Source of the DNA: Lachnospiraceae bacterium
GTDB taxonomy: Bacteria > Bacillota > Clostridia > Lachnospirales > Lachnospiraceae
Direction: 5' to 3'
Assembly: GCA_017622845.1 (NCBI GenBank)
Contig: JAGAQJ010000031.1
Span: forward strand, 1-64,000
DNA: 64,000 nt
The notes under the pieces were generated by a model. It worked only from the letters and a program-made list of their open reading frames with translations, had not been told where the DNA came from and made no database searches. The translations under genes were made by a program, and so were the position numbers. Positions 1-64,000 of the stretch are shown piece by piece; the first letter of the stretch is position 1, and every line of letters starts with the position of its first letter.

Positions 1-39
1 AGTCTACCAATCAGGTTCTTTTCGTTATATAATGAGTTT

Positions 40-115
40 ATCGTACGGGATCACTTTCCTTTGTAATAGTTGTCGCAAACTTATTATACATCAGAAAGTC
101 CCTGTACGATATTTT
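40..115. repeat. Imperfect inverted repeat at left edge
   Basis: ATCGTAC-GGGA-ACTTTC on the left is matched by GAAAGT-CCC-GTACGAT on the right, followed by a T-rich run. It may be a terminator or operator of a gene off the left edge. No coding region is visible in 1-252. Confidence 0.3.
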
Positions 116-252
116 TTATTCAAAAAGTTGTAAACTGGTGTAAAATAACATAGCAATAAGATTGATGAGTTTAAGCAGAAGTTTCGGAGGTATCATTAAT
201 AAAGACGCATTGCCGGTTATGCCAAATAGGAATTTGTGAAAGGAGAATTACT

Positions 253-780
253 GTGAAAAGTATAGAAATTATTACAAGACGTTTACTATTGAAACCGTTG
301 GGAAGCGAATATGTTCAGACAGTAAATGACTACGCTTTGGATTACGAAAACACAAAATATATGTGTAATTTGCCTAACAAAAATATAGAAGAAACAATAA
401 ATTTTTTGGAAAATGCTGAAGCAGAGTGGTTAAAAGAAAAACCTGAGTATTATGAGTTTGCAATTCTTTATAGAAATCAGCATATAGGTGCAGTCAGCAT
501 TCATTTTGAAAATGGAATCGGAGAGTTAGGGTGGATTGTGAATAAAAAATACTGGGGAAATGGATTTGCATATGAAGCTGCAGAAGCCCTTGTTACATAT
601 TTCATAGATAACATGGAAACTACTCATTTTATCGCTCATTGCGATACGGAAAATGCTGCTTCGTATAAAGTGATGGAAAAACTGGGCATGGTTAGAACCG
701 GCAAGTGGGGTGGAAGAAGAAATAAATCTGCATCACATGATACTTTTGAATATCAGTATGAATTGATTATACCGAGATAA
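253..780 (+). CDS. GNAT family N-acetyltransferase (RimJ/RimL type)
   Basis: This 175-residue protein has the single GNAT fold of the RimJ/RimL class, which transfers an acetyl group from acetyl-CoA to an amine. The opening (IITRRLLLKPL), the GELGWIVNKKYWGNGFAYEA segment (about residues 95-114; strand plus acetyl-CoA loop, R/Q-x-x-G-like) and the C-terminal ASYKVMEKLGM helix (about 135-146) are typical. The start is a GTG preceded by AAAGGAG at about 239-245, eight bases away. It stands alone, with the next open frame 150 bases downstream being a broken gene. Substrate cannot be told: ribosomal protein, antibiotic and small-molecule acetylases share this architecture. Confidence 0.85.
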   Translation: MKSIEIITRRLLLKPLGSEYVQTVNDYALDYENTKYMCNLPNKNIEETINFLENAEAEWLKEKPEYYEFAILYRNQHIGAVSIHFENGIGELGWIVNKKYWGNGFAYEAAEALVTYFIDNMETTHFIAHCDTENAASYKVMEKLGMVRTGKWGGRRNKSASHDTFEYQYELIIPR

Positions 781-929
781 ATTTTCAGTTCAATGAGGCA
801 AAACATGGGATTCAAGAACGTTTATTGTAATTTGCAGGATTACCGTATATAATAAAATCAGAAGATGACAGATGTTATAAAGCATACAGGGGGTTCCGAT
901 AGTAATAGTGAAAGAAAGCAGGCAGATAA

Positions 930-1302
930 ATGGAAAACACAGAAACAAAACAGACAAACTGGGAAGAGCTAAGTATTTCCAACGATTTCCTTTTTGGAAA
1001 AATCATGCAGAATCCGGAGCTATTTCTGGACTATGTGGCAGGGAAAAAGCCGGAGGATTCCTTTGTAGAGAAGTTAGAGGAGCTGTGAAGGAAGTAAAGA
1101 AGAACAGAGAATGGAGGCGTGAATATATGACATTGTTGATGAGAGATGAAGTAAACCAAAAAAAGGCAGAGAGCGCGGAGAGGATATGATGCTTGACTTA
1201 ATTCAACTGTTAATAGCTGATAAAAGATTTGATGATATAAACAGAATCAAAGAAGATAAAGAGTATCGTCAGGAACTTTATGAGGAGTATCACATTATTT
1301 AA
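930..1302 (+). pseudogene. Decayed Rpn/PD-(D/E)XK nuclease-family transposase-like gene
   Basis: Read in pieces, this stretch matches the two ends of an Rpn-type (recombination-promoting nuclease, PD-(D/E)XK) protein with the middle missing. From ATG 930 the frame reads an N-terminus with WEELSISNDFLFGKIM, jumps straight to a C-terminal part (KKPEDSFVEKLEEL) and stops. The adjacent frame continues AVKEVKKNREWRREYMTLLM, and a third frame completes the family-like tail (LIADKRFDDINRIKEDKEYR) to a stop at 1302. At least one large internal deletion and two frameshifts are needed, and the nuclease core is gone, so it is non-functional. Family assignment is from remembered motifs. Confidence 0.6.
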
Positions 1303-1314
1303 GAGAAGAACAGT

Positions 1315-1350
1315 CATAGGCAGAGCATAGAAAGTGTTCTGCATTGTCTG
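1315..1350 (+). repeat. 36-bp dispersed repeat, copy 1
   Basis: This 36-bp stretch matches positions 37687-37722 at 34 of 36 bases, in the same orientation. It contains a hairpin-like core (AGGCAGAGCA facing TGTTCTGC). It sits 13 bases after the stop of the decayed Rpn gene. Function is unknown. Confidence 0.6.
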
Positions 1351-1602
1351 CTTTTCAAAATAATATTTACTTGGTTTTCGCACTTGGATATGATATGGAG
1401 AACCGTATCATAAGTGAGGGCGAAAGTTGGATGGAGATAGGCTGGGTGCTGATAAGCTTTATTGGAATTGCAAAAACTTTCACATATAGTGAAAATTGCA
1501 ATAGAGTAACTTTTTAGTTTTGAATGTAGAAGTGTTGGCTATGTGTATGTGGAATTTAGCGGATAAGATAAATTAAGAATTGCAGACAAGGAGTGTATTA
1601 CA
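1351..1602. other. Intergenic stretch, no gene recognised
   Basis: AT-rich DNA between the repeat and the next gene. No open frame with a ribosome binding site stands out. The last 60 bases should carry the leader of the following gene. Confidence 0.4.
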
Positions 1603-2085
1603 ATGCCTACGAAACATGAAAAGATTATCCCGAAGAATGACAATCCAGAGGAGATGCCATCTGGATTGTATATGAAATATGCAATTGCTATCTTTGGAGA
1701 TGAAAAAGAAATCACTGAGGACGGTCTGAAACAACTGAACGATAAAATTCATAAAGGCAAAAAATTAGGCATTTATTTGTCTCAGGATTGCGATTTGGAA
1801 GGCGATTATATGCAGATTGAAGCTGATAATGGCAGAATCTTTTTGCAGTATGTTAGAAATGACGGAATGAAAGACGCGTGTTTCTATTCTTCCTTTGATC
1901 CTGACTATCTGGATTCCGAGACGGAAGCACCCATAGAATGTTCTGATGGACAGTCTATAATTCTGATGAGATATACCATGCAGGATATGGAGTTAGCTGC
2001 CAAATGTGTGGAGTATTTTGTGCGAACCGGAAAGCTTTATTCTGGTATGGCATGGTTGAAAGGATGGACTGAGTGGGATATGTAG
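1603..2085 (+). CDS. Hypothetical acidic protein, immunity-like
   Basis: A 160-residue soluble acidic protein with no signal peptide or membrane segment. The start has a GGAG sequence about 12 bases upstream. Recognisable features are only general: an alternating strand-rich body (KLGIYLSQDCDLEGDYMQIE, DNGRIFLQYVRNDG) and a helical end (DMELAAKCVEYFVRTGKLY). Size, charge and position at the head of several unrelated small orphan genes resemble immunity-protein arrays of polymorphic toxin systems. No toxin gene is in the window, so this is a guess. I do not recognise the family. Confidence 0.55.
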   Translation: MPTKHEKIIPKNDNPEEMPSGLYMKYAIAIFGDEKEITEDGLKQLNDKIHKGKKLGIYLSQDCDLEGDYMQIEADNGRIFLQYVRNDGMKDACFYSSFDPDYLDSETEAPIECSDGQSIILMRYTMQDMELAAKCVEYFVRTGKLYSGMAWLKGWTEWDM

Positions 2086-2097
2086 GAAGTTTACATA

Positions 2098-2211
2098 ATG
2101 TATCCTGGTCAGGTGGGAAAAGATACGGACACTGTTGTTATGGGTTGGAATAATAAATTTATCAGAAAGCTGAGTAAGGTTAAGATTGGAATTGATGGAG
2201 GAAGTATGTAA
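2098..2211 (+). CDS. Possible 37-residue peptide or gene-tail remnant
   Basis: An open frame from ATG 2098 to a stop at 2209-2211, whose last base is the first base of the next start codon. It encodes about 37 residues including KDTDTVVMGWNNKFIRKL. There is no convincing ribosome binding site. It could be the C-terminal leftover of a larger decayed gene rather than a real peptide. Confidence 0.25.
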   Translation: MYPGQVGKDTDTVVMGWNNKFIRKLSKVKIGIDGGSM

Positions 2212-2438
2212 TGTCGGAACAGGAAAAAACTGAAAAATTGAAATTGCTTGTCAATGCAATAGCCGATTGTGATGAGTTAAACGAAGAACAGGTTCGTTCA
2301 ATAGTGGAATTATGTGATATAGACTGGGATGCAGAAGATATAAAAATGATGTGCTACGAATATTGGGAGTCGCCATTTTCTTTAGATGAAGTCGTCTATT
2401 TCCTTATACATGGGGAACATAAAAAAGCAAATCCATAA
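2211..2438 (+). CDS. Small hypothetical acidic protein (75 aa)
   Basis: A 75-residue, Glu/Asp-rich, predominantly helical protein starting at an ATG preceded by GGAGGAAGT. It has two helices (KTEKLKLLVNAIADC, NEEQVRSIVEL) and a Tyr/Trp-rich second half (MCYEYWESPFSLDEVVYFL). No known domain is recognised. It follows the preceding frame without a gap and sits in the run of small orphan genes from 1.6 to 4.7 kb. An immunity or antitoxin-like role is possible but unsupported. Confidence 0.5.
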   Translation: MSEQEKTEKLKLLVNAIADCDELNEEQVRSIVELCDIDWDAEDIKMMCYEYWESPFSLDEVVYFLIHGEHKKANP

Positions 2439-2513
2439 CGACTGACGGTTTAATGATACTTAAAAAGGTTAATGACGCATCAATATTAGTTTGAAAGCAG
2501 AAAGAGATAAAAT

Positions 2514-3023
2514 ATGGGCGAATATTTAGTTTTGCTGGCGCGGTTCAGCCCGGCATTCGTGAAGCAGGAGTTAATCCCTGAGATTGAGAAAAACTGTACA
2601 GAGTTTGGGATATTTTCACAAACAGCCTATGACACTTTCCAAAAAAATAAATTTGAAGAGAACAGTTTCTATTTTCATCATGATTATGCAGAGAAAGATA
2701 TTCCAACAGGTCAGGAATACGAAGCAATTGCATACAGCAAGAACCGGAAAATACAGCCTGCCTCAATACAAAAATGTCCGTCAAAAGTTTTATGCTTTTT
2801 TACCGCTTTCAGAACACGGCCTGCTGACCACGCTATGCGCGGACACCATGAGCTTAGTCTGATACAGTTTGGTGGGGGGATTCCGTCCATAATAAGTGAG
2901 CTGTTTGAAATTACTGAGCCTAAACCGTTATACACGCCGGAACACAAGTATATTTATTTGGGTTCAGAGACAGAATTAAGGAAGCTTGTCCGAAAACAGG
3001 AGGCGGCAGCGGAACTTTTATGA
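2514..3023 (+). CDS. Hypothetical protein with suspected paired frameshifts
   Basis: A 169-residue open frame of unknown family. The N-terminal half (to about residue 78) and C-terminal part (from about 115) read like normal protein. The stretch between about 2745 and 2860 reads oddly (FFTAFRTRPADHAMRGHHEL), while the +1 frame of the same DNA gives a natural sequence (KNVRQKFYAFLPLSEHGLL, then LLTTLCADTMSLV). A compensating pair of indels is the simplest explanation, so part of the protein may be scrambled. The 3' end overlaps the next start by four bases (ATGA), suggesting translational coupling. Confidence 0.5.
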   Translation: MGEYLVLLARFSPAFVKQELIPEIEKNCTEFGIFSQTAYDTFQKNKFEENSFYFHHDYAEKDIPTGQEYEAIAYSKNRKIQPASIQKCPSKVLCFFTAFRTRPADHAMRGHHELSLIQFGGGIPSIISELFEITEPKPLYTPEHKYIYLGSETELRKLVRKQEAAAELL

Positions 3024-3349
3024 CAAACAAAATGGAATATATAAAGCTCTTTTGGAAACATAATTTTTGCGATGAACCTGTAGTAATTTTTTATGAAGTA
3101 GATTTAGAAAATGAACGATTAGCAACTAGATCTATTGATATTTTTGCAGATGGAAAAACAAAAAATATTGATAATTTTTATGAAGGAGCAATAGAAATAG
3201 TGCCGATACCTACAATAGAAGAGTTTAACTCGGATATGTATGGGGAAGAATTTAATGCATGCCTAATGGCTGGAGAAGAATTTGAAAGAGTATGGAGCTC
3301 CCGTATTTACTGCGAAATTTCTATGCTTATGAAACCTATAAGTAAATAA
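3020..3349 (+). CDS. DUF6881 domain-containing protein
   Basis: This 109-residue protein has the layout I associate with DUF6881: MEYIKLFWKHNFCDEPVVIFYEVD near the start, then an arginine/isoleucine strand (ATRSIDIFADGKTKNID) and an acidic C-terminus. The family is found as small soluble proteins in toxin-immunity-like arrays, and no biochemical role is established to my knowledge. Its ATG overlaps the stop of the preceding gene by four bases (ATGA), so the two are probably co-translated. Confidence 0.6.
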   Translation: MTNKMEYIKLFWKHNFCDEPVVIFYEVDLENERLATRSIDIFADGKTKNIDNFYEGAIEIVPIPTIEEFNSDMYGEEFNACLMAGEEFERVWSSRIYCEISMLMKPISK

Positions 3350-3437
3350 AATTTGATATAGAACATTGAGTTAAAAGTGTTTTTTCATATCGTATTAAAG
3401 GCGATATATAAACTGGATTTGTAAGGAGAATTGTGTA

Positions 3438-4019
3438 ATGAATTTTCAGGTAATTGGCATTGCTGCTTTATTGATATTCTATGGCTGCTATTTTATTAAA
3501 ATGATAAATCAACATTATAAAGGGATAAAAACGGATCAAATCGGACAAGGCAAATCCGGTTTTGAAAAATTTATTGAGATCACAATGAAAATAGCTACCT
3601 ACATAGTTCCTATGGTTGAAATTGTGAGCATAATTTTTAATATAACCCATTTTTCCGGTCCGGTGAGAATCATGGGTGCTTGCATAAGTTTTATTGGTGT
3701 AACTGTATTTGTAATTTCTGTATTGACAATGCAGGACAGTTGGCGTGCAGGTGTATCAAAGACTGATAAAACAGAACTTGTAACAAGAGGAATATATCAG
3801 ATTAGCCGTAACCCGGCATTCTTAGGCTTTGACCTTGTATATATTGGGATTGTACTGATGTTTTTTAACTGGCTGCTTTTCATAATTTCAATTTTTGCAA
3901 TGATTATGTTCCATTTGCAGATTGTAAATGTGGAAGAGGTTTTTTTGCTTGAAATATTCGGAGATGAGTATTTGAATTACAAGAGAAAGGTTTGCCGTTA
4001 TATAGGAAGAAGACGATAA
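3438..4019 (+). CDS. Isoprenylcysteine carboxyl methyltransferase family membrane protein
   Basis: A 193-residue integral membrane protein with about five hydrophobic segments (roughly residues 2-20, 50-75, 77-98, 128-150 and 150-165). The C-terminal half carries the ICMT/PEMT-family signature for S-adenosylmethionine-dependent methylation at the membrane: RGIYQISRNPAFLGFD (about 115-130), then VEEVFLLEIFGDEYLNYKRKV (about 168-188). Bacterial members act on small molecules or lipids, and the substrate here is unknown. The start follows AAGGAG at about 3422-3427. It appears monocistronic. Confidence 0.8.
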   Translation: MNFQVIGIAALLIFYGCYFIKMINQHYKGIKTDQIGQGKSGFEKFIEITMKIATYIVPMVEIVSIIFNITHFSGPVRIMGACISFIGVTVFVISVLTMQDSWRAGVSKTDKTELVTRGIYQISRNPAFLGFDLVYIGIVLMFFNWLLFIISIFAMIMFHLQIVNVEEVFLLEIFGDEYLNYKRKVCRYIGRRR

Positions 4020-4198
4020 CTTTTAATTTGCAGGAGCAAACAATCGGTAATAAAAGCAGTGATTCTGTTTGACGCAATGCCCTACTACTTTTGAACGGGA
4101 AAGCATAAGGGGATAAATGTATAGTTGGGTAGGAAGATATTGAAGTACAAAGATTGCGTTAAAATTAGAATTGCCCATGAAAAATGTAAGAAAGGAAA

Positions 4199-4654
4199 AT
4201 GAAAATTGTGAGAAAGGTGTTGGAGTTTCCACAAATAGACGAACAGAAATTGGAATTTGTTCAAGAATTGATAGATAGTATTGCAGAAAAGGTGGACGAG
4301 GATTGCAGGGGCGAATTGAACAGGCTTAATGGCATAACCGGGAAAGAACATACTGCGGTAGAGTTTGCCGAATATTGGGGCTGGACAGATTTGGAATCTT
4401 TAGCAAGGATTACTTTAACTCCTGAACCACCATGTATACATGATTTAACTAAAACTGAAATTGAAGAAATAATAGCGGTAATAAAAGATTGTATGATTTC
4501 AGTTGAGGATGATAAAGCAGACTATTATATAGGACTGCTTCGCAAGTCTTTACCATTAACGAATGTAATGGATTATATAATGTCAGGTGATGATATAAAA
4601 AGGATTGCAGATGATATGATTAGTGCGGCATCAAGTTCAGTCATTGCATTATGA
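4199..4654 (+). CDS. Hypothetical acidic protein, immunity-like
   Basis: A 151-residue acidic soluble protein of unknown family, starting at an ATG just after GAAAGGAAA. Helical segments dominate (EQKLEFVQELIDSIAEKVD; EIEEIIAVIKDCMI; DYYIGLLRKSLPL), with an aromatic patch AEYWGWTDLESLA in the middle. The C-terminus (DDIKRIADDMISAASSSVIA) is intact. It lies at the end of the run of unrelated orphan genes. An immunity-like role is suggested only by context. Confidence 0.5.
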   Translation: MKIVRKVLEFPQIDEQKLEFVQELIDSIAEKVDEDCRGELNRLNGITGKEHTAVEFAEYWGWTDLESLARITLTPEPPCIHDLTKTEIEEIIAVIKDCMISVEDDKADYYIGLLRKSLPLTNVMDYIMSGDDIKRIADDMISAASSSVIAL

Positions 4655-4712
4655 ACATAATTGCAATTTACTTAGAACACTGAATACCAGATAAAAATTA
4701 TGTGGTGATAGA

Positions 4713-4871
4713 ATGAACTTACTTTTTATGCAGTCAAAATAATAGACATATGCCTTAATATTAGTGATGATTATGAATTTATGAACAGAGAATTACAGGA
4801 ATTGCCGAAAAAGGAATCTGTATGAGGAACAATTAAGCTGGCTGAATCATTTGGGTGCTGTGGGAATTTAG
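4713..4871 (+). pseudogene. Short gene remnant with two compensating frameshifts
   Basis: From ATG 4713 the frame stops after ten codons. The +2 frame then continues a protein-like sequence (KIIDICLNISDDYEFMNREL, then QELPKKES), and the original frame resumes with YEEQLSWLNHLGAVGI before a stop at 4869-4871. Two indels joining three pieces make a plausible 50-residue protein. It ends just before the aroB ribosome binding site. Family unknown. Confidence 0.4.
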
Positions 4872-4881
4872 GAGGGAACTC

Positions 4882-5994
4882 ATGGGAATTTTTAATGTTG
4901 AACTAAAGAAGACAATCGATGATAGTTATGAAATTGAAATAGGATACAGACTGGAGGACAAGTTAATTGCGGATATCAAGAATGGCTTGATTGGTAGTAT
5001 TACCAAGTTTGCAGTTGTTACAGACAGCATCGTAAAAGATTTGTATGCGGAGCCTGTTTTGACTAAATTGAAATGCGTAGGCTATCAGGCGGATTTATTT
5101 GTATTTGAAGCAGGAGAAAAGCAAAAGACAAGAAAAACAAAAGAGCTGATCGAAGATGCTATGTTGGAAAAGAGATATCGCAGAGATTGCTGTATCATTG
5201 CGATTGGCGGAGGTGTAGTAACGGATTTGGCAGGGTTTGTTGCAGGTACTTTTTGCAGGGGGATTCCATTTATTAACTATGCTACGACCCTTTTGGCAGC
5301 AGCAGATGCTTCCGTAGGAGGAAAGACTGCAGTTGATACACCGTTAGCCACAAATTTAATCGGTTTATTTAATCAGCCCCGGAAAGTGTATCTGGATATT
5401 GCAACATGGAAAACATTACCCGCAAGGCAGATATCCAGCGGATTGGCAGAAACAATAAAACATGCATGTATTGCAAGCGAAGAACTGTTTCGTTATCTGG
5501 ATACATATATGAATGAAATATTCAGTATTGACAAAGGGACATGTGAACATATAGCAAATCAGAACTGTAAAATAAAATATGAAGTCGTAATGAAGGATGA
5601 AAAGGAAAACGGACTTCGTGAAATACTAAATCTTGGACATACTGTTGGAAGAGCAATCGAAACAGTAAGTGATTACAAACTGCTTCATGGAGAGGCATTA
5701 TCAATCGGACTTGTCGCTGAGGTTAAACTGGCATGTAAACTTGGATATATGACCAAGAACCAAAGAGATGATGTGATAGCATTGCTTGCTAAGGCTCATT
5801 TGCCGATTGCAATTCCTGATTATATTGACAGAGAGGCTTTAGTCAAAAAATTATATACAGATAAAAAGGCAAAAAACGGTCAACTGCGATTTGTAATACA
5901 AAAAGGTATTGGCAATGTTGTGGAATTTGCCGATGGGGTGTATGCTGCTCCAATAGAAGAGGACATTGCAAGAAAAATTATATTGGATATGTAA
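4882..5994 (+). CDS. aroB: 3-dehydroquinate synthase family protein (AroB-like)
   Basis: AroB makes 3-dehydroquinate from DAHP in the shikimate pathway, using NAD and a divalent metal. This copy has the NAD-binding GGGVVTDLAGFVAGTF motif (about residues 117-132), the ATTLLAAADASVGGKTAVD block (about 143-161) with its catalytic lysine, and metal ligands in GLAETIKHA, NLGHTVGRAIE and LHGEALSIG. The start at ATG 4882 follows GGAGGG. An ATG nine codons upstream lacks a ribosome binding site. It stands alone among orphan genes, not in an aro operon, so a divergent substrate (as in sedoheptulose-phosphate or dehydroquinate-synthase-like cyclases) is possible. Confidence 0.8.
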   Translation: MGIFNVELKKTIDDSYEIEIGYRLEDKLIADIKNGLIGSITKFAVVTDSIVKDLYAEPVLTKLKCVGYQADLFVFEAGEKQKTRKTKELIEDAMLEKRYRRDCCIIAIGGGVVTDLAGFVAGTFCRGIPFINYATTLLAAADASVGGKTAVDTPLATNLIGLFNQPRKVYLDIATWKTLPARQISSGLAETIKHACIASEELFRYLDTYMNEIFSIDKGTCEHIANQNCKIKYEVVMKDEKENGLREILNLGHTVGRAIETVSDYKLLHGEALSIGLVAEVKLACKLGYMTKNQRDDVIALLAKAHLPIAIPDYIDREALVKKLYTDKKAKNGQLRFVIQKGIGNVVEFADGVYAAPIEEDIARKIILDM

Positions 5995-6044
5995 AGATAA
6001 CTTTAGAATGAATAGACTTAACTGGAAAGCTTGAAGAGAAAAGA

Positions 6045-6209
6045 ATGAAAGTATACGAAGTAACTCTTAATGGTAAACAATATTCTATATTAGAAAAAAT
6101 GCTATGTTCGGTTAGAGCCAGGCAGTTGGCAGGAAATCAGATAATAAATGGAGCTGAGCTGCTTCATGATATGATTGACGATATATTTGTACGTTTGAAA
6201 TTGGATTAA
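6045..6209 (+). CDS. Small hypothetical protein (54 aa)
   Basis: An open frame of 54 codons from ATG 6045 to the stop at 6207-6209, beginning MKVYEVTLNGKQYSI and ending in an amphipathic helix (LLHDMIDDIFVRLKLD). A weak GAAGAGAA purine stretch precedes the start. The sequence looks protein-like, but I recognise no family. It lies in the 256-base gap between the AroB-like and DegV genes. Confidence 0.35.
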   Translation: MKVYEVTLNGKQYSILEKMLCSVRARQLAGNQIINGAELLHDMIDDIFVRLKLD

Positions 6210-6250
6210 AGGAGTCTGACTCTAAGCATGATTAAAACAGGAAGGAGTAG

Positions 6251-7108
6251 ATGGAGATGGTAAAAATCATTTCAGACAGTACTTGTGATTTGTCCAGAGA
6301 GCTGTTGGAAAAGTATGAGGTATCAATTTTGCCCTTACACGTTATTTTAGGGGAAAGGGAGTGTGAAGACGGTCAGGATATTTCGCCGGATGACATCTAT
6401 CAATGGTCAGATGAGCATAGGACAACACCGAAAACCTCCGCACCGGCGTTGGATAAAACCATGGAATTGCTGAGACCTTATGTAGAAGCAGGCAGAGAAG
6501 TAGTGTGCTTTTCTATATCAGAAGATATGTCCACATCATCGAATGTCATGCGTCTTGCTGCAGAAGAATTAAATGGAAATCATTTGGTCACTGTGATCAA
6601 TTCAGCAAATCTTTCTACCGGTATCGGACTGCTGGTAATCGAAGCAGCCATTATGGCACAGGAAGGAAAGAATGCCAGGGAGATTTCCCAAAAGATAGAG
6701 GAATTAAAACCTCTTGTCCGGGCAAGTTTCGTAGTAGATACATTGGTTTATCTTCATAGGGGAGGGCGGTGCAGCGGTCTTGCTGCTATGGCAGGAGGAG
6801 CGTTGAAGCTTCATCCCAAAATTGTCGTCGAAGATGGCAGAATGAGTCCTTCCAAAAAGTATCGCGGAAGGATGAACAAGGTTCTTATGGATTATGTCAA
6901 AGAGATGGAGTATGACTTGAAAACTGCAAAGAAGGACCGGGTATTTATTACGCATTCCGGATGTGCTCCTGAGATGATTGAAATGGTTCGTGTTTATCTG
7001 CAGAGTTTAAATGTCTTTGAGGAAATCCTGGTCACCAGAGCCGGAGGAGTGATATCTAGTCATTGTGGACCAGGAACACTTGGTGTGTTATTTATCGCAG
7101 AAAATTGA
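6251..7108 (+). CDS. DegV family fatty-acid-binding protein
   Basis: DegV proteins bind fatty acids and act as FakB-type partners that present them to the kinase FakA for phospholipid synthesis. The 285 residues open with the hallmark ISDSTCDLS, then LPLHVILGE, a TSAPALDK segment that would hold the lipid head group, INSANLSTGIGLLV, VDTLVYLHRGGRCSG and the C-terminal VTRAGGVISSHCGPGTLGV with the conserved histidine. AAGGAG lies only 3 bases before ATG 6251, and a second in-frame ATG at 6257 has better spacing, so the true start may be two codons later. No fakA homologue is nearby. Confidence 0.9.
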   Translation: MEMVKIISDSTCDLSRELLEKYEVSILPLHVILGERECEDGQDISPDDIYQWSDEHRTTPKTSAPALDKTMELLRPYVEAGREVVCFSISEDMSTSSNVMRLAAEELNGNHLVTVINSANLSTGIGLLVIEAAIMAQEGKNAREISQKIEELKPLVRASFVVDTLVYLHRGGRCSGLAAMAGGALKLHPKIVVEDGRMSPSKKYRGRMNKVLMDYVKEMEYDLKTAKKDRVFITHSGCAPEMIEMVRVYLQSLNVFEEILVTRAGGVISSHCGPGTLGVLFIAEN

Positions 7109-7146
7109 GCTGTCTTTTCATGCTTTGACTGAGCATTCTTGAAAGT

Positions 7147-7329
7147 TACGGATATTTAATCGGAACAGAACTTATTCGATATATTATTTCTGAAGCAAAA
7201 GAAGTTAATATCAGGTATGCATCTCTTATGATGGAAAACCTTACCACAAGTGAAGGTGAAAAAGCATATATAGCACTTAAAAATAATAAAGACGAAAAGG
7301 AATATTATGAAAATTATCAATTATTTTGA
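7147..7329 (+). pseudogene. Open-frame remnant without a start
   Basis: An uninterrupted frame with protein-like composition (GTELIRYIISEAKEVNIRYA; TSEGEKAYIALKNNKD) but no start codon with a ribosome binding site. It ends inside the first codons of the next gene. It looks like the tail of a decayed gene of unknown family. Confidence 0.3.
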
Positions 7330-7765
7330 CCAAACAAAAGAAGAGAGAGAGTATTGGAAATCTGAAATAAAAAAGTGTGACTGGAGAGCTGCAAAGTATT
7401 TATATTGCTTATTAGATGAAAACAGATTGTGTGAATTGTGTGGAAATGACACGAAATTATTATTGCTTATTCAAGGTAAAAATTTGGTGTCATTCTGCAC
7501 ATTAGCAGAACAGGATGAGATAGCAGCAAGAGATTTAAAACCATGGATTGGATTTGTATACACATTTCCGGAATACAGAGGTAACCGATACTCTGAAAAA
7601 ATAATAAAGTATGCATTAGAGGCAGCAAGAAACGCCGGTTATAGCAATGTGTATATTTCTTCCGATGAGGTTGGGTTATATGAGAAATATGGTTTTCAAT
7701 ATTGGGAAAATATGAAGAATATTTATCATGAGGAAACACAAGTATTTATCTACAATCTGGTCTAG
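7307..7765 (+). CDS. GNAT family N-acetyltransferase
   Basis: A 152-residue GNAT acetyltransferase. The central strand PWIGFVYTFPEYRGNRYSEK (about residues 83-102) holds the acetyl-CoA pyrophosphate-binding loop (R-G-N-R-Y-S). AALEAARNAGYSNVYISSD then VGLYEKYGFQYWE (about 120-140) give the usual C-terminal helix-strand. The ATG has an AAAGGAA stretch six bases upstream. Substrate unknown. It is the last chromosomal gene before the mobile element inserted at 7891. Confidence 0.8.
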   Translation: MKIINYFDQTKEEREYWKSEIKKCDWRAAKYLYCLLDENRLCELCGNDTKLLLLIQGKNLVSFCTLAEQDEIAARDLKPWIGFVYTFPEYRGNRYSEKIIKYALEAARNAGYSNVYISSDEVGLYEKYGFQYWENMKNIYHEETQVFIYNLV

Positions 7766-7880
7766 AGATATCTAATCTGGCTTGGCTGTGTGGTATAGAA
7801 GTAAGTCGATTAACTATATGTTAGAAGAAATAAAATGGTTGTTATTTGATGCCGATTCAATATGAATAAAAGAACAATAG

Positions 7881-7903
7881 CATATGATTATCTCCTATTA
7901 GGA
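7881..7903 (+). other. attL junction of the element
   Basis: The chromosomal half-site CATATGATTA is followed by the core TC at 7891-7892 and the element half-site TCCTATTAGGAA. It is the mirror image of the right junction at 32068-32091, sharing only the TC core in direct orientation. Confidence 0.85.
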
Positions 7904-7973
7904 ACCCTGTAAATACAAGGCTTTTCAAAGCCTACAAACAACAAAAAATAATATTTGATCTATCACATTACGC

Positions 7974-8010
7974 AAAAGGCCGCCCGGCTGAGACTTCGGG
8001 CGGCCTTTTT
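7974..8010. terminator. Bidirectional intrinsic terminator
   Basis: A stem of AAAAGGCCGCCCG and CGGGCGGCCTTTTT with a 10-base loop. The A-run on one side and the T-run on the other make it work both ways, insulating the first ICE operon from outside transcription. Confidence 0.85.
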
Positions 8011-8098
8011 GCGTGGATAGACGGAAGGAGGACGAAAAAATAATTACAGAAAATTAGTCTCAAAAATTGTGCAACTTTTACGAAAAGGAGGTTAGTGA

Positions 8099-9553
8099 AT
8101 GGCAGATGAAAAGTTGAACACAGGCCCCGAGGGGCAGAAAGCTGCCGAGTCTGTTACGGCTGATCTGGCTCCTGCTCCCGAGATTACCGCTGAACCTGCA
8201 CCCGCGCAGGAACAGGCCGGGCCCGCCCAGCCTGCTCCCGGTGATGTGGTTATATCCGCCGATCAGATTGACGAGCTTATGGCGAAAAAGCGGCAGGCGG
8301 CCAGGGCTGAAATTGAGAAAGAGGGCGATCCTCCTGCAAAGGAGGCCGGAGCTCCTGCGGCGGAACGTCCGCCTGCTGGCGCTGAGGAGCCCAAAAAGCC
8401 GCGCCGGGGCCGTCCGCCCAAAGCGGAAAAAACGGAGCAGGCCGCGCCGGGGGATAAGAAAGAGCCGAAAACGCCAGGGCCCCGCAAGGGCCGCCCACCC
8501 AAGGCGGATAAGGCGGCCCCCGGCGAGGCCCAGCCGTCACAACGAGACAAAGTGTCCCGAAATGGAGATAAAGCTAAAAAGCCCCCGGCGGCAAAAAAGG
8601 AACCATCCGTCAAGGAGTCCGCTCCACCGGAACAGCCTGCCCCGGAGCCGACACCTCCGCCCCGTCCCATTGAGGAGGGCAAGCTGGTCTATCTGAAACT
8701 TTCCGAGCTCCATGCGTTCCATACATTCCGGGATCATCCGTTCCAGGTAAAGGACGATGACAAGATGACGGAGCTGGTGGGAACGATCAAGGAGCATGGC
8801 GTTATGACCCCCGCCACCGTCCGCCCGGAAAAGGACGGCCAGGGCTATGAGATTATCGCGGGCCACCGCCGCCACCACGGCAGCGCCCTGGCTGGACTGG
8901 ATGAAATGCCTTGTATTGTCCGCAACATGACGGACATTGAGGCTGTCCGGGAAATGAAAAACAGCAATAAACAGCGTGGGGAACCCCTCCCCAGTGAACT
9001 TGCAAAGCTGCTCGATCTGGAGGTTGAGGCTATCAAGCACCAGGGAGGCCGCCTGGACGGCGTGGCCGCTGGCGATGTGGGAAAACGCTCGGTTGAGATT
9101 GTCGGAGAAAACAACGGCATGAACTATAAAAAGGTCATGCGGTATATCCGGCTCAATTCTCTTGTGCCCGAACTGTTAAATAAGGTGGACGAGAAGGGCC
9201 TGGGCTTTATGCCTGCGGTGGAGATCTCGTACATCAAGCCCAAAAATCAGAGGCTGATCGCCGTGTCCATTGACGGTGAGCAGTCCTCCCCCTCTCTGGC
9301 CCAGGCAAAGCGGCTTCGAGAGCTGGATAAGGAGGGCAAGCTCAACGGCGATGTGATTGACGGCATTTTAAGCGAAAAGAAAAAGGAGGATCGCGGTGTG
9401 ATTATTTCTACTGCTGAACTGGAAAAGTATTTCGGCAAGGAGGTCACTCCTGCCAAGATGAAGGAGCAGATCATGGCCCTGCTGGATGACTGGAAAGAGA
9501 AACAGCCGCCCGAGCTGGCGAAGGCTCCCAAAAAGATGGAGAAAGACAAATAA
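8099..9553 (+). CDS. ParB/KorB-like partition protein with AT-hook motifs
   Basis: A 484-residue protein whose C-terminal 290 residues match ParB/RepB/Spo0J. A ParB N-domain starts about residue 196 (VYLKLSELHAF), the CTP-binding GHRRH lies at 255-259, and a helix-turn-helix region follows (about 310-350). The first 190 residues are low-complexity Ala/Pro/Lys and contain two AT-hook cores (RGRPPK at 103-108, KGRPPK at 130-135). No ParA partner is encoded. AAGGAGG precedes ATG 8099. As first gene of an element carrying 14 copies of one palindrome, it is the leading candidate for their binding protein, like RK2 KorB with its dispersed operators (inference). Palindrome copy 1 lies inside the gene. 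Confidence 0.88.
   Translation: MADEKLNTGPEGQKAAESVTADLAPAPEITAEPAPAQEQAGPAQPAPGDVVISADQIDELMAKKRQAARAEIEKEGDPPAKEAGAPAAERPPAGAEEPKKPRRGRPPKAEKTEQAAPGDKKEPKTPGPRKGRPPKADKAAPGEAQPSQRDKVSRNGDKAKKPPAAKKEPSVKESAPPEQPAPEPTPPPRPIEEGKLVYLKLSELHAFHTFRDHPFQVKDDDKMTELVGTIKEHGVMTPATVRPEKDGQGYEIIAGHRRHHGSALAGLDEMPCIVRNMTDIEAVREMKNSNKQRGEPLPSELAKLLDLEVEAIKHQGGRLDGVAAGDVGKRSVEIVGENNGMNYKKVMRYIRLNSLVPELLNKVDEKGLGFMPAVEISYIKPKNQRLIAVSIDGEQSSPSLAQAKRLRELDKEGKLNGDVIDGILSEKKKEDRGVIISTAELEKYFGKEVTPAKMKEQIMALLDDWKEKQPPELAKAPKKMEKDK
8539..8563. repeat. ICE palindrome copy 1
   Basis: Left arm ends CGAGACA, spacer AAG, right arm starts TGTCCCG. It lies within the parB-like gene, where it encodes QRDKVSRN in the low-complexity linker. 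It is one of the less perfect copies at the outer arm positions. Confidence 0.75.
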
Positions 9554-9562
9554 CCTGCCCAC

Positions 9563-9587
9563 ACTTCGAGACACTTTGTCCCGAGGG
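9563..9587. repeat. ICE palindrome copy 2
   Basis: Left arm ACTTCGAGACA, spacer CTT, right arm TGTCCCGAGGG. It starts 10 bases after the parB-like stop codon and precedes the large dyad at 9611-9772. Confidence 0.9.
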
Positions 9588-9610
9588 GCCCCGCCCCTCG
9601 TCTGGATGGG

Positions 9611-9772
9611 CTCTGTGGAGATATATCCCCCGTCGCCGCCTGTTAGAAAGCACAGTCGGGAGTGGGCCGTCAAGGGTGCAGCGCACCGCCGCTTTTGCGG
9701 CGGCTTGCCCTTGACGGTCTGCCCCGGCTGTGCTATTTCCAGCGGCGCGGCGGGGGTATATATCCTCCAGAG
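9611..9772 (+). other. 162-nt dyad-symmetric structured element (candidate ncRNA)
   Basis: The two halves pair over most of their length: the CTCTG-GGA-ATATA end matches the CCTCCAGAG end, AGCACAG matches CTGTGCT, CCGTCAAGGG matches CCCTTGACGG, and the apex is CCGCCGC-TTTT-GCGGCGG at about 9686-9702. It lies between the parB-like and DUF4406 genes. It could be a long-hairpin RNA, a leader, or a DNA cruciform such as a replication or transfer origin. No coding potential is convincing. Confidence 0.6.
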
Positions 9773-9810
9773 CCGCCCCCTTTCCCATGAATGGGAAAGG
9801 GCGGGGGGAT
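9773..9810 (+). other. Strong hairpin following the large dyad
   Basis: CCCTTTCCCAT and ATGGGAAAGGG pair across a 2-base turn, extended by GC-rich flanks. There is no U-run, so it is not a classical terminator. It lies 41 bases before the next start codon and could affect its translation or stabilise the transcript. Confidence 0.55.
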
Positions 9811-9850
9811 TGGGCTGAAGTTTCTTATTAAAATATCGGAGGTGTTGACT

Positions 9851-10192
9851 ATGAAACGACCCCTTGCTTATATCACCGCCGCATGGCTGAGCGGTGACAA
9901 CGAAAACGCGGAACAGGCCGCCCGTTACTGCCGGGCTGTGTATGAGGCGGGCTTTTCGCCCATCTGTCCCTCTCTGTATCTGCCCCTGTTTCTCAATGAC
10001 GCGGTTCCCGAGGAACACAAGAGCGGAATTGATATGTCCCGCGATCTGCTCCGGCGCTCCCATGTGCTGGTGGTATGTGGCCATACCATGACCGAGGCTA
10101 TGAAAAATGATATTGCCGTAGCCCAGCGGCTGGGGATCACCGCTACCACCCTTGAGGGCATCTTGACCGTCAAGGGCCAGGGCCGCCGCTGA
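9851..10192 (+). CDS. DUF4406 domain-containing protein (deoxyribosyltransferase-like)
   Basis: A 113-residue protein resembling DUF4406 and nucleoside 2-deoxyribosyltransferase-like folds. YITAAWLSGDNENAEQAARY begins a Rossmann-like fold, SPICPSLYLPLF is the second strand, and SHVLVVCGHTMTEAMKNDIA is the C-terminal strand-helix where the fold usually keeps a catalytic acid. The start at ATG 9851 follows CGGAGGTG. It ends two bases before the ardA start and is a common passenger in Tn1549-like elements. Activity has not been established to my knowledge. Confidence 0.7.
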   Translation: MKRPLAYITAAWLSGDNENAEQAARYCRAVYEAGFSPICPSLYLPLFLNDAVPEEHKSGIDMSRDLLRRSHVLVVCGHTMTEAMKNDIAVAQRLGITATTLEGILTVKGQGRR

Positions 10193-10193
10193 T

Positions 10194-10907
10194 ATGGCGG
10201 CTCTGTTCGAGGCGTACATTACCAACCTGGGGAAATACAACGAGGGCGAGCTGGTAGGGCAAACGCTGAAATTCCCTACCAGTCCCCAGGAGGTACAGGC
10301 GCTGCTGAAAAATATTGGCGTGGACGGCATACGGTACGAGGAGTTTTTCATTACCAGTTTTGACGGTGATGTACTTGGCCTTTATGACTATCTGAGTGAG
10401 TATGAAAATCTTGACGAACTCAACCATCTGGCCCGTCTGCTTTCTGAGCTTGACCAGAGCGAATTGGAAACGCTGGAGGCGGTGCTGGACAGCGGCGATC
10501 ATACCTCCAGCGTAGCTGACATTATAAACCTCGTCCATAACCTTGACTGTTATGACTTCCATCCCGGCGTGACGGATGAAGAAACGCTGGGACGCATCTA
10601 TGTGGAGGATATGGGAGCCCTCGAGGTGCCGGAGGATGTGAAACCGTACTTTGATTATGCGGCCTATGGGCGGGATGTTTCTATCAACGAAAACGGGCAT
10701 TTCGCGCCGGGCGGCTATGTAACCAAGATGAGCACAGATTTTCGGGAGATATACCACGGCATCCAGGACATCCCCCCGGAACACAAGGTCTTTTCTTTTC
10801 CCAAGCTCTCCATTCGGGAACAGATGGCCGCCTACAAGGAAGTGATTGACAGCTCATCGCTGGAGGGATACAGGCAGATTTCCCAAAAGGAGCACGAGGA
10901 ACGGTAG
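10194..10907 (+). CDS. ardA: Antirestriction protein ArdA
   Basis: ArdA mimics B-form DNA and blocks type I restriction enzymes, protecting incoming conjugative DNA. The 237-residue, strongly acidic protein opens with FEAYITNLGKYNEGELVG and has the domain-2 segment EFFITSFDGDVLGLYDYLSE and the C-terminal YDFHPGVTDEETLGRIYVED. It is longer than the classical form of about 165 residues, with a C-terminal extension ending LSIREQMAAYKEV (about 204-216), a motif also found at the ends of three other proteins of this element. It starts two bases after the preceding gene. Palindrome copy 3 begins five bases after its stop. Confidence 0.92.
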   Translation: MAALFEAYITNLGKYNEGELVGQTLKFPTSPQEVQALLKNIGVDGIRYEEFFITSFDGDVLGLYDYLSEYENLDELNHLARLLSELDQSELETLEAVLDSGDHTSSVADIINLVHNLDCYDFHPGVTDEETLGRIYVEDMGALEVPEDVKPYFDYAAYGRDVSINENGHFAPGGYVTKMSTDFREIYHGIQDIPPEHKVFSFPKLSIREQMAAYKEVIDSSSLEGYRQISQKEHEER

Positions 10908-10911
10908 CGGT

Positions 10912-10936
10912 ACTTCGAGACACTTTGTCCCGAGGA
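10912..10936. repeat. ICE palindrome copy 3
   Basis: Left arm ACTTCGAGACA, spacer CTT, right arm TGTCCCGAGGA. It lies between the ardA stop and the ribosome binding site of the pcfB gene. Confidence 0.9.
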
Positions 10937-10961
10937 ATGCCCTGGAAAGGAGGCGGTTTAA

Positions 10962-11441
10962 CTGATCAATGAAGATACTTCCCGGCGCACCATAGCCGTT
11001 TCCGTCCGGGCCAGTAAGCTGACGGCCCGGGGGCTTGCCTATGTGCTGGGGGCCGTGGGGAGGAAAATCCAAAAGGCCCACCGGGAACACAAGACACCCC
11101 ACGGCAGGCAGAGCGTAAAAAAGCTCATGGCCCACGGCGCATCCACCAACAGCATTGAACTGTCCGGGGACACCAAGTCCTTTGACCGGGTGGCCCGAAA
11201 GTGGAATGTGGACTATGCCTTTTATAAAACCGGGCCGGACAAATACCTGTTGTTTTTCAAGGCTGGGCAGGCGGATGCAATCACCGCCTGTTTTTCGGAA
11301 TACTCCCGGAAGGTGCTGAACAAATCCAAAACCCGCCGCGTCCCCATTCGGGAACAGCTTAAACAGGCGGCGGATCAGCTTGCGAAAGAAAAGCCCCGCA
11401 GGAAAGAGCGGGTAAAGGAGGCGGTTCGTGAGGACAGATAA
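10962..11441 (+). CDS. PcfB family conjugation protein, CTG start
   Basis: PcfB (DUF3801) proteins work with the VirD4-type coupling protein and relaxase during Gram-positive conjugation. The frame is open from the stop at 10959. The only start with a well-placed ribosome binding site (AAAGGAGG at 10947-10953) is CTG 10962, giving the family-typical INEDTSRRTIAVSVRASKLT. A GTG at 11043 would delete 27 conserved residues. The product is 159 residues. Central YAFYKTGPDKYLLFFKAGQA fits the family core, and the tail holds VPIREQLKQAADQLAKEK. It overlaps the virD4 start by 14 bases. Confidence 0.8.
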   Translation: MINEDTSRRTIAVSVRASKLTARGLAYVLGAVGRKIQKAHREHKTPHGRQSVKKLMAHGASTNSIELSGDTKSFDRVARKWNVDYAFYKTGPDKYLLFFKAGQADAITACFSEYSRKVLNKSKTRRVPIREQLKQAADQLAKEKPRRKERVKEAVREDR

Positions 11442-13269
11442 CATCAAAAAACATCTCATACCCAACATTCCATACCTGTTTATCCTGTGGGCCTGTCTGA
11501 AGCTGGGGACGGCTTACCGTCTGGCGGCAGGCGCGGATTTCGCTCACAAGCTCATCGGGCTGGGCCAGACCATCGGCCCGGCCTTTGCCGACTTTGCGCC
11601 GGGGCTTAATCCCTTTGACTGGCTGGTGGGCATCGTGGGCGCTGTGGCGTTCCGTCTGCTGATCTACATGAAAAGCAAGAACGCGAAAAAATACAGACGG
11701 GATGCGGAGTACGGCTCCGCCCGGTGGGGGACGGAAAAGGACATCAAGCCCTTTGTCGATCCCAAGTTTGAAAACAACGTGATCTTGACCGGGACGGAGT
11801 TTCTTACCATGAACACCCGGCCTAAAATCCCGGCAAACGCCCGCAATCTGAATTGCTGTGTCATCGGCTCGTCCGGCTCCGGCAAAACCCGGTTCTGGCT
11901 GACACCCCAGCTGCTCCAGGCGCACAGCTCTTTTGTGGTGGTCGATCCCAAGGGCGGAGTATTGTCCCAGGTGGGCTCTTTTCTGCAACGCAAGCCGCAG
12001 AATTATAAAATCAAGGTTTTCAACAGCATTGAATTTTCCAAGTCCATGCACTATAACCCCCTGGCCTATATCCGCAACGAGGCCGACATCCTCAAATTCG
12101 TGGATGCCCTTATTTCCAACACCAAAGGCGAGGGCAAGGAGGGCGATCCGTTCTGGACAAAATCAGAGACTTTGCTCTACTGCGCTTTGATTGCTTATAT
12201 CATCTTCGAGGGCCCCGCTGAGGATCGGAACATGAACACGCTGGTGGATATGATTTCCGGCATGGAGGTCAAGGAGGATGACGAAAACTTTATGAACGCG
12301 GTGGACTATATGTTCGCTGGGCTGGAAAAGAGAAAGCCGGATTGTTTCGCGGTCAAGCAGTACAAAAAATACAAGCTGGCCAGCGGCAAAACGGCAAAGT
12401 CGATTCTTATTTCCTGCGGCGCTCGTCTGGCTCCCTTTGACATCCCCCAGCTCCGGGAGATTATGAGCTATGACGAACTGGAGCTTGACCGCATCGGGGA
12501 TCGGAAAACCGCGGTGTTCTTCATTATCTCGGACACCACGCAGACCTATAACTTCCTTGTAGCCCTGGCCTTTTCCCAGATGTTTAACCTCCTGTGTGAG
12601 CGGGCGGACAATGTTCACGGAGGCCGCTTGCCCCATCATGTGCGGGTGCTGTGGGACGAGGCCGCAAACACGGGCCAGGTGCCCCAGCTCGAAAAGCTGG
12701 TGGCGGTCATCCGCTCCCGCGAGGTGAGCCTGTGCCTTTTGTATCAGCAGTTGGCTCAATGCAAGGCGATTTATGACAAACACGCGGAAACGATACTCGG
12801 CAACATGGACAGCGTGGTGTTCCTCGGTGGCCGGGAAGCCAGCACCATCAAGGAAATTTCCGAGAACTGGCTGGGGAAGGCCACGATCTCCATGCAGACC
12901 GACAGCCGCTCCCGTGGCCAGTCGGAAAGTTACAGTCAAAATACCCAGCGGCTGGGCCGGGAACTGATGACCCCCGCCGAGCTTGCTACTATGCCGGGCG
13001 ACAAGTGCATTTTGCAGTTGCGGGGCCTGCCCCCATTCTTTTCGCCCAAGTACGATCTGAAAAAGCATCCGAACTATAAATACACGGCTGAAGCCGACAA
13101 ACAGAAAAACGCTTTTGACATCGACAAGCTCATAAACCGCCGCAGGCGGCCCGGGCTTTCGGAGTCCTGCGAGATGTATGAGGTATCTGTGCCGGACGAT
13201 GCGCTCACAGACGAGGACGAGGACATCCTCAACTATGACGACATCGACGATCCAGACGCCTTTGCATAA
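11428..13269 (+). CDS. VirD4-like type IV coupling protein (conjugative DNA transfer ATPase)
   Basis: The coupling protein recruits the relaxase-DNA complex to the secretion channel and powers transfer. The 613 residues have N-terminal membrane segments (about 12-30 and 60-80), Walker A GSSGSGKT at 147-154, VVDPKGG shortly after, a Walker B-type VLWDEAANTG at about 407-416, and the SREVSLCLLYQQLAQ helix typical of VirD4/TraG. The start is GTG with AAGGAGG upstream, overlapping pcfB. The acidic C-terminus (DDALTDEDEDILNYDDIDDP) may contact partners. Palindrome copy 4 and a terminator follow. Confidence 0.95.
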   Translation: MRTDNIKKHLIPNIPYLFILWACLKLGTAYRLAAGADFAHKLIGLGQTIGPAFADFAPGLNPFDWLVGIVGAVAFRLLIYMKSKNAKKYRRDAEYGSARWGTEKDIKPFVDPKFENNVILTGTEFLTMNTRPKIPANARNLNCCVIGSSGSGKTRFWLTPQLLQAHSSFVVVDPKGGVLSQVGSFLQRKPQNYKIKVFNSIEFSKSMHYNPLAYIRNEADILKFVDALISNTKGEGKEGDPFWTKSETLLYCALIAYIIFEGPAEDRNMNTLVDMISGMEVKEDDENFMNAVDYMFAGLEKRKPDCFAVKQYKKYKLASGKTAKSILISCGARLAPFDIPQLREIMSYDELELDRIGDRKTAVFFIISDTTQTYNFLVALAFSQMFNLLCERADNVHGGRLPHHVRVLWDEAANTGQVPQLEKLVAVIRSREVSLCLLYQQLAQCKAIYDKHAETILGNMDSVVFLGGREASTIKEISENWLGKATISMQTDSRSRGQSESYSQNTQRLGRELMTPAELATMPGDKCILQLRGLPPFFSPKYDLKKHPNYKYTAEADKQKNAFDIDKLINRRRRPGLSESCEMYEVSVPDDALTDEDEDILNYDDIDDPDAFA

Positions 13270-13274
13270 ATCAA

Positions 13275-13299
13275 ACTTCGGGACAAAGTGTCCCGAGGT
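13275..13299. repeat. ICE palindrome copy 4
   Basis: Left arm ACTTCGGGACA, spacer AAG, right arm TGTCCCGAGGT, with a single arm mismatch. It begins six bases after the virD4 stop and is followed by a terminator at 13308-13331. Confidence 0.9.
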
Positions 13300-13307
13300 C
13301 GTAACCT

Positions 13308-13331
13308 GCCGCCAGAGATGGCGGCTTTTTT
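13308..13331 (+). terminator. Intrinsic terminator
   Basis: GCCGCC, loop AGAGAT, GGCGGC, then six T residues. It closes the parB-to-virD4 transcription block directly after palindrome copy 4. Confidence 0.85.
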
Positions 13332-13367
13332 CATGGCCGGGTAAACCCCGGAGAAAGAGAGGCTTAT

Positions 13368-13580
13368 ATGGCTTTTTTTGCATCTGCTATTAACACTTTA
13401 CAGACCCTCGTGATCGCTCTCGGCGCTGGCCTTGGCGTGTGGGGCGTGGTCAATCTGCTGGAGGGCTACGGCTCGGACAACCCTGGCTCTAAGTCCCAGG
13501 GTATGAAGCAGCTCATGGCGGGCGGCGGCATCATCGTTATTGGCACCACGCTGATCCCTCTGCTGTCCGGCCTGTTTTAA
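13368..13580 (+). CDS. Maff2 family mobile element membrane protein
   Basis: A 70-residue protein with two hydrophobic segments (about residues 4-30 and 49-68) joined by a polar loop (EGYGSDNPGSKSQGMKQLM). This is the Maff2 pattern of Tn1549-type elements. Size and topology (small, two membrane helices, just upstream of a VirB6-like gene) resemble a VirB2-type pilin subunit, but that role is inferred. AGAAAGAGAGG lies before the ATG. Confidence 0.8.
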   Translation: MAFFASAINTLQTLVIALGAGLGVWGVVNLLEGYGSDNPGSKSQGMKQLMAGGGIIVIGTTLIPLLSGLF

Positions 13581-13592
13581 GGGCGGTAGCTT

Positions 13593-14459
13593 ATGGATTT
13601 TCTCACCGACTGGCTCACAAACTGGCTCAAGGAGCTACTGATTGGCGGTATCATGGGGAACCTGGAGGGGCTCTTTGATACCGTCAACACCCAGGTCGGA
13701 GAGATTGCGGCACAGGTAGGGACTACCCCGGCGGCGTGGCACGCCGGGGTTTTCTCCCTGATCCGACAGCTTTCCGAAACGGTGATCTTACCGATTGCCG
13801 GGATGGTGCTGACCTTTGTTGCCACTTATGAGCTGATCCAGATGCTTTTGGAAAAGAACAATATGCACGAGGTTGATGTGGCGAACATCTACAAGTGGAT
13901 GTTCAAAACGGCTTGTGCAATCCTCATTCTGTCCAACACCTTTAATATCGTGATGGCAGTGTTTGATGTGTCCCAAAGTGTGATTGCCAGGGCTGGCGGT
14001 CTGATCCAGGGCTCCACCAGCATCACGCCGGATATGCTGACACAGCTTGAAAGCACGCTGGAGGGGATGGACTTGGGCCCGCTGTTGGGCCTGTGGCTCC
14101 AGTCCTCCCTCATTGGCTTTACGATGAAAGCCATGGGGATCATCATATTCGTGTTGGTGTATGGCAGAATGATTGAAATATATTTGCTCACCAGTTTAGC
14201 GCCCATCCCCGTTGCCACACTCTCCAACCGGGAGCTGGGCGGCACCGGGCAGAACTACTTAAAATCCCTGTTCGCTGTGGGCTTTCAAGGGCTGTTGATA
14301 CTGGTGTGCGTGGCGATATATGCGGTACTTGTTCAAGGGATCGCAACTGGCGGAGATCCCATCGGGGCGATATGGGGCACCGTAGGCTATACGGTTCTTT
14401 TGTGTTTCATGCTGTTCAAAACGGGCAGTATCGCCCAGCGTATCTTTGGCGCACATTGA
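13593..14459 (+). CDS. VirB6/TrbL-like conjugation membrane protein
   Basis: A 288-residue polytopic membrane protein with an N-terminal amphipathic region and about five to six hydrophobic segments (roughly 58-80, 100-120, 160-185, 190-210, 220-250 and 260-280). Position between the Maff2 gene and the SpoVG-domain gene, size and topology match the VirB6/TrbL-type channel component of Tn1549-like systems. It probably forms part of the inner-membrane transfer pore. GGGCGG precedes the ATG, 13 bases after the Maff2 stop. Confidence 0.8.
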   Translation: MDFLTDWLTNWLKELLIGGIMGNLEGLFDTVNTQVGEIAAQVGTTPAAWHAGVFSLIRQLSETVILPIAGMVLTFVATYELIQMLLEKNNMHEVDVANIYKWMFKTACAILILSNTFNIVMAVFDVSQSVIARAGGLIQGSTSITPDMLTQLESTLEGMDLGPLLGLWLQSSLIGFTMKAMGIIIFVLVYGRMIEIYLLTSLAPIPVATLSNRELGGTGQNYLKSLFAVGFQGLLILVCVAIYAVLVQGIATGGDPIGAIWGTVGYTVLLCFMLFKTGSIAQRIFGAH

Positions 14460-14476
14460 GAAAGGACGATTGAATT

Positions 14477-15043
14477 ATGGCGAAAATGCAGGAGGCGGCG
14501 GGCCAGGGAGCCCCCGCTGTGGACATGGCGGCGCAGGAGGATTTCCGCCGCCTGTTGTTTGAGGCTCCGATTGCGGAGCTGGCGGAACATCAAGGAATCA
14601 GCATTGACGAGGCAGTACAACTCCGGGTAGAGCAGGCGGTAGCGGAGGCCACCACGCCCCAGGTGACGGTGCGGCCCATTGAGCCCCAGGGCAAGCTGAT
14701 CGGCTTTGCCAGCGTAAACTTCGGGGGCGTGGTGGTAGATGATTTCAAGGTGGTGGACGGGAAAAACGGGGTATTCCTGGGAGCACCCAGCAAGCCAGAT
14801 CCCACCAGCCGGACAGGCTACCGGGCCACGGCGCGAGTAACTGACCGGGCGCTGCAGGCTCAGCTTGACAAGGCGGCGGCCCAGGGCTACTCAATGGCGG
14901 TGGAAAAGCTCATCGCCCGGGCCGAGGCGGTAAGGCCCGCCCCGATCCGGGAACAGATGGCAAACGCGGCAAAGGAGGCCCAAAAGGAAAACGCGGCCCG
15001 GCCTGCCCCGGCAAAGGGCAAGGAGGCGCGGGATGCCAGGTAG
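14477..15043 (+). CDS. SpoVG-domain mobile element protein
   Basis: This 188-residue protein has an N-terminal part with AHR-like helices (FRRLLFEAPIAELAEHQGI), then a segment that reads like SpoVG (about residues 68-125: LIGFASVNFGGVVVDDFKVV, NGVFLGAPSKPDP). SpoVG is a small RNA/DNA-binding regulator of sporulation and other traits in Firmicutes, and its presence fused into an ICE gene suggests a regulatory role (inference). The C-terminal tail is Ala/Lys/Glu-rich and contains PIREQM at 156-161. The gene overlaps the next start by 11 bases. Confidence 0.7.
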   Translation: MAKMQEAAGQGAPAVDMAAQEDFRRLLFEAPIAELAEHQGISIDEAVQLRVEQAVAEATTPQVTVRPIEPQGKLIGFASVNFGGVVVDDFKVVDGKNGVFLGAPSKPDPTSRTGYRATARVTDRALQAQLDKAAAQGYSMAVEKLIARAEAVRPAPIREQMANAAKEAQKENAARPAPAKGKEARDAR

Positions 15044-15827
15044 CGTGACTTCGAGACAAAGTGTCCCGAAGTCCCCGGAGCTCCGGGAGGGCCTGTTTCT
15101 TATGGACGGCATCGAGGGCCTGCGCTCTCTCCCGCAGCATTCGGTGGATATGCTCTTGACCGATCCGCCTTACGGCACAACCCGGAATTATTGGGATGTG
15201 CCCTTGCCCCTCCCGGAGCTATGGGAGGCGGTGCGGTGGGCGGTCAAGCCCGAGGGCGCGGTGCTGTTCTTTGCTCAATGCCCCTATGACAAGGTACTGG
15301 GGGCCTCCAACCTCCCCATGCTCCGCTATGAGTGGATATGGTATAAGGAGCGCGGGACGGGATTTCTCAACGCAAACCGGGCCCCGCTGAAAAAGTCGGA
15401 GAACATTCTGGTGTTCTATCAGAAGGCCCCGCTCTACAATCCGCAGTTTACTTACGGCAAGCCGTATAGCCGTACTCATGCCCGCAGCGGCACCAGCCCC
15501 AACTATGGGAAATTCGGGCGGCAGAGCTCTGAGTCCAGCGATGGGCGGCGCTATCCGGGAAATGTGCTGTTTGTCCCCACGGTGACAGGCGGCATCCATC
15601 CCACACAAAAGCCCGTGGAGCTTTGCGAGTATCTGATCAAGACCTACACCCGCCCCGGCGAGGTGGTGGCGGACATCTGCGCGGGCTCCGGGACAACGGC
15701 GGTTGCCGCCCTCAACGCAGGCCGCCGCTTTGTCTGTTTTGAAACCGCCCCGGCCTTTTATGCCCCGGCCACGGAGCGCATCCGTCTGGCGCGGGCGGCG
15801 GTGGAGGTTGGGAAGAAAGGAGTATAA
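15033..15827 (+). CDS. Site-specific DNA methyltransferase (N4/N6, DPPY type)
   Basis: A 264-residue amino-methyltransferase that would methylate adenine N6 or cytosine N4. The catalytic DPPY lies at 44-47 (LLTDPPYGT) and the SAM-binding ICAGSGTTAVAAL at about 214-226, i.e. the beta-class order with catalysis first. HPTQKPVELCEYLIK is the family helix before the SAM loop. No restriction endonuclease is adjacent, so it is an orphan. AGGAGG precedes ATG 15033. The first 15 codons run through palindrome copy 5 and encode TSRQSVPKS. Confidence 0.9.
   Translation: MPGSVTSRQSVPKSPELREGLFLMDGIEGLRSLPQHSVDMLLTDPPYGTTRNYWDVPLPLPELWEAVRWAVKPEGAVLFFAQCPYDKVLGASNLPMLRYEWIWYKERGTGFLNANRAPLKKSENILVFYQKAPLYNPQFTYGKPYSRTHARSGTSPNYGKFGRQSSESSDGRRYPGNVLFVPTVTGGIHPTQKPVELCEYLIKTYTRPGEVVADICAGSGTTAVAALNAGRRFVCFETAPAFYAPATERIRLARAAVEVGKKGV
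15048..15072. repeat. ICE palindrome copy 5
   Basis: Left arm ACTTCGAGACA, spacer AAG, right arm TGTCCCGAAGT, with one arm mismatch. It lies inside the first codons of the methyltransferase gene and five bases after the stop of the SpoVG-domain gene. Confidence 0.9.
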
Positions 15828-15829
15828 CT

Positions 15830-16420
15830 ATCGGAAAATATTCTATCATTTATGCTGATCCGCCCTGGCGGTATGCTCAAAAGGGCTTACAGGGCGCGGC
15901 GGAGCACCATTACCCCACAATGGGGATTGACGAGTTATGTGCGCTCCCGGTGGCTGATCTGGCGGCCCCGGACAGCGCACTTTTTTTATGGGCCACGTTC
16001 CCGCAACTCCCGGAGGCCCTGCTGCTGATTAAGGCATGGGGCTTTACCTACAAAAGCGTGGCCTTTGTCTGGCTGAAGAAAAATAAAAAGGCGGATAGCT
16101 GGTTTTACGGCCTGGGCTTCTGGACACGGGGCAACGCGGAAGTGTGTCTGCTGGCAACGAGGGGCCATCCCAAACGGCAGGCGGCGAATGTCCACCAGTT
16201 TATCATTTCCCCCATTGAGGCCCACAGCAAAAAGCCGGACGAGGCCCGCGACAAGATCGTTTCCCTCATGGGCGATCTGCCCAGAGTGGAGCTCTTTGCC
16301 AGACAACACCCGCCCGGCTGGGATGTGTGGGGAAACGAGGTCACAAGCACCGTCCCGGACTTCGGGACACTTTGTCCCAAAGTCCAGGGCGAGGAAGGAG
16401 GTTTTTCATGCCCTATGTGA
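15830..16420 (+). CDS. MT-A70 family adenine methyltransferase, non-ATG start
   Basis: MT-A70 enzymes make N6-methyladenine. The catalytic DPPW sits right at the N-terminus (IIYADPPWRYAQ). Reading starts at ATC 15830, eight bases after GAAAGGAG, which makes the family-typical start x-GKYSIIYADPPW. No ATG, GTG or TTG is available between the upstream region and the motif, and the first ATG (15920) would remove the active site. The product is 196 residues with ALFLWATFPQLPEALLLIKAW and RGNAEVCLLATRG typical of the family. It begins three bases after the preceding methylase gene. Palindrome copy 6 lies in its last codons. Confidence 0.8.
   Translation: MGKYSIIYADPPWRYAQKGLQGAAEHHYPTMGIDELCALPVADLAAPDSALFLWATFPQLPEALLLIKAWGFTYKSVAFVWLKKNKKADSWFYGLGFWTRGNAEVCLLATRGHPKRQAANVHQFIISPIEAHSKKPDEARDKIVSLMGDLPRVELFARQHPPGWDVWGNEVTSTVPDFGTLCPKVQGEEGGFSCPM
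16359..16383. repeat. ICE palindrome copy 6
   Basis: Left arm ACTTCGGGACA, spacer CTT, right arm TGTCCCAAAGT. It sits within the 3' end of the MT-A70 gene (encoding DFGTLCPKV) and 24 bases upstream of the PrgI start. Confidence 0.9.
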
Positions 16421-16806
16421 ATGTACCCAACGACTTATCCAAAATCAAAACGAAGATGGCCTTTAACTTGACGAAGCGCCAGCTTATTTGCTTCGGCGGC
16501 GCGGCGGCGGTGGGCATCCCGTCTTATCTGCTGGCCCGCAGCGCCATCGGCAACACCTGGGCCATGTTTCTGATGCTGGCCGTCATGCTCCCGGCGTTCC
16601 TGCTGGCGATGTATGAAAAAGACGGCCTGCCTTTTGAAAAGGTCGTGAGAAATATCATCCGGGCCCGGTTTTTGCGGCCCGGCGTGAGGCCCTATCAGAC
16701 ACAGAACATTTACGCCCCGTTTACCGGGCGGGGCGATGCAGGAAAGGAGGATGCGATTGCAGACCGAAAAGCAACGAAACAAGCGCGGCCCCGCCGCAAA
16801 GGGTAA
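16408..16806 (+). CDS. PrgI family conjugation protein
   Basis: PrgI proteins are small VirB3-like membrane components of Gram-positive type IV secretion systems, encoded just before VirB4. The 132-residue protein begins PYVNVPNDLSKIKTKMAFNL, the diagnostic PrgI N-terminus, followed by two adjacent membrane segments (about 33-52 and 55-73) and a conserved cytoplasmic tail (FEKVVRNIIRARFLRPGVRP). ATG 16408 follows AAGGAGG and lies inside the last codons of the MT-A70 gene. The C-terminus overlaps the virB4 start by 50 bases. Confidence 0.92.
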   Translation: MPYVNVPNDLSKIKTKMAFNLTKRQLICFGGAAAVGIPSYLLARSAIGNTWAMFLMLAVMLPAFLLAMYEKDGLPFEKVVRNIIRARFLRPGVRPYQTQNIYAPFTGRGDAGKEDAIADRKATKQARPRRKG

Positions 16807-19123
16807 GGGCCGGGCGGCCCTGTCTGTTCAGCAGACGATCCCCTATCTGGCGATGCACCCGGACGGCGTGTGCAAGCTCCCCGGCGGATTCTATACGAAA
16901 ACCGTGGAGTATGAGGACATCAATTACTCGGTCGCGTCCACCGAGGATCAGACGGCCATCTTTGGCGGGTGGAGCTCGTTCCTCAATTACTTTGACAGCT
17001 CCTTGCCGTTCCAGCTTTCCTTTATCAACCGTCGATCCCACTCCCGGAGCCGCTACAAGGTGAATATCCCCCGGGCCGATGACGATTTCAACAGCGTCCG
17101 GGAGGAATTTACCGGGATGCTGAAAAATCAGATCGCTCGGTCTAACAACGGGATTGAACGCTCCAAATATATCACTTTCGGCATCCCCGCCGAGGGAATT
17201 GCGGAGGCCCGGCCCCGGCTGGAACGGGTGGAGGCCGATGTCATGAGCAACTTTAAGAGGCTGGGCGTTCCCTCCGAGCCCATGGACGGGCGGGCGCGTC
17301 TGGCCCTGCTCCATGCCCAGATGCATCCCGGCAGCCGGGAGGCGTTCCGCTTTTCGTGGAAGGACATCCCGCAGACCAGGCTGGGAACAAAGGACTTTAT
17401 CGCCCCGGACAGCTTTGACTTTCGGCAGTCCCGCACGTTCCGCATGGGCCAGTATTGGGGCGCGGTGTCCTACTTGCAGATTTTGGCGTCTGAGCTCTCT
17501 GACAAGCTGCTGGCCGAAGTGCTGGAGCTTGACGCGGAAATGATCGTCACGCTCCACATTCAGACAGTGGATCAGCTAAAGGCCATTAAGACCATCAAGG
17601 GGAAAATCTCCGACATTGGAAAAATGAAAGTGGAGGAACAGCGCAAGGCGGTGCGGGCCGGGTACGATCCCGACATTCTCCCGCCCGATCTCATTACATT
17701 CAGCAAGGATGCGGCGGAGCTTCTGTCTGACCTCCAGTCCCGCAACGAGCGGATGTTTCTTCTGACCTTTACGGTGGTTAATCTGGCCCCTACCCGCCAG
17801 CGGCTGGAAAACGATGTGTTTACCGTGGGCGGCATCGCGCAGAAATATAACTGTGCATTGAAGCGGCTGGACTGGCAACAGGAGCAGGGCTTTGTGTCCT
17901 CTCTGGCTCTTGGCTATAACGAGGTGGAGATCCAGCGGGGCATGACCACCAGCTCCACGGCGATTTTCATTCCCTTTATGACCAGGGAGCTCCGCATGGA
18001 CGGACAGGCCCTCTATTACGGCATGAACGCCCTTTCTCATAATGTCATCATGGCTGACCGAAAAAAGCTGAAGTCGGCAAACGGGATGTACCTGGGCTCC
18101 ACAGGCTCGGGAAAATCCTTTGCCGCGAAGCGCGAACTGCTGAACGTGTTTCTCACGATCCCGCAGGATCGGATTCTGATTGTAGACCCGATGGGCGAAT
18201 ATGCCCCGCTGGTGCGGCGGCTGGGCGGCCAGGTGATTGAGATTGCCCCGGACAGCCCCCATCACTTAAACCCGATGGATGTGGAGCTCAATATGACCGC
18301 CGGGGAAAGCCCGCTCTCCATGAAAGCGGACTTTTTGCTCTCCCTGTGCGAGCTGGTGGTGGGCGGCAAGGACGGCTTGCAGCCCATTGAGAAAACCGTG
18401 ATTGACCGCTGTGTGCGGCTGGTGTACCGGGAGCAGGCCCTTGGGCTTGAAACGGCGAAACCCCCGCTGTTGCAGGACTTATACGAGGAACTGCTGAAAC
18501 AGCCGGAGCCCGAGGCCCGTCGGGTGGCAACGGCGCTGGAGCTCTACTGCACAGGCTCCCTCAATCTGTTCAACCATCCCACGAATGTAAAAACGGACAG
18601 CCGGGTGGTGTGCATCGTGCTGAAAAACATGGGTGAAAATCTCCGCAAGATCGCCATGCACATCACAAATGAGTTTGTCTCCCAAACGGTAGACGGCAAC
18701 TTCCGGGACGGCGTGGCGACATGGTGCTACTTTGACGAGTTTCACATTTTGCTCCGGGACGCGCTCACGGCCAGCTACTTTGTGGCGGTCTGGAAAATGC
18801 TCCGTAAAAAGGGCTGTGTTCCGAGTGCCTTAACTCAAAATGTGAAAGACCTTTTGGCCAGCCGGGAGATTGAGAACATTCTGGACAATACGGATTTTAT
18901 GATCCTGTTGTCCCAGGCGCAGAGTGACCGGGCGATTCTGGCAAAACAGCTTGGTATCTCGGAGCACCAGCTTTCCTATATCACCCATTCTAATTCCGGC
19001 GAGGGCCTGCTGTTCTATGGGAATGTGACCATCCCGTTTGTGGATCGGTTCCCCCGTGGGGAAATCTATGACCTGCTGACCACACGCCCGGAGGATATGA
19101 GAAATGAAGCGAAAACCGAATAA
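16757..19123 (+). CDS. VirB4-like conjugation ATPase
   Basis: VirB4 is the conserved ATPase that assembles and energises the transfer channel. From TTG 16757 (AGGAGG six bases upstream) the product has 788 residues. In-frame ATGs at 16736 and 16751 lack good spacing. An N-terminal VirB4 domain is followed by Walker A GSTGSGKS (about 445-452), ILIVDPMGEYAPL, and a Walker B-type WCYFDEFHILL (about 655-665). The C-terminal SQAQSDRAILAKQLGISEHQ helix is family-typical. It overlaps the NlpC/P60 gene by 20 bases, so expression is coupled. Confidence 0.95.
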   Translation: MQTEKQRNKRGPAAKGKGRAALSVQQTIPYLAMHPDGVCKLPGGFYTKTVEYEDINYSVASTEDQTAIFGGWSSFLNYFDSSLPFQLSFINRRSHSRSRYKVNIPRADDDFNSVREEFTGMLKNQIARSNNGIERSKYITFGIPAEGIAEARPRLERVEADVMSNFKRLGVPSEPMDGRARLALLHAQMHPGSREAFRFSWKDIPQTRLGTKDFIAPDSFDFRQSRTFRMGQYWGAVSYLQILASELSDKLLAEVLELDAEMIVTLHIQTVDQLKAIKTIKGKISDIGKMKVEEQRKAVRAGYDPDILPPDLITFSKDAAELLSDLQSRNERMFLLTFTVVNLAPTRQRLENDVFTVGGIAQKYNCALKRLDWQQEQGFVSSLALGYNEVEIQRGMTTSSTAIFIPFMTRELRMDGQALYYGMNALSHNVIMADRKKLKSANGMYLGSTGSGKSFAAKRELLNVFLTIPQDRILIVDPMGEYAPLVRRLGGQVIEIAPDSPHHLNPMDVELNMTAGESPLSMKADFLLSLCELVVGGKDGLQPIEKTVIDRCVRLVYREQALGLETAKPPLLQDLYEELLKQPEPEARRVATALELYCTGSLNLFNHPTNVKTDSRVVCIVLKNMGENLRKIAMHITNEFVSQTVDGNFRDGVATWCYFDEFHILLRDALTASYFVAVWKMLRKKGCVPSALTQNVKDLLASREIENILDNTDFMILLSQAQSDRAILAKQLGISEHQLSYITHSNSGEGLLFYGNVTIPFVDRFPRGEIYDLLTTRPEDMRNEAKTE

Positions 19124-20783
19124 GCCCCGCCCGGAGGCCGGGGCCGGCTCCCGAAAACAGGCCGAGGCCACTTCGGGACAAAGTGTCCCAAAGTCCAAAT
19201 TCCGGCAAAAGAGCCAGCAGGAACAGGCCGCCGAGTCAAAGCTCCGCATGGAAAAACGGGGTGAAAAGCTGGAAAAAGCAAAGGGCAAGCTGGCAAAACA
19301 AAAACCGCCCAAAAAGCCCGGCCCGGTGAAACGGGTGGGCCGGGTAGCTGGCGGCTCTGTCCATAGCTTTGTGCATGGGAAAATCTACGAGGTGGAGCAT
19401 GAAAATGTCGGCACCGAGGGAGCTCATCAGTCCGAGCTTGTGGGTGAGTCGGCGCTCCGGCATGGCTCTCATTTTCTCAAACGGAAAATCCGTGAGCACC
19501 CGGCAAAAGCTGTCCAGCGGGCCGAGTCCAAGTATATCAAGGCCACGGCGGATTATCACTTTCACACCGCCGCCCAGGAACACCCGGAGCTTTCACAAAA
19601 TGCCCTGTCCCGCTACTGGCAGAAACGGCGGCTTCGCAGGCAGTACCAAAAGCGGGCAAAGGAGGCCGCGAAACAGGGAGCCGCAGCCGCCGAGAAAACC
19701 GTTTCCGCCACGGAAAAGCTGACGGCCCAGGCGGTGGATTTCGTCAAGCGGCATCCCTCTGGCTGTCTGCTGGCGCTGGCCTGTGTCCTGCTCATTTTCA
19801 CGGTGCAGTCCTGTTCGTCCTCGCTGGTGATGCTGGGAAACAGCGGCATTGGCGCGGTTGGGGCCAGCACCTACCCTTGCGAGGATCGGGATATGCTGGG
19901 GGCCGAGGCCGCCTACTGTGATTTAGAATCGGAGCTCCAACACTACCTTGATACCTACGAGAGCACACACGACTATGACGAGTACCATTTCGATCTGGAC
20001 GACATCGAGCACGATCCCTATGTGCTGATCTCGCTCCTTTGTGCGCTTCACGAGGGACAATGGACGCAGGCCCAGGTGGAGGGGACGCTCCAAATGCTCT
20101 TTGACCGCCAGTACATTCTCACCGAGGATGTGGTGGTGGAGGTGCGGTATCGGACGGAAACCCGGACAGACAGCGAGGGCAACGACTACGATGTGGATGT
20201 ACCTTACAATTATTACATCTGCTATGTCACGCTGGAAAACTTTGATTTATCTCATCTGCCCGTGTATCTCATGGGTGAGGATCAGATGTCCCGGTATGCC
20301 ATCTACATGGCAACGCTGGGAAACCGCCCTGACCTGTTCCCCGGCTCCGCCTATGTGGACAGATACATCACCAACCCGCCCGATGGCTATGAGGTGCCCA
20401 GCGAATATCTGGGCGATGAAACCTTTGCGGCCATTCTCTCCGAGGCGGAGAAATATATCGGTTATCCGTATGTGTGGGGCGGCAGCTCCCCGTCCACTTC
20501 CTTTGACTGCTCCGGCTATGTGTCGTGGGTGATCAATCATTCCGGCTGGAACGTGGGCCGCCTGGGGGCCCAAGGGCTCTATAACATCTGCACCCGCACC
20601 AGCTCCCCACAGCCCGGAGATCTTGTCTTTTTCAAAGGCACCTATGATACCCCCGGGGTGTCCCATGTGGGGATTTATGTGGGTGACGGGAAAATGTTGC
20701 ATTGTGGAGATCCCATCGGTTACGCGAATTTGAATACAAGCTACTGGCAGTCTCATTTTTACGCCTACGGGCGTTTACCATGA
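19104..20783 (+). CDS. CD1108-type cell wall hydrolase (NlpC/P60, VirB1-like)
   Basis: A 559-residue transfer protein that would open peptidoglycan for the secretion channel. A Lys/Gln/Glu-rich cytoplasmic part (1-215) leads to one membrane segment (about 220-240, GCLLALACVLLIFTV). An extracytoplasmic domain follows, then a C-terminal NlpC/P60 peptidase from about 450. The catalytic Cys is in FDCSGYVSW (about 469) and His in SHVGIYVGD (about 521), with a third polar residue in LHCGD (about 533). The start overlaps virB4. Palindrome copy 7 lies in the 5' coding part and encodes TSGQSVPKS. Confidence 0.92.
   Translation: MKRKPNKPRPEAGAGSRKQAEATSGQSVPKSKFRQKSQQEQAAESKLRMEKRGEKLEKAKGKLAKQKPPKKPGPVKRVGRVAGGSVHSFVHGKIYEVEHENVGTEGAHQSELVGESALRHGSHFLKRKIREHPAKAVQRAESKYIKATADYHFHTAAQEHPELSQNALSRYWQKRRLRRQYQKRAKEAAKQGAAAAEKTVSATEKLTAQAVDFVKRHPSGCLLALACVLLIFTVQSCSSSLVMLGNSGIGAVGASTYPCEDRDMLGAEAAYCDLESELQHYLDTYESTHDYDEYHFDLDDIEHDPYVLISLLCALHEGQWTQAQVEGTLQMLFDRQYILTEDVVVEVRYRTETRTDSEGNDYDVDVPYNYYICYVTLENFDLSHLPVYLMGEDQMSRYAIYMATLGNRPDLFPGSAYVDRYITNPPDGYEVPSEYLGDETFAAILSEAEKYIGYPYVWGGSSPSTSFDCSGYVSWVINHSGWNVGRLGAQGLYNICTRTSSPQPGDLVFFKGTYDTPGVSHVGIYVGDGKMLHCGDPIGYANLNTSYWQSHFYAYGRLP
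19170..19194. repeat. ICE palindrome copy 7
   Basis: Left arm ACTTCGGGACA, spacer AAG, right arm TGTCCCAAAGT. It lies inside the NlpC/P60 gene about 66 bases after its start, in a disordered basic region that tolerates the encoded GQSVPKS. Confidence 0.9.
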
Positions 20784-20795
20784 TTGGAGGTTTGA

Positions 20796-21050
20796 ATGGC
20801 AATAACCAAAAGCATGAAAATCCAGGCCGAGATTGATAAGGTCAAGGCTAAAATTTCCGAACAGCAGGCCCGGCTCAAGGAGCTGGAGCAGAAAAAGCTG
20901 GAGGCGGAAAACAGCGAGATCGTGGACATTGTACGGGGTATGAGCATCCCCCTTACCGAGCTCCCCCTGCTGTTTGAAAAGCTCCGGGGCGATGGGACTT
21001 TGGGACAAAGTGTCCCGAAGTCCGCTCCCGAGGGAAAGGAGGAAAACTGA
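20796..21050 (+). CDS. DUF4315 family protein
   Basis: An 84-residue coiled-coil protein (IQAEIDKVKAKISEQQARLK, then ELEQKKLEAENSEIVDIV) matching DUF4315, a small protein always found next to the NlpC/P60 and DUF4366 genes in Tn1549-type elements. Role unknown, possibly a scaffold of the transfer complex. TTGGAGG precedes the ATG. The last 16 residues are encoded across palindrome copy 8 (GTLGQSVPKS) and look like an addition to the domain. Confidence 0.85.
   Translation: MAITKSMKIQAEIDKVKAKISEQQARLKELEQKKLEAENSEIVDIVRGMSIPLTELPLLFEKLRGDGTLGQSVPKSAPEGKEEN
20997..21021. repeat. ICE palindrome copy 8
   Basis: Left arm ACTTTGGGACA, spacer AAG, right arm TGTCCCGAAGT. It lies in the 3' coding end of the DUF4315 gene, about 30 bases before the next start codon. 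Confidence 0.9.
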
Positions 21051-21052
21051 AT

Positions 21053-21802
21053 ATGAAACGATGGAAGTCTTTGACGGCGGCGCTCTGCGCCGCTTTTCTT
21101 TTGTGCGGCTTTACCACCACAACGGCCTACGCCGGGGGCGGCGAGGAATGGGAGGGGCTTGAACCTACGGAGGAGCCGGTTGTCGTGGAATCTACTATTG
21201 AACCCGGCGAGGGCTTTTCCGAAGAGGGAAACCTTGTCACCCGTGATCTGCTCTACGACAAGCACACCAACAAGCAGTTTATTACTGTCCAGACCAGCGG
21301 CGGGGCCACCTTTTACATCGTCATTGACTATGACAAGCCCGTGGACGAGGACGGCGAACAGTATCAGACCTATTTCTTGAACACGGTGGACGAGGCTGAT
21401 CTTCTGGCTGCTGCCGAAGCCGCCGGGGTGGAACTGGCGTCCTGCTCCTGCACGGAAAAATGCGTGGCGGGTGCGGTCAATATGGATTGCGCCATCTGCT
21501 CTGTCAATATGACCGAGTGCGAAGGGACGGTGCCTGAGCCGGAGCCTGTTGACGAGCCCGTAGACGAACCCGAGCCGGAGCCCGAACAGAAAAGCAACGT
21601 CGGAACGCTCCTGCTGATTTTGGCTCTGGCGGTAGTAGGCGGTGGTGCTGGCTGGTATTTCAAGATTTACCGCCCCAAACAGGAAAAAGCCGCCGGGCCC
21701 GAGGAGGACTACGGCGAGGAGCTGGAGGACTATGACGATCCCGAGGACGATGGGCCCCCGTGGGACGAGGACGAAAACGAGGAAATGGAGGACGAGGAAT
21801 GA
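21053..21802 (+). CDS. DUF4366 (CD1107-type) secreted/anchored protein
   Basis: A 249-residue surface protein of the transfer module. A signal peptide (KRWKSLTAALCAAFLLCGF, cleavage near TTTTAYA) is followed by an extracytoplasmic domain with a cysteine cluster (LASCSCTEKCVAGAVNMDCA, about 125-145). A Pro/Glu/Asp spacer (PEPEPVDEPVDEPEPEPEQ) leads to a membrane segment (about 184-204) and a very acidic cytoplasmic tail. The layout fits the DUF4366 family. AAAGGAGG lies 12 bases before the ATG. The stop overlaps the next ATG by four bases. Confidence 0.85.
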   Translation: MKRWKSLTAALCAAFLLCGFTTTTAYAGGGEEWEGLEPTEEPVVVESTIEPGEGFSEEGNLVTRDLLYDKHTNKQFITVQTSGGATFYIVIDYDKPVDEDGEQYQTYFLNTVDEADLLAAAEAAGVELASCSCTEKCVAGAVNMDCAICSVNMTECEGTVPEPEPVDEPVDEPEPEPEQKSNVGTLLLILALAVVGGGAGWYFKIYRPKQEKAAGPEEDYGEELEDYDDPEDDGPPWDEDENEEMEDEE

Positions 21803-21975
21803 ATTTCACAAGCAGCCCCTTTGAACGAATGATGAAAGAACGGCCCCGTCCCCAGGCTCCCGCTGTGTGTAAGCCGCCCCGTGGCTCCGTTTGCCGAGGC
21901 TGTGCCTACTGGCGGGGGATCAAATGTGTGTCCTGCTATAAGGAGCTTTTGAAGTCCCCGGCTGGCGGGAGGTGA
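21799..21975 (+). CDS. Small Cys-rich (zinc-ribbon-like) mobile element protein
   Basis: A 58-residue basic protein whose ATG overlaps the preceding stop (ATGA). The second half has a C-x(2)-C plus C-x(2)-C arrangement (VCRGCAYWRGIKCVSCYKEL), consistent with a single zinc-binding module. It is not a family I can name. It directly precedes another cysteine-rich gene and probably belongs to the same translational unit. Confidence 0.65.
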   Translation: MNFTSSPFERMMKERPRPQAPAVCKPPRGSVCRGCAYWRGIKCVSCYKELLKSPAGGR

Positions 21976-21979
21976 GCCT

Positions 21980-22348
21980 TTGAGCCGGGAACTGACACGG
22001 CAGGAAAAAGCGGCGATCCGCTCCCTGGTCACAAAATGGTGTGCAAACTATGACCGGGGATGCGGGTGTCTGCCGCTGGACTGTGAGTGCTATATGTTCG
22101 GCAAGTGCTGGACGGGGAGCTTTTGCCGCTACTTCCGGGAGGCCGTCCTGCCCCTCGATCCGGCTCTGGAGGCCGCCCTTACCGCCGAGGGCCCGCGCCC
22201 GGATTTCAAGGTCTGCCCGGTCTGCGGCGGGGCCGTGGCCCCGGATCGGCGGCAGGCATACTGCTCGGGGGCCTGTGCAAAGGCCGCCCATAGGAAACAA
22301 CAGCGGGAATATATGCGTAAAAAACGGGGCTGGGGTGTTGACAATTAG
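21980..22348 (+). CDS. Cysteine-rich VLP-type protein
   Basis: A 122-residue protein matching the cysteine-rich VLP family of conjugative elements. The N-terminal AIRSLVTKWCANYDRGCGCL with CECYMFGKCWTGSFCRYF supplies one cysteine set. The C-terminal CPVCGGAVAPDRRQAYCSG followed by CAKAAHRKQQREYMRKKRG looks like a second zinc ribbon with a basic helix, suggesting nucleic-acid binding. The start is TTG 21980 with GGGAGG seven bases upstream. Role unknown. The stop lies inside the inverted-repeat region 22336-22449. Confidence 0.8.
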   Translation: MSRELTRQEKAAIRSLVTKWCANYDRGCGCLPLDCECYMFGKCWTGSFCRYFREAVLPLDPALEAALTAEGPRPDFKVCPVCGGAVAPDRRQAYCSGACAKAAHRKQQREYMRKKRGWGVDN

Positions 22349-22449
22349 GCCCCGCAAAACCCGCTTGTATCAAGGCTTTTTCGGGCCCTTTTTGGGGCGG
22401 GCCGTATCTTTCTATGGCCCGCCCCGGTTTGGCCCAAATGCTGTCAACA
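22336..22449. repeat. Nested inverted repeats upstream of the mobilisation genes
   Basis: An outer pair TGTTGACA (22336-22343) and TGTCAACA (22442-22449) encloses a perfect 10-bp inner hairpin GGGGCGGGCC (22394-22403) with GGCCCGCCCC (22416-22425). It fills the gap before the DUF gene, MobC and relaxase. It is one of two candidate oriT regions, and it could instead be an attenuator. Confidence 0.55.
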
Positions 22450-22468
22450 TTTTGGAGGTGAAAGAATC

Positions 22469-22822
22469 GTGGAGGAAATTCAAGGATATGTGATCCGGCA
22501 GTCTGTCCTGTTCGACAATGGCCGGGGCTTTGCATTGGGTGAAAACCCGAAAGCGCCGAGCCCCTTTGTCACATGGCAGTTTACCGAGGAACAGGGCAAC
22601 CGGGATTATTACTGGGGGCATTATCACAATGACGGGGCCGCCGCTGAAAAAGACTTTTTAAGCCGTGTCTCCGATTATCAGCGGCGCTATGGGGTGCGTG
22701 AGGTTCGACGGCCCATAGCGGAACAAATGCGGGAGGCCGGGACGCTGGCAAAGGAGAAACAGCCGGATAAGGTGCTGGAGCCCCCGAACCAGCGCCGGAG
22801 CCGGGAACGGGAGGAACGATGA
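22469..22822 (+). CDS. Mobile element protein of unknown function (117 aa)
   Basis: A 117-residue protein starting at GTG 22469 after TTTTGGAGGTG. Its core (QGYVIRQSVLFDNGRGFALG, then SPFVTWQFTEEQGNRDYYWG) recurs upstream of mobC in related elements as far as I recall. The tail contains RRPIAEQMREAGTLAKEKQ (about 80-98), the fourth example of the motif shared with ArdA, PcfB and the SpoVG-domain protein. The end overlaps the mobC start by four bases (ATGA), so it is likely part of the mobilisation operon. Confidence 0.65.
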   Translation: MEEIQGYVIRQSVLFDNGRGFALGENPKAPSPFVTWQFTEEQGNRDYYWGHYHNDGAAAEKDFLSRVSDYQRRYGVREVRRPIAEQMREAGTLAKEKQPDKVLEPPNQRRSREREER

Positions 22823-23166
22823 CAAAGAAACGCCGCCGCCCTATCCACCTCCATGTGATGGTGTCTGAGGAGGAGCAGGCGCTGATCTATGAACGTATGG
22901 CCGAGGCGGGCATCCGCAACATGGGGGCCTATATGCGGAAAATGGCTCTCAATGGCTATGTGCTCCATGTTGATCTCTCGCCCGTCCGGGAGCTTGTTTC
23001 GCTCCAGCGGCGGTGCTCAAACAATCTCAATCAAGTGGCGATCCAGGCGAATACCTACGGCGGGATTTATCCCGAGGAGATTGCCGCTCTGAAACGGGAT
23101 TATGCGGCCCTGTGGGGCCCGCTGTCCGATTTGCTTAAAAAGCTCTCCGCATTGGTGGAGCTCTGA
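22819..23166 (+). CDS. mobC: MobC relaxosome accessory protein
   Basis: MobC-type proteins help the relaxase open the origin of transfer. The 115-residue basic protein starts RRRPIHLHVMVSEEEQALIY (ribbon-helix-helix-like N-terminus), continues RNMGAYMRKMALNGYV, then has the conserved LQRRCSNNLNQVAIQANTYG block and a C-terminal helix. It overlaps the preceding gene by four bases and lies 540 bases before the relaxase gene, with a terminator, palindrome and promoter in between. Confidence 0.9.
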   Translation: MTKKRRRPIHLHVMVSEEEQALIYERMAEAGIRNMGAYMRKMALNGYVLHVDLSPVRELVSLQRRCSNNLNQVAIQANTYGGIYPEEIAALKRDYAALWGPLSDLLKKLSALVEL

Positions 23167-23170
23167 TCCT

Positions 23171-23203
23171 CCGGGGAGTGGCTCTGTGCCGCTCCCCGGT
23201 TTT
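23171..23203 (+). terminator. Intrinsic terminator after mobC
   Basis: CCGGGGAG pairs with CTCCCCGG over a 13-base loop, followed by TTTT. It directly precedes palindrome copy 9 and the promoter at 23253-23281, marking an operon boundary. Confidence 0.85.
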
Positions 23204-23207
23204 CACT

Positions 23208-23232
23208 ACTTCGGGACAATTTGTCCCGAGGT
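23208..23232. repeat. ICE palindrome copy 9
   Basis: Left arm ACTTCGGGACA, spacer ATT, right arm TGTCCCGAGGT. It lies between a terminator and a promoter, 21 bases upstream of the -35 element. Confidence 0.9.
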
Positions 23233-23252
23233 GCTGAAAGCTGGGGGCATCC

Positions 23253-23281
23253 TTGTTGTCCCACCTGGACAGAGGTATAAT
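23253..23281 (+). promoter_or_regulatory. Sigma-70-type promoter with internal inverted half-sites (copy 1)
   Basis: -35 TTGTTG at 23253-23258, exactly 17 bases of spacer, -10 TATAAT at 23276-23281. The spacer holds TGTCC-CACCT-GGACA, i.e. the palindrome half-sites facing the opposite way. It drives the small CD1845-type gene and probably the relaxase. Almost the same sequence recurs at 30298-30326. Confidence 0.85.
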
Positions 23282-23329
23282 TATCTTGTAGGGAATACCT
23301 ACCCACAATTTTCAAGGAGGTATCAAGCT

Positions 23330-23620
23330 ATGCGGATTCTTCTCAAACTTATCGCGGCCCCCTTTGTGCTGGCCCTTACGCTCATGGTAGCGGTATTAAA
23401 CTTTAGCATTTCTCTTGCGTCTTGGATGCTGGGCATCCTCTCTCTGATTGCTGCGGTGTGCGGCGTGTTTGATTTATTCCGGGGCGATACTGCCCAGGGG
23501 CTTTACTGTCTGGTGGTGGCTTTTGTCGTTTCTCCCTTTGGCCTGCCCGCCGTGGCCGAGTGGCTGATCGACAGGCTGGACGATCTCAACTACTCGTTAA
23601 AGAGCTTTATCACAGGCTGA
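23330..23620 (+). CDS. CD1845-type small membrane protein
   Basis: A 96-residue protein with two to three hydrophobic segments (about 4-25, 27-46 and 54-78), starting LLKLIAAPFVLALTLMVAVL, as in the CD1845 family of Tn1549-like elements. Function unknown. ATG 23330 follows AAGGAGG. A longer in-frame reading from further upstream would cross the promoter and is not used. It has its own promoter 49 bases upstream. Palindrome copy 10 starts two bases after its stop. Confidence 0.82.
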   Translation: MRILLKLIAAPFVLALTLMVAVLNFSISLASWMLGILSLIAAVCGVFDLFRGDTAQGLYCLVVAFVVSPFGLPAVAEWLIDRLDDLNYSLKSFITG

Positions 23621-23621
23621 C

Positions 23622-23646
23622 ACTTTGGGACAATTTGTCCCGAAGT
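23622..23646. repeat. ICE palindrome copy 10
   Basis: Left arm ACTTTGGGACA, spacer ATT, right arm TGTCCCGAAGT. It starts two bases after the stop codon of the small membrane protein and lies 58 bases before the relaxase start. Confidence 0.9.
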
Positions 23647-23653
23647 CCCATGC

Positions 23654-23686
23654 GGCGGCTGTCCAGCACAGCCGCCGTTGTCTTTT
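23654..23686 (+). terminator. Hairpin, possible terminator or attenuator before the relaxase
   Basis: GGCGGCTGT and ACAGCCGCC form a perfect 9-bp stem with a 5-base loop, followed by GTTGTCTTTT. Being directly upstream of the relaxase ribosome binding site it could limit relaxase expression. Confidence 0.6.
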
Positions 23687-23703
23687 GAAAAGGAGGTGCG
23701 GAC

Positions 23704-25110
23704 ACGGCTACAACCTACATCCGGCCCTACAAAGTAGCGGCTGGGAGCAGCGCAATTCAGACAATGGAGGATCGGTTTGCCTATGGGCTCAACCCGGAAA
23801 AGCTGGGAGCCGTGTCCTCCTACCTCTGCGATTCGGCCACGGCCCACGCTGAGTTTCTGCTGGTGAAAAGCCAGTACCAGGCGGAAACGGGCCGGGCCGT
23901 GGAACGCGGGGCCCTGTTCTTTCAGATCCGGCAGGCGTTTCCGCCCGGCGAGGTTACGGCGGAGGAGGCAAACAAACTCGGTTATGAAACTGCCATGCGC
24001 TGGACAAAAGGCAAGTACCAGTTTTTCGTCTGTACCCACATCGACAAGGGCCACATTCATAATCACATTTATTATAACGCCACGGCCTTTGACCGCTCGC
24101 GGAAGTTCCATAACTTTATCGGCTCATCCTTTGCTCTGCGGCGGCTGTCTGACCGGGTGTGTATTGAGCATGAACTGTCCTATATCCAAAAACCGAAGCT
24201 GCACAGCAAGGGCCGCTTTCTCCACTACGGTCAATGGATTGGAGAAAAACCGCCGTCCGCAAAACAGCGGGTGCGGCTGGCTATCGTGGCAGCATTGGAG
24301 AAAAAGCCCGCCGACTTCGAGGCGTTCCTGGGGCTCATGGAGGAGTCCGGCTTTACGGTAAAGCATGGCCGGGGCGGTGTGATCTCATTTCTGGCTCCGG
24401 GACAAGATAAGCCCACCCGCCTGCGGGCATCCACCCTGGGGAACGGTTTTGATCCCGAGAACATCCGGGCGGTGATTGTCGGGGAGCGGCCTATCCCGGA
24501 GATCCCCCGGGAGGCTTCGGCTCCGCCCCGGCGCGTCAATCTGATTATCGACATCCAGCAGCGCATGGCCCAGGGCAAGGGCCCGGCCTATGAGCGGTGG
24601 GCCAAGGTCTATAACCTCAAACAGATGGCCGCCGCGCTTCAATTCCTCCAGGAGCACGATCTTACTGACTATGCGGAGCTGGAGGCCAGCACTGAGGCGG
24701 CGGTGGATCGCTTTCACAAGCTGGCCGGGGAGCTCCGGGACACCGAAACCGCCCTCGCTAAAACCTCTGAGCTCATGGGGGCTGTGGTGGACTATGCAAA
24801 GACCCGACCCGTATTTGACGGCTATAAGGCGGCCCGGTACAGTAAAAAATATCTGGCCCAGCACGAGGCGGAGCTTGCCACCTACCGGGCGGCAAAGGTT
24901 GCCATGAATGAACTATTGAACGGTGCAAAGCTCCCGAAGATCGACGCGCTGAAAAAATCCCGCCAGGAATTGGCGGGAAAGAAAAAGGCTCTTTATGCTG
25001 AGTACCGTGAGGCCCAGGCGCGGATGCGGGAGGCCGTGGCGGTCAAGGCGAACATTGATCATCTGCTCGGCGTGACGGACGAGCGGGAAAATAAGGCCCA
25101 GGAGCGATAG
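23704..25110 (+). CDS. MOBP-type relaxase, ACG start
   Basis: The relaxase nicks the element at oriT and leads the strand into the recipient. From ACG 23704 (AAGGAGG six bases upstream) the 468-residue product begins ATTYIRPYKVAAGSSAIQT, the N-terminus usual for this family. ATG 23764 would remove 20 residues including the tyrosine of TTYIRPYK. The histidine-rich metal site is at about 112-121 (HIDKGHIHNH). The C-terminal half is helical and coiled-coil-like. An in-frame stop at 23686 and no ATG/GTG/TTG/CTG before 23764 make the non-standard start hard to avoid. A cruciform-like region follows. Confidence 0.88.
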   Translation, partial: TATTYIRPYKVAAGSSAIQTMEDRFAYGLNPEKLGAVSSYLCDSATAHAEFLLVKSQYQAETGRAVERGALFFQIRQAFPPGEVTAEEANKLGYETAMRWTKGKYQFFVCTHIDKGHIHNHIYYNATAFDRSRKFHNFIGSSFALRRLSDRVCIEHELSYIQKPKLHSKGRFLHYGQWIGEKPPSAKQRVRLAIVAALEKKPADFEAFLGLMEESGFTVKHGRGGVISFLAPGQDKPTRLRASTLGNGFDPENIRAVIVGERPIPEIPREASAPPRRVNLIIDIQQRMAQGKGPAYERWAKVYNLKQMAAALQFLQEHDLTDYAELEASTEAAVDRFHKLAGELRDTETALAKTSELMGAVVDYAKTRPVFDGYKAARYSKKYLAQHEAELATYRAAKVAMNELLNGAKLPKIDALKKSRQELAGKKKALYAEYREAQARMREAVAVKANIDHLLGVTDERENKAQER

Positions 25111-25145
25111 CGAAAGGCCGCAGACAATCGGCGCATAGCGCCGGG

Positions 25146-25170
25146 ACTTTGGGACATTTTGTCCCGAAGT
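25146..25170. repeat. ICE palindrome copy 11
   Basis: Left arm ACTTTGGGACA, spacer TTT, right arm TGTCCCGAAGT. It lies 36 bases after the relaxase stop and just before the hairpin cluster at 25180-25261. Confidence 0.9.
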
Positions 25171-25179
25171 CCGCCGGGT

Positions 25180-25261
25180 TTGGGGAGGCTCCCCAACAAG
25201 CATTTTTGCGGGCCTGCGGCCCAGCAAAAATTTCGAGTGTGTCCACACTCGAATTGCTTGT
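25180..25261. other. Three-hairpin cruciform region, candidate oriT or ssDNA origin
   Basis: A first hairpin TTGGGGA-GGC-TCCCCAA (25180-25196) is followed by an outer stem ACAAGCA (25196-25202) with TGCTTGT (25255-25261). The outer stem encloses two hairpins: ATTTTTGC-GGGCC with GGCCC-A-GCAAAAAT (25202-25231) and the perfect TTCGAGTGTG with CACACTCGAA (25232-25253). The location directly behind the relaxase gene suggests an origin of transfer or of single-strand conversion. No nick site could be identified. Confidence 0.55.
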
Positions 25262-25313
25262 CGAAACCGCGCAACCCTTAAAATGGCGCAAAAAACGAAG
25301 GCGCGTGTTCTTC

Positions 25314-25673
25314 TTACGCATCCTCCGTTTCTTTGGCGGCTTTCATCGCTTGTATAGTGGCTTCTACAATTTTCAACTCTTTTTCGTCCAGGGAGCCCAG
25401 CATAGCATCAATCCGTTTCCTGCACTCGCTCCCCGCATTTTTGGACGGATAAAAATATTGGTCTACGGATATATCGAACATCGTGACCAGTTGATAAAAG
25501 GTGTTGAGGCTGGGGTGCTGGCCATCGTTCTCATGGTACATGATCGTGCGTGGAGAACGGTCAACAATAAAAGCCACCTGTTCCTGTGTCATCCCGCTGG
25601 CCTCGCGCGCCTTTTTGATGGCGCGTCCTATGTCGTGAAAATCAAATCGTCGTTCATCTCGCTCTATCTTCAT
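25314..25673 (-). CDS. XRE-family helix-turn-helix regulator
   Basis: A 119-residue repressor-type protein. The HTH spans about residues 14-66 (RAIKKAREASGMTQEQVAF, DRSPRTIMYHENDGQHPSL) and ends FYQLVTMFDISVDQYF as in Cro/CI-type regulators. The C-terminus is helical (KELKIVEATIQAMKAAKE). It is the only ICE gene on the minus strand, divergent from the TetR gene. A palindrome AATGTAA-TT-TTACATT lies 11 bases before its start and is a likely autoregulatory operator. Base composition is lower in GC than the transfer genes. Confidence 0.88.
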   Translation of the reverse strand: MKIERDERRFDFHDIGRAIKKAREASGMTQEQVAFIVDRSPRTIMYHENDGQHPSLNTFYQLVTMFDISVDQYFYPSKNAGSECRKRIDAMLGSLDEKELKIVEATIQAMKAAKETEDA

Positions 25674-25683
25674 AATATCACCT

Positions 25684-25699
25684 AATGTAATTTTACATT
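25684..25699. promoter_or_regulatory. Operator-like palindrome upstream of the XRE gene
   Basis: AATGTAA and TTACATT around a TT centre, with a wider CACCT/AGGTG pair outside it. It is placed between the XRE start and the TetR promoter, so it could control either gene. Confidence 0.65.
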
Positions 25700-25772
25700 T
25701 CAGGTGTCATTATTTGAACGAGTGTGTATTTCATACTACTGACTATTTAATTTCATATTTCGGGGGAATCGG

Positions 25773-25801
25773 TTGACACTCCAATGCGTTTGTGGTACTA
25801 T
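25773..25801 (+). promoter_or_regulatory. Promoter of the TetR-MATE operon
   Basis: -35 TTGACA (25773-25778), 17-base spacer, -10 TACTAT (25796-25801). The candidate TetR operator starts two bases downstream. Confidence 0.85.
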
Positions 25802-25802
25802 A

Positions 25803-25826
25803 TGACTAAAATCATATATTCAGTCA
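25803..25826. promoter_or_regulatory. Candidate TetR operator
   Basis: An imperfect palindrome with TGACT-AAAT on the left and ATT-AGTCA on the right, 24 bp, overlapping the expected transcription start. TetR-family repressors usually bind such sites in their own promoter, so repression of the operon until a ligand binds is likely. Confidence 0.65.
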
Positions 25827-25843
25827 CATAGGAGGAAACAATT

Positions 25844-26422
25844 ATGCCAAGAAGTTTTACGGAACGAGAAAAAGAAAAGATCAAAAGAAGTTTACAGGAA
25901 ACCTGTAAGCAGAGTTGGACACAGTATGGCTATAAAAAAACAAGTGTCGATGAAGTTTGCAAACAGGTAGGCATCTCAAAGGGGGCATTTTACCTTTTCT
26001 TTGAATCGAAAGAGGCACTCTTTTGTGAAGTGTTGTGTTCAGTGCAAGAACAAATCTGCAATATGGCATCAGAGGTAATGGAACAACACAAAGATAAATA
26101 TGGCGTTGCAGAAGCCTTAAAGCTCATTTATCGGGAATTTGATAAAAACAATTTTTTGTACGATTCGAACAGTATGGATTTTACAATTTTAATGAACAAG
26201 CTATCGGAGGAACAGGCAAAAAAAATCGAGGAATCCAATTATATGAGCCAACAGCTTTTTTTAAGGCAAGCGTATTTGAAATTCAAGATTGATACAGATT
26301 TGGCGATGTCAGTTATTTATTCTTTGATTGTGAATATTAAAAATAAGGATATTCTTCCTTACAATCACATGGAAACCTTTGATTTTATGGTTGACCATTT
26401 GATTGAAAGTATATATGAATAA
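25844..26422 (+). CDS. TetR/AcrR family transcriptional regulator
   Basis: A 192-residue repressor. The N-terminal DNA-binding domain (about residues 8-60) contains the HTH TSVDEVCKQVGISKGAFYLF, and the helical remainder would bind ligand and dimerise. It is the first gene of an operon with a MATE exporter 17 bases downstream, so it probably senses a compound exported by that pump. AGGAGG precedes ATG. Composition is clearly AT-richer than the transfer genes, marking a separately acquired cargo block. Confidence 0.92.
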   Translation: MPRSFTEREKEKIKRSLQETCKQSWTQYGYKKTSVDEVCKQVGISKGAFYLFFESKEALFCEVLCSVQEQICNMASEVMEQHKDKYGVAEALKLIYREFDKNNFLYDSNSMDFTILMNKLSEEQAKKIEESNYMSQQLFLRQAYLKFKIDTDLAMSVIYSLIVNIKNKDILPYNHMETFDFMVDHLIESIYE

Positions 26423-26439
26423 CAGGAGGTAGAAAAGAA

Positions 26440-27813
26440 GTGCAAAAGGCAGAAAGCAGAGGTCAGTCTACGACACTGACTTCTGGGAGCATAAAGAAAC
26501 AGTTAGTGCTGTTTTCTATTCCAATTTTTTTAGGAACTTTATTACAACAACTTTATAATGTTATTGATGCAGTTGTTGCGGGGCGTTTGGTGAATGAAGA
26601 TGCGCTGTCTGCAATCGGTGTATCTGTTCCAATTTATCTGTTGTTTGTTTCCGTTATTTTGGGTTTGGCTATTGGTATCACGATACTTCTTGCCCAATTT
26701 TTTGGAGCAAAGCAATTCGGTCAGATTAAAAGCTTAATTTCCACGATGTCCATATTTCTGTTGGCTTTAGGATTGGTGATGGCGTTTATCGGGTTAATTT
26801 TAGCAAAAATGCTATTACAGGTTACACAGACCCCCGCTGAGCTTTTAGAGCCTGCAACGGCATATTTAAGAATGGTATTTTTAGGTATTCCATTTTCAAT
26901 GCTGTATAACATGCTCGGCGCAGTTATGAGAAGTCTCGGCGAAACAAAAATGCCGTTATATGCGTTGGTTGTATCGTCCATTATCAACTTAGTGCTTAAT
27001 ATCGTCTTTGTTATAAATGGCGGGGGCGTCATTGGAATTGCCGCTTCAACAATTATTGCGCAGGCAATCTCTGGCATATACCTGTTGATACAACTCCGAA
27101 AGAAATTTCCAATGGTAATTCCAAAGCGAAGCGAGATTGTTTTCGACAGAAAATTATTAGGACTTTCCTTAAAAATCTGTACGCCAATTATTATACAGCA
27201 ACTGGCAGTTTTTCTCGGTATGCTGATTGTGCAAGGTTTTATCAATCAATTAGGAAATGCAAGCATTGGTGGAATGACAGCAGCAAGCCGAATTGAAGCA
27301 TTTATTTTGCTGCCTGTTCAAGCACTCGGCAATGCTCTGAGCATATTTGCAGGACAAAATATCGGAGCAAATGAAAAAGACCGTATGAAGCAAGGCACAC
27401 GGTTTGGCATAATGCTTGCAGTCGCTATCACAGCTCTGCTTTCCGTGATTCTGCTGTTTTGGGGAAAAGGAATATTGGGGCTAATCATCGGCAATAACGA
27501 AGAAATGATATTAAGCGGTTATAGCTATTTTCATGTCTGCCTATGGTTTTACCCGATAAATGCCTTGATATACGGATTGGGCGGTGTGCTTTCTGGTGTT
27601 GGAGATACACTGATTGCAGGGATTCATTCACTGGCATCCATACTCACGAAATTGCTTGTCACTGTATTGCTGATAGGAAAATTAGGACTTCTTTCGATTG
27701 CTATTGCTTCTTGCTTGGGATGGTGTGTAGCAAGTGCTATTGTGGTTCTGAGATACAAGGGGAATAAGTGGCAATCGAAAGCTGTTGTTAAAATTGATGG
27801 AGGTATAAAATGA
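26440..27813 (+). CDS. MATE family multidrug efflux transporter
   Basis: A 457-residue polytopic membrane protein with about 12 hydrophobic segments in two homologous halves, matching the MATE family of Na+ or H+-driven drug exporters. The N-terminal half has GTLLQQLYNVIDAVVAGRLV and a NEDALSAIGVS segment. The second half repeats the pattern from about residue 230 (LKICTPIIIQQLAVFLGML). The start is GTG 26440 after ACAGGAGG. Co-transcribed with the TetR gene and overlapping the DUF4180 gene by four bases. The transported compound is unknown. Confidence 0.93.
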   Translation: MQKAESRGQSTTLTSGSIKKQLVLFSIPIFLGTLLQQLYNVIDAVVAGRLVNEDALSAIGVSVPIYLLFVSVILGLAIGITILLAQFFGAKQFGQIKSLISTMSIFLLALGLVMAFIGLILAKMLLQVTQTPAELLEPATAYLRMVFLGIPFSMLYNMLGAVMRSLGETKMPLYALVVSSIINLVLNIVFVINGGGVIGIAASTIIAQAISGIYLLIQLRKKFPMVIPKRSEIVFDRKLLGLSLKICTPIIIQQLAVFLGMLIVQGFINQLGNASIGGMTAASRIEAFILLPVQALGNALSIFAGQNIGANEKDRMKQGTRFGIMLAVAITALLSVILLFWGKGILGLIIGNNEEMILSGYSYFHVCLWFYPINALIYGLGGVLSGVGDTLIAGIHSLASILTKLLVTVLLIGKLGLLSIAIASCLGWCVASAIVVLRYKGNKWQSKAVVKIDGGIK

Positions 27814-28208
27814 AAATAGAAGTTATAAAGAAAAATAATACAGAGGTTGCCGTTGTGAGCAGTAATGAACTGCTGATTACAGATGTTCAGTCGGCGTTAG
27901 ACTTGATTATGACAGTAAAATACGAAACGGGCTGCACAAATATTGCTGTAAACAAGGGTGCTATCATAAATGATTTCTTTGTATTGAGTACTTGCCTGGC
28001 AGGAGAAATATTGCAGAAATTCATCAACTATGGCGTGAGGTTTGCCATATACGGGGATTTTTCAAAATATACGAGTAAGCCGTTAAAGGATTTTATGTAT
28101 GAGAGCAATAAAGGAAAGGATATTTACTTTCAGCCTACTGCTTCCCTTGCTGTTGACAAGCTCTCTGGATACGCCAAAAGCAAAAAAAGAGACAGCTATG
28201 AACGCTGA
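27810..28208 (+). CDS. DUF4180 domain-containing protein
   Basis: A 132-residue protein that matches DUF4180: alternating strands and helices with KGAIINDFFVLSTCLAGEIL, FAIYGDFSKYTSKPLKDFMY and ESNKGKDIYFQPTASLAV. The family often sits beside TetR regulators and transporters. Function is unknown, though the SpoIIAA/STAS-like pattern suggests binding a partner protein. Its ATG overlaps the MATE stop (ATGA), so it belongs to the same operon. GGAGG precedes the start. Confidence 0.85.
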   Translation: MKIEVIKKNNTEVAVVSSNELLITDVQSALDLIMTVKYETGCTNIAVNKGAIINDFFVLSTCLAGEILQKFINYGVRFAIYGDFSKYTSKPLKDFMYESNKGKDIYFQPTASLAVDKLSGYAKSKKRDSYER

Positions 28209-28225
28209 TTTACAGGAGGTAGTGT

Positions 28226-28421
28226 ATGGATACAAACACAGCCGGAATGGATACGATGTCCTGTTTGCGGCAATAAAACACGGAACAAGATCCGAGAAGA
28301 TACCGTACTGGAAAACTTTCCACTCTTTTGTCCAAAATGCAAACAGGAAACACTTATCAATGTACAACACCTAAATATATCAGTTGTCAAAGAGCCAGAC
28401 GCACAGACGCAGAGCCGATAA
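28226..28421 (+). pseudogene. Cysteine-rich KTR domain gene, single-base frameshift
   Basis: From ATG 28226 (AGGAGG six bases upstream) the frame gives only MDTNTAG then garbage and a stop. Skipping one base near 28246 restores WIRCPVCGNKTRNKIREDTV, then FPLFCPKCKQETLI and the tail SVVKEPDAQTQSR. That is the KTR-type small zinc-ribbon protein (two CPxC pairs) common in conjugative elements. One extra A in the run GGAATGG explains it. The gene is therefore broken, or the base is a sequencing error. It follows DUF4180 by 17 bases and ends in a strong terminator. Confidence 0.8.
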
Positions 28422-28457
28422 CACGCAGATCAAAATGCGGTTATCGGCTCTGTTTTT
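28411..28457 (+). terminator. Intrinsic terminator of the cargo operon
   Basis: AGAGCCGATAAC and GTTATCGGCTCT form a perfect 12-bp stem with a 17-base loop, followed by GTTTTT. It overlaps the last codons of the KTR gene. Confidence 0.92.
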
Positions 28458-28505
28458 CATTACACACAAAACCGCCATCAAATGACGATCTTGCGTGAAC
28501 AAATT

Positions 28506-28549
28506 AAAACGGCGGTTTGAAATATATTTTTCAACCGCCGTTTTCTTTT
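28506..28549 (+). terminator. Second intrinsic terminator
   Basis: AAAACGGCGGTTTGA pairs with TCAACCGCCGTTTT, followed by CTTTTC. It may also act in the reverse direction because of the A-run on the left. Confidence 0.8.
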
Positions 28550-28592
28550 CAAAAAAGAGATTGCGGGGGGTGTATTAAAGTCGCCCTTTTTT

Positions 28593-28641
28593 AAGGATAC
28601 GGCGGTGTCCGGGAGGTATCGCCGTGTCCTTTTTCTTTTTC
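28593..28641 (+). terminator. Third hairpin with T-run
   Basis: AAGGATACGGCG pairs with CGCCGTGTCCTT, then TTTCTTTTT. Three terminators in a row separate the AT-rich cargo from the GC-rich backbone. No gene is seen between 28458 and 28893. Confidence 0.75.
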
Positions 28642-28785
28642 CATCCCCCTAACCTGTCAAAAAAAGCTCATCCCCCGAACAGGATCAGTCCGGCGATGGA
28701 TGCGAAATTTGGCAGTACATAAATGAATTTGTCGTTTCATGCGCTTGTGTGGCCTTGTGTCGCGCAGGCACATTTTGTTTGTCCG

Positions 28786-28810
28786 ACTTCTGGACACTTT
28801 GTCCAGAGGT
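28786..28810. repeat. ICE palindrome copy 12 (compensated variant)
   Basis: Left arm ACTTCTGGACA, spacer CTT, right arm TGTCCAGAGGT. Compared with the other copies, both arms changed at the same mirror position (G to T and C to A), so the dyad is kept. It lies 84 bases upstream of the sigma-like gene. Confidence 0.85.
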
Positions 28811-28893
28811 GCGGGGCGGCTTCCCTGGGTGCCGCTCTCCGCCAGCCCCCGTTTCGGTCACTCGTTCACCCAACACCGAAACGGAGGTTTATA

Positions 28894-29304
28894 ATGACTA
28901 TCATCAATCTGAAAGATTTTTATTATTGGTACATCCAGGATCAGTTTATCGAGGTTTCCGAGGAAGTGGCCGAGGCGCTTCGGGCCAGCGTCCGCTATGA
29001 AGCGGCCTACCAGCGGCGGCTCACCCGGCACAAGGCGCAGTATTCTCTGGACTGCGAGGACGGGATCGAATACTCCGCCTGCCTGCACGAGCCCACTCCC
29101 CAGGAAGTCCTGGAGCTCAAGGAGCGGTTTGTCCGGCTTTGGAACGCCCTCAACTCCCTGCCGGAGATCCAGGGCCGCCGGATCGATGCTCACATCATTC
29201 TTGGCAAAAGCATCAAAGAGATTGCCGAGGCCGAGGGTGTGCATGAGGAGTCCGTCCGGCAGTCTATCAAGCGGGGCTTGGAACGCATGAAAAAAACTTT
29301 TTGA
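28894..29304 (+). CDS. Sigma-70-like regulatory protein of the element
   Basis: A 136-residue protein related to the sigma-factor-like regulators of Tn916/Tn1549 elements. The C-terminal part holds a sigma region 4-like helix-turn-helix (IILGKSIKEIAEAEGVHEES then VRQSIKRGLERM, about 105-133). The N-terminal part (YYWYIQDQFIEVSEEVAEAL) resembles the conserved entry helix. ATG 28894 follows ACGGAGG. It probably controls excision or transfer genes downstream. Confidence 0.82.
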   Translation: MTIINLKDFYYWYIQDQFIEVSEEVAEALRASVRYEAAYQRRLTRHKAQYSLDCEDGIEYSACLHEPTPQEVLELKERFVRLWNALNSLPEIQGRRIDAHIILGKSIKEIAEAEGVHEESVRQSIKRGLERMKKTF

Positions 29305-29649
29305 TTTTTGCTGTTCCCTCACTTGGAATTGATGCAAAAATGTCTTGGTTATTAGAGAGGGAAATATAAACCTCTCCGCAACGGAACGGCGGCGGCCCTG
29401 AGCATAGCGCGGGGAGCCGGGCGGCGGGTGCGCGGTGACTTCTCTCCACGGAGAACGAGCGACAAACACCAGCGCCGCAAATGGGCCGGGCTATCCCACG
29501 GCCACGATCCGCCACAGGACAGGCTGGCCGCCTGTCCCTCCGGGATGCCGTCTCCTTTGCGTTGGGAGCGCCGCGCCGAGTATTGTTGTCTTTGGACAGG
29601 TCAAGGAAACGGGCGCGGCGTTCCCTAATTTCTGATAGGAGGGAAAATT
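29305..29649. other. Intergenic, GC-rich, hairpin-forming
   Basis: No credible coding frame. A hairpin GAGAGG...CCTCTC near 29355-29377 follows the sigma-like gene after a short AT-rich stretch. The rest is GC-rich without clear dyads. The end supplies ATAGGAGGG, the ribosome binding site for the next gene. Confidence 0.4.
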
Positions 29650-29850
29650 ATGAGCTTTGATTCCGAACTTGCGGCCATGCTCTCCGAGCCGTGGAGCAAT
29701 GGTGCGTGTCGCGGCTATGTCATCATGGCGATGGAAAACTGCGGTTTTTCTGACAAAGATATTCGCCATGTCATGGCAGAGCTTTACGAACTGTTTGACT
29801 TTAAGACCTTGGAAGAGGCCGAGGCTCATTACCAAAAAAGCCCCTACTAA
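29650..29850 (+). CDS. Small mobile element protein (66 aa)
   Basis: A 66-residue acidic helical protein (MLSEPWSNGACRGYVIMAME then IRHVMAELYELFDFKTLEEA) that I recall only as a conserved small gene between the sigma-like and recombinase genes of related elements. TAGGAGG precedes the start. Palindrome copy 13 overlaps the last base of the stop codon. Function unknown. Confidence 0.65.
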   Translation: MSFDSELAAMLSEPWSNGACRGYVIMAMENCGFSDKDIRHVMAELYELFDFKTLEEAEAHYQKSPY

Positions 29851-29874
29851 CTTCGAGACATTGTGTCCCGAGGT
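29850..29874. repeat. ICE palindrome copy 13
   Basis: Left arm ACTTCGAGACA, spacer TTG, right arm TGTCCCGAGGT. It overlaps the stop codon of the preceding gene and is followed nine bases later by a terminator. Confidence 0.9.
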
Positions 29875-29882
29875 GGAGTTAG

Positions 29883-29923
29883 GCAAGAGGGCGGCACCGT
29901 GGCGGTGCCGTCCTCTTGCGTTT
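29883..29923 (+). terminator. Intrinsic terminator
   Basis: GCAAGAGG-CGGCACCG pairs with CGGTGCCG-CCTCTTGC, then GTTT. A long stable stem with a weak T-run. Confidence 0.75.
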
Positions 29924-29973
29924 CCCCACAGACAAGCGGGAGGCGTTTATCAATCTGAAAAGGAGGTTTTACC

Positions 29974-30240
29974 GTGAGATTATCTGCACAGGAACTTGAA
30001 AAAATGAAAAGCGTTGACATTGGCGCGGTGGATGCCGAGTCTTTGCCCGATGTGAGCGGTATGACCTTTAATAGCTCCCTCTCCTGCGAGGAGCGCATCA
30101 TCCGATTTTTGCAGATCGTCAAAAACCCGTACTGCTTTTGCATCGGCGGCGTGGGTGTGAAAATTGAATTTGCGGAAAGTGGGCCGTCCCTCCAGGACAC
30201 CTTAACCGACTTCCTAATCCGGCAGAAAAGCGGGCTGTAA
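29974..30240 (+). CDS. DUF6870 family protein
   Basis: An 88-residue protein matching DUF6870: ELEKMKSVDIGAVDAESLPD, then CEERIIRFLQIVKNPYCFCI and VKIEFAESGPSLQDTLTDFL. The family occurs near the recombinase end of Clostridia conjugative elements and its role is unknown. The start is GTG 29974 after AAAGGAGG. A terminator overlaps its stop codon, then palindrome copy 14 and a promoter follow. Confidence 0.78.
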   Translation: MRLSAQELEKMKSVDIGAVDAESLPDVSGMTFNSSLSCEERIIRFLQIVKNPYCFCIGGVGVKIEFAESGPSLQDTLTDFLIRQKSGL

Positions 30241-30261
30241 CTTCGGTTACAGCCTGTTTGT
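30233..30261 (+). terminator. Intrinsic terminator with TTCG loop
   Basis: GGCTGTAAC, tetraloop TTCG, GTTACAGCC, then TGTTTGT. It overlaps the stop codon of the DUF6870 gene and isolates the recombinase gene. Confidence 0.85.
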
Positions 30262-30262
30262 C

Positions 30263-30287
30263 ACTTCGAGACATTGTGTCCCGAGGC
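30263..30287. repeat. ICE palindrome copy 14
   Basis: Left arm ACTTCGAGACA, spacer TTG, right arm TGTCCCGAGGC. It ends 11 bases before the -35 box of the recombinase promoter. Confidence 0.9.
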
Positions 30288-30297
30288 GGAGGCATCC

Positions 30298-30326
30298 TTG
30301 TTGTCCCACCCGGACAGAGTTATAAT
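30298..30326 (+). promoter_or_regulatory. Promoter of the serine recombinase (copy 2 of the twin promoter)
   Basis: -35 TTGTTG (30298-30303), 17-base spacer, -10 TATAAT (30321-30326). The spacer again contains TGTCC-CACCC-GGACA. About 30 bases around it match the promoter at 23253-23281, so recombinase and mobilisation genes appear to be co-regulated. Confidence 0.88.
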
Positions 30327-30357
30327 ATAAGTGTAATGTGATAGGGAAGGAGGAACA

Positions 30358-32037
30358 ATGGCACGAGCAAAAAACAGAGGGTATCAGCAGAGTTTCTCTC
30401 CCTCTTATACGATCCGGCGCTGGCGGCTGGGCTCTTATATCAGACTTTCCAAAGAGGATTTGAAAAAAGGTAAGGATGACAGCAACAGCGTAAAAAATCA
30501 GCGTGACTTATTAGGCGATTACTACCAGCGGAACATAGACGAGTTTGAAAGTATCACCGAATATGTGGACGACGGACACACGGGAACGGACGCCAATCGT
30601 GAAAACTTTCAGCGGCTTCTGGCCGATGTTATGAGCGGTAAAATCAACTGCGTAATTGTCAAAGACCTTTCCCGGTTCGCCCGCAATTACAGCGATGCGG
30701 GAAGTCTGATTGATAACTTGTTTGTTCAAATGGGTGTCCGCTTTATCAGTCTTGCTGAGAATGTGGATAGCTACCGTAACCCGGACAGCGTTTCAAATAT
30801 TATCGTTCCGATTACCAATGTAATGAACGATAACTATTGCTATCAGACTTCAAAAAAGATCCGGCAGGTATTTGACTACAAGCGGCGCAACGGCCAATAC
30901 ATCGGCGCTTTTGCCCCTTATGGCTATGTGAAGCACCCGAAAGACAAGCACAAGCTGATTGTCGATCCCGATGCCGCCGAAACAGTTAAGCTCATTTTTT
31001 CCTTGTTTCTTAAAGGAACCTCGAAACGGGCCATCGCTTTATATCTGAATGAGCATGGTGTACCGAGTCCCTCTGCATATAAGCAGCTCAAGGGCTTGCC
31101 TGTTTCCACAAGAGGCTATGACGATCCCATGTGGGGCGGACGAATGATCCACGCAATACTCACAAACCCCACCTACACCGGTGATTTAGCCCAAGGCCGC
31201 AGCCGGGTAAAGAGTTACAAAGTACACCAGATTGAAACCGTACCGCGCGAGGAATGGGTGGAAGTGGCTGGAACGCACGAGGCAATCATTGACTATGAAA
31301 CTTTTGATAAGGTGCAGGGCCTTTTACAACGCGACACCCGCACTTCTCCCAAAGGACGGGAAGTCCACTTGTTCAGCGGTTTTCTGAAATGTGCGGACTG
31401 TGGGCGGGCAATTACCCGGTGCGTTGGCAAAAACAACAATGTGTATTATGCCTGCTCCACCTATAAAAACCGTTCCCGGACAGCCTGCTCCATGCACTCA
31501 ATCAAGCATGAGCGACTTGAGGCCGCCGTACTGTTCGCGGTACAGCACCAGGTACATCTGGCCGTTTCGTACTCGGCTATCATTACCCGGATCAACACGG
31601 CCCCGGTTAAAAAAAGCCAGTCCATCCGTGTGGATGAATTGATTGCCGCAAAGGAGCGGGAACTGGCAAAAATCACCCGCTATAAACAGTCCCTTTATCA
31701 AGACTGGAAAGATGGGGAAATTACCCAGCAGGACTACCGGGATATGAAAGCGGATTATGAGCGGCAAAGCATTGCTCTTTCTGATGTGCTGACCCGGCTG
31801 GCCGCTGAACGGGCTGAACTGGCAAACGGTGTGAATAGTGAGCACCCGGCGCTGGTGGCCTTTTCCAAACATCAAAATATCGACCAGCTTTCCCGAGAAC
31901 TTCTCGTTGAGCTGATCGATCTTATCAAGATTTATGAAAATGGAAACATTAGCGTAAAGTTTAAGTTTGCGGACGAGTTTAAGCGTATAGCCGAATACAT
32001 TGAAATCAACACCGCAAGCCCCGCCGCAGCGGGTTGA
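30358..32037 (+). CDS. Large serine recombinase (TndX/TnpX-like integrase)
   Basis: This enzyme excises and integrates the element. The 559 residues have a resolvase N-domain with the nucleophile Ser31 (GSYIRLSKED), arginines in VIVKDLSRFARNY, a central recombinase domain, a zinc ribbon (CADCGRAITR ... YYACSTYKNRSRTACS, about 345-382) with a long coiled coil after it, and a DUF4368-like C-terminus (LIDLIKIYENGNISVKFKFA). GGGAAGGAGG precedes the ATG. It sits 45 bases inside the right junction, as expected. The TC/GA core dinucleotide agrees with TndX/TnpX relatives. Confidence 0.95.
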   Translation: MARAKNRGYQQSFSPSYTIRRWRLGSYIRLSKEDLKKGKDDSNSVKNQRDLLGDYYQRNIDEFESITEYVDDGHTGTDANRENFQRLLADVMSGKINCVIVKDLSRFARNYSDAGSLIDNLFVQMGVRFISLAENVDSYRNPDSVSNIIVPITNVMNDNYCYQTSKKIRQVFDYKRRNGQYIGAFAPYGYVKHPKDKHKLIVDPDAAETVKLIFSLFLKGTSKRAIALYLNEHGVPSPSAYKQLKGLPVSTRGYDDPMWGGRMIHAILTNPTYTGDLAQGRSRVKSYKVHQIETVPREEWVEVAGTHEAIIDYETFDKVQGLLQRDTRTSPKGREVHLFSGFLKCADCGRAITRCVGKNNNVYYACSTYKNRSRTACSMHSIKHERLEAAVLFAVQHQVHLAVSYSAIITRINTAPVKKSQSIRVDELIAAKERELAKITRYKQSLYQDWKDGEITQQDYRDMKADYERQSIALSDVLTRLAAERAELANGVNSEHPALVAFSKHQNIDQLSRELLVELIDLIKIYENGNISVKFKFADEFKRIAEYIEINTASPAAAG

Positions 32038-32067
32038 GCCCGCTGCACACCACTTTGACAGAGTGTT

Positions 32068-32091
32068 TTCCTAATAGGAGTCAATCATATG
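32068..32091 (+). other. attR junction of the element
   Basis: The element half-site TTCCTAATAGGAG is followed by the core TC (32081-32082) and the chromosomal half-site AATCATATG. It is the inverse of the attL arrangement. Confidence 0.85.
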
Positions 32092-32210
32092 AGCATTGAA
32101 TGAGGGAAATAGCTTATTTGGTTACAAGTAATCAAGTAAGCACATTAGTTACATGTGATGTATCAATTAACATTTATACATAATTTATTCAATGAGTTTG
32201 GAGGAAGCAA

Positions 32211-32726
32211 ATGATTATTTTGATAACGGGAGCGTCTCACACAGGGAAGACAGCACTTGCTCAAAGGCTGCTTGAAAAATATAAATATCCGTATCTGTCC
32301 ATAGACCATCTAAAGATGGGACTTATTCGTAGTGGAAATACCGCACTTACACCTTTGAGTGATGATAGCGCACTAACCGATTATTTATGGCCGATTGTGC
32401 GTGAAATGATAAAAACAGCTATTGAGAATAAGCAGAATCTTATTGTTGAAGGATGTTATATTCCATTGGAATGGTCGAAAGATTTTGAACAGGAATATTT
32501 GGTTAACATAAAATATTATTGTTTGGTTATGAGTAAAAAATATATTATAAATCATTTCAACGATATAAAAAAGTATGCAAGTGTTGTGGAAAACAGAATG
32601 GATGATGAGGGGTGTACGATAGAAACAGTGTTAAAAGATAATGCTGAAATATTAAAGCAGTGTCAGATTTACAAGACAGACTATCTTTTGATTGATGATG
32701 AATATCAAATTGATCTTGAACTATGA
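32211..32726 (+). CDS. P-loop ATP-binding protein (small kinase-like)
   Basis: A 171-residue P-loop NTPase with Walker A GASHTGKT (about residues 6-13), the early SIDHLKMGLIRSG segment, and NLIVEGCYIP in a Walker B-like position. The pattern resembles 2-phosphoglycerate kinase, shikimate-kinase-like or zeta-toxin-type enzymes that phosphorylate small molecules. The exact substrate cannot be assigned. TTTGGAGG precedes ATG. It is the first chromosomal gene to the right of the ICE. Confidence 0.75.
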   Translation: MIILITGASHTGKTALAQRLLEKYKYPYLSIDHLKMGLIRSGNTALTPLSDDSALTDYLWPIVREMIKTAIENKQNLIVEGCYIPLEWSKDFEQEYLVNIKYYCLVMSKKYIINHFNDIKKYASVVENRMDDEGCTIETVLKDNAEILKQCQIYKTDYLLIDDEYQIDLEL

Positions 32727-32764
32727 AACAAATGAATTGAATAATCCAAAGATTTTTATTATAA

Positions 32765-32814
32765 GCTGAATGCAGCAGCCGTTCGGAGAAATTTGAACTG
32801 TTACTGCATTCAGC
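32765..32814. terminator. Hairpin between convergent genes
   Basis: GCTGAATGCAG pairs with CTGCATTCAGC, 11 bp, with a long loop. It lies between the kinase-like gene and the minus-strand DUF3892 gene, so it may stop transcription both ways, although no T-run is adjacent. Confidence 0.45.
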
Positions 32815-32858
32815 ATTAAAATTCAGCAGCTCATAAATGCGCATGAATTGAATTGCGG

Positions 32859-33161
32859 CTAGCCTGAGATGGAGGGCAGATTTCCAAGATTGTTGCTCTC
32901 TGTGCCGTCAGGAATGGATTTTAGATATTCTGTATCATTTCTGTGAGCGATACCTACATTCTTTATTTCCCCGTTTTTGGCAAGCGCAACCCCTTCTTCT
33001 TTTGATACTGTGGAACCATCGGATAATTGATAACCGGTAATCCGCCCACTGCTTTTAACCAGCCCGACGATTTCCCTGGCATTGCTTTTAGCCTGAGGAA
33101 TTTCGTCCAGCGTGTTTCTTGCGAGAGCTTCGCCAAGCGTATTTTTGTCTATATCTTTCAT
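32859..33161 (-). CDS. DUF3892 domain-containing protein
   Basis: A 100-residue protein with the DUF3892 core: GRITGYQLSDGSTVSKEEGV, then ALAKNGEIKNVGIAHRNDTE and YLKSIPDGTESNNLGNLP. The family is small and of unknown function. An N-terminal helix (KDIDKNTLGEALARNTLDEI) precedes it. On the minus strand, with a GGTATCAATG leader rather than a strong ribosome binding site. No partner gene is apparent. Confidence 0.78.
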   Translation of the reverse strand: MKDIDKNTLGEALARNTLDEIPQAKSNAREIVGLVKSSGRITGYQLSDGSTVSKEEGVALAKNGEIKNVGIAHRNDTEYLKSIPDGTESNNLGNLPSISG

Positions 33162-33410
33162 AATTTCATTGATACCTTTCAGATTGTTTTTGACTATGAT
33201 ATTTTATGTCTCATATAGTATGTGCCGTTGAAAAAGATATATGCATTTCTGCGCATAAATGTTGGTATGGCTGGCAGTCACTGTGTTCTATATTTTATGG
33301 TGGCAAGCAGAATGTGAAAGTGCTATAATCAAGTTAAGTTAGAAATTTCTGGCACATTTTTGGACGTGTATACGAAAAAGCAAATATATTGCACAGAATG
33401 GAGAGATATT

Positions 33411-33767
33411 ATGAAACTTGTTATGCAGCCGACAGGTACAACCTGCGGTCAGGCGTGTATAGCCATGATTACAGGAAAAGAGATTGAAGAAGTTATAAAA
33501 GATATGAAAACAGATGGACCAACAAGTATCGGTCAGTTGATGGAAGCATTAGATTTTTATGGAATAAGCCACGCCGAAAGGAATACCCGAATTTCAAAGA
33601 AAAATCCGTTTCCGCATGAATGCTCTATATTAACTGTTCATACAAATGCAGGATATACGCATTGGGCATTATTTTATGACGATAAATATTACGACCCTGA
33701 ATTTGGATTAATTGATGGTGAATATACATATGGAAAAATAACCTCTTTTTTGGGGATATATCATTAG
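33411..33767 (+). CDS. Peptidase C39-like domain protein
   Basis: A 118-residue protein resembling the papain-like C39 peptidase fold. QPTGTTCGQACIAMITG (about residues 5-21) carries the expected catalytic Gln and Cys region, and HTNAGYTHWALFYDDKYYDP (about 83-102) carries His and a following Asp. Stand-alone C39-like proteins are often processing or cysteine-peptidase-like enzymes of unknown target. ATG 33411 follows GGAGA. An upstream in-frame start has no ribosome binding site. Confidence 0.7.
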   Translation: MKLVMQPTGTTCGQACIAMITGKEIEEVIKDMKTDGPTSIGQLMEALDFYGISHAERNTRISKKNPFPHECSILTVHTNAGYTHWALFYDDKYYDPEFGLIDGEYTYGKITSFLGIYH

Positions 33768-33794
33768 TATTCAGCAAAAAGGATAAGAGGAGAG

Positions 33795-34658
33795 ATGTGC
33801 GTGGAAATTGCAGTGTTATCTGATATTCATAGCAATTATGAAGCATTTAAAAAATGCGTAGAATATTCATTGGACAGAGGCATCGAAACATTTGTGTTCC
33901 TTGGGGATTATTTGGGAGAATTACCATATCCTCAGAAAACAATGCAGTTTTTGTTTTTCCTGAAAGAAAAATACACTTGTTATTTTATCAAAGGAAACAA
34001 AGAAGATTATTGGATGAATTATAAAAAGAACGGAGAAACAGGCTGGAAGGAGATTGATTCGACTACAGGAGCGCTCTTCTATACATATTATCACTTAACG
34101 GCAGAGGATATGGCTTTTTTTGAAACATTAAGTCATAAGGCGGAACTTTGCTTTGAGAATTTACCGCTTTTGACAATTTGTCATGGCTCTCCTAACAGAA
34201 CAAATGAGAAATTATTGCCTGACGATGAAAGAACTTTTTCGATTATGGAGTGTGAGAGGAACTGTCATATCATATGCGGTCATACACACATTCAGGGTAT
34301 CATAGAACATAATGGCAAAAAGGTATTCAATGCAGGCGCAGTCGGAGTGCCTCTGAACAGTGGCGGAAAAGCTCAGTTTATGATACTAAGCGGTACAAAA
34401 GGAGTGTGGAGCCACGAATTTATAAGTTTAGATTATGATGTGGAAAAGGTGATTTCTGAGCTGCACGCATCCGGTTTAAGTGAAAGGGCGCCGCATTGGT
34501 GTAAAGTAACAGAACATTTATTGAGAACCGGCAATGGCTCCCATGGGGCTGTGTTGGCAAGAGCAATGGTCCTGTGCAGTGAACAGGAGGGGAGCTGTCA
34601 TTGGCCTGATGTACCAGAGCAGTATTGGGCAAAGGCTGTAGAGGAAATGATTGGATAG
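33795..34658 (+). CDS. Metallophosphoesterase
   Basis: A 287-residue calcineurin-like phosphoesterase of the YfcE/MJ0936 kind. Metal-binding motifs: LSDIHSNYEAF (about 9-19), VFLGDYLGELP (about 37-47; the usual second Asp of GDxxD is replaced), FIKGNKEDYW (GNHD replaced by GNKE), CHGSPN and ICGHTHIQGI, then FNAGAVGVPL. The GNKE change affects a catalytic His, so activity may be altered. ATG 33795 follows AAGAGGAGAG. It lies 27 bases after the C39-like gene. Confidence 0.85.
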   Translation: MCVEIAVLSDIHSNYEAFKKCVEYSLDRGIETFVFLGDYLGELPYPQKTMQFLFFLKEKYTCYFIKGNKEDYWMNYKKNGETGWKEIDSTTGALFYTYYHLTAEDMAFFETLSHKAELCFENLPLLTICHGSPNRTNEKLLPDDERTFSIMECERNCHIICGHTHIQGIIEHNGKKVFNAGAVGVPLNSGGKAQFMILSGTKGVWSHEFISLDYDVEKVISELHASGLSERAPHWCKVTEHLLRTGNGSHGAVLARAMVLCSEQEGSCHWPDVPEQYWAKAVEEMIG

Positions 34659-34738
34659 CAGGCGATAATGGTTTATTCCTACGAGCAATGAGCCAGTGTA
34701 CTGACTAACAATACGATTCAATGAAAGGGAGAACTACT

Positions 34739-35224
34739 ATGGGAATGACATGTTATTATTTTAGAACAGGGGAAGATACTGTTCAGAAGATTTGCGAGGA
34801 AGGTATGGGTCTTGTCTATGAGGAGGAAAACAAAGATAACCTGTTGGATATTGATAAAAGCTGGCATGCGATTCATTTTACTTTGACAGGCTGTGCATAT
34901 GGCGGTGAAGAATATGATATTTTAAGCAGTTTAGTTTTCGGAGGAAGACCGGTTAATGAAGAAGACATGGGCTATGGACCTGCCAGGCTCCTTACAAAAG
35001 AGGAAACAGCTCAGATTTCAGAAGCCTTGAAAAAATGGGATAAAACAGCTTTTCATGAAAATTTTAATACAGCAGATATGCTGGAACATGATATTTATCC
35101 TGTAATGAGCGGTGAAGATGATGAAGATTTTTTCACTTATGTATGGGCATGTTTCGATGAGGTAAAAGAATTTTTCCAAAAGGCAGCAGAAGAAAAGCAG
35201 TGTGTCTTAACCTTCATTGCTTAG
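34739..35224 (+). CDS. DUF1877 (YfbM-like) family protein
   Basis: A 161-residue acidic protein matching DUF1877/YfbM: LDIDKSWHAIHFTLTGCAYG, then LSSLVFGGRPVNEEDMGYGP and YVWACFDEVKEFFQKAAEEK. These small cytoplasmic proteins have no assigned biochemical role and are frequent in immunity-like settings. ATG 34739 is preferred because AAAGGGA lies eight bases upstream. An ATG at 34721 lies before that site. Confidence 0.82.
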   Translation: MGMTCYYFRTGEDTVQKICEEGMGLVYEEENKDNLLDIDKSWHAIHFTLTGCAYGGEEYDILSSLVFGGRPVNEEDMGYGPARLLTKEETAQISEALKKWDKTAFHENFNTADMLEHDIYPVMSGEDDEDFFTYVWACFDEVKEFFQKAAEEKQCVLTFIA

Positions 35225-35388
35225 ATGACAAACATAAAAGGGATAGTATGTTAATTAAAGCGTGTTCATAAGCTCTTGTAAATTGTGGGCAGTAAGAGAA
35301 TAAATAACAGTAAAAAAACATCACATCTTGTATCAAAACAAGCGTGATTCGGGAGCTTGCGCTGAAATAAGTCAGAGAAGGAGAGCGC

Positions 35389-36369
35389 ATGATGTATTTA
35401 GAAACAGAGCGGTTAATTATCCGAAATGTGAAGCCGGAAGATGAAGTGCCATTTGTTGAAATGGCATCCGACGGAAGTCTGAATGATATCGGATTTGATA
35501 AAAATTGCAGCCGTTGGATGGAAAACTGGATAACGGAAGCCGTAGCGCTTGCAGAGACAGATTGTCCGTCTTCTGACTATTTGGCATATACAATTGTACT
35601 GAGAGAAACGGAAATGGCTATAGGCTCTGTCGGCTGCTCTTATTATGAGGATTTGCAGGAAACGGGGATTACATATTTTGTCGGAGCAAAATACAGAGGA
35701 AATGGTTATGCTGCGGAAGCAGTGAAAGCTTATATAAAATATTTTTTCAGTCACTATAGTATTCCAAAATTAATAGCAGCCGTTAGAGAGGAAAACAGAT
35801 GCTCTTGGAAGGTCATTGAGAAATCAGGTTTTCAATTGTTAGAAAAAAGACTGTATCAGGATTTAAATGATGACGAAAAGACAATGTATCGTTTTTATGA
35901 GATTGTAAATTCTGAATCTGAAAATTCATATGCTGCATTTTATCAGGCTGCTCGAAACGACGCTTCGGCTATCGCTCAAATGGCTGTCAAAATGTGGAAT
36001 CATCATACAATAGAGGAGCTGGCAGATGAATTTGAGGAAATCATTGACAGTGATGAGAGTGTCATATATATTCTATCCATAAAAAATCAGCCGGCAGGGT
36101 TCGCACAATGCCAATTGCGGCATGATTATGTGGAGGGAACAAGCAGCAGTCCTGCAGGCTATTTGGAGGGGATTTATGTAGAACCGGAATATCGAAAGCA
36201 AGGATATGCCGGAGCGCTTCTCCAAAGGTGTGAAGCGTGGGCGAAAGACAAGGGCTGTGCTGAATTTGCAAGTGATTGTGAATTAGATAACAAAGCCGGT
36301 TATGCGTTTCACTTAAAAATAGGATTTCTTGAAACGAATCGGATTATATGTTTTACAAAGAAACTATAA
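35389..36369 (+). CDS. Fused double GNAT: RimJ/L-type plus AAC(6')-like acetyltransferase
   Basis: Two acetyltransferase domains are joined in one 326-residue protein. Residues 1-170 are RimJ/RimL-like (TERLIIRNVKPEDEVPF, ITYFVGAKYRGNGYAAEAV, SWKVIEKSGFQLL). Residues 180-326 closely resemble aminoglycoside 6'-N-acetyltransferases of the AAC(6')-I type, with AGYLEGIYVEPEYRKQGYAG, CEAWAKDKGCAEFASDCEL and FHLKIGFLETNRIICFTKKL. Such a fusion could acetylate two kinds of amine. Antibiotic resistance is possible but unproven. AGAAGGAGAG precedes the start. Confidence 0.85.
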   Translation: MMYLETERLIIRNVKPEDEVPFVEMASDGSLNDIGFDKNCSRWMENWITEAVALAETDCPSSDYLAYTIVLRETEMAIGSVGCSYYEDLQETGITYFVGAKYRGNGYAAEAVKAYIKYFFSHYSIPKLIAAVREENRCSWKVIEKSGFQLLEKRLYQDLNDDEKTMYRFYEIVNSESENSYAAFYQAARNDASAIAQMAVKMWNHHTIEELADEFEEIIDSDESVIYILSIKNQPAGFAQCQLRHDYVEGTSSSPAGYLEGIYVEPEYRKQGYAGALLQRCEAWAKDKGCAEFASDCELDNKAGYAFHLKIGFLETNRIICFTKKL

Positions 36370-36535
36370 AAATCCGCAGGCTGCGATATTAGCTTAAGAT
36401 TTTGTCAATCGTTTCTAAAACTGCCAGCGATTTCCGGTTTTATTTTGTAAAGATTCATGTTATGATACGTCTTGCAACAGAAATGAAATTATTATGAAAC
36501 AATTTTGTAATAATTAAGCATGACAGGAGGTTATC

Positions 36536-37237
36536 ATGAACAAATTATCATTATTGGCACTGATGACAGCAGTAGGCGTTGCAGGAAGCACAGTACTTCC
36601 GGTTCAGGCAGCGGAACAAAGCATTCTTTCCAGCGGAAAATGGAATGGTGGTGCTTATGTGGTTGTCGGCGGACAGGTATGCAGTCCGGAAGACCTGAAA
36701 GATATACTGGCTGGAATATGCGATAAGCTTCCAAATATTCCGGAAATCAATCAGCCGGGAACCGACAATAATACACCGGACACAAATCAGCCGGGAGCCG
36801 ACAATAATACACCGGACACAAATCAGCCGGGAACAGACAATGATGTGCCTGACACAGAGGCTCTTTCTTATGCAGAGCAGGTAGTCGCGCTGGTGAATGC
36901 AGAGCGCGCCAAAGCAGGCTTAAATGCACTCACTTTAGATACAGAAATAGCGTCTGCAGCATTAGTCCGTGCGAAAGAAACAGAGATTTCCTTTTCTCAC
37001 ACCAGACCAGACGGCAGACACTTCAGCACAGCATTAAGCGACATTGGAATTAATTTCCGCGGTGCAGGAGAAAATATCGCATGGGGACAGCGTTCACCGG
37101 AACAGGTTATGAATGGCTGGATGAACAGCGAGGGACACAGGGCAAATATTCTGAATCCGAATTATACAAAAATAGGAGTAGGATATTATCAGAATGCTGC
37201 AGGAACAAATTACTGGACACAATTGTTTACTTATTAA
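36536..37237 (+). CDS. Secreted CAP (SCP-like) domain protein
   Basis: A 233-residue exported protein. A signal peptide (KLSLLALMTAVGVAGSTVLP, cleavage near VQAAEQ) is followed by a short domain, a spacer of three NQPGTDNNTPDT-like 12-residue repeats, and a CAP domain (about 110-233): VVALVNAERAKAGLNALTLD, FSHTRPDGRHFSTAL, GENIAWGQRSPEQVMNGWMN, SEGHRANILNPNYTKIGVGY. The CAP histidine/glutamate pair is present. Function of bacterial CAP proteins is unclear. ACAGGAGG precedes ATG. Confidence 0.9.
   Translation: MNKLSLLALMTAVGVAGSTVLPVQAAEQSILSSGKWNGGAYVVVGGQVCSPEDLKDILAGICDKLPNIPEINQPGTDNNTPDTNQPGADNNTPDTNQPGTDNDVPDTEALSYAEQVVALVNAERAKAGLNALTLDTEIASAALVRAKETEISFSHTRPDGRHFSTALSDIGINFRGAGENIAWGQRSPEQVMNGWMNSEGHRANILNPNYTKIGVGYYQNAAGTNYWTQLFTY
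36749..36856 (+). repeat. Three 36-bp tandem repeats coding for a linker
   Basis: Three copies in frame encode NQPGTDNNTPDT, NQPGADNNTPDT and NQPGTDNDVPDT. The number of copies could change by slippage, altering the length of the cell-surface spacer without breaking the frame. Confidence 0.9.
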
Positions 37238-37258
37238 ATAAGCAGCCCCATAGAAAGG

Positions 37259-37307
37259 ATTGTACAATATGACCTGATAAGCACAGGCATATTGTACAAT
37301 TTTTTTG
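37259..37307 (+). terminator. Intrinsic terminator
   Basis: ATTGTACAATATG pairs with CATATTGTACAAT (perfect 13 bp) across a 16-base loop, followed by seven T residues. It ends the CAP gene. Confidence 0.93.
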
Positions 37308-37836
37308 CAAGACTGAACCATTACAAATTCCCTCCTTTATTGGCGGCGTTCTATTGTATTTTTTGGCATTATTGTGTATAATAGCATTATAAATTTACTA
37401 TTTTTATATAAATTGTATATAATTTTTGAGTTATGTATACTTAAATATATTGCATGAAACAAGACAGTCATGCTGCATGTATGACTATGTAATGCGGGAG
37501 AAAACTGTATGAAAGCTTGTTATGAGTGCTTGTTTTGAGCTTATATTTATAGAAGGCAAATGAATGGTGATGAATCGATTTAAAATCAGCGGACAGACAT
37601 TATCCATAGTGCAATTAACCGGACGGAGAACAGGAGAAATTGCAATGTGCAGAGACGCTTGGAGAATGATTAAGAATTTCATGCATCATAGGCAGAGCAT
37701 ATAAAGTGTTCTGCCTTGTCTGTATTATAAATATTGTATTTTCTGCATGGCTTGAAGTCGGTAACAGGAAGCTGTAAGGAGGAACTGTTGCAAAGGAAAC
37801 ATAGAGTAACGATAATAAAAGAAAGAGGGGATAACA
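37308..37836. other. Intergenic region with degenerate sequence
   Basis: About 530 bases without a supported gene. It holds the second copy of the 36-bp repeat, a TATAAT-like box near 37375-37385 and short broken frames. The leader of the FIST gene with GAGGGG lies at the end. Confidence 0.45.
37687..37722 (+). repeat. 36-bp dispersed repeat, copy 2
   Basis: Matches 1315-1350 at 34 of 36 positions in the same orientation. Here the hairpin AGGCAGAGCA with TGTTCTGCCT is intact. The two copies bracket the accessory zone including the ICE. Confidence 0.6.
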
Positions 37837-38892
37837 GTGAAACAGTTTTTTGGTAAGAGTCAAAATGGTAACCTGAAAGAAGCTGTTCGCGGGTTGGAAA
37901 GACCAAGTCTCATTATGCTGATGTCTAACAGCGAACAATTTGAATCACATGTGCAGGAGTTGGAGGCGCTTTATCCGCAAGTGCCCAGCATTGGCTGTAT
38001 TGGAATGAGCTATGATACTGGAGTAGTTGAAAAAGGAGTTGGTGTAGCAGCTTTTTCAAATGGTGTCAGCGCGACCGCTAATGTGTTGGAGCATGTGTCT
38101 GCTATGCCTGTGAAGTACATAGAGCGGCTGGAAGCTGATGTGAAGAAAATAAACGGTTCCCAGAAGGATACCGTATGCATTGATTTCTGTACCGGCAATG
38201 ATGCCTGCGCCCTGACTACAATCTATAGTGTATTAAAGCGCAGAAATATTTCGCTGGTAGGAGGAACAGGAGATGCCGGTAAGGTATCCGTAAATGGCAA
38301 AGTATATGAAGATGCCGTAGTTTATGCCCTTGTGAAGAATCAGGGCGGAAAAGTAAAGGCATACAAAGAGAACATCTATCGCCAGATGGGCGATTACCGT
38401 TTTATTGCGTCCAAGACAGACAGATCAAAGTATATAATTGGAGAGTTGAATGGCAAGCCTGCAAAAAATGTATATCAGGATATTCTTCATGTGACAGAAA
38501 AAGAAATACTGACACAGACCTTTAAAAATCCCTTTGGAAAAATAAACGGTGATGATACCTGTATTATATCAATTAAAGAGGTAAATGGAAATGCACTTGC
38601 ATGTTTCCGGCAGGTAAATGATTCCGATGTGCTTATTATGCTGGAGCTTGCAGATTATAAGGAAACGGTTAAGAATACCATTCAACAGATAAAGAATGAT
38701 TTTCCCAAGATATCGGCAGTATTCTCTGTGAACTGTCTGTTTCGGTATTTGCTCTTCAATGAAAATCACTATATGCAGGAATATCTGCGTGAGATGAGTG
38801 CTTTGGGCAGTCACGCCGGACTGGTGGGGTACGGAGAGCACTATAATAACAGATTTGTAAACCAGTCAATGACATGCGTGGTATTTGAGTAA
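37837..38892 (+). CDS. FIST domain sensory protein
   Basis: FIST proteins bind small ligands and feed signals to chemotaxis or two-component partners. The 351 residues contain a FIST_N region (LIMLMSNSEQFESHVQELEA, VPSIGCIGMSYDTGVVEKGV, SLVGGTGDAGKVSVNGKVYE) and a FIST_C region (VKNTIQQIKNDFPKISAVFS, CLFRYLLF, HAGLVGYGEHYNNRFVNQSM). No membrane segment, so it is cytoplasmic. The start is GTG 37837 after GAGGGG. The chemoreceptor gene starts 12 bases downstream and is probably its partner. Confidence 0.85.
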   Translation: MKQFFGKSQNGNLKEAVRGLERPSLIMLMSNSEQFESHVQELEALYPQVPSIGCIGMSYDTGVVEKGVGVAAFSNGVSATANVLEHVSAMPVKYIERLEADVKKINGSQKDTVCIDFCTGNDACALTTIYSVLKRRNISLVGGTGDAGKVSVNGKVYEDAVVYALVKNQGGKVKAYKENIYRQMGDYRFIASKTDRSKYIIGELNGKPAKNVYQDILHVTEKEILTQTFKNPFGKINGDDTCIISIKEVNGNALACFRQVNDSDVLIMLELADYKETVKNTIQQIKNDFPKISAVFSVNCLFRYLLFNENHYMQEYLREMSALGSHAGLVGYGEHYNNRFVNQSMTCVVFE

Positions 38893-38904
38893 GGGGGAAA
38901 ATAA

Positions 38905-39837
38905 ATGTTTAAGAGAAAAGCGAATCAGACGGAAGTTCAGCAGGCGGCAGCAGAGGAAAAAAATTTGTACCCGGTACTTTATGTGGTGGATCAGCTAAAG
39001 GAATATCAAAGTGAGCTGTCGCAAAGGGAAGTGGATTCTCTGCAGGAGCTGCGTAAAATGAGCAAATCGTTTGACAGCGTATTGAATGAAGCAGACAGCT
39101 TTCAGGAAGGACTTTTGGATTTCGGAAATTCGTTCTCCAATATTGGTCAGGTCTCAGGTCAGTTTGCAGTGGTGAAAAGTGAGATTGCACAGGCAGTAAC
39201 CTGCGCGCAGACTGGTGTCGAAGATTTAAAAAACAGTTCTCTTCAGGTAAACAGTTATTTTGATGAGATTGCAAATACCTTTAAAGATTTTGAAGCCTCA
39301 GTGCAGAAAATTAAAGAATGTACGGCAGCAATCGTGTCAATTGCCAACCAGACCAATATGCTTGCACTGAATGCTTCCATTGAAGCGGCAAGAGCCGGTG
39401 AACAGGGAAAAGGTTTTGCAGTCGTGGCAGTAGAAGTAAAAAAGCTGGCAGAGGAGATTAAAAATCTGGTTATCGCAGTAAACAGCAGCATCAGTGATGT
39501 CGAACAGGGAACCGAGATGATGAACACCAGTATTGATACTTCGCAGCAGGCATTGAAACATAGTGTCGAAAAGGTGAATGAAACCTATGAAATGTTTGAT
39601 AAAATAACACAGGCAGCAGAGGGCGCAACAACACTTCAGTCAGAAATAAACCGGACTATTGATGAATCAGAGAGAAATCTCCAAACGCTGAGCAGCTTTT
39701 TTGACAAGATCAGGCAGCAGTATCAAGATGTTTTGGAGCATATTGAAAGTGTTAACAATCTGGGAACCATGAAAAGCGCCATATTTGAGGATATGGACAA
39801 TATGATTTCCCAGATTCCCCCTATTATAAACGAATAA
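38905..39837 (+). CDS. Soluble methyl-accepting chemotaxis protein
   Basis: A 310-residue chemoreceptor without membrane segments. The signalling hairpin tip is clear ([20 protein letters not shown] then [20 protein letters not shown], about 145-185) and long coiled-coil helices flank it. The N-terminal part lacks a recognised sensor domain, so the input probably comes from the FIST protein encoded just upstream. Output would go to CheA/CheW, which are not in this window. AAGGGGG precedes the ATG. Confidence 0.9.
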
Positions 39838-39870
39838 AAGCACAGAACTGCAGTGATAGGAGGTATTGCT

Positions 39871-41178
39871 ATGCGAATGTACGATTTAATCATGAAAAAG
39901 CGCAACGGGACAGCACTGAGCAAAGAAGAAATCAACTATATGATTGAGGGCTATACGGCAGGGAAGATTCCTGATTATCAGATGTCTGCCATGATGATGG
40001 CAATTTACTTTCAGGGAATGAGTGAAGAGGAAACGTTTGCACTCACTATGGCAATGGCAGAAAGCGGCGATATGCTGGATTTAAGTGACATTCATGGCAT
40101 AAAGGTCGATAAGCACTCTACAGGAGGAGTGGGTGACAAGACTTCGCTGGCATTGACCCCTATGGTTGCAGCAGCAGGCGTTCCGGTGGCTAAGATGAGT
40201 GGGAGAGGTCTTGGACACACAGGCGGAACGATTGATAAACTGGAAAGCTTTACCGGATTTTCAACAGCAATTTCAGAACGGCAGTTTAAGGATAATGTGA
40301 ATCGTATTGGCATCGCAATCATGGGACAGACTGCAGATTTGGCACCGGCAGACAAAAAGCTGTATGCACTCAGGGACGTGACTGCCACTGTAGATAATAT
40401 GTCGCTGATTGCGTCCTCTATTATGAGCAAAAAGCTTGCAGCAGGAGCAGATGCGATTGTATTGGACGTAAAGACCGGAAGCGGAGCCTTTATGAAAAAG
40501 GAGGAGGATTCCTTTGCGCTGGCGCGTGAAATGGTAAAGCTTGGAAATGGTGCAGGCAGAAAGACAATTGCGGTAATATCTGATATGGATCAGCCGCTTG
40601 GATATGCGGTTGGCAATGCACTGGAGGTGCAGGAAGCTATTGATACCTTGAAAGGCAGCGGACCAAAGGATTTTGTCGAGCTTTGCATGACATTAGGCTC
40701 TTATATGCTTGTCGCAGGAGGAAAGGCGGCAGACAGGAAGGAAGCGGAACAAATCCTTGCAAATGTGATTCAAAACGGAAGTGCGTTGGATAAGCTTGCG
40801 GAATTTGTGGAGGCACAGGGCGGCGATAAGGAGCTTGTATATCATCCGGAAAGACTTCCGAAAGCCTCTTATGTACAGGAGATAAAATCGCCGGCTGATG
40901 GCTATGTACAGAAAATCGTTTGTGATGAGATTGGTATTTGTTCACTGATATTAGGCGGAGGACGGGAGACAAAAGAGAGCCGGATAGACCTTTCGGTAGG
41001 TCTTGTCCTTCATAAAAAGGCAGGCGATCAGGTGAAGAAGGGAGACTCCCTTGCTACAATCCATGCAAATGATCAGACTAAGCTGGAGATGGCAAAGGAA
41101 CGTTTTTTAAATGCATATACCATAGGCGGGCAGCCTGTGGAAAAAAAGCCCTTAATCAGGGGAATAGTAATGAAATAA
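39871..41178 (+). CDS. pdp: Pyrimidine-nucleoside phosphorylase
   Basis: This enzyme splits uridine and thymidine (with phosphate) to base plus (deoxy)ribose-1-phosphate for salvage. The 435-residue product has the family signature [20 protein letters not shown] (about 110-129), phosphate/lysine motifs ([19 protein letters not shown]) and a C-terminal biotinyl-like domain ([20 protein letters not shown]). ATG 39871 follows AGGAGG. An upstream in-frame ATG at 39853 is not favoured. It is followed by a strong terminator and appears monocistronic. Confidence 0.93.
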
Positions 41179-41187
41179 AAGACATAG

Positions 41188-41219
41188 AATGAAGTATAGA
41201 AAACCTATACTTCATTTTT
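41188..41219 (+). terminator. Intrinsic terminator after pdp
   Basis: ATGAAGTATAG pairs with CTATACTTCAT (11 bp) with a short loop and TTTTT. It separates pdp from the sporulation genes. Confidence 0.92.
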
Positions 41220-41229
41220 GGGTGCTGAT

Positions 41230-41532
41230 ATGAATAGACGCGATATATTTAAGCAGGATATGATCAGTGCAGGGGAACGCTTTGCAGATGCATTTTCGCT
41301 GCCTAAGGATATGGTGGTGAATGCCACGCTGTTTCACATGGTGGGAACATCTGAGCTTTTTGTAGAGAACTTTAAAGGGATTATATCTTATACCTGCCAC
41401 GATATTATTATCAAAGGGAATCATGTCAAATATTGTGTCTGCGGAGATTGTCTCATGATAGAGCATTATTCCAATGAAGACATGAAGATATCAGGAAGCA
41501 TCAAGGAGGTAAAGGTGATAAGGGAAGCTTGA
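41230..41532 (+). CDS. yqfC: Sporulation protein YqfC (YabP family)
   Basis: A 100-residue YabP/YqfC family protein needed for spore formation in related bacteria. Features: DAFSLPKDMVVNATLFHMVG, FVENFKGIISYTCHDIIIKG and VKYCVCGDCLMIEHYSNEDM. ATG 41230 is chosen because an upstream TTG (41218) overlaps the terminator. The ribosome binding site is weak. It ends two bases before yqfD, and the order yqfC-yqfD-phoH-ybeY is the conserved Firmicutes arrangement. Confidence 0.88.
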   Translation: MNRRDIFKQDMISAGERFADAFSLPKDMVVNATLFHMVGTSELFVENFKGIISYTCHDIIIKGNHVKYCVCGDCLMIEHYSNEDMKISGSIKEVKVIREA

Positions 41533-41533
41533 G

Positions 41534-42769
41534 GTGAAGCTCTTGCAGAATAAATGGATACGGTTGGTCAGAGGGTGTCTGGTCATCAGGCTTGGCGGAG
41601 ATTATATGGAACGCTTTTTTAATATGTGCCGGATGCATGATATTGATCTGTGGGATATCAAAAGAGAGAATGATATATGTATGTGTGAGGCATACGCTTC
41701 TGACTTTTTGAAAATGCATCCTTTATTGAAGAAAACAGGTACAAAGGCAAGCGTGGTAAAAAAGAGAGGACTTCCCTTTTATTTTCCTTTTATTAAGAAA
41801 AGGATTATTTTTTTTGCAGGTGTTTTCATCTGTCTGACAATGCTCAACTATGTTACAGACTATGTATGGGCAATTGAATATGTAGGAAATCTTCAGGTGA
41901 GCGATGATGAGCTGTCGGATTTTCTGGAACAGGAGTCGATACATTATGGAATGAAAAAGAGCAGCATCAACTGTGAGGATAAAGAAAAAAAGCTGAGAGA
42001 GACATTCCAAAATGTAACCTGGACCTCCATTTATTTTGAGGGCACAAAGCTTTATATTGAAATTAAGGAAAATGAGAAATCCGAGCCTGTATCTGCAGAA
42101 ACCAAAGGAACGGACATTGTCGCAAATGAGGCAGGTACTATCACGTCTATCGTAACAAGAAACGGCGTGCCGAAAGTAAAAGCGGGAGATGCAGTTGAGA
42201 AAGGGCAGATACTTGTAGGCGGAGGAGTTCCTGTGTATGATGAAAGCCAGAGTATCATTGATTATCAGATATATGATGCAGATGCAGATATCTACATCAG
42301 AACGCCTGTTACTTACCAATTTGCTGTCAAAAGCAGTTATCCTGTGATAAACTATACGAATAACAACGTTAAAATGGCTTTTGCCGAGGTATGCGGATAT
42401 CACATTGACGGCATGTTTCTTTATGACTTATGGAAGGGAACGGGAGAACACTTGTACGAAACCATAACAGAAAAGCATCAGGTTGTTCTGCTTGATAATA
42501 TCTATCTTCCGGTTTATTATGGGAAAATTAACAGAAAAGAGTACTATATTAAGTATCTTACATATACAGAAGATGAAATGAAACTAATATTGTCAGATAA
42601 TTTTGAAAAATTTATTTCAGGATTACAGGAAAAAGGGATACAAATTGTTGAAAAAAATGTTAAAATGGTACAAAATAGAAGTGGTATGGAATTATATGGC
42701 GATTTGTTAGTGATAAAGCCGACAGGAGAGACTGCAGAAATCACGACAAATCATATTGATGAAGAGTAA
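41534..42769 (+). CDS. yqfD: Sporulation protein YqfD
   Basis: A 411-residue sporulation membrane protein. A short cytoplasmic N-terminus with FNMCRMHDIDLWDIKRENDI is followed by one membrane segment (about 88-108, KKRIIFFAGVFICLTMLNYV) and a large outer domain with EYVGNLQVSDDELSDFLEQE and a lipoyl-like loop (VKAGDAVEKGQILVGGGVPV). The annotated start is GTG 41534, and TTG 41543 with GAGGTG six bases upstream is an alternative. The C-terminus is intact. Confidence 0.88.
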   Translation: MKLLQNKWIRLVRGCLVIRLGGDYMERFFNMCRMHDIDLWDIKRENDICMCEAYASDFLKMHPLLKKTGTKASVVKKRGLPFYFPFIKKRIIFFAGVFICLTMLNYVTDYVWAIEYVGNLQVSDDELSDFLEQESIHYGMKKSSINCEDKEKKLRETFQNVTWTSIYFEGTKLYIEIKENEKSEPVSAETKGTDIVANEAGTITSIVTRNGVPKVKAGDAVEKGQILVGGGVPVYDESQSIIDYQIYDADADIYIRTPVTYQFAVKSSYPVINYTNNNVKMAFAEVCGYHIDGMFLYDLWKGTGEHLYETITEKHQVVLLDNIYLPVYYGKINRKEYYIKYLTYTEDEMKLILSDNFEKFISGLQEKGIQIVEKNVKMVQNRSGMELYGDLLVIKPTGETAEITTNHIDEE

Positions 42770-42815
42770 CCGGAAGCCCGAAACAGCTACCGGAAAGCGA
42801 TAAAGGAGTAAGGTA

Positions 42816-43847
42816 TTGGCAGATTTTCAGATTAGTATGCAGATTGACGCGGAACATATGCAGAATGTGTTTGGCGGAAATGATGCACATATCAAAAAGA
42901 TAGAGAATGATTTGAATGTAATCATTACAGACCGGAATGGAGAGGTCAGGATTTCCGGCGGGCAGTCCGAGGTGAATAAGGCGGCAAAGCTGGTAAAGGA
43001 ACTGGTAGAGCTTTCCAAAAGAGGAAATGCAATACAAGAGCAGAATGTATCCTATGCTTTGGAGCTTTCTAAGGAGGGAGAGGAAGATGCGCTTCTGGAG
43101 ATTGATTCCGAATGTATCTGTCACACAATATCAGGAAAGCCGATTAAGCCAAAGACATTGGGACAGAAAAAATATATTGATGCCATCAGGGATAAAATGA
43201 TCGTATTTGGTTTAGGTCCGGCAGGTACGGGAAAGACTTATCTTGCAATGGCAATGGCGATTACAGCCTTTAAAAATCATGAGGTGGAGCGTATCATACT
43301 GACACGTCCGGCAATAGAAGCCGGTGAGAAGCTGGGATTTCTGCCGGGCGACCTGCAAAGTAAGGTTGATCCTTATCTGAGACCTCTGTATGATGCACTT
43401 TATCAAATTATGGGCGCTGAAAGCTTTCAGAAAAATATGGAAAAAGGATTGATAGAGGTGGCGCCGCTTGCCTATATGCGCGGACGGACGCTTGACAATG
43501 CATATATTATTTTGGACGAGGCTCAGAACACGACGCCGGCACAGATGAAAATGTTTCTGACACGTATCGGGTTCGGCTCAAAGGTCATTATCACAGGCGA
43601 TGCTTCGCAGAAGGATTTGGCTGTAGGAGCACAGTCAGGACTTGATGTAGCGGAGAAGGTGCTTGGCAGGATCAGTGATATTGCCTTTATCAGAATGACA
43701 AGCAAAGATGTAGTAAGACATCCTCTGGTGCAGAAAATTGTCAAGGCATATGAAGATTACGAAAGCAAAGTAAATGACACACATGTCAGAAATCTGCGCC
43801 GGAGCGGAGTTTATACTAAAAAATCCGGTGCATCGTTTCGTAAGTAG
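42816..43847 (+). CDS. phoH: PhoH family ATPase
   Basis: A 343-residue PhoH-type P-loop ATPase, linked to RNA metabolism or stress by family knowledge. An N-terminal KH-like part with HIKKIENDLNVIITDRNGEV is followed by Walker A GPAGTGKTYLAMAMAI (about 135-150), RPAIEAGEKLGFLPGDLQSK and Walker B ILDEAQNTTPAQMKMFLTRI. The start is TTG 42816 with AAAGGAG upstream. Order yqfD-phoH-ybeY is conserved in Firmicutes. It lies 46 bases after yqfD. Confidence 0.9.
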   Translation: MADFQISMQIDAEHMQNVFGGNDAHIKKIENDLNVIITDRNGEVRISGGQSEVNKAAKLVKELVELSKRGNAIQEQNVSYALELSKEGEEDALLEIDSECICHTISGKPIKPKTLGQKKYIDAIRDKMIVFGLGPAGTGKTYLAMAMAITAFKNHEVERIILTRPAIEAGEKLGFLPGDLQSKVDPYLRPLYDALYQIMGAESFQKNMEKGLIEVAPLAYMRGRTLDNAYIILDEAQNTTPAQMKMFLTRIGFGSKVIITGDASQKDLAVGAQSGLDVAEKVLGRISDIAFIRMTSKDVVRHPLVQKIVKAYEDYESKVNDTHVRNLRRSGVYTKKSGASFRK

Positions 43848-43885
43848 ACAGAATAGAAAAATAAATACGGGAGAGAAATGATATT

Positions 43886-44389
43886 ATGACTTTTTGCGTA
43901 GAGAATGAGACTGGACGAGAACTCCCATTTGATGCGGAGGAGATTGCAGGAAGGGTAATTGAGGAAGCATTAGAGTACGAGAAATGCCCCTATGAAGTGA
44001 TTGTAGATGTGCTTCTTACAGACAATAAAGGGATTCATGCCATGAACCATGAGTTCCGGGGGATAGACAGACCGACAGATGTGCTGTCCTTTCCGAATGT
44101 AGACTATGAAAAGCCTGCTGATTTTTCAGGGATTGAAGACAGAACAGAAGATTATTTTGATCCTGAGAGCGGTGAATTATGTCTTGGAGATATTGTGATA
44201 TCCATAGACAAGATATTGGAACAGGCAGATGAGTATGGACATTCTCCTAAGAGAGAATATGCTTTTCTGATTGCACACAGTATGCTGCATTTGCTGGGAT
44301 ATGACCACATGGAGCCGGAGGAGGCAGCCGTAATGGAACGCAGACAGGAGGAAATCCTGGACAGACTTGGAATCACAAGAAATGAGTAG
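43886..44389 (+). CDS. ybeY: rRNA maturation endoribonuclease YbeY
   Basis: YbeY is the zinc-dependent RNase that matures the 16S rRNA 3' end. The 167-residue protein has the metal site HSMLHLLGYDHMEPEE (about 131-146; H-x3-H-x5-H) and the FRGIDRPTDVLSFPNVD block (about 59-75). The insertion YEKPADFSGIEDRTEDYF before GELCLGDIVIS is longer than in E. coli, common in Clostridia. GGGAGAG precedes the ATG. The flippase gene follows 23 bases downstream. Confidence 0.93.
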   Translation: MTFCVENETGRELPFDAEEIAGRVIEEALEYEKCPYEVIVDVLLTDNKGIHAMNHEFRGIDRPTDVLSFPNVDYEKPADFSGIEDRTEDYFDPESGELCLGDIVISIDKILEQADEYGHSPKREYAFLIAHSMLHLLGYDHMEPEEAAVMERRQEEILDRLGITRNE

Positions 44390-44412
44390 TTTGGTCTGAG
44401 GAGAGCAGTTCA

Positions 44413-46047
44413 ATGAAGAAAAAGAAGTCTAATTTTATCGTCCAGGGAAGCATCCTTGCTATGGCGGGAATCCTTTCGAGAATTATAGGTATCGCAAGAC
44501 GTTTCCCTATGGAGCATATTATAGGAGATAAGGGAAACGGTTTTTATTCGGCGGCATATGAGGTATATGCCATGATGCTTATCATATCCTGTTACAGCCT
44601 TCCGCTTGCTGTCTCAAAGGTGGTATCCTCCAAAATAAGCAAAAGGCAATATAAAAGTGCGGAAAGAGCATTTCAGTGCGCCATGTTTTTTGCTGTGGGG
44701 GCAGGTGGTCTGACATTCCTGATTTGTGAACTTTTCGGGGATTTTCTGGCAGCCGATGTGATGCTGGAACCGATGAGCGCCATGGCGTTAAAGGTACTTG
44801 GACCAGCGCTTCTGATTGTATCGGTGATGGGAGTATTCCGGGGATATTTCCAAGGGCTTGGTACGATGATGCCAACTGCCGTCTCTCAGGTATTAGAGCA
44901 GGTTTTTGTATTAATCGGCAGTATTTTAGGAGCGTACTTCTTATTTGACTATGGCAGCAAAGTAGGGGCACTGCTTCACGATGAAGACTATGGGCCGGCA
45001 TATGGCGCAGCAGGTGCATCACTTGGACCGGTGATCGGGTCGGTCATCGGACTTTTATTCCTGGCATTTGTCTTTGTGGTATACAGGAAAGGGACAAAAA
45101 GACGCCGTGCGCGCGACGCAGGCGGTGTGGCTGACAGCTACCCTCAGATTTTCAGGCTGATACTTTTGACCATTCTTCCTGTCCTTTTGAGTACTACAGT
45201 ATATAATATCAGCAATGTACTTGATATCAGAATATATAACAGCGTTATGATTCAAAAGGGGTTGGAGGACGTAAAAGCATATAACTGGGGTGTATACTCC
45301 GGAAAATACAAGGTATTGGTCAATGTTCCCATAGCGCTTGCCAATGCAATGTGCTCCTCAATTGTTCCAGTGCTTACCGGACTGATGGTTCGTGAGGAAT
45401 ATACGCAGGTAAAAGCCAAAATCGGACAGGCAATGAGATTTACAATGCTTGTGGCAATTCCAAGCGCTGTAGGACTGGCTGTTCTTGCCAGACCGATTAT
45501 CTCAATGCTGTTTAGGGGAGAAGTGGATATGGCTGTTGACATGCTTCATATCGGTTCGATTTCTGTTGTATTTTATACGATGTCAACGCTCACAAACGGT
45601 GTGCTTCAGGGCATCAATAAAATGAAGGTGCCTGTCAGAAATGCTGCAATTTCTCTGGTGATTCATATTGTATTTCTGTATGCAGCGCTGCAGATAGGAA
45701 TGGGAATCAATGCAGTAGTTTATGCCAATATTTTGTTTGCGCTTATTGTATGTATCTTAAATGCGCTTGCAATACGCAAATATCTCAGATATAATCAGGA
45801 ATTGATACGTACCTTTGCGGTTCCTGCAGTTGCATCTCTTGTCATGGGTATCGTGCTATGGCTCATCAATATGCTGCTTTCAAAGCTTGTCGGAAACGTG
45901 ATTACCGTATTCCTAGGCATTGGACTCGGTGTCATTATATATTTTGTAACTTTAATTCTTCTAAAGGGAGTAAATGAACATGATTTGAGAAACATGCCGG
46001 GCGGAAGAAAGGTGCTTGTGATTGCAAAAAAACTCCGGCTGATGTAA
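44413..46047 (+). CDS. Polysaccharide flippase (SpoVB/MurJ-like, MATE-superfamily)
   Basis: A 544-residue polytopic membrane protein with about 14 hydrophobic segments, matching the SpoVB/MurJ branch that flips lipid-linked wall or polysaccharide precursors. Early motifs are IVQGSILAMAGILSRIIGIA and NGFYSAAYEVYAMMLIIS. LEQVFVLIGSILGAYFLFDY and LANAMCSSIVPVLTGLMVRE fit the family. It could serve peptidoglycan, teichoic acid or spore wall. Its place behind ybeY and sporulation genes suggests a housekeeping or sporulation role. It starts 23 bases after ybeY. Confidence 0.85.
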   Translation: MKKKKSNFIVQGSILAMAGILSRIIGIARRFPMEHIIGDKGNGFYSAAYEVYAMMLIISCYSLPLAVSKVVSSKISKRQYKSAERAFQCAMFFAVGAGGLTFLICELFGDFLAADVMLEPMSAMALKVLGPALLIVSVMGVFRGYFQGLGTMMPTAVSQVLEQVFVLIGSILGAYFLFDYGSKVGALLHDEDYGPAYGAAGASLGPVIGSVIGLLFLAFVFVVYRKGTKRRRARDAGGVADSYPQIFRLILLTILPVLLSTTVYNISNVLDIRIYNSVMIQKGLEDVKAYNWGVYSGKYKVLVNVPIALANAMCSSIVPVLTGLMVREEYTQVKAKIGQAMRFTMLVAIPSAVGLAVLARPIISMLFRGEVDMAVDMLHIGSISVVFYTMSTLTNGVLQGINKMKVPVRNAAISLVIHIVFLYAALQIGMGINAVVYANILFALIVCILNALAIRKYLRYNQELIRTFAVPAVASLVMGIVLWLINMLLSKLVGNVITVFLGIGLGVIIYFVTLILLKGVNEHDLRNMPGGRKVLVIAKKLRLM

Positions 46048-46141
46048 TAAATCCGGTGGAAAAAGACGTATAAAAAATAAAAATAAGCTGATACTATATC
46101 AAAGACGCCAAAGTGATTAACTTTTGAAATGGAGGCTGATG

Positions 46142-46807
46142 ATGGAGAAAAGATATAAGATTGGCTTATTTTTTATATTGATACTAATCATAGGACTGGT
46201 CGCGGTGCTGCTATGGAAAAGGCATACGCTTTCGGGATTTCCAAATGAAGGAGATAACACCGGATACGAAAATTCCACGCAAAATCTCTCCTTGTCCGAA
46301 TCCGGCTCAAATCAGAAATCTTCCGGAATTACAGATGATGCCTCTCAGGTTCAGCAGATGGAGGTTATTACAACGTGCGACACTATCTGTATCTATGAAA
46401 ACATTGATAAAAAAGACGGTTCGATTTCTATGGAGGAGGCAAGGATTCCGGCGAAATATATCGGCTTAAAGCGAGAGGAACTGGAAGCAGCGCTTGCAGA
46501 GGATAGTCTTGTGCCGACGCTTGAGGAACGGGAAAAATGCTTCAAATCACAGCATCTTGAGCTGTTTTCGGCAGAAAAGATAAAAATATTGAGAATATAT
46601 GATACCACAAAAGAGTTGACCGGATTTTATATTATGGAAGTTGATGGTGAAATCTGTGTATATGAGCAGGATAAAACAACATTGTATTTCAGAACCGGCT
46701 TAACTCCGGAAAATCTGCCGGCAGATGTAAGGTATGAAGTGCAGAAGGGAAAGTATATGGATACGGAACTTCAGGTATACCATTTTATAGAATCTTATAG
46801 CAGTTAA
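46142..46807 (+). CDS. Membrane-anchored hypothetical protein
   Basis: A 221-residue protein with one N-terminal membrane segment (GLFFILILIIGLVAVLLW, about 7-24), a low-complexity Ser/Asn spacer and an extracytoplasmic domain (GLKREELEAALAEDSLVPTL, CFKSQHLELFSAEKIKILRI, GFYIMEVDGEICVYEQDKTT). The last part recalls the BofC-type sporulation inhibitor layout, but I would not name it so. GGAGG lies upstream. ATG 46139 and 46142 are adjacent and either may be used. Lachnospiraceae homologues are likely, role unknown. Confidence 0.65.
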   Translation: MEKRYKIGLFFILILIIGLVAVLLWKRHTLSGFPNEGDNTGYENSTQNLSLSESGSNQKSSGITDDASQVQQMEVITTCDTICIYENIDKKDGSISMEEARIPAKYIGLKREELEAALAEDSLVPTLEEREKCFKSQHLELFSAEKIKILRIYDTTKELTGFYIMEVDGEICVYEQDKTTLYFRTGLTPENLPADVRYEVQKGKYMDTELQVYHFIESYSS

Positions 46808-46843
46808 TGCGTCCGTACATTTATTAGGAAAGGAAATGAGCAG

Positions 46844-48172
46844 ATGGCAAATAAAGTTGTTGTGGCAGGCGGTGGAGCAAGCGGTCTGATAGCAGCGGTT
46901 TTTGCGGCGGAAAACGGGGCTGAAGTCACAATACTTGAGCACAAGGACAGAGTGGGAAAGAAAATACTGATGACAGGGAACGGCAGATGTAATCTTACCA
47001 ATATGAGTGATGTGCATGGGAAATATTACAGCAGCGATGACGTTTCCCTTGAGAAAATTTATGACACACTTGTCAGATTTGACGCAGCAAAGACAAGAGC
47101 ATTTTTTCAAAAGCTCGGCTTATATACAAAAGAAAAAAGGGACGGAGGCATCTATCCGGTTTCGGAGCAGGCGGCAATTGTTTTAGATGTACTTAGAAGT
47201 GAATGTGCCCGGCTTGAAGTGAAGACAATAACAGACTGTGCGCTTACAGCGGTTGAGCCGGACAGGCATGGCGGAAGCCTCCGGCTTGTTCACTATATCC
47301 GACAGGCAGAAGAACAAAAGAAATTAACTGCCGCCAATAAGAAGGATAAGGCGAAAAACAAAAAGAGTGAAATCATCTCAGAGAAAAAAGAAACCATGAG
47401 ATATGACCGGCTCATTCTTGCGACCGGGGGAAAGGCAGCTCCGGCTTCCGGTTCGGACGGTTCCGGCTATCGGCTTGCAAAAATGCTTGGACACAGTATC
47501 ATTGAACCGCTTCCGGCATTAGTGCAGCTAAAGTGTTCAGGAGATTATTTCAAGGCTGTTTCCGGCGTAAGGGCACAGAGTGATTTGACACTTTATATTG
47601 ACGGTAAGCCTGCCGCTGCTGAGACGGGAGAGCTTCAGCTTACGGACTATGGAATTTCAGGCATTCCGGTATTTCAATTCAGCAGGCTCGCATCAAGAGC
47701 GCTGTATTGCGGCAGAAAATGTGAGGTTGGCATTAATTTTATCTCCTGCTTGTCAGAACCGGAGCAGGAATTTTCAGATGCTTTGATGAAAAGGCACAGC
47801 GAAAAGCCTGTTGAAGAACTTTTAGCCGGATTGGTACATAAGAAGCTGGCAGCAGTTGTCTGTAAAAAAGAGGGAATTGCTTTCGGCACAACAGTTAGTC
47901 AGGCAGGACTTCAAAAGGTTTGCGGCTGCATCAGACTGCTTTCGGATTTCAGAGTTCAGGTAACTGAAGCCAATTCCTTTGAAAATGCGCAGGTCTGCTG
48001 CGGCGGCGTTCCGCTCTCCGAGGTTGATAAGGAGTTTCAATCACTTCGATGCAGCAATGTGTATATCGTGGGCGAGCTTTTGGACTGTGACGGTATCTGC
48101 GGCGGCTATAACCTGCAATGGGCTTGGGCGACAGGAGCGATAGCAGGGACATCTGCAGCGATTAAGAAATGA
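46844..48172 (+). CDS. HI0933/BaiN-type flavoprotein (NAD(P)/FAD oxidoreductase)
   Basis: A 442-residue FAD enzyme. The dinucleotide fold is VVVAGGGASGLIAAVFAAEN (about 5-24), then KKILMTGNGRCNLTN, ATGGKAAPASGSDGSGYRLA and the C-terminal VYIVGELLDCDGICGGYNLQ. It matches the HI0933/YhiN/BaiN branch, once called aminoacetone oxidases, including a bile-acid reductase. Actual substrate unknown. An unusual Lys-rich insertion (AANKKDKAKNKKSEIISEKK) lies at about 160-185. It starts 36 bases after the preceding gene. Confidence 0.85.
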   Translation: MANKVVVAGGGASGLIAAVFAAENGAEVTILEHKDRVGKKILMTGNGRCNLTNMSDVHGKYYSSDDVSLEKIYDTLVRFDAAKTRAFFQKLGLYTKEKRDGGIYPVSEQAAIVLDVLRSECARLEVKTITDCALTAVEPDRHGGSLRLVHYIRQAEEQKKLTAANKKDKAKNKKSEIISEKKETMRYDRLILATGGKAAPASGSDGSGYRLAKMLGHSIIEPLPALVQLKCSGDYFKAVSGVRAQSDLTLYIDGKPAAAETGELQLTDYGISGIPVFQFSRLASRALYCGRKCEVGINFISCLSEPEQEFSDALMKRHSEKPVEELLAGLVHKKLAAVVCKKEGIAFGTTVSQAGLQKVCGCIRLLSDFRVQVTEANSFENAQVCCGGVPLSEVDKEFQSLRCSNVYIVGELLDCDGICGGYNLQWAWATGAIAGTSAAIKK

Positions 48173-48182
48173 GGACACATAA

Positions 48183-49958
48183 ATGATTACAATCAATCAG
48201 ATAAAAACAGAGATTACCTTTGATAAAACGGGGAAAAAGCTGGAATTGAATGACATGCTGGACAGTACAGACATCTTGTGCAAAAAAGCGGCTAAAATAT
48301 TAGGCGTCACTCCTGCAGAAATATCTAAGATTTCTATAATAAAGCACTCTATTGATGCAAGGAAAAAGCCGCAGATTTTTCAGGTATATACATTAGGCAT
48401 CGAACTGAAAAATAAAACTCTGGAGGAAAAGGCAGCAAAGCGCTGCAAAAACAATCATGTGACGCTTTCCTCACAGAATCCGTATGTATTTCAGGTATCA
48501 GGGCAGGAAGCTTTGAAGGAAAAACCTGTCATTATCGGAATGGGACCTGCCGGACTATTTTGCGGATATATGCTTGCCAAATATGGATATCAGCCGATTC
48601 TGCTGGAGCGGGGGTATGATGTAGATACCAGGACAAAAGATGTAGAGAATTACTGGAAAGGCGGCAGTCTCAATCCGGAGTCCAATGTACAGTTTGGCGA
48701 GGGAGGAGCCGGAACCTTTTCGGACGGTAAACTCAATACTCTGGTTAAAGACAAAAACGGCAGAAACAAAGAGGTGCTTCGTATCTTTACGGAATTTGGC
48801 GCGCCGGAACAGATTTTATATGAAAGCAAACCGCATATTGGGACAGATGTACTGAAAAACATTGTAGCGAATATGCGAAGATATATCCTGCAAAACGGCG
48901 GTGAAGTCCGATTTGGCGCAAAGGTAACAGGACTTGAGGTTCAAAATGGCGCTTTGCGTGCCGTTGTCGTAAATGACAAAGATGTCATAGCAACAACGCA
49001 GGCTGTGCTGGCGATAGGACACAGTGCCCGGGATACCTTTGAATATCTGGATAAAATACAAGTATCAATGGAGGCAAAGGCGTTTGCAGTGGGCATGCGC
49101 GTGGAGCATCCGCAGAATCTTATTAACGAGAGCATGTACGGCAGGGAACATGGCAGGGAACTTCCGGCAGCTCCATATAAGCTGACTGCTCAGACAAGTG
49201 TGGGGCGCGGAGTATATTCCTTCTGCATGTGCCCGGGCGGTTATGTGGTCAATGCAGCAAGCGAGCCGGAACGTCTGGCAGTAAATGGCATGAGCTATTC
49301 CGACAGGGCAGGCCGCAATGCCAACAGTGCTATTATCGTACAGGTGACACCGAAGGATTACGGAGCAGACGGACCGCTTGCAGGCGTCAGTTTTCAGAGA
49401 CAGCTTGAACAAAGGGCATATGCACTTGGAAAAGGCAATGTTCCTGTTCAATATTATGGTGACTATGTAAAAAATATAAGCTCTGCTGAAAATGATACGA
49501 CAGGGCGTAACAAGCCCTGCATCAAAGGAGCTTATACACTGACGAATCTGAGAGGACTGTTGCCAAAGGAATGTGAGATTGCTTTCATGGAGGGAATGGA
49601 GCGGTTTGAAAGAACAATCCACGGTTATGCTGCGGATGATGCAATTTTGTCCGGCATTGAAAGCCGTACCTCATCACCTGTCCGTATTCACAGAGATGAA
49701 ACATTGCAAAGCCCTTCCATAAAAGGGTTATATCCATGCGGAGAGGGAGCAGGATATGCAGGCGGCATCACCTCCGCAGCAATGGACGGAATCTTGATTG
49801 CAGAGCGGATTGCAATGCAGTTTCGCCCGCTTGGAACGATTTCATGCAAAAGTCATCGGAAAATCGGGGCGAACGATAAAGGCAATAACAGTGGAACTTC
49901 AGAAGAAAGGATATCTCAAAACGGGAATTATCACGGGTCACACAAGCTTATAAAATAG
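48183..49958 (+). CDS. COG2509-type FAD-dependent oxidoreductase
   Basis: A 591-residue flavoprotein of the COG2509 family. An N-terminal domain (about 1-105) is followed by the dinucleotide fold VIIGMGPAGLFCGYMLAKYG, GEGGAGTFSDGKLNTLVKDK and LYPCGEGAGYAGGITSAAMD. Substrate is unknown. The usual family C-terminus is followed by a polar extension of about 40 residues (from SCKSHRKIGANDKGNNSG) that may be dispensable. It follows the other flavoprotein gene after 10 bases, so they may be co-expressed. proB follows 29 bases later. Confidence 0.85.
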   Translation: MITINQIKTEITFDKTGKKLELNDMLDSTDILCKKAAKILGVTPAEISKISIIKHSIDARKKPQIFQVYTLGIELKNKTLEEKAAKRCKNNHVTLSSQNPYVFQVSGQEALKEKPVIIGMGPAGLFCGYMLAKYGYQPILLERGYDVDTRTKDVENYWKGGSLNPESNVQFGEGGAGTFSDGKLNTLVKDKNGRNKEVLRIFTEFGAPEQILYESKPHIGTDVLKNIVANMRRYILQNGGEVRFGAKVTGLEVQNGALRAVVVNDKDVIATTQAVLAIGHSARDTFEYLDKIQVSMEAKAFAVGMRVEHPQNLINESMYGREHGRELPAAPYKLTAQTSVGRGVYSFCMCPGGYVVNAASEPERLAVNGMSYSDRAGRNANSAIIVQVTPKDYGADGPLAGVSFQRQLEQRAYALGKGNVPVQYYGDYVKNISSAENDTTGRNKPCIKGAYTLTNLRGLLPKECEIAFMEGMERFERTIHGYAADDAILSGIESRTSSPVRIHRDETLQSPSIKGLYPCGEGAGYAGGITSAAMDGILIAERIAMQFRPLGTISCKSHRKIGANDKGNNSGTSEERISQNGNYHGSHKLIK

Positions 49959-49987
49959 ATAAAACAAGAATAGCGGAGGAAAAAACA

Positions 49988-50842
49988 GTGGAAGATTTAC
50001 GTGCAAAATTAAAGGATAAAAAAAGGGTAGTGGTAAAGATTGGTTCGTCCTCTCTGCAGCATGCTGAGACAGGAGACCTTGATTATACCAAGATGGACAT
50101 CCTTGTAAGAGAGCTTTGCAATATCAGAAATCAGGGAAAGGATGTCATACTTGTTACTTCGGGAGCAATAGGCTGCGGCAGAAAGGCGCTTCACATGAAA
50201 CCGCCCCTTACCATAGCGCAGAAGCAGGCATGTGCGGCGATAGGCCAGGCCAGATTAATGACTACATATCAGCGAATCTTTTCGGAGTACAGCCATCAGG
50301 CAGCACAGATATTGATGACCAGAAATACAATTGTTGCTGACCTGAACAGAAGGAATGCACAGAATACCTTTAACGAGCTGCTTTCCATGGAAGTAATTCC
50401 TATCGTTAATGAGAACGATACGATTTCAACCTTTGAGGTGGAGGACGTAATAGGAGACAACGATACGCTTTCGGCGATTGTTACTGCACTTACCGGAGCG
50501 GATTTGTTGATATTGCTGTCTGATATCGATGGTCTTTACTCGGATGATCCCAGGCAGAATCCTGATGCAAAATTTATCGAACGGGTTGACAGTCTCACAG
50601 ATGAACTGATCAGCATGGGGAAGGGTTCTACAGGAAGCAGTGTAGGGACAGGCGGTATGGAGACAAAGCTTACTGCAGCAAAGATTGCAACTTATTCCGG
50701 CGCGGATATGATTATTGCAAACGGTGCGGATGTGCGTGTCATTCACCGCATCATGGAAGGAAGAAACTATGGAACGATTTTTAAGGCAAATAAAAATGAG
50801 AAGTTTGACTTCGCAGAGTTTGTAGATAATCTGCATCGGTAA
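49988..50842 (+). CDS. proB: Glutamate 5-kinase
   Basis: ProB phosphorylates glutamate in the first step of proline synthesis. The 284-residue product has RVVVKIGSSSLQHAETG, VTSGAIGCGRKALHM, NENDTISTFEVEDVIGDNDT and KGSTGSSVGTGGMETKLTAA, i.e. the complete amino-acid kinase domain. It lacks the C-terminal PUA domain of longer ProB proteins. The start is GTG 49988 after GCGGAGG. proA is not adjacent but about 5.2 kb downstream. The stop is followed by a perfect hairpin shared with the antiporter on the other strand. Confidence 0.92.
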   Translation: MEDLRAKLKDKKRVVVKIGSSSLQHAETGDLDYTKMDILVRELCNIRNQGKDVILVTSGAIGCGRKALHMKPPLTIAQKQACAAIGQARLMTTYQRIFSEYSHQAAQILMTRNTIVADLNRRNAQNTFNELLSMEVIPIVNENDTISTFEVEDVIGDNDTLSAIVTALTGADLLILLSDIDGLYSDDPRQNPDAKFIERVDSLTDELISMGKGSTGSSVGTGGMETKLTAAKIATYSGADMIIANGADVRVIHRIMEGRNYGTIFKANKNEKFDFAEFVDNLHR

Positions 50843-50860
50843 CATATAATTGGGGATGCG

Positions 50861-50902
50861 GCTCTGTCATAAACAACACTGAATTGCTGTTTATGACAGA
50901 GC
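50861..50902. terminator. Hairpin between convergent proB and antiporter genes
   Basis: GCTCTGTCATAAACA pairs with TGTTTATGACAGAGC, a perfect 15-bp stem. It overlaps the antiporter stop codon on the minus strand and lacks a long T-run, so it may be a stabiliser as well as a terminator. Confidence 0.8.
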
Positions 50903-52081
50903 TTCAGATTTCTTCAGCAATTTTTTGTATAGATTATCAACACAAATTGCTCCTAAGGGCGCTGTGATAAGGATAGATAATACTGCGACTGTCAAAACGA
51001 TTTGACCACATTCCAATCCCATCGAGAGAGGAAGTGCGCCTATTGCTGCCTGCACAGTTGCCTTGGGCACATATGCAAGCATACAGAAGAATCGTTCCTT
51101 TCGATTTAAGTTTGTTTTCATCAAACATAGTGCGACGCCTGTCATTCTAAATACCAATGCCCCCAATACCAATAATACAGCACATATTCCGGAAGCAACC
51201 GCATATTGTAAATCCACGGTTGCGCCTACCAGCACAAACAGAAACACTTCGGCAGCAATCCATAATTTGTTATATTTAGCAGAAAGTCTTTGTGCTAAAA
51301 CGTGATAGCGCTGATTTATGACAATTCCCATACTCATAATTGCCAGAAGCCCTGAAATGGGGATGATACCCTCTAAACGGTTCTGTAATTCAATGAGCAA
51401 GAATGAAAGGCTAAGGATAATTAATATTTTTACAGAGTCCCGCATATGAAATCTTTTGAAAAATTTTATAAGCAGTGTTCCTGTAATAATTCCTGTGATA
51501 ATTCCCAGAACAATTGAAACAGGAATTTGCAAAAAGCTGATTACTGATATTGTTCCTGTTGAAGCCAGAGACATAAATACAGTAAAGATGACAATGACAA
51601 AAACATCATCAACCGATGCACCTGCCAATATCAGCTCAGGAATCCCTTTGTCAGTTCCATATCCTTCATTCATCAGACGAATCATTCGCGGAACAATAAC
51701 TGCAGGCGATACAGCCGCGATGACGCTCCCCATAATAGCCGCTTCTAAAAGGGTTATTCCGAATAATATCGGAGCCAGTATGACAGTTCCCCCGATTTCA
51801 ACACATGCAGGAACAAAACACATTAAAATTGCCGGTCGTCCTACTTTCTTCAAATCTGATAAATTCAATGATAAGCCTGCCCTGGTAAGGATAATTACCA
51901 ATGCAATCTGTCTTAAATCAGCAGAAATAGTTAGAATAGATTCATCGATCAAGTTGAGGGCATAAGGGCTTAAGACAATGCCAACAATAATCATACCCAA
52001 TAGGCTTGGTAATTTTAGCTTCTGAAATAAACTTCCCAGAAGCAATCCCAACAATAGAATGAAAGCAATACTCATTAACAT
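50891..52081 (-). CDS. Cation:proton antiporter (fluoride-regulated)
   Basis: A 396-residue membrane protein with about 12 hydrophobic segments in the CPA (NhaP/Kef) mould: LPSLLGMIIVGIVLSPYALN near the start, the conserved IILTRAGLSLNLSDL, LILAGASVDDVFVIVIFTVF (acidic residues in the ion path) and PISGLLAIMSMGIVINQRYH. No C-terminal TrkA-N domain. A fluoride riboswitch sits in its leader, so the protein probably helps cells survive fluoride by adjusting ion or proton balance, as reported for antiporters in this regulon. GAGGA precedes the ATG. Confidence 0.9.
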   Translation of the reverse strand: MLMSIAFILLLGLLLGSLFQKLKLPSLLGMIIVGIVLSPYALNLIDESILTISADLRQIALVIILTRAGLSLNLSDLKKVGRPAILMCFVPACVEIGGTVILAPILFGITLLEAAIMGSVIAAVSPAVIVPRMIRLMNEGYGTDKGIPELILAGASVDDVFVIVIFTVFMSLASTGTISVISFLQIPVSIVLGIITGIITGTLLIKFFKRFHMRDSVKILIILSLSFLLIELQNRLEGIIPISGLLAIMSMGIVINQRYHVLAQRLSAKYNKLWIAAEVFLFVLVGATVDLQYAVASGICAVLLVLGALVFRMTGVALCLMKTNLNRKERFFCMLAYVPKATVQAAIGALPLSMGLECGQIVLTVAVLSILITAPLGAICVDNLYKKLLKKSEALS

Positions 52082-52133
52082 CTTTTTTCCTCCTGAAGCA
52101 ATTTTTAAATTTGTTCAACCTAAAGCATCACAG

Positions 52134-52187
52134 AAATAAAAAAGCTGACAATTTCTGCGTAGCTTTTACTCGCAGAAGTCATCAGCA
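52134..52187 (-). terminator. Riboswitch-controlled terminator in the antiporter leader
   Basis: On the minus strand GCTGATGACTTCTGCG pairs with CGCAGAAATTGTCAGC and is followed by TTTTTTATTT. The 5' half overlaps the conserved end of the aptamer, so ligand binding should prevent this terminator from forming (an ON switch). Confidence 0.88.
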
Positions 52188-52231
52188 TTACATGCGGTTT
52201 AGGTTTCCAAAGGGAGAACTTCATTCCCCAA
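52171..52231 (-). promoter_or_regulatory. Fluoride (crcB-type) riboswitch aptamer
   Basis: Read on the minus strand it has GGGGAATGAAGTTCTCCC, then AAACCGC-ATGTAAT-GC and CTGATGACTTCTGCG, the conserved parts of the fluoride riboswitch. The GAAGT loop can pair with ACTTC as the known pseudoknot, in place of GGAGT with ACTCC in the Bacillus cereus example. An extra TTTGGAAACC segment sits between P1 and the AAAC strand. Recognition is from remembered consensus. Confidence 0.88.
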
Positions 52232-52260
52232 TTTGCTTAGCGTCAATGGACACTGACGCC

Positions 52261-52289
52261 ATTGTAGCATAATCGAAATCTATTTGCAA
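52261..52289 (-). promoter_or_regulatory. Promoter of the riboswitch-antiporter transcript
   Basis: On the minus strand -35 TTGCAA (52284-52289), 17-base spacer, -10 TACAAT (52261-52266). It is followed by a hairpin GGCGTCAGTG-CATTGACGC and then the aptamer. Confidence 0.8.
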
Positions 52290-52480
52290 CAACTTTTCAA
52301 TGTATTTGTACGGCAAAAATTTTTAAAAAGCTTTGCAGCTTTTGTAATTGATGTATAATATGATGAGAGAATAAAATACATATAAATGCCTGTCTTAATG
52401 CAACAGCTTACACAAATGTAACCAAGGTGTTTGCAGCTTGTGAAACACATACAGTCAAATATAAGGAGGACGACAGTGCA

Positions 52481-53410
52481 ATGAATCGTACACTTACTTA
52501 TAATATTCCCGAGAATTTACAAGGAATGACAATCAATGCGTTTTTAAGGCAAAAAGGATTTTCAGCACAAAATCTAATCGATTTAAAAAAGCATAAGGAG
52601 AGCATATTATTGAATAAAGTCTTTGCGTATCAAAATAACATACTGCAATCAGGAGATACACTCACCATACAAATTATTGAAAACGAGCACTCCCCAAATA
52701 TCATACCGGTAAAGCTTACGATTGACATTGTATATGAGGACGAGGATTTAATAGTAATGAATAAGCCAGCGGATATGCCAATACACCCATCAATGGATAA
52801 TTATGATAATTCTATGGCAAATGCATTGGCATGGTACTATCAACAGCAGGGAAAAGCATTCGTATTCCGCTGCATTAATCGTCTTGACAGAGACACTTCG
52901 GGTCTTACGATTGTTGCAAAGCACAAGGTAAGCGCAGGAATCCTTGGAACAATGGCAGCAAAGAAATCGTTGTACAGCGAGGAAGGTGGAATTGAGAGGG
53001 AATATCTTGCGATTGTAAAGGGAATTCCCGAATCACAATCCGGCGTGATTGACGCACCGATTGCCCGGAGAGAAGGTTCTGTGCTTGAGAGGGCGGTAGA
53101 CTTTGAGAAAGGAGAGCGAGCTGTAACACATTACCATGTACTTCAGGCAGCAAATGGACACAGCTTAGTATCCATGAAGCTTGAAACAGGGCGAACCCAC
53201 CAGATACGTGTGCACATGAAACATTTGGGATATCCGCTGATTGGAGACTTTTTATATTATCCGGAAATGGACTATATAAAAAGACAGGCACTTCATTCTT
53301 ACCGGCTAAGCTTTCGGCATCCGATTACCGGAACGAAAATGGAGCTGACAGCACCGCTTCCTGAAGATATGAAAAATGCATTAGACAAAATTGGGGGATT
53401 CAGATTGTAG
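52481..53410 (+). CDS. RluA family pseudouridine synthase
   Basis: A 309-residue RluA/RluD-type enzyme that makes pseudouridine in rRNA or tRNA. An S4-like N-terminal part (GMTINAFLRQKGFSAQNLI) precedes the catalytic domain with NRLDRDTSGLTIVAKHKVSA (catalytic Asp in the HRLD-type motif, here NRLDRDTSG), ETGRTHQIRVHMKHLGYPLI and GDFLYYPE. Target positions cannot be told. ATG 52481 is eleven bases after AAGGAGGA. GTG 52475 is an in-frame alternative. An ATG at 52427 lies before the ribosome binding site. Confidence 0.9.
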   Translation: MNRTLTYNIPENLQGMTINAFLRQKGFSAQNLIDLKKHKESILLNKVFAYQNNILQSGDTLTIQIIENEHSPNIIPVKLTIDIVYEDEDLIVMNKPADMPIHPSMDNYDNSMANALAWYYQQQGKAFVFRCINRLDRDTSGLTIVAKHKVSAGILGTMAAKKSLYSEEGGIEREYLAIVKGIPESQSGVIDAPIARREGSVLERAVDFEKGERAVTHYHVLQAANGHSLVSMKLETGRTHQIRVHMKHLGYPLIGDFLYYPEMDYIKRQALHSYRLSFRHPITGTKMELTAPLPEDMKNALDKIGGFRL

Positions 53411-53932
53411 AAGTGAAAAGTGTAAGAAAAAGCGGCAGATAACACCTTTATGCTGACTTACCGAGTCAGTCAATATAAAATACATGGGTCAATACATTAC
53501 AGTTACTGTTAAAAAACGCCTTGTTTGACGACTTTATACGTTGAAAAAACAGCTTTCTTATTAACTGGTTTGGTTTATCTATACTAGTCAACATTGACTA
53601 TAAAAGTCATGTGTCCGTACATTCCTCCGCCTTGCAGACTGAAATTTATCCTGCGCCAAACATATAGGTAATGAAAACGGATTATACCAGTGCGCTGACC
53701 ATTTGTGACTTGAAATAGGACTTTGGGCAACAATGAAAGTAAGCAGAGAGTGCGCCTTGCAGGAGGGGCTGCATAGGCCGGCGAATATTTGCGCTGTTAG
53801 TCAGAGAAATTTTAGAGATGCAGTTTGGAAGAGAATGTGTTAATATATTTTTGTAAAAATGATTATTTCTTACAATATCTAAAATTTAGCAGATTAAAAA
53901 GAAAAAGCTGAGAGCAAAGGAGCGTTATATTT
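53411..53932. other. Intergenic region with an operator-like palindrome
   Basis: 522 bases without a supported gene. TAGTCAA-CA-TTGACTA at 53585-53600 is a perfect 7-bp palindrome, and the section 53730-53820 has an odd GC-rich composition. The end is AT-rich with AAAGGAG before the endonuclease IV start. Confidence 0.45.
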
Positions 53933-54754
53933 ATGTATATAGGAAATCACTTATCATCGTCAAAGGGCTTTGAACATATGGGAAAAGAAGCGCTAAAGTT
54001 AAATGCGAATACATTTGCGTTTTTTACAAGAAATCCCAGAGGCGGTTCCGCAAAAGCAATCGACCCTGAAGATGCATTAAAACTTCGCCGCTTGATGGAG
54101 GAGCATCATTTCGGCACACTTGTGGCACATGCACCGTATACAATGAATGTTTGTGCGGAAAAGGAGAATATCAGAAACTTTTCCAGAGAGATGCTGGCAG
54201 ACGACCTGAACCGTATGGAGTACCTGCCGAACAACTACTACAACTTTCATCCCGGTTCTCATGTGGGGCAGGGAGCTGATGCGGCAATTCCCATGATAGC
54301 CGATGCGCTTAACTGCGCGTTAAAGCCTGAGCACCACACAACAGTTCTGCTGGAAACAATGGCAGGAAAAGGGTCCGAGGTCGGCAGAAGCTTTGAGGAG
54401 CTAAAGGCAATCCTTGATCTTGTCGAATTAAAGGATAAAGTAGGAGTATGCTTTGATACCTGCCATGTGTGGGACGGAGGCTATGATATTGCCGGAAATC
54501 TCGACGGCGTGCTCAAGGAGTTTGATGATATTATCGGGATTGAAAAACTTAAAGCGGTTCACTTCAATGACAGTATGAATATCTGCGGTTCTCATAAAGA
54601 CCGCCACCAGAAAATAGGCGAGGGAGAAATCGGCTTAGAGGCATTGAAGGCAGTCACAAAGCATCCGCTGCTGGCAGACAAGCCATTTATATTGGAGACA
54701 CCCAATGACGATGAGGGATATGCAAGAGAAATTGCCATGATTAGAAGCTGGTAA
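53933..54754 (+). CDS. nfo: Endonuclease IV (AP endonuclease)
   Basis: Nfo cuts DNA at abasic sites for base-excision repair using three zinc ions. The 273 residues include IGNHLSSSKGFEHMGKEALK (metal ligand region), LVAHAPYTMNVCAEKE, YNFHPGSHVGQGADAAIPMI, TTVLLETMAGKGSEVGRSFE, VGVCFDTCHVWDGGYDIAGN and KAVHFNDSMNICGSHKDRHQ, matching the family throughout. ATG 53933 has AAAGGAG upstream. It is monocistronic. Confidence 0.95.
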   Translation: MYIGNHLSSSKGFEHMGKEALKLNANTFAFFTRNPRGGSAKAIDPEDALKLRRLMEEHHFGTLVAHAPYTMNVCAEKENIRNFSREMLADDLNRMEYLPNNYYNFHPGSHVGQGADAAIPMIADALNCALKPEHHTTVLLETMAGKGSEVGRSFEELKAILDLVELKDKVGVCFDTCHVWDGGYDIAGNLDGVLKEFDDIIGIEKLKAVHFNDSMNICGSHKDRHQKIGEGEIGLEALKAVTKHPLLADKPFILETPNDDEGYAREIAMIRSW

Positions 54755-55023
54755 GTTACAGCTTCGTAAAACAGAAAGGCAGAAACTTATATAGCAGTAT
54801 CGCAGAAAGCCGAAGGATGAACTGTTATGTGAGTTTTGAAAAATGAAACACTGGCAGTTGCCACAGCTTGAATATCGTAGTAAGATATATAGTATAAAAT
54901 TAGGAGATGTAAGACCAATATAAGGTCTTTGATGCTTTTTGCGCAGGAGATAAGCAGATTTTGGTAAAAATTGCAGGAAACTGGGATATAAGGGTTTTGA
55001 TTTAACTGTACTGCCGCATAAAT

Positions 55024-55266
55024 ATGGAGGATAATGTGAACTTAGAGGAAAAGATTAAACGAATTAATGAACTGTATCATAAATCACAGAATGAGGGCTT
55101 GACCGAGGATGAGAAAGCAGAACAGGCAAAGCTGAGGGCAGAGTATGTTGCCAATGTGCGGGCAAACCTTAAAGGGCAGCTTGATAATGTGTCCATCAGG
55201 GAGCTTGATGGAAGCATCACGAATCTTGGCGAAAAATATGGAGCAAGGCATGGAAACAAAAGCTGA
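55024..55266 (+). CDS. DUF896 (YnzC-type) family protein
   Basis: An 80-residue helical protein matching DUF896/UPF0291: EEKIKRINELYHKSQNEGLT, then EDEKAEQAKLRAEYVANVRA and NLKGQLDNVSIRELDGSITN. The family is small, cytoplasmic and linked to SOS or cell-division roles in Bacillus, without known mechanism. The start is ATG 55024 with little ribosome binding site. Its end overlaps the MTHFS start by 17 bases, so the genes are translationally coupled. Confidence 0.88.
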   Translation: MEDNVNLEEKIKRINELYHKSQNEGLTEDEKAEQAKLRAEYVANVRANLKGQLDNVSIRELDGSITNLGEKYGARHGNKS

Positions 55267-55831
55267 AATCAGAAAAAGAATACTGGAAGTCAGAAAGGGT
55301 CTGTCGGACGAGGAGGCCGCTTCGAAAAGTGCAGCAATTGTACAGAAGGTGATTAAAACTCCCGAATACGAGGAGGCAGATAATATTTTATTGTATGCGG
55401 ATTACTGCCATGAAGTCATGACGCGCGGAATTTTTGAAGATGCGATTCTCCGCAAAAAGAGAGTGTATTTTCCCAAGTCGGACAATCTGACAAATACGAT
55501 GGAATTTTATCAGGTTGTGTCTGTCAGACAGCTTGAGAAGGGATATAGGGGCATTCCGGAACCGAGAGAGGATACGCAGCTACGCTATAAATTTTATCCG
55601 AAGGAAGACACGCTGATTATTATGCCGGGCGTTGCTTTTGATACATCGGGATATCGTATCGGTTATGGAAAAGGATTCTATGACAGATATCTTGTGAATA
55701 AGCGTCAGCTCTCAACAATGGCATTAGCATACGCCTGCCAGATTGTTGATGAGATACCAAAAGATGTACATGATATTAAAATGGATAAGATTGTCACAGA
55801 GGAAATTATCTATTCATTTTTAAGAATATAA
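55250..55831 (+). CDS. 5-formyltetrahydrofolate cyclo-ligase
   Basis: This enzyme (MTHFS/FthC) converts 5-formyl-THF to 5,10-methenyl-THF with ATP. The 193-residue product has AEIRKRILEVRKGLSDEEAA, RGIFEDAILRKKRVYFPKSD, KGYRGIPEPREDTQLRYKFY and the ATP/folate motif MPGVAFDTSGYRIGYGKGFY (followed by DRYL). ATG 55250 has GGAG six bases upstream. ATG 55238 is a less likely start. It overlaps the DUF896 gene. proA follows after 163 bases. Confidence 0.92.
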   Translation: METKAEIRKRILEVRKGLSDEEAASKSAAIVQKVIKTPEYEEADNILLYADYCHEVMTRGIFEDAILRKKRVYFPKSDNLTNTMEFYQVVSVRQLEKGYRGIPEPREDTQLRYKFYPKEDTLIIMPGVAFDTSGYRIGYGKGFYDRYLVNKRQLSTMALAYACQIVDEIPKDVHDIKMDKIVTEEIIYSFLRI

Positions 55832-55994
55832 CCGTTGAAGGGACTCAGACCGCCATGAAATGGTTTTGCATGGCTTAAACCTGGAGACGCAAGATAAAAT
55901 GTGTCAGCTTTTCAGTATACTGCAATGATAAGTTACAGTTTTCAGTATATTTAAATGACACCTTACGAATTAATCAGAATGGAGGAGCAGGGAA

Positions 55995-57275
55995 ATGACA
56001 ATAAAGGAAAAGGCAGCAGCAATGAAGCTTGACAGTACGCTGATGGCTTCAAAGTCAGCAGAGATAAGAAATCATGCACTTGCCAATATAGCAAAGGCGC
56101 TGCTTGCAAATCAGGATGAGATTTTTAAGGCAAATAAGCTGGATTTGGAAGAAGCAGAAAAGAATAACATTCCCGAGGCGGTTGTAAAAAGACTGAAATT
56201 CAGTCCGCAAAAGCTTGCAGATGTGACAAAGGGAATTGAAAACCTGATTGCTTTGCCGGATAAGGTGTACGAGACTCAGTTTGTACGTGAGCTTGACGAA
56301 GGACTTACCCTTGTAAGGGAGAGCTGTCCCATCGGTGTAATTGGTGTTATTTTCGAGGCAAGACCTGATGCTTTGGTGCAGATTGCTTCCCTTTGCATTA
56401 AGAGCGGCAATTGCGCCATATTAAAGGGCGGAAGTGAGACAAAGCATACCAATAAAGTGTTGTTTTCGTTGATTTACCAAGCCGCTGTAGAGAGTGGATT
56501 ACCTGAAAATTGTCTCTTTCAGGCAGAGCAAAGAGATGAAATATCAGAGCTGCTTTCCTGTCACGAATCAGTGGATTTGCTGATACCGAGAGGCTCTAAT
56601 GCTTTTGTCCAGTATATCATGAACAATACAAAGATTCCGGTTATGGGACACGCCGACGGAATATGCCATATCTATGTTGACAAAGATTTTGACATCGAGA
56701 AAGCAATCCCTGTTATTATTGATGCCAAGACCCAGTACACGGCAGCCTGCAATTCAGTGGAAACGCTCCTTGTGCATAAGGAGGCTGTAGATGCCCTGAT
56801 GCCAAGACTCACAGAAGCATTTAAGGCGCATCAAATCGAGCTTCGCGCGACTGCTGATATTGCAGATAAATACGACAGCAAACCTGTGACAGACGAAGAT
56901 TTTGCAACGGAATATTTGGATTTGATTATCTCTGCAAAAACCGTTGAAAATATTAATGAAGCGATTTTGCATATCAATAAATATGGTTCGCATCATACAG
57001 ATTGTATTATCACAGAGAATCGGGAAGCTGCTGAACATTTTATGAAAATGGTAGATTCGGCAGGCGTATACCAAAATTGTTCCACACGCTTTGCAGATGG
57101 TTTCCGCTATGGCTTTGGCGCAGAGGTCGGTATCAGCACAGGCAAGATTCATGCAAGAGGACCGGTTGGAATCGAAGGGCTTCTCACATACAAATATAAG
57201 CTTTTCGGAAATGGGCAGACAGTTCAGGATTACGCGTCAGGAAAAAAGGAATTTCATTTTAAAGATTTAAAATAA
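55995..57275 (+). CDS. proA: Gamma-glutamyl phosphate reductase
   Basis: ProA reduces glutamyl-5-phosphate to the semialdehyde in proline synthesis. The 426-residue aldehyde-dehydrogenase-type protein has the catalytic cysteine at about 252 in QYTAACNSVETLLVHKEAVD, VRESCPIGVIGVIFEARPDA, GGSETKHTNKVLFSLIYQAA and RFADGFRYGFGAEVGISTGK. AATGGAGGAG precedes ATG. It is physically separated from proB by antiporter, RluA, nfo, DUF896 and MTHFS genes. Confidence 0.95.
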   Translation: MTIKEKAAAMKLDSTLMASKSAEIRNHALANIAKALLANQDEIFKANKLDLEEAEKNNIPEAVVKRLKFSPQKLADVTKGIENLIALPDKVYETQFVRELDEGLTLVRESCPIGVIGVIFEARPDALVQIASLCIKSGNCAILKGGSETKHTNKVLFSLIYQAAVESGLPENCLFQAEQRDEISELLSCHESVDLLIPRGSNAFVQYIMNNTKIPVMGHADGICHIYVDKDFDIEKAIPVIIDAKTQYTAACNSVETLLVHKEAVDALMPRLTEAFKAHQIELRATADIADKYDSKPVTDEDFATEYLDLIISAKTVENINEAILHINKYGSHHTDCIITENREAAEHFMKMVDSAGVYQNCSTRFADGFRYGFGAEVGISTGKIHARGPVGIEGLLTYKYKLFGNGQTVQDYASGKKEFHFKDLK

Positions 57276-57301
57276 AATCAGGATATTTATATGGAGGGAC
57301 A

Positions 57302-57658
57302 ATGAAAACAACAGTTCTATGTTATGAAAAGTGCAGTACTTGCAAAAAAGCTTTGAAATGGCTTGATGAAAACAATATTGCATATGAGCTTCGCCCTATC
57401 AAGGAACAGAATCCGACAAAAGAAGAATTGAAAGAATGGTATCAGAAAAGCGGCCTGCCTCTGAAAAAATTTTTTAATACAAGCGGCAATCTTTACAAAG
57501 AGCTGAAATTAAAGGATAAACTTCAAACCATGAGCGAGGAGGAACAACTGGCACTTCTGGCAACAGACGGAATGCTGGTGAAGCGTCCGCTTGTCGTTGC
57601 AGAAAATGGGATTTTGACAGGGTTTAAAGAGAACGACTGGGCGGCTTTGCTGAAATAA
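57302..57658 (+). CDS. ArsC/Spx family protein
   Basis: A 118-residue thioredoxin-fold protein of the ArsC/Spx family. LCYEKCSTCKKALKWLDENN (about 5-24) gives a C-x(2)-C site, AYELRPIKEQNPTKEELKEW and KRPLVVAENGILTGFKENDW are family segments. Members are arsenate-reductase-like enzymes or, as Spx/MgsR, RNA-polymerase-binding regulators. The CxxC form and absence of arsenic genes prevent a definite choice. AGGGAC precedes ATG, 26 bases after proA, so it may be co-transcribed. Confidence 0.85.
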   Translation: MKTTVLCYEKCSTCKKALKWLDENNIAYELRPIKEQNPTKEELKEWYQKSGLPLKKFFNTSGNLYKELKLKDKLQTMSEEEQLALLATDGMLVKRPLVVAENGILTGFKENDWAALLK

Positions 57659-57689
57659 TACGCTGGTGTAAGAAAAAGGGGGAACAATA

Positions 57690-58475
57690 ATGAAGAAGGA
57701 CATAAAGAAGAACCGTCTATTTAAGAATTGTTTTAAGAAATGTGCGGTTTGGGCGGCGGCAGTTTTGATAGCCGCTGTAGTATGGCAGAAGCCGGCAGTA
57801 TCATTTGCCTTGAATGTCACGCCGATAAGCGTGGAAATGTACTCTACATCAGGAACGCCCGTGTATGCAGCTCCGGATGTCTATACACCTGTTGTAATAT
57901 ATCTTGACAGATTTATAAATGTGAGAGTGACAGGCATTACGGACAACGGATTTTTTCAGGTAGATTTGAATGGAACTTACTATATACCGGGACCATACAT
58001 GGTGCCCAAGGTAGAGGCAGAAAAGACTGAAAAGCAGAAAGCACTGGACGATTTAGAGGATTTTGCAAAGGCATACCGCATTCAGCTTGAACAGATGGAA
58101 AGCTATAGCGCAAAATTTGCGTTGATTGATGTGACAGGTGACGGTATTCCTGAGATTATTGATGCGGCAGGCAAAGAAATCTATACCTATTACAATGACC
58201 ATTCCGTGATGATGTATTATTCTGAAAATCCGGTGACATTTTATTACTCCAAAAAGGACAATAAGCTTCTTGGAAAATATACATGGAACAAGAATGAAAT
58301 ATGGGAAGTCTATGATAAAGATGTATCCCTGCTGCCTTGGGGACAGTTCCGGTGTATCTCAACAGCAGCTTCACCCTATCGGGACAATGCAGCTGCAATC
58401 ACCAGAGAATATACCAATGATGAGGCTACAAGGGCGGATATTTATAATATATTGAAGAAGATGTTGTCTCTGTAG
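57690..58475 (+). CDS. Secreted hypothetical protein
   Basis: A 261-residue exported protein with a basic N-terminus and a signal sequence (CAVWAAAVLIAAVVWQKPAV, cleavage near SFALN). An SH3-like strand section (STSGTPVYAAPDVYTPVVIY, GITDNGFFQVDLNGTYYIPG; about 48-100) is followed by a helix (KALDDLEDFAKAYRIQLEQM) and an Asp-rich loop DVTGDGIPEIIDAAG that recalls calcium-binding FG-GAP-like repeats. Function unknown. AAAGGGGG precedes ATG. A terminator follows. Confidence 0.75.
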   Translation: MKKDIKKNRLFKNCFKKCAVWAAAVLIAAVVWQKPAVSFALNVTPISVEMYSTSGTPVYAAPDVYTPVVIYLDRFINVRVTGITDNGFFQVDLNGTYYIPGPYMVPKVEAEKTEKQKALDDLEDFAKAYRIQLEQMESYSAKFALIDVTGDGIPEIIDAAGKEIYTYYNDHSVMMYYSENPVTFYYSKKDNKLLGKYTWNKNEIWEVYDKDVSLLPWGQFRCISTAASPYRDNAAAITREYTNDEATRADIYNILKKMLSL

Positions 58476-58495
58476 AATGAAAAGCATATCATAAA

Positions 58496-58527
58496 GGCAG
58501 CTGCCCATAAAAATTAAGGGCAGCTGC
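58496..58527. terminator. Intrinsic terminator between convergent genes
   Basis: GCAGCTGCCC pairs with GGGCAGCTGC over an AT-rich loop of about 11 bases. It lies between the secreted-protein gene and the minus-strand DinB-like gene. Confidence 0.75.
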
Positions 58528-58540
58528 TGTATTTAATAAG

Positions 58541-59254
58541 CTAATCTAAAATCGGCAAATTATTCAGGCATGGCGGCAAGTGCATCATATGGTGGTCTGT
58601 CATAGGAGTTAATATCATGCCGCCTACCGTTAACCTTCCCCAAAATACTAATAACCATACAGAACGGAAGTCTGTAGTTACACCGCCTTCTTCTAATATT
58701 CTCATTACCCATTCTTCGGGAACCATCGAATGAATCTGTTCTAATGTGAGGCTTTCCAATATATGACGGGTATTTTTTCCGACGACAGTCATATATTCAC
58801 AAAGAGCTTCAATATTTATTCCTTTTCCGAATGCGATTGCTTCATCAAGCTCCAAAGCATTACCTGTATCCGTAATAGACGAACCTATTTTCCTTTTCCA
58901 TTGCTCATTAAAGATTTGATTTTGATTTGCCATTAAGATATTACTTACTAAGTCTTCAATTCTATATGTATGCCAAAATTGCCAGCACATAGGAACAGTT
59001 CTGGTTCCAGCATAATGCAAATCCACATCATAATCTTCTCTGGGTACTAATTGATTCTGATTCCCTTTTAACATATAATCCAGAACATAATCTGCGATAG
59101 TCTTTTCGGTTCTTCCCGAAATCTCAGCAGGATGAACCATTGCATGGACTTCTAGTGTTAATTCTCTTATTTTATCAATATCGTTTCCCTTTAAGGTTTG
59201 CTTCAATTCATGATATCTTTCTCTGATTGGTGCAAATAGTGCCTCTTTTGTCAT
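58541..59254 (-). CDS. DinB-like helical protein
   Basis: A 237-residue helical protein whose arrangement recalls the DinB/YfiT superfamily of metal-binding four-helix bundles: a histidine early (EVHAMVHPAEISGRTEKTIA), FWHTYRIEDLVSNILMANQN in the middle and a His-rich end MTDHHMMHLPPCLNNL. These proteins are often thiol-dependent transferases. Identity is uncertain. AAGAGG lies before the start on the minus strand. It is convergent with the preceding gene and is followed by an M42 peptidase gene in the same direction. Confidence 0.6.
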   Translation of the reverse strand: MTKEALFAPIRERYHELKQTLKGNDIDKIRELTLEVHAMVHPAEISGRTEKTIADYVLDYMLKGNQNQLVPREDYDVDLHYAGTRTVPMCWQFWHTYRIEDLVSNILMANQNQIFNEQWKRKIGSSITDTGNALELDEAIAFGKGINIEALCEYMTVVGKNTRHILESLTLEQIHSMVPEEWVMRILEEGGVTTDFRSVWLLVFWGRLTVGGMILTPMTDHHMMHLPPCLNNLPILD

Positions 59255-59347
59255 AAACAGTTTCCTCCATGAAAAATTTTGAACAGCTCCTAAATAAGTA
59301 CTTGAAATACAATTGAGATGTGAACAGCAGCAGTTTTCTGCTGTTTC

Positions 59348-60406
59348 TTATTTCAGATACTCCGTAAGAAGCAGAAATGTATTCAAAACACCATCTTTAT
59401 GACTTCGCTCGTAGCCGTGTGATGCATACACACCGGCTCCAATCAGACCATGCCTTACATCGTATCCGGCTGTAAGCGCTACATCTGCATCAGAACCGTA
59501 GTGCGGATATACATCAACTGCAAAATCAAGATTTTTGCGTTTGGCAGCAGCAATAAGATTTGACACTACCTCATAATTGTAAGGTCCGCGGCTGTCCTTC
59601 GCACAGATAGACACCTGATGCTCTGTGCAAGTAAGACCATTTCCGATACAACCCATGTCCACGGAAAGCACCTCTGCAACATCGGATGGGATAGAAGCAG
59701 CTCCGCCGTGTCCGACCTCCTCGTAGACTGTGATGTGGTGGTATACTTTTCTGGGGAGCTTGATATGTTCTTCCTTTACATATTTTGCAAACCCGAGAAG
59801 GATTCCTACACTCAGCTTGTCGTCAAGGAAACGGCTTTTGATATAACCATTTTCTGTGATGGTCGTGCGAGGGTCAAAGCACACGATATCACCTGCCATA
59901 ATGCCCAGAGCAAGCGTGTCCTCTTTTGATTTGACATTCTCATCAAGAACGACCTCCATAACATCATAAGAGCGTGAGGTCTTATCAAATTCTCCATTAA
60001 CATGAATTGAGGCATTGCAAAGCTGTAAGGTTCCGGTATAGACTTTCCCTTCACGTGTATAAATCCTGCAGTTTTCAGCCTCTGCATTGTTGGCGTTCAT
60101 GCCGCCGATCGGAGAAAGCTTGAGATAGCCGTTTGCGTTAATGTCACATACCATAGCGCCGAGCGTATCTATATGCGCTTCCATCATCAGTGCGTCGTTT
60201 GCATCAGCATTTCCTCCGATTTCACAGAATACACCGCCTTTTACGGTTTTGACAGGCTTGTAACCCAGCGCAGTGTAGGCTTTCATGACATAGGCTGCAG
60301 CATCTGCAGTAAAACCTGAAGGGCTGTCAATTGCCAGGATTTTCTTGGTTTCTTCCAAAATGTAATTCAAATATGCTTCGTTATTCATTGATTCTGACAT
60401 CTCCAT
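59348..60406 (-). CDS. M42 family metallopeptidase (aminopeptidase)
   Basis: M42 enzymes are di-metal aminopeptidases that form large tetrahedral assemblies. The 352 residues contain MMEAHIDTLGAMVCDINANG (metal His and Asp), SRFLDDKLSVGILLGFAKYV, TVYEEVGHGGAASIPSDVAE (catalytic Glu pair), VLSVDMGCIGNG and YASHGYERSHKDGVLNTFLL (final metal His). The first ATG (60406) follows GGAAAGGAG. A second in-frame ATG lies seven residues in. The upstream region has an 18-bp inverted repeat shared with the divergent NADAR gene. Confidence 0.92.
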   Translation of the reverse strand: MEMSESMNNEAYLNYILEETKKILAIDSPSGFTADAAAYVMKAYTALGYKPVKTVKGGVFCEIGGNADANDALMMEAHIDTLGAMVCDINANGYLKLSPIGGMNANNAEAENCRIYTREGKVYTGTLQLCNASIHVNGEFDKTSRSYDVMEVVLDENVKSKEDTLALGIMAGDIVCFDPRTTITENGYIKSRFLDDKLSVGILLGFAKYVKEEHIKLPRKVYHHITVYEEVGHGGAASIPSDVAEVLSVDMGCIGNGLTCTEHQVSICAKDSRGPYNYEVVSNLIAAAKRKNLDFAVDVYPHYGSDADVALTAGYDVRHGLIGAGVYASHGYERSHKDGVLNTFLLLTEYLK

Positions 60407-60509
60407 GTCTCCTTTCCTCGTGAATTGATATGAGTGATGCCGGAGTCAAAAAGCCGGAGGGGCAAAATATCTTTTGATTCCAACATCTATGAATTATAGT
60501 ATCATAAGA

Positions 60510-60578
60510 TACCCTCCGTTTACAAGGACGCAAAATTTACTCTGTTCTGACCGTGTGTGCCCTTGTAAACGGAGGGTA
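60510..60578. repeat. 18-bp perfect inverted repeat in a divergent promoter region
   Basis: TACCCTCCGTTTACAAGG at 60510-60527 is exactly inverted at 60561-60578 with a 33-base loop. It lies between the M42 (minus) and NADAR (plus) genes. The arms contain CCCTCC and GGAGGG, complementary to ribosome binding sites. It may be an operator, a terminator-like structure or a miniature element remnant. Confidence 0.7.
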
Positions 60579-60688
60579 ATATAAGGCAGAACTGTTACAA
60601 AAATTATCTAACGATTGTCATATGCAATACAAGTGTGTTATACTGTTAAAAGTTATGATATTGGGTACAAAGAAAAGAGGGGAGAGAA

Positions 60689-61519
60689 ATGGCAAAGGAA
60701 AATCAAAAGGATAAACTGCTTCCGATATGGCTGAAATATCCTGAAATTCCACAGGGCAGCATCGGCTGGCGAATGGGATATGGTGAATCTTATGAAATGG
60801 AGTTTTCCGAATGGTATTATAAGCTTACAAAAGAAGAACAGGAAGCATATAAGAAATATTATCCGGAGCCGGTATGCTGGTCCGACTCCGAATGGAATAT
60901 CAAACGGCATGATTCCTTCTGGATTTACAACTGGCAGCAGAAATGTGTCAATCGCTATTCGGTACAATCAATGATAGCAGAGCAAAATGCCGGAAGACAG
61001 CGCGATGTCATCTATTTCTGGGGACACAGGACAAAAGAGGGCGGGGCGCACGGCAAAGAGGTGCTCAGCCAGTGGTATCCGGCGGATTTTCGGGTAGGGC
61101 ATCAGGTATACTGCTGTATGGAACAATACATGATGGCAAAAAAGGCGCTGCTTTTCGGTGATGCGGAAACAGAAAAAAGAATAATGGAAGAATCGGAACA
61201 AAATAAAATCAAGTCCCTTGGACGAAAGGTAAAAAATTTTGATGAAGCCGTTTGGAATGAATTCAGGACATTGATTGTAATGACAGGAAACTATTATAAG
61301 TTCGGACAGCTTGGGAACTTGCGGAAGTACTTGTTAAGCACGAAAGATGCTCTGCTTGTTGAGGCAAGCCCGTATGATACCATATGGGGAATCGGCATGT
61401 CGGCAGAGGAAGCCCGGCATAGTGATATCACACAGTGGAGAGGCAGCAATCTGCTTGGCTTCTCGCTTATGGCTGTAAGGGACGAGCTTGCGCGGATATG
61501 GCACTTAACGGAGAATTAG
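60689..61519 (+). CDS. NADAR family protein
   Basis: A 276-residue protein whose C-terminal two-thirds match NADAR (DUF1768), a fold acting on N-glycosidic ADP-ribose or riboflavin-type substrates; some members remove ADP-ribose from guanine as antidotes to DarT-like toxins. Motifs: VIYFWGHRTKEGGAHGKEVL, HQVYCCMEQYMMAKKALLFG, WNEFRTLIVMTGNYYKFGQL and SPYDTIWGIGMSAEEARHSD. The first 100 residues are an extra, Trp/Tyr-rich segment. No DarT-like gene is adjacent. GAGGGGAG precedes ATG. Confidence 0.9.
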   Translation: MAKENQKDKLLPIWLKYPEIPQGSIGWRMGYGESYEMEFSEWYYKLTKEEQEAYKKYYPEPVCWSDSEWNIKRHDSFWIYNWQQKCVNRYSVQSMIAEQNAGRQRDVIYFWGHRTKEGGAHGKEVLSQWYPADFRVGHQVYCCMEQYMMAKKALLFGDAETEKRIMEESEQNKIKSLGRKVKNFDEAVWNEFRTLIVMTGNYYKFGQLGNLRKYLLSTKDALLVEASPYDTIWGIGMSAEEARHSDITQWRGSNLLGFSLMAVRDELARIWHLTEN

Positions 61520-61546
61520 GATTTTAGAAAGGATATAGGTGATTTT

Positions 61547-62269
61547 ATGGATATGCTGACAGAACAAATCGCAGAGAAATTCGGATGTGAATATGCAGTT
61601 TTTGAGAAAGGCTCCAGCCCGGAAAAGGTGGAACAGGCATATATGGAAGCGTTTGCAGACGGAGCGAAAAACGGATATGTTCCGGCAATTCTTTTATGTG
61701 ATAAAAACATGAAGGAACAGCTTGAATATGCTTACGATGACGGATCGGACAGGGAAAGTCTTATTGCAGGGTGCGGCAGCAACGGCAAAGAAATTTTAAA
61801 CGAGAGATATGCTGAATACACGGAGGATTATGACGAAGAAGCTTTATCCGAATATATCGGCAATGAAGAAGAAGGAGAATCGAACAAACATTTTTGCAGC
61901 TATATTTCTTTTCGGGATAATAAACTGGAAGAAGATGTACTATTGCTCAAAATACCTGTCAAAAATCCATGGGAGTTAATCGGCTGGATACCAGTCGGCG
62001 GCTGGAATGAATGTCCAAGCCCTGAGGATATGATTGCAGTCTGCAAATATTGGTATGAGGAATACCGCGCAATACCTGCTGTATTTACGAATGATGTTAT
62101 GGAGTTTTATGTGCCCTCTCAGATTGACGCATCGAAAAGGCTTGAGATTGCAAAAGAACATTATGCATTCTGCCCTGACAGAGTCGATCAGGGAACGGAA
62201 ACCGGAACGATATCCGAAGTAGCTGCCGGATTGCCAGACTCCAGTGTGTGGTATTTTTGGTGGGATTAA
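61547..62269 (+). CDS. DUF4253 domain-containing protein
   Basis: A 240-residue acidic protein matching DUF4253 in its C-terminal half: IPVKNPWELIGWIPVGGWNE, CPSPEDMIAVCKYWYEEYRA, IPAVFTNDVMEFYVPSQIDA and EIAKEHYAFCPDRVDQGTET. The N-terminal half is Glu/Asp-rich. The family is of unknown function and is common in Firmicutes and actinobacteria. It starts 27 bases after the NADAR gene, so the two may form an operon. AGAAAGGA precedes ATG. Confidence 0.85.
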   Translation: MDMLTEQIAEKFGCEYAVFEKGSSPEKVEQAYMEAFADGAKNGYVPAILLCDKNMKEQLEYAYDDGSDRESLIAGCGSNGKEILNERYAEYTEDYDEEALSEYIGNEEEGESNKHFCSYISFRDNKLEEDVLLLKIPVKNPWELIGWIPVGGWNECPSPEDMIAVCKYWYEEYRAIPAVFTNDVMEFYVPSQIDASKRLEIAKEHYAFCPDRVDQGTETGTISEVAAGLPDSSVWYFWWD

Positions 62270-62314
62270 ACAGTTGAATGATTTCAGTGCAACAGGAGAA
62301 CAGAGACAGAAGTT

Positions 62315-63772
62315 ATGATAAGGAACGAAGAATTAGAAGCAATATTGAAGACAATTGATTTAACCAAGGATGCCCCTTCCGGGGAGCCGATGCGTCAGTA
62401 TTACTTTATTAAAAAGGCACGTGAGATTGTAGATGCCGAGAGCAAAAGACTTGGCAGGCGCCTTACGGCAGACGGGGAAACATTCGGGTGCCAGATGAAT
62501 GCGAAGGACAGCGAAAAGCTGATTGGTATTCTTGAGAATATCGGGTACGAGATGATTGACGATGAATCAGCGGATTTAGTGTTTTATAATACCTGCACTG
62601 TCCGTGACAATGCAAATCAGCGCGTATACGGCAGACTTGGGCTGGTACATAGCATGAAAAAGAAAAATCCGCATAAAAAGGTAGCGCTCTGCGGCTGCAT
62701 GATGCAGGAGCCATCCGTGATTGAAAAGATACAGAAAAGCTATTCGTTTGTTAACTTAATCTTTGGAACACACAATATCTATAAATTTGCGGAGCTGCTT
62801 GTGGCAATGTACAGTTCAGACAGCATGATTATTGATATTTGGAAGGACACGGATAAGATTGTTGAGGATTTGCCGGCAGAACGCAAGTATTCCTTCAAAT
62901 CAGGCGTAAATATCATGTATGGCTGCAATAATTTCTGCAGTTATTGCATTGTTCCTTATGTGCGAGGCCGGGAGAGAAGCCGTAATCCAAAGGATATCAT
63001 CAGAGAAATCGAAAAGCTCGTCTCAGAGGGGGTCGTGGAGATTATGCTTTTGGGACAAAATGTCAATTCCTACGGCAAAACGTTAGAGGAGCCTATGACA
63101 TTTGCAGAACTCTTAAAAGAAGTGGAAAAGATAGAAGGCTTAGAGCGTATTCGTTTTATGACTTCCCACCCGAAGGATTTATCCGATGATTTGATAGAAG
63201 TGATGAAAAACTCTAAGAAAATCTGCCGCCACCTTCATCTTCCGCTGCAAGCCGGTTCTACCAGAATCCTGACAGCCATGAACAGACGCTACACGAAAGA
63301 ACAGTATCTTGAGCTTGCACACAAAATCAGGCGTGAGATACCCGACATTTCGCTGACAACGGATATTATTGTGGGATTTCCGGGAGAGACAGCAGCAGAT
63401 GTGGACGAGACGATAGAAGTTGTAAAAGAGGTACAATATGACAATGCCTTTACCTTCATCTACTCAAAACGTACCGGAACACCTGCTGCCGCTATGCCGA
63501 ATCCCACAAGTGATGAGGAAATCAAGGATAACTTTGACAGATTGCTTAAGGTGGTTCAGGAGACAGCACGAAGCCGTGTGGGACGTCTGGCAGGAGAGGT
63601 TCACAGTGCGCTCGTAGAGGAAATCAATGAGCACGATGCATCGCTTGTATCGGGCAGACTTTCCAACAATACCATTGTGCATTTTCCGGGAGACGCGTCG
63701 CTCATCGGAAAAATCGTTGACGTGAAGCTCGTTGAGGCACATGGATTTTATTATATGGGTGAAATGGTGTAA
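62315..63772 (+). CDS. miaB: tRNA methylthiotransferase MiaB
   Basis: MiaB is a radical-SAM enzyme that adds the methylthio group to i6A37 in tRNA. The 485-residue product has the N-terminal cluster TFGCQMNAKDSEKLIG and TCTVRDNANQ, CGCMMQE, the radical-SAM motif YGCNNFCSYCIVPYVRGRER, LLGQNVNSYGKT, TDIIVGFPGETAADVDETIE and a C-terminal TRAM domain (SALVEEINEHDASLVSGRLS). The start is ATG 62315, 45 bases after the DUF4253 gene. The N-terminal extension is usual for Firmicutes. Confidence 0.95.
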   Translation: MIRNEELEAILKTIDLTKDAPSGEPMRQYYFIKKAREIVDAESKRLGRRLTADGETFGCQMNAKDSEKLIGILENIGYEMIDDESADLVFYNTCTVRDNANQRVYGRLGLVHSMKKKNPHKKVALCGCMMQEPSVIEKIQKSYSFVNLIFGTHNIYKFAELLVAMYSSDSMIIDIWKDTDKIVEDLPAERKYSFKSGVNIMYGCNNFCSYCIVPYVRGRERSRNPKDIIREIEKLVSEGVVEIMLLGQNVNSYGKTLEEPMTFAELLKEVEKIEGLERIRFMTSHPKDLSDDLIEVMKNSKKICRHLHLPLQAGSTRILTAMNRRYTKEQYLELAHKIRREIPDISLTTDIIVGFPGETAADVDETIEVVKEVQYDNAFTFIYSKRTGTPAAAMPNPTSDEEIKDNFDRLLKVVQETARSRVGRLAGEVHSALVEEINEHDASLVSGRLSNNTIVHFPGDASLIGKIVDVKLVEAHGFYYMGEMV

Positions 63773-63789
63773 TATTCCTAAAAATTCTC

Positions 63790-63818
63790 TTGAAATGTGG
63801 TAAAAATAGGTATATAGT
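63790..63818 (+). promoter_or_regulatory. Promoter of the SulP gene
   Basis: -35 TTGAAA (63790-63795), 17-base spacer, -10 TATAGT (63813-63818). It lies 55 bases before the SulP start codon. Confidence 0.75.
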
Positions 63819-63872
63819 AAGTATGTTTGTTTTTTATAAAAATTTAATAATTACCTATGAGGGAGAATGATT

Positions 63873-64000
63873 ATGGAAAAATTAAAACCAAAGCTGTTTT
63901 CAGTGATGAAAACCTATACAAAGCAGCAGTTTGCCAAGGATGTGGTTGCCGGTATTATCGTGGCAATCATCGCGCTTCCTTTGTCAATTGCGCTTGCGCT
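63873..64000 (+). CDS. SulP family anion transporter (partial)
   Basis: Only the first 42 codons are in the window. The N-terminus (LKPKLFSVMKTYTKQQFAKD) and the first membrane segment VVAGIIVAIIALPLSIALA match the SulP/SLC26 family of sulfate, bicarbonate or related anion transporters. ATG 63873 follows GAGGGAG. A promoter is recognised upstream. The rest lies beyond the right edge. Confidence 0.8.
   Translation, partial: MEKLKPKLFSVMKTYTKQQFAKDVVAGIIVAIIALPLSIALA

Follow-up and report, generated by a model that had tools for sequence, protein, structure and literature searches.

The 64,000-nucleotide stretch of DNA analysed here (the window) carries an ICE in which fourteen 25-bp palindromes lie dispersed, mostly at the 3' ends of genes. 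The computation establishes the set of sites, their positions, a specificity code and the concerted change of the sites. The palindromes most likely serve as parS-like sites that the ParB encoded on the ICE recognises through its HTH. This interpretation, which the original prediction had raised as KorB operators or ParB-parS clusters, gains support because the palindrome co-varies with the HTH of the ICE ParB. The ParB features and the fourteen palindromes, the latter without strand, are as follows.

8099..9553, plus strand: parB-like gene, 484 aa; first ICE gene by position, without a neighbouring parA, and candidate reader of the palindrome
8399..8503, plus strand: AT-hook-like motifs in the N-terminal extension of ParB, PRRGRPPK at 8399-8422 and PRKGRPPK at 8480-8503
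9086..9139, plus strand: HTH stretch of ParB with five covarying residues, R330, V332, Y343, K344 and M347
8539..8563: site 1, within parB, past the AT-hook-like motifs and ahead of ParB_N; four mismatches; a site within parB is likewise present in relatives L146, L210 and L211
9563..9587: site 2, 10 nt past the parB stop; junction common to relatives
10912..10936: site 3, 5 nt past the ardA stop; junction common to relatives
13275..13299: site 4, 6 nt past the virD4 stop; junction common to relatives
15048..15072: site 5, 5 nt past the stop of a SpoVG-like gene and within the N-terminal end of a methylase ORF
16359..16383: site 6, within the C-terminal end of an MT-A70 ORF; likewise in L135, L141, L142 and L212
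19170..19194: site 7, 47 nt past the virB4 stop and within the N-terminal end of an NlpC/P60 ORF
20997..21021: site 8, within the C-terminal end of a DUF4315 ORF; likewise in L160
23208..23232: site 9, 42 nt past the mobC stop, upstream of a segment with TATAAT
23622..23646: site 10, 2 nt past the DUF5699 stop
25146..25170: site 11, 36 nt past the relaxase stop; L160 has the same junction
28786..28810: site 12, CTGGA variant, 83 nt upstream of a sigma-like gene (ATG 28894) that has a nearly identical orthologue in L132
29850..29874: site 13, beginning on a stop codon's final base, ahead of orf29974; in L093 a site likewise precedes the orf29974 relative
30263..30287: site 14, 23 nt past the orf29974 stop and ahead of the serine recombinase gene; likewise in L102

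The prediction of fourteen near-identical palindromes was borne out. The sequence ACTTCGGGACANNNTGTCCCGAAGT has 13 matches in the window at up to three mismatches, compared with a mean of 0.00 in shuffled sequences (n = 100); the copy at 8539 is the fourteenth and weakest, with four mismatches. A perfect 11-bp dyad occurs in none of the 14 copies. Ten of the 11 arm positions pair in nine copies, nine in the copy at 29850, eight in three copies (9563, 10912 and 30263) and seven in the copy at 8539. The copy at 28786 is a distinct variant, CTTCTGGACA, of the CTGGA type. The mean spacing of the sites in the window is about 1.7 kb. When the whole genome of 3,602,944 bases was searched with the 23-bp core pattern (up to three mismatches), all 13 matches fell inside the window and the rest of the genome yielded no further match; the same pattern read backwards, which served as a control, gave one match in this genome.

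For 12 of the 14 sites, no more than 75 bp separate the centre from a gene 3' end, against a background fraction of 0.18 (binomial P 7e-8). Ten copies had been said to begin within 45 bases of a stop codon; nine of them begin 0-42 nt past the stop, and the tenth (19170) lies slightly beyond the limit, at 47 nt. The copy at 29850 does overlap a stop codon, beginning on its final base. Five copies (8539, 15048, 16359, 19170 and 20997) fall wholly within ORFs as drawn. A promoter scan found few promoter-like matches near the sites, which was counted against the ParB reading. A search of titles and abstracts, mainly of journal papers available without subscription, turned up no paper recognised as describing this palindrome.

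The ICE ParB matches the ParB_N domain, PF02195, with 61.3 bits (E 9.2e-17; Pfam cut-off 26.3) and TIGR00180, the ParB/Spo0J family, with 72.1 bits (cut-off 58.45). Its AF2 model (pLDDT 84.7) has structural matches to ParB, Noc and KorB, and the closest structures are CTP- or CDP-bound ParBs. The modelled DNA-binding domain agrees with Noc 6y93_A at 2.5 A over 102 and with ParB 6s6h_B at 2.5 A over 101; helices of the HTH region span residues 139-146 and 151-162 in the model. The protein can thus be assigned to the ParB/Spo0J family, with a ParB_N CTPase-type domain and a predicted HTH DNA-binding fold. Its N-terminal extension, which appears Pro/Ala-rich by eye, contains the two motifs that resemble AT-hooks; GRP motifs were found in 14 relatives. 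As regards CTP binding, the canonical ParB motif is GERR; a GHRR motif is invariant in A2. Relatives of this ParB are common in the genome collection, and among the matches listed 589 of 597 stretches encode one.

The relatives connect the palindrome to ParB. An internal palindrome just before the HTH is present in 68 of 142 parB ORFs of relatives; these embedded sites comprise 50 different sequences, their arms co-vary, and 67 of the 68 share a common reading frame. Their arms pair at 10.55 of 11 positions, compared with a mean of 5.3 of 11 for synonymous shuffles (n = 67), and this shuffling ruled out a chance palindrome in coding sequence. The remaining 74 of the 142 ORFs failed the strict filter for embedded sites, which was counted against the ParB reading. 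As would be asked of a parS, a palindrome in or near parB that matches the specificity of the ParB was found, by covariation.

This covariation is concentrated in the HTH. The five columns with the highest mutual information, out of 298 in ParB, all belong to the HTH, of which 23 columns were scored (P 1.8e-6 when alignment columns are treated as independent). The proteins analysed were the 68 embedded ParBs, reduced to 65 by position, which together with eight others gave 72 distinct proteins. The five columns, 164, 166, 177, 178 and 181 in L166 numbering, correspond to R330, V332, Y343, K344 and M347 of the window ParB. At column 178, R occurs with G8 in 20 of 20 cases, N with C8 in 16 of 16 and D with G9 in 7 of 7. 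Residues Q162 and R173 of Caulobacter ParB are reported to contact parS; in a hand count from the alignment they align with columns 166 and 177. A V in the Y343 column occurs with either C or T at position 9, and this was counted against the ParB reading.

The code learnt from 71 short ParBs predicts CGGGA for the window and CTGGA for the L-type ParBs, and both predictions match the actual sites. For 15 ParBs outside the training set, 56 of 65 bases were predicted correctly, compared with fractions of 0.58 when the majority base is always taken and 0.43 when the nearest neighbour by whole protein is used; these 15 are partly dependent, in that L296, L298 and L324 share one palindrome, two of these (L296 and L324) stem from a single genome, and L295 is the same ParB as L074, which was itself outside the training set. 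The nine mispredicted bases are in L297, L305, L313, L315 and L317. Thirty loci had been fetched for this test, and the 15 that were not scored had a best in-gene dyad with fewer than 9 of 11 positions paired; they include three long ParBs, among them the window itself, and L299 (8 of 11), which agreed with the prediction. When relatives were left out under strict limits, a fraction of 0.64-0.67 was predicted correctly, where the majority base gives 0.56, with five columns that had been selected on the same data; this result was also counted against the reading.

The clade of long ParBs, to which the window belongs, carries arrays of sites: 14 in the window and up to 10 in partial loci of relatives. 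The relatives keep sites at the same gene junctions as the window while the motif changes as a set. In 44 long-ParB loci, 293 of the 302 half-sites that go with R have G6 and 38 of the 42 that go with L have T6, and the L residue arose at least twice on the tree. The site at 28786 is an exception that was counted against the ParB reading; it has T6 despite R330 in the window ParB. In loci with embedded sites, own copies outside parB occur at 10.6 per Mb and foreign copies at 4.4 per Mb, a poor contrast because L152 and L160, which encode long ParBs, account for 10 of the 11 own copies. It is likely that many of the foreign copies stem from the same multi-copy loci.

Palindromes also occur away from a ParB, and with the palindrome as the starting point its link to ParB is weak. 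The original prediction named, as something that would refute it, the palindrome at similar density in unrelated chromosomes or in elements without the parB-like gene, and this is partly the case: 11 of 25 genomes that were found via the palindrome have no ParB match at E < 1e-25. Within 10 kb of the palindrome a ParB match is present in only seven of the 25 (G000, G080, G194, G198, G235, G246 and G325), and G385 has an additional weak match at about 9 kb. Several sites with no ParB nearby occur, for example, in G165 (five CTGGA sites), G152 and G062, and 11 of 36 fetched palindrome loci are without any matchable ICE gene. Several viral contigs have two to five copies of a related dyad, TTTGGGACANNNTGTCCCAAA, and no ParB relative in the sampled stretch. 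The ORFs of the phage contig L059, which has a TTTGGGACA dyad, are phage-like, and one of them resembles a terminase by eye.

A classical partition centromere, in which parS would segregate the excised or replicating ICE with a ParA supplied by the host, seems rather unlikely to us. Many relatives with a single embedded site do resemble ordinary ParA-ParB-parS modules, since, of the 89 short-ParB loci whose sequence extends far enough, 64 have ParA directly upstream. A host ParA is also conceivable: PF13614 (ParA-type) has six matches elsewhere in the host genome and none within the ICE of the window. However, parA beside parB, as ParABS systems have it, was found in 0 of 36 long-ParB loci, and no ParA was detected anywhere in their sampled stretches, in BLAST searches with two ParA queries, by which distant ParAs could be missed. 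Furthermore, it is the clade without ParA that has more sites. The canonical ParA-binding motif is absent from all 44 long ParBs, but its absence is uninformative on partition because it is equally absent from all 72 short ParBs.

Three further alternatives were weighed. RNA hairpins at gene ends, either the REP-like mRNA stabilisers of the original prediction or terminators, would account for the 12 sites near gene 3' ends, and the dyad is able to fold; one of the copies, at 13296-13278 on the minus strand, was flagged by terminator scans. A hairpin would be expected to prefer G.U, and the excess of A.C over G.T among transcript-sense mispairs (120 to 99 in 172 long-ParB sites, a set that includes two chance matches each in L137 and L159; 11 to 3 in distinct embedded sites) makes a reading in mRNA unlikely. 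The 8 nt downstream hold a mean of 1.4 T, with at least five T in only 20 of the 172 sites, five window copies are inside ORFs, and covariation with the ParB HTH would be unexplained. On the mispair bias, the few downstream T and the terminator scan this explanation was rejected, and we consider it extremely improbable. Selfish repeats that insert where coding tolerates them, like the dispersed palindromic repeats of the RPE/REP type, could explain why copies sit in frame in linkers and at the ends of proteins, why an element has several of them and why they occur in ParB-free loci. They would hardly explain why gene junctions are constant across relatives and the motif switches as a set, on which grounds unrelated selfish repeats were rejected, or why only 3 of 68 embedded-site loci have other own copies (L152, L160 and, weakly, L246); we regard them as very unlikely. 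Similarly little probability attaches to operators of another ICE protein, such as the RstR/Xre-like repressor (25314-25673) or the serine recombinase, with the ParB covariation reflecting linkage. The ICE does encode further DNA-binding proteins, and phage contigs without a ParB relative have related dyads, but the strong covariation is limited to five HTH positions and does not extend to neighbouring or other ParB columns, and the recognition code transfers between clades.

If the sites are bound by ParB, each half-site would be read by about five HTH residues, with R330 and V332 reading positions 5-6, M347 the region around 7, and Y343 and K344 positions 8-9. The shorter, mostly ParA-linked relatives have a single site of this kind within parB; in the window's clade no parA was found next to parB and the site would have multiplied, mostly at gene junctions. 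ParB may load at the sites as a CTP-dependent sliding clamp and coat the conjugation module, and clamp loading like that of KorB, VirB or Noc is favoured over classical partition. Acting without ParA, the protein could, like KorB, VirB or BisD, set or coordinate the element's state of expression; alternatively it might organise the excised circle. From our analysis, expression control or organisation of the circle appears more likely than classical ParA partition.

The data describe a ParB family with a natural, near-deterministic protein-DNA recognition code (50 different sequences among 68 embedded sites), and with it binding sites become predictable from the sequence of the protein. It becomes testable how a DNA-binding protein and its whole array of sites shift specificity together, and what role an orphan ParB has on a conjugative element. 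We also consider it plausible, although we stop just short of favouring it, that mobile elements have a self/non-self identity system in which ParB, together with its site, acts as a single evolving address; this would keep the ParB coats of co-resident ICEs separate in the manner of incompatibility groups. Many ParA-linked elements would have this address packed into one gene, and the ParA-less clade would have turned it into an array that spans the element, its sites shifting together with one or two HTH residues, with at least two independent switches. If this is true, small elements that have sites and lack parB (L098, L104, L107 and L109) could hijack the ParB of a resident ICE.

The window ICE, which the original prediction places among Tn1549-like elements, has conjugation genes in common with clostridial conjugative elements of the CD1110/CD1115 type (VirB4 979.6 bits, cut-off 325; VirD4 525.4 bits, cut-off 250); none of the titles and abstracts searched deals with the palindrome. 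Compared with Noc and its NBS, the site is different and resides on a mobile element instead of a chromosome; the ICE ParB scores 57 bits against the Noc model TIGR04285 (cut-off 315). The parS of repABC RepB has, as described in PMC9040568, a fixed frame with variable inner bases (GTTNNNNGCNNNNAAC) and is sometimes located inside coding sequence or at the repB 5' end. The window sites resemble it in the fixed frame, the variable inner bases and the occasional location within coding sequence, but differ in frame and length. Furthermore, repABC replicons are alphaproteobacterial and have a ParA-type RepA, unlike the window ICE, whose ParB scores 32.7 bits against the RepB equivalog TIGR03454 (cut-off 201.5).

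VirB of Shigella and BisD of a Pseudomonas ICE are described as ParB-like gene regulators on mobile DNA that use CTP binding (PMC12704722). The system described here is similar in having a ParB-like protein on mobile DNA. VirB sites are reported to lie upstream of VirB's promoters. We know of no site array at gene 3' ends for VirB or BisD. In RK2 the KorB operator OB is a 16-bp site upstream of target promoters (PMC11790492). The window sites are dispersed; they are 25 bp long and mostly at gene 3' ends (12 of 14), with few promoter-like matches nearby.

The window contains the 25-bp dyad as originally described; 13 copies lie within 3 mismatches of the consensus, with 0 expected in shuffles. 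The copy at 8539 is the weakest, with 4 mismatches and 7 of 11 positions paired. All 13 matches in the genome (≤3 mismatches; 3.60 Mb, 76 contigs) fall in the window stretch. The preference for gene boundaries was also confirmed: 12 of the 14 sites are centred no more than 75 bp from the 3' end of a gene (P = 7e-8 against an expected fraction of 0.18). On average the sites are 1.67 kb apart; five are inside ORFs, four of them at protein ends. At positions 5-9 the half-sites read CGGGA (14/26), CGAGA (5), TGGGA (5) or CTGGA (2). The AT-rich cargo between sites 11 and 12 (25844-27813) is free of palindromes, as had been claimed; it encodes a TetR-type regulator and a MATE transporter.

When 391 genomes of the class were searched with the pattern, 25 contained the palindrome, and copies at one place tended to share one variant (GGGACA, GGGCCA or TGGACA). 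The expected co-location with ParB was borne out only in part. All 25 genomes have a ParB match of some kind (E <1e-25 in 14 of the 25), but it is within 10 kb of the palindrome in only seven (G000, G080, G194, G198, G235, G246, G325). In G385 a weak match lies ~9 kb away; in the remaining genomes the match is far away or on a different contig. Among 36 fetched loci (32 chosen for palindromes, 4 for ParB), 11 had no ICE-gene match and several others matched only a recombinase or one or two fragments. Because ParB is far from the palindrome in most genomes and some loci matched no ICE gene, there exist stray copies, ICE fragments and small site-bearing elements without ParB, which makes the palindrome-to-ParB direction of the test weak. 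Loci L098, L104, L107 and L109, with two to five palindromes, recombinase-like ORFs and no ParB match within the stretch examined, are perhaps small mobile elements bearing sites of an ICE's ParB.

Related dyads also occur in phage-like contigs. None of the 24 stretches examined matched a ParB within the stretch, and 14 were also devoid of any ICE-gene match; two of the contigs (L210, L211) do carry ParB elsewhere. Eight phage-like viral contigs (L039, L040, L042, L043, L046, L047, L050, L059) have TTTGGGACANNNTGTCCCAAA dyads at 2-5 copies per few kb, in stretches that contain neither a ParB relative nor ICE genes. The core motif alone is therefore insufficient to define the system.

Searches with ParB alignments yielded at least 80 loci from named genomes and at least 80 from viral contigs; the analyzed set (L129-L267) has 142 ParB ORFs. 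In relatives with a short ParB (~310 aa) a 25-bp palindrome often lies within the parB gene, in the linker directly before the HTH. Under a strict filter it is embedded in 68 of the 142 ORFs, as 50 different sequences and in a common reading frame in 67 of the 68. In general it has A[CA]TT and AA[GT]T at its two ends, five variable bases inside the first and their complements inside the second, and mostly CAAGTTG in the middle. Arm pairing is 10.55/11, compared with a mean of 5.3/11 for random synonymous codons (n = 67); this excess indicates that the dyad persists even as its bases diverge. An mRNA hairpin under selection was also considered; mispairs in the coding sense (A.C 11, G.T 3) are contrary to it.

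For 72 distinct ParBs (effective 46), palindrome positions 5-10 were scored for mutual information against each of 298 ParB columns, after masking of the palindrome-coded residues. The best five columns were 178, 181, 164, 177 and 166 (L166 numbering; scores 1.77 to 0.95), and the next column scored 0.51. All five belong to the HTH (P = 1.8e-6, assuming independent columns), and the residue-base table reads like a code.

Residues at ParB columns and the palindrome bases that accompany them
Column 178: R with G8, 20/20; K with G8, 9/9
Column 178: N with C8, 16/16; E with C8 and A9, 5/5
Column 178: D with G9, 7/7; S or T with C9, 12/12
Column 164: R with G6, 15/16; E with C6, 11/11; K with G5, 7/8
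Column 177: Y with A9, 5/5

A HMMER alignment to Thermus Spo0J, followed by a manual count from GKAR to Caulobacter G170-K171-S172-R173, suggests by counting that columns 177 and 166 correspond to two residues of Caulobacter ParB that contact parS (PMC7383237), R173 and Q162 respectively. Covariation is the whole basis on which the window ParB (484 aa) is predicted to bind the palindromes.

The code learnt from 71 short ParBs was applied to long, window-type ParBs. The window residues R330, V332, Y343, K344 and M347 predicted CGGGA at positions 5-9, the commonest window half-site, and L-type ParBs (L at column 164) predicted CTGGA, as observed. RNVKQ predicted CGGGT, and among its sites CGGGC is commoner than CGGGT; LLVKQ predicted CTGGT, and CTGGC and CTGGT were found; CTGGA, predicted for LLGKQ, matches L156. 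Two short ParBs (L113, L110), both in the training set, share Y177/K178 and a GGGACA palindrome with the window at only 36-40% identity to its ParB. A phylum-level sample of 398 genomes supplied 30 ParB loci, of which 15 were scored, none used for learning and none more than 75% identical to a training ParB. For these, some of which are near-duplicates, 56 of 65 predicted bases were correct, whereas always taking the majority base scored 0.58 and following the nearest neighbour by whole-protein similarity 0.43; position 8 was correct in 14/14, and the wrong bases were in L297, L305, L313, L315 and L317. Leaving relatives out of the training set at identity limits of 0.9, 0.7, 0.6 and 0.5 gave accuracies of 0.81, 0.74, 0.67 and 0.64, compared with 0.43, 0.40, 0.45 and 0.41 for all non-HTH columns and 0.56 for the majority base; this serves as support only, because column choice and test used the same data.

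Where parB is complete and preceded by 1.2 kb of sequence, BLAST searches using two ParA queries found ParA directly upstream of parB in 64 of 89 short-ParB loci and in 0 of 36 long-ParB loci. Outside parB there are on average 0.23 sites in a short locus (n = 88) and 2.76 in a long one (n = 37), the loci being truncated. Across 16 mapped long-ParB relatives, junction sites recur after parB, ardA, virD4, trbL and the SpoVG-like gene, as well as near the MT-A70 gene end and near virB4/nlpC, though not each site in each locus. Every such site is CTGGA in L138 and L212; the sites are GGGA-type in L135, L141 and L142, and mostly CGGGC or CGGGT in L157-L160. Over 172 sites in 44 loci, a few chance matches included, an R in column 164 is accompanied by G6 in 293/302 half-sites and an L by T6 in 38/42. 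Since L must have arisen independently two or more times on the tree and the sites match the residue, the arrays have changed along with the protein on no fewer than two occasions. Site 28786-28810 is CTGGA despite R330 in the window ParB. Its orthologue at L132 12763, also in an R330-type element, has the same CTGGA and nearly identical flanks upstream of a sigma-like gene; the site may have been left behind by recombination with an L-type element.

Two AT-hook-like motifs are present in the N-terminal extension of the window ParB (8399-8503); six near relatives also have two, and eight other long ParBs listed have one or none. The window-type ParB has a relative on a long branch, L155, from a 3.2 kb Dehalococcoidia MAG contig labelled Chloroflexota, which may reflect true transfer or a binning error.

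If ParB binds the sites, CTP-dependent clamps would load there and then slide, and the array would produce a ParB coat over the transfer module that could regulate or organize the element. Most sites are unlikely to act by simple promoter occlusion, because the promoter scan placed promoter-like sequences beside only a few. Two near-identical promoter-like segments ending in TATAAT (23247-23282 and 30291-30326; pattern GGCATCCTTGTTGTCCCACC[TC]GGACAGAG[GT]TATAAT) follow site 9 (23208) and site 14 (30263); they were spotted by eye and are absent from the scan list. Both segments have a second small dyad, TGTCC-GGACA, ahead of TATAAT, possibly the operator of another regulator.

In B. subtilis a parS lies inside its parB gene. 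The portions of the literature searched contained no description of a site that is hypervariable yet fixed in position within parB, of a natural ParB-site recognition code, or of an array at conserved junctions whose sites switch together in an ICE with an orphan ParB. KorB clamps silence genes from distant operators (PMC11790492), VirB and BisD are gene regulators and orphan ParBs occur on mobile DNA (PMC12704722), and the parS of repABC has variable inner bases and is sometimes within coding sequence (PMC9040568). KorB, VirB, BisD and repABC parS are precedents for the window system.
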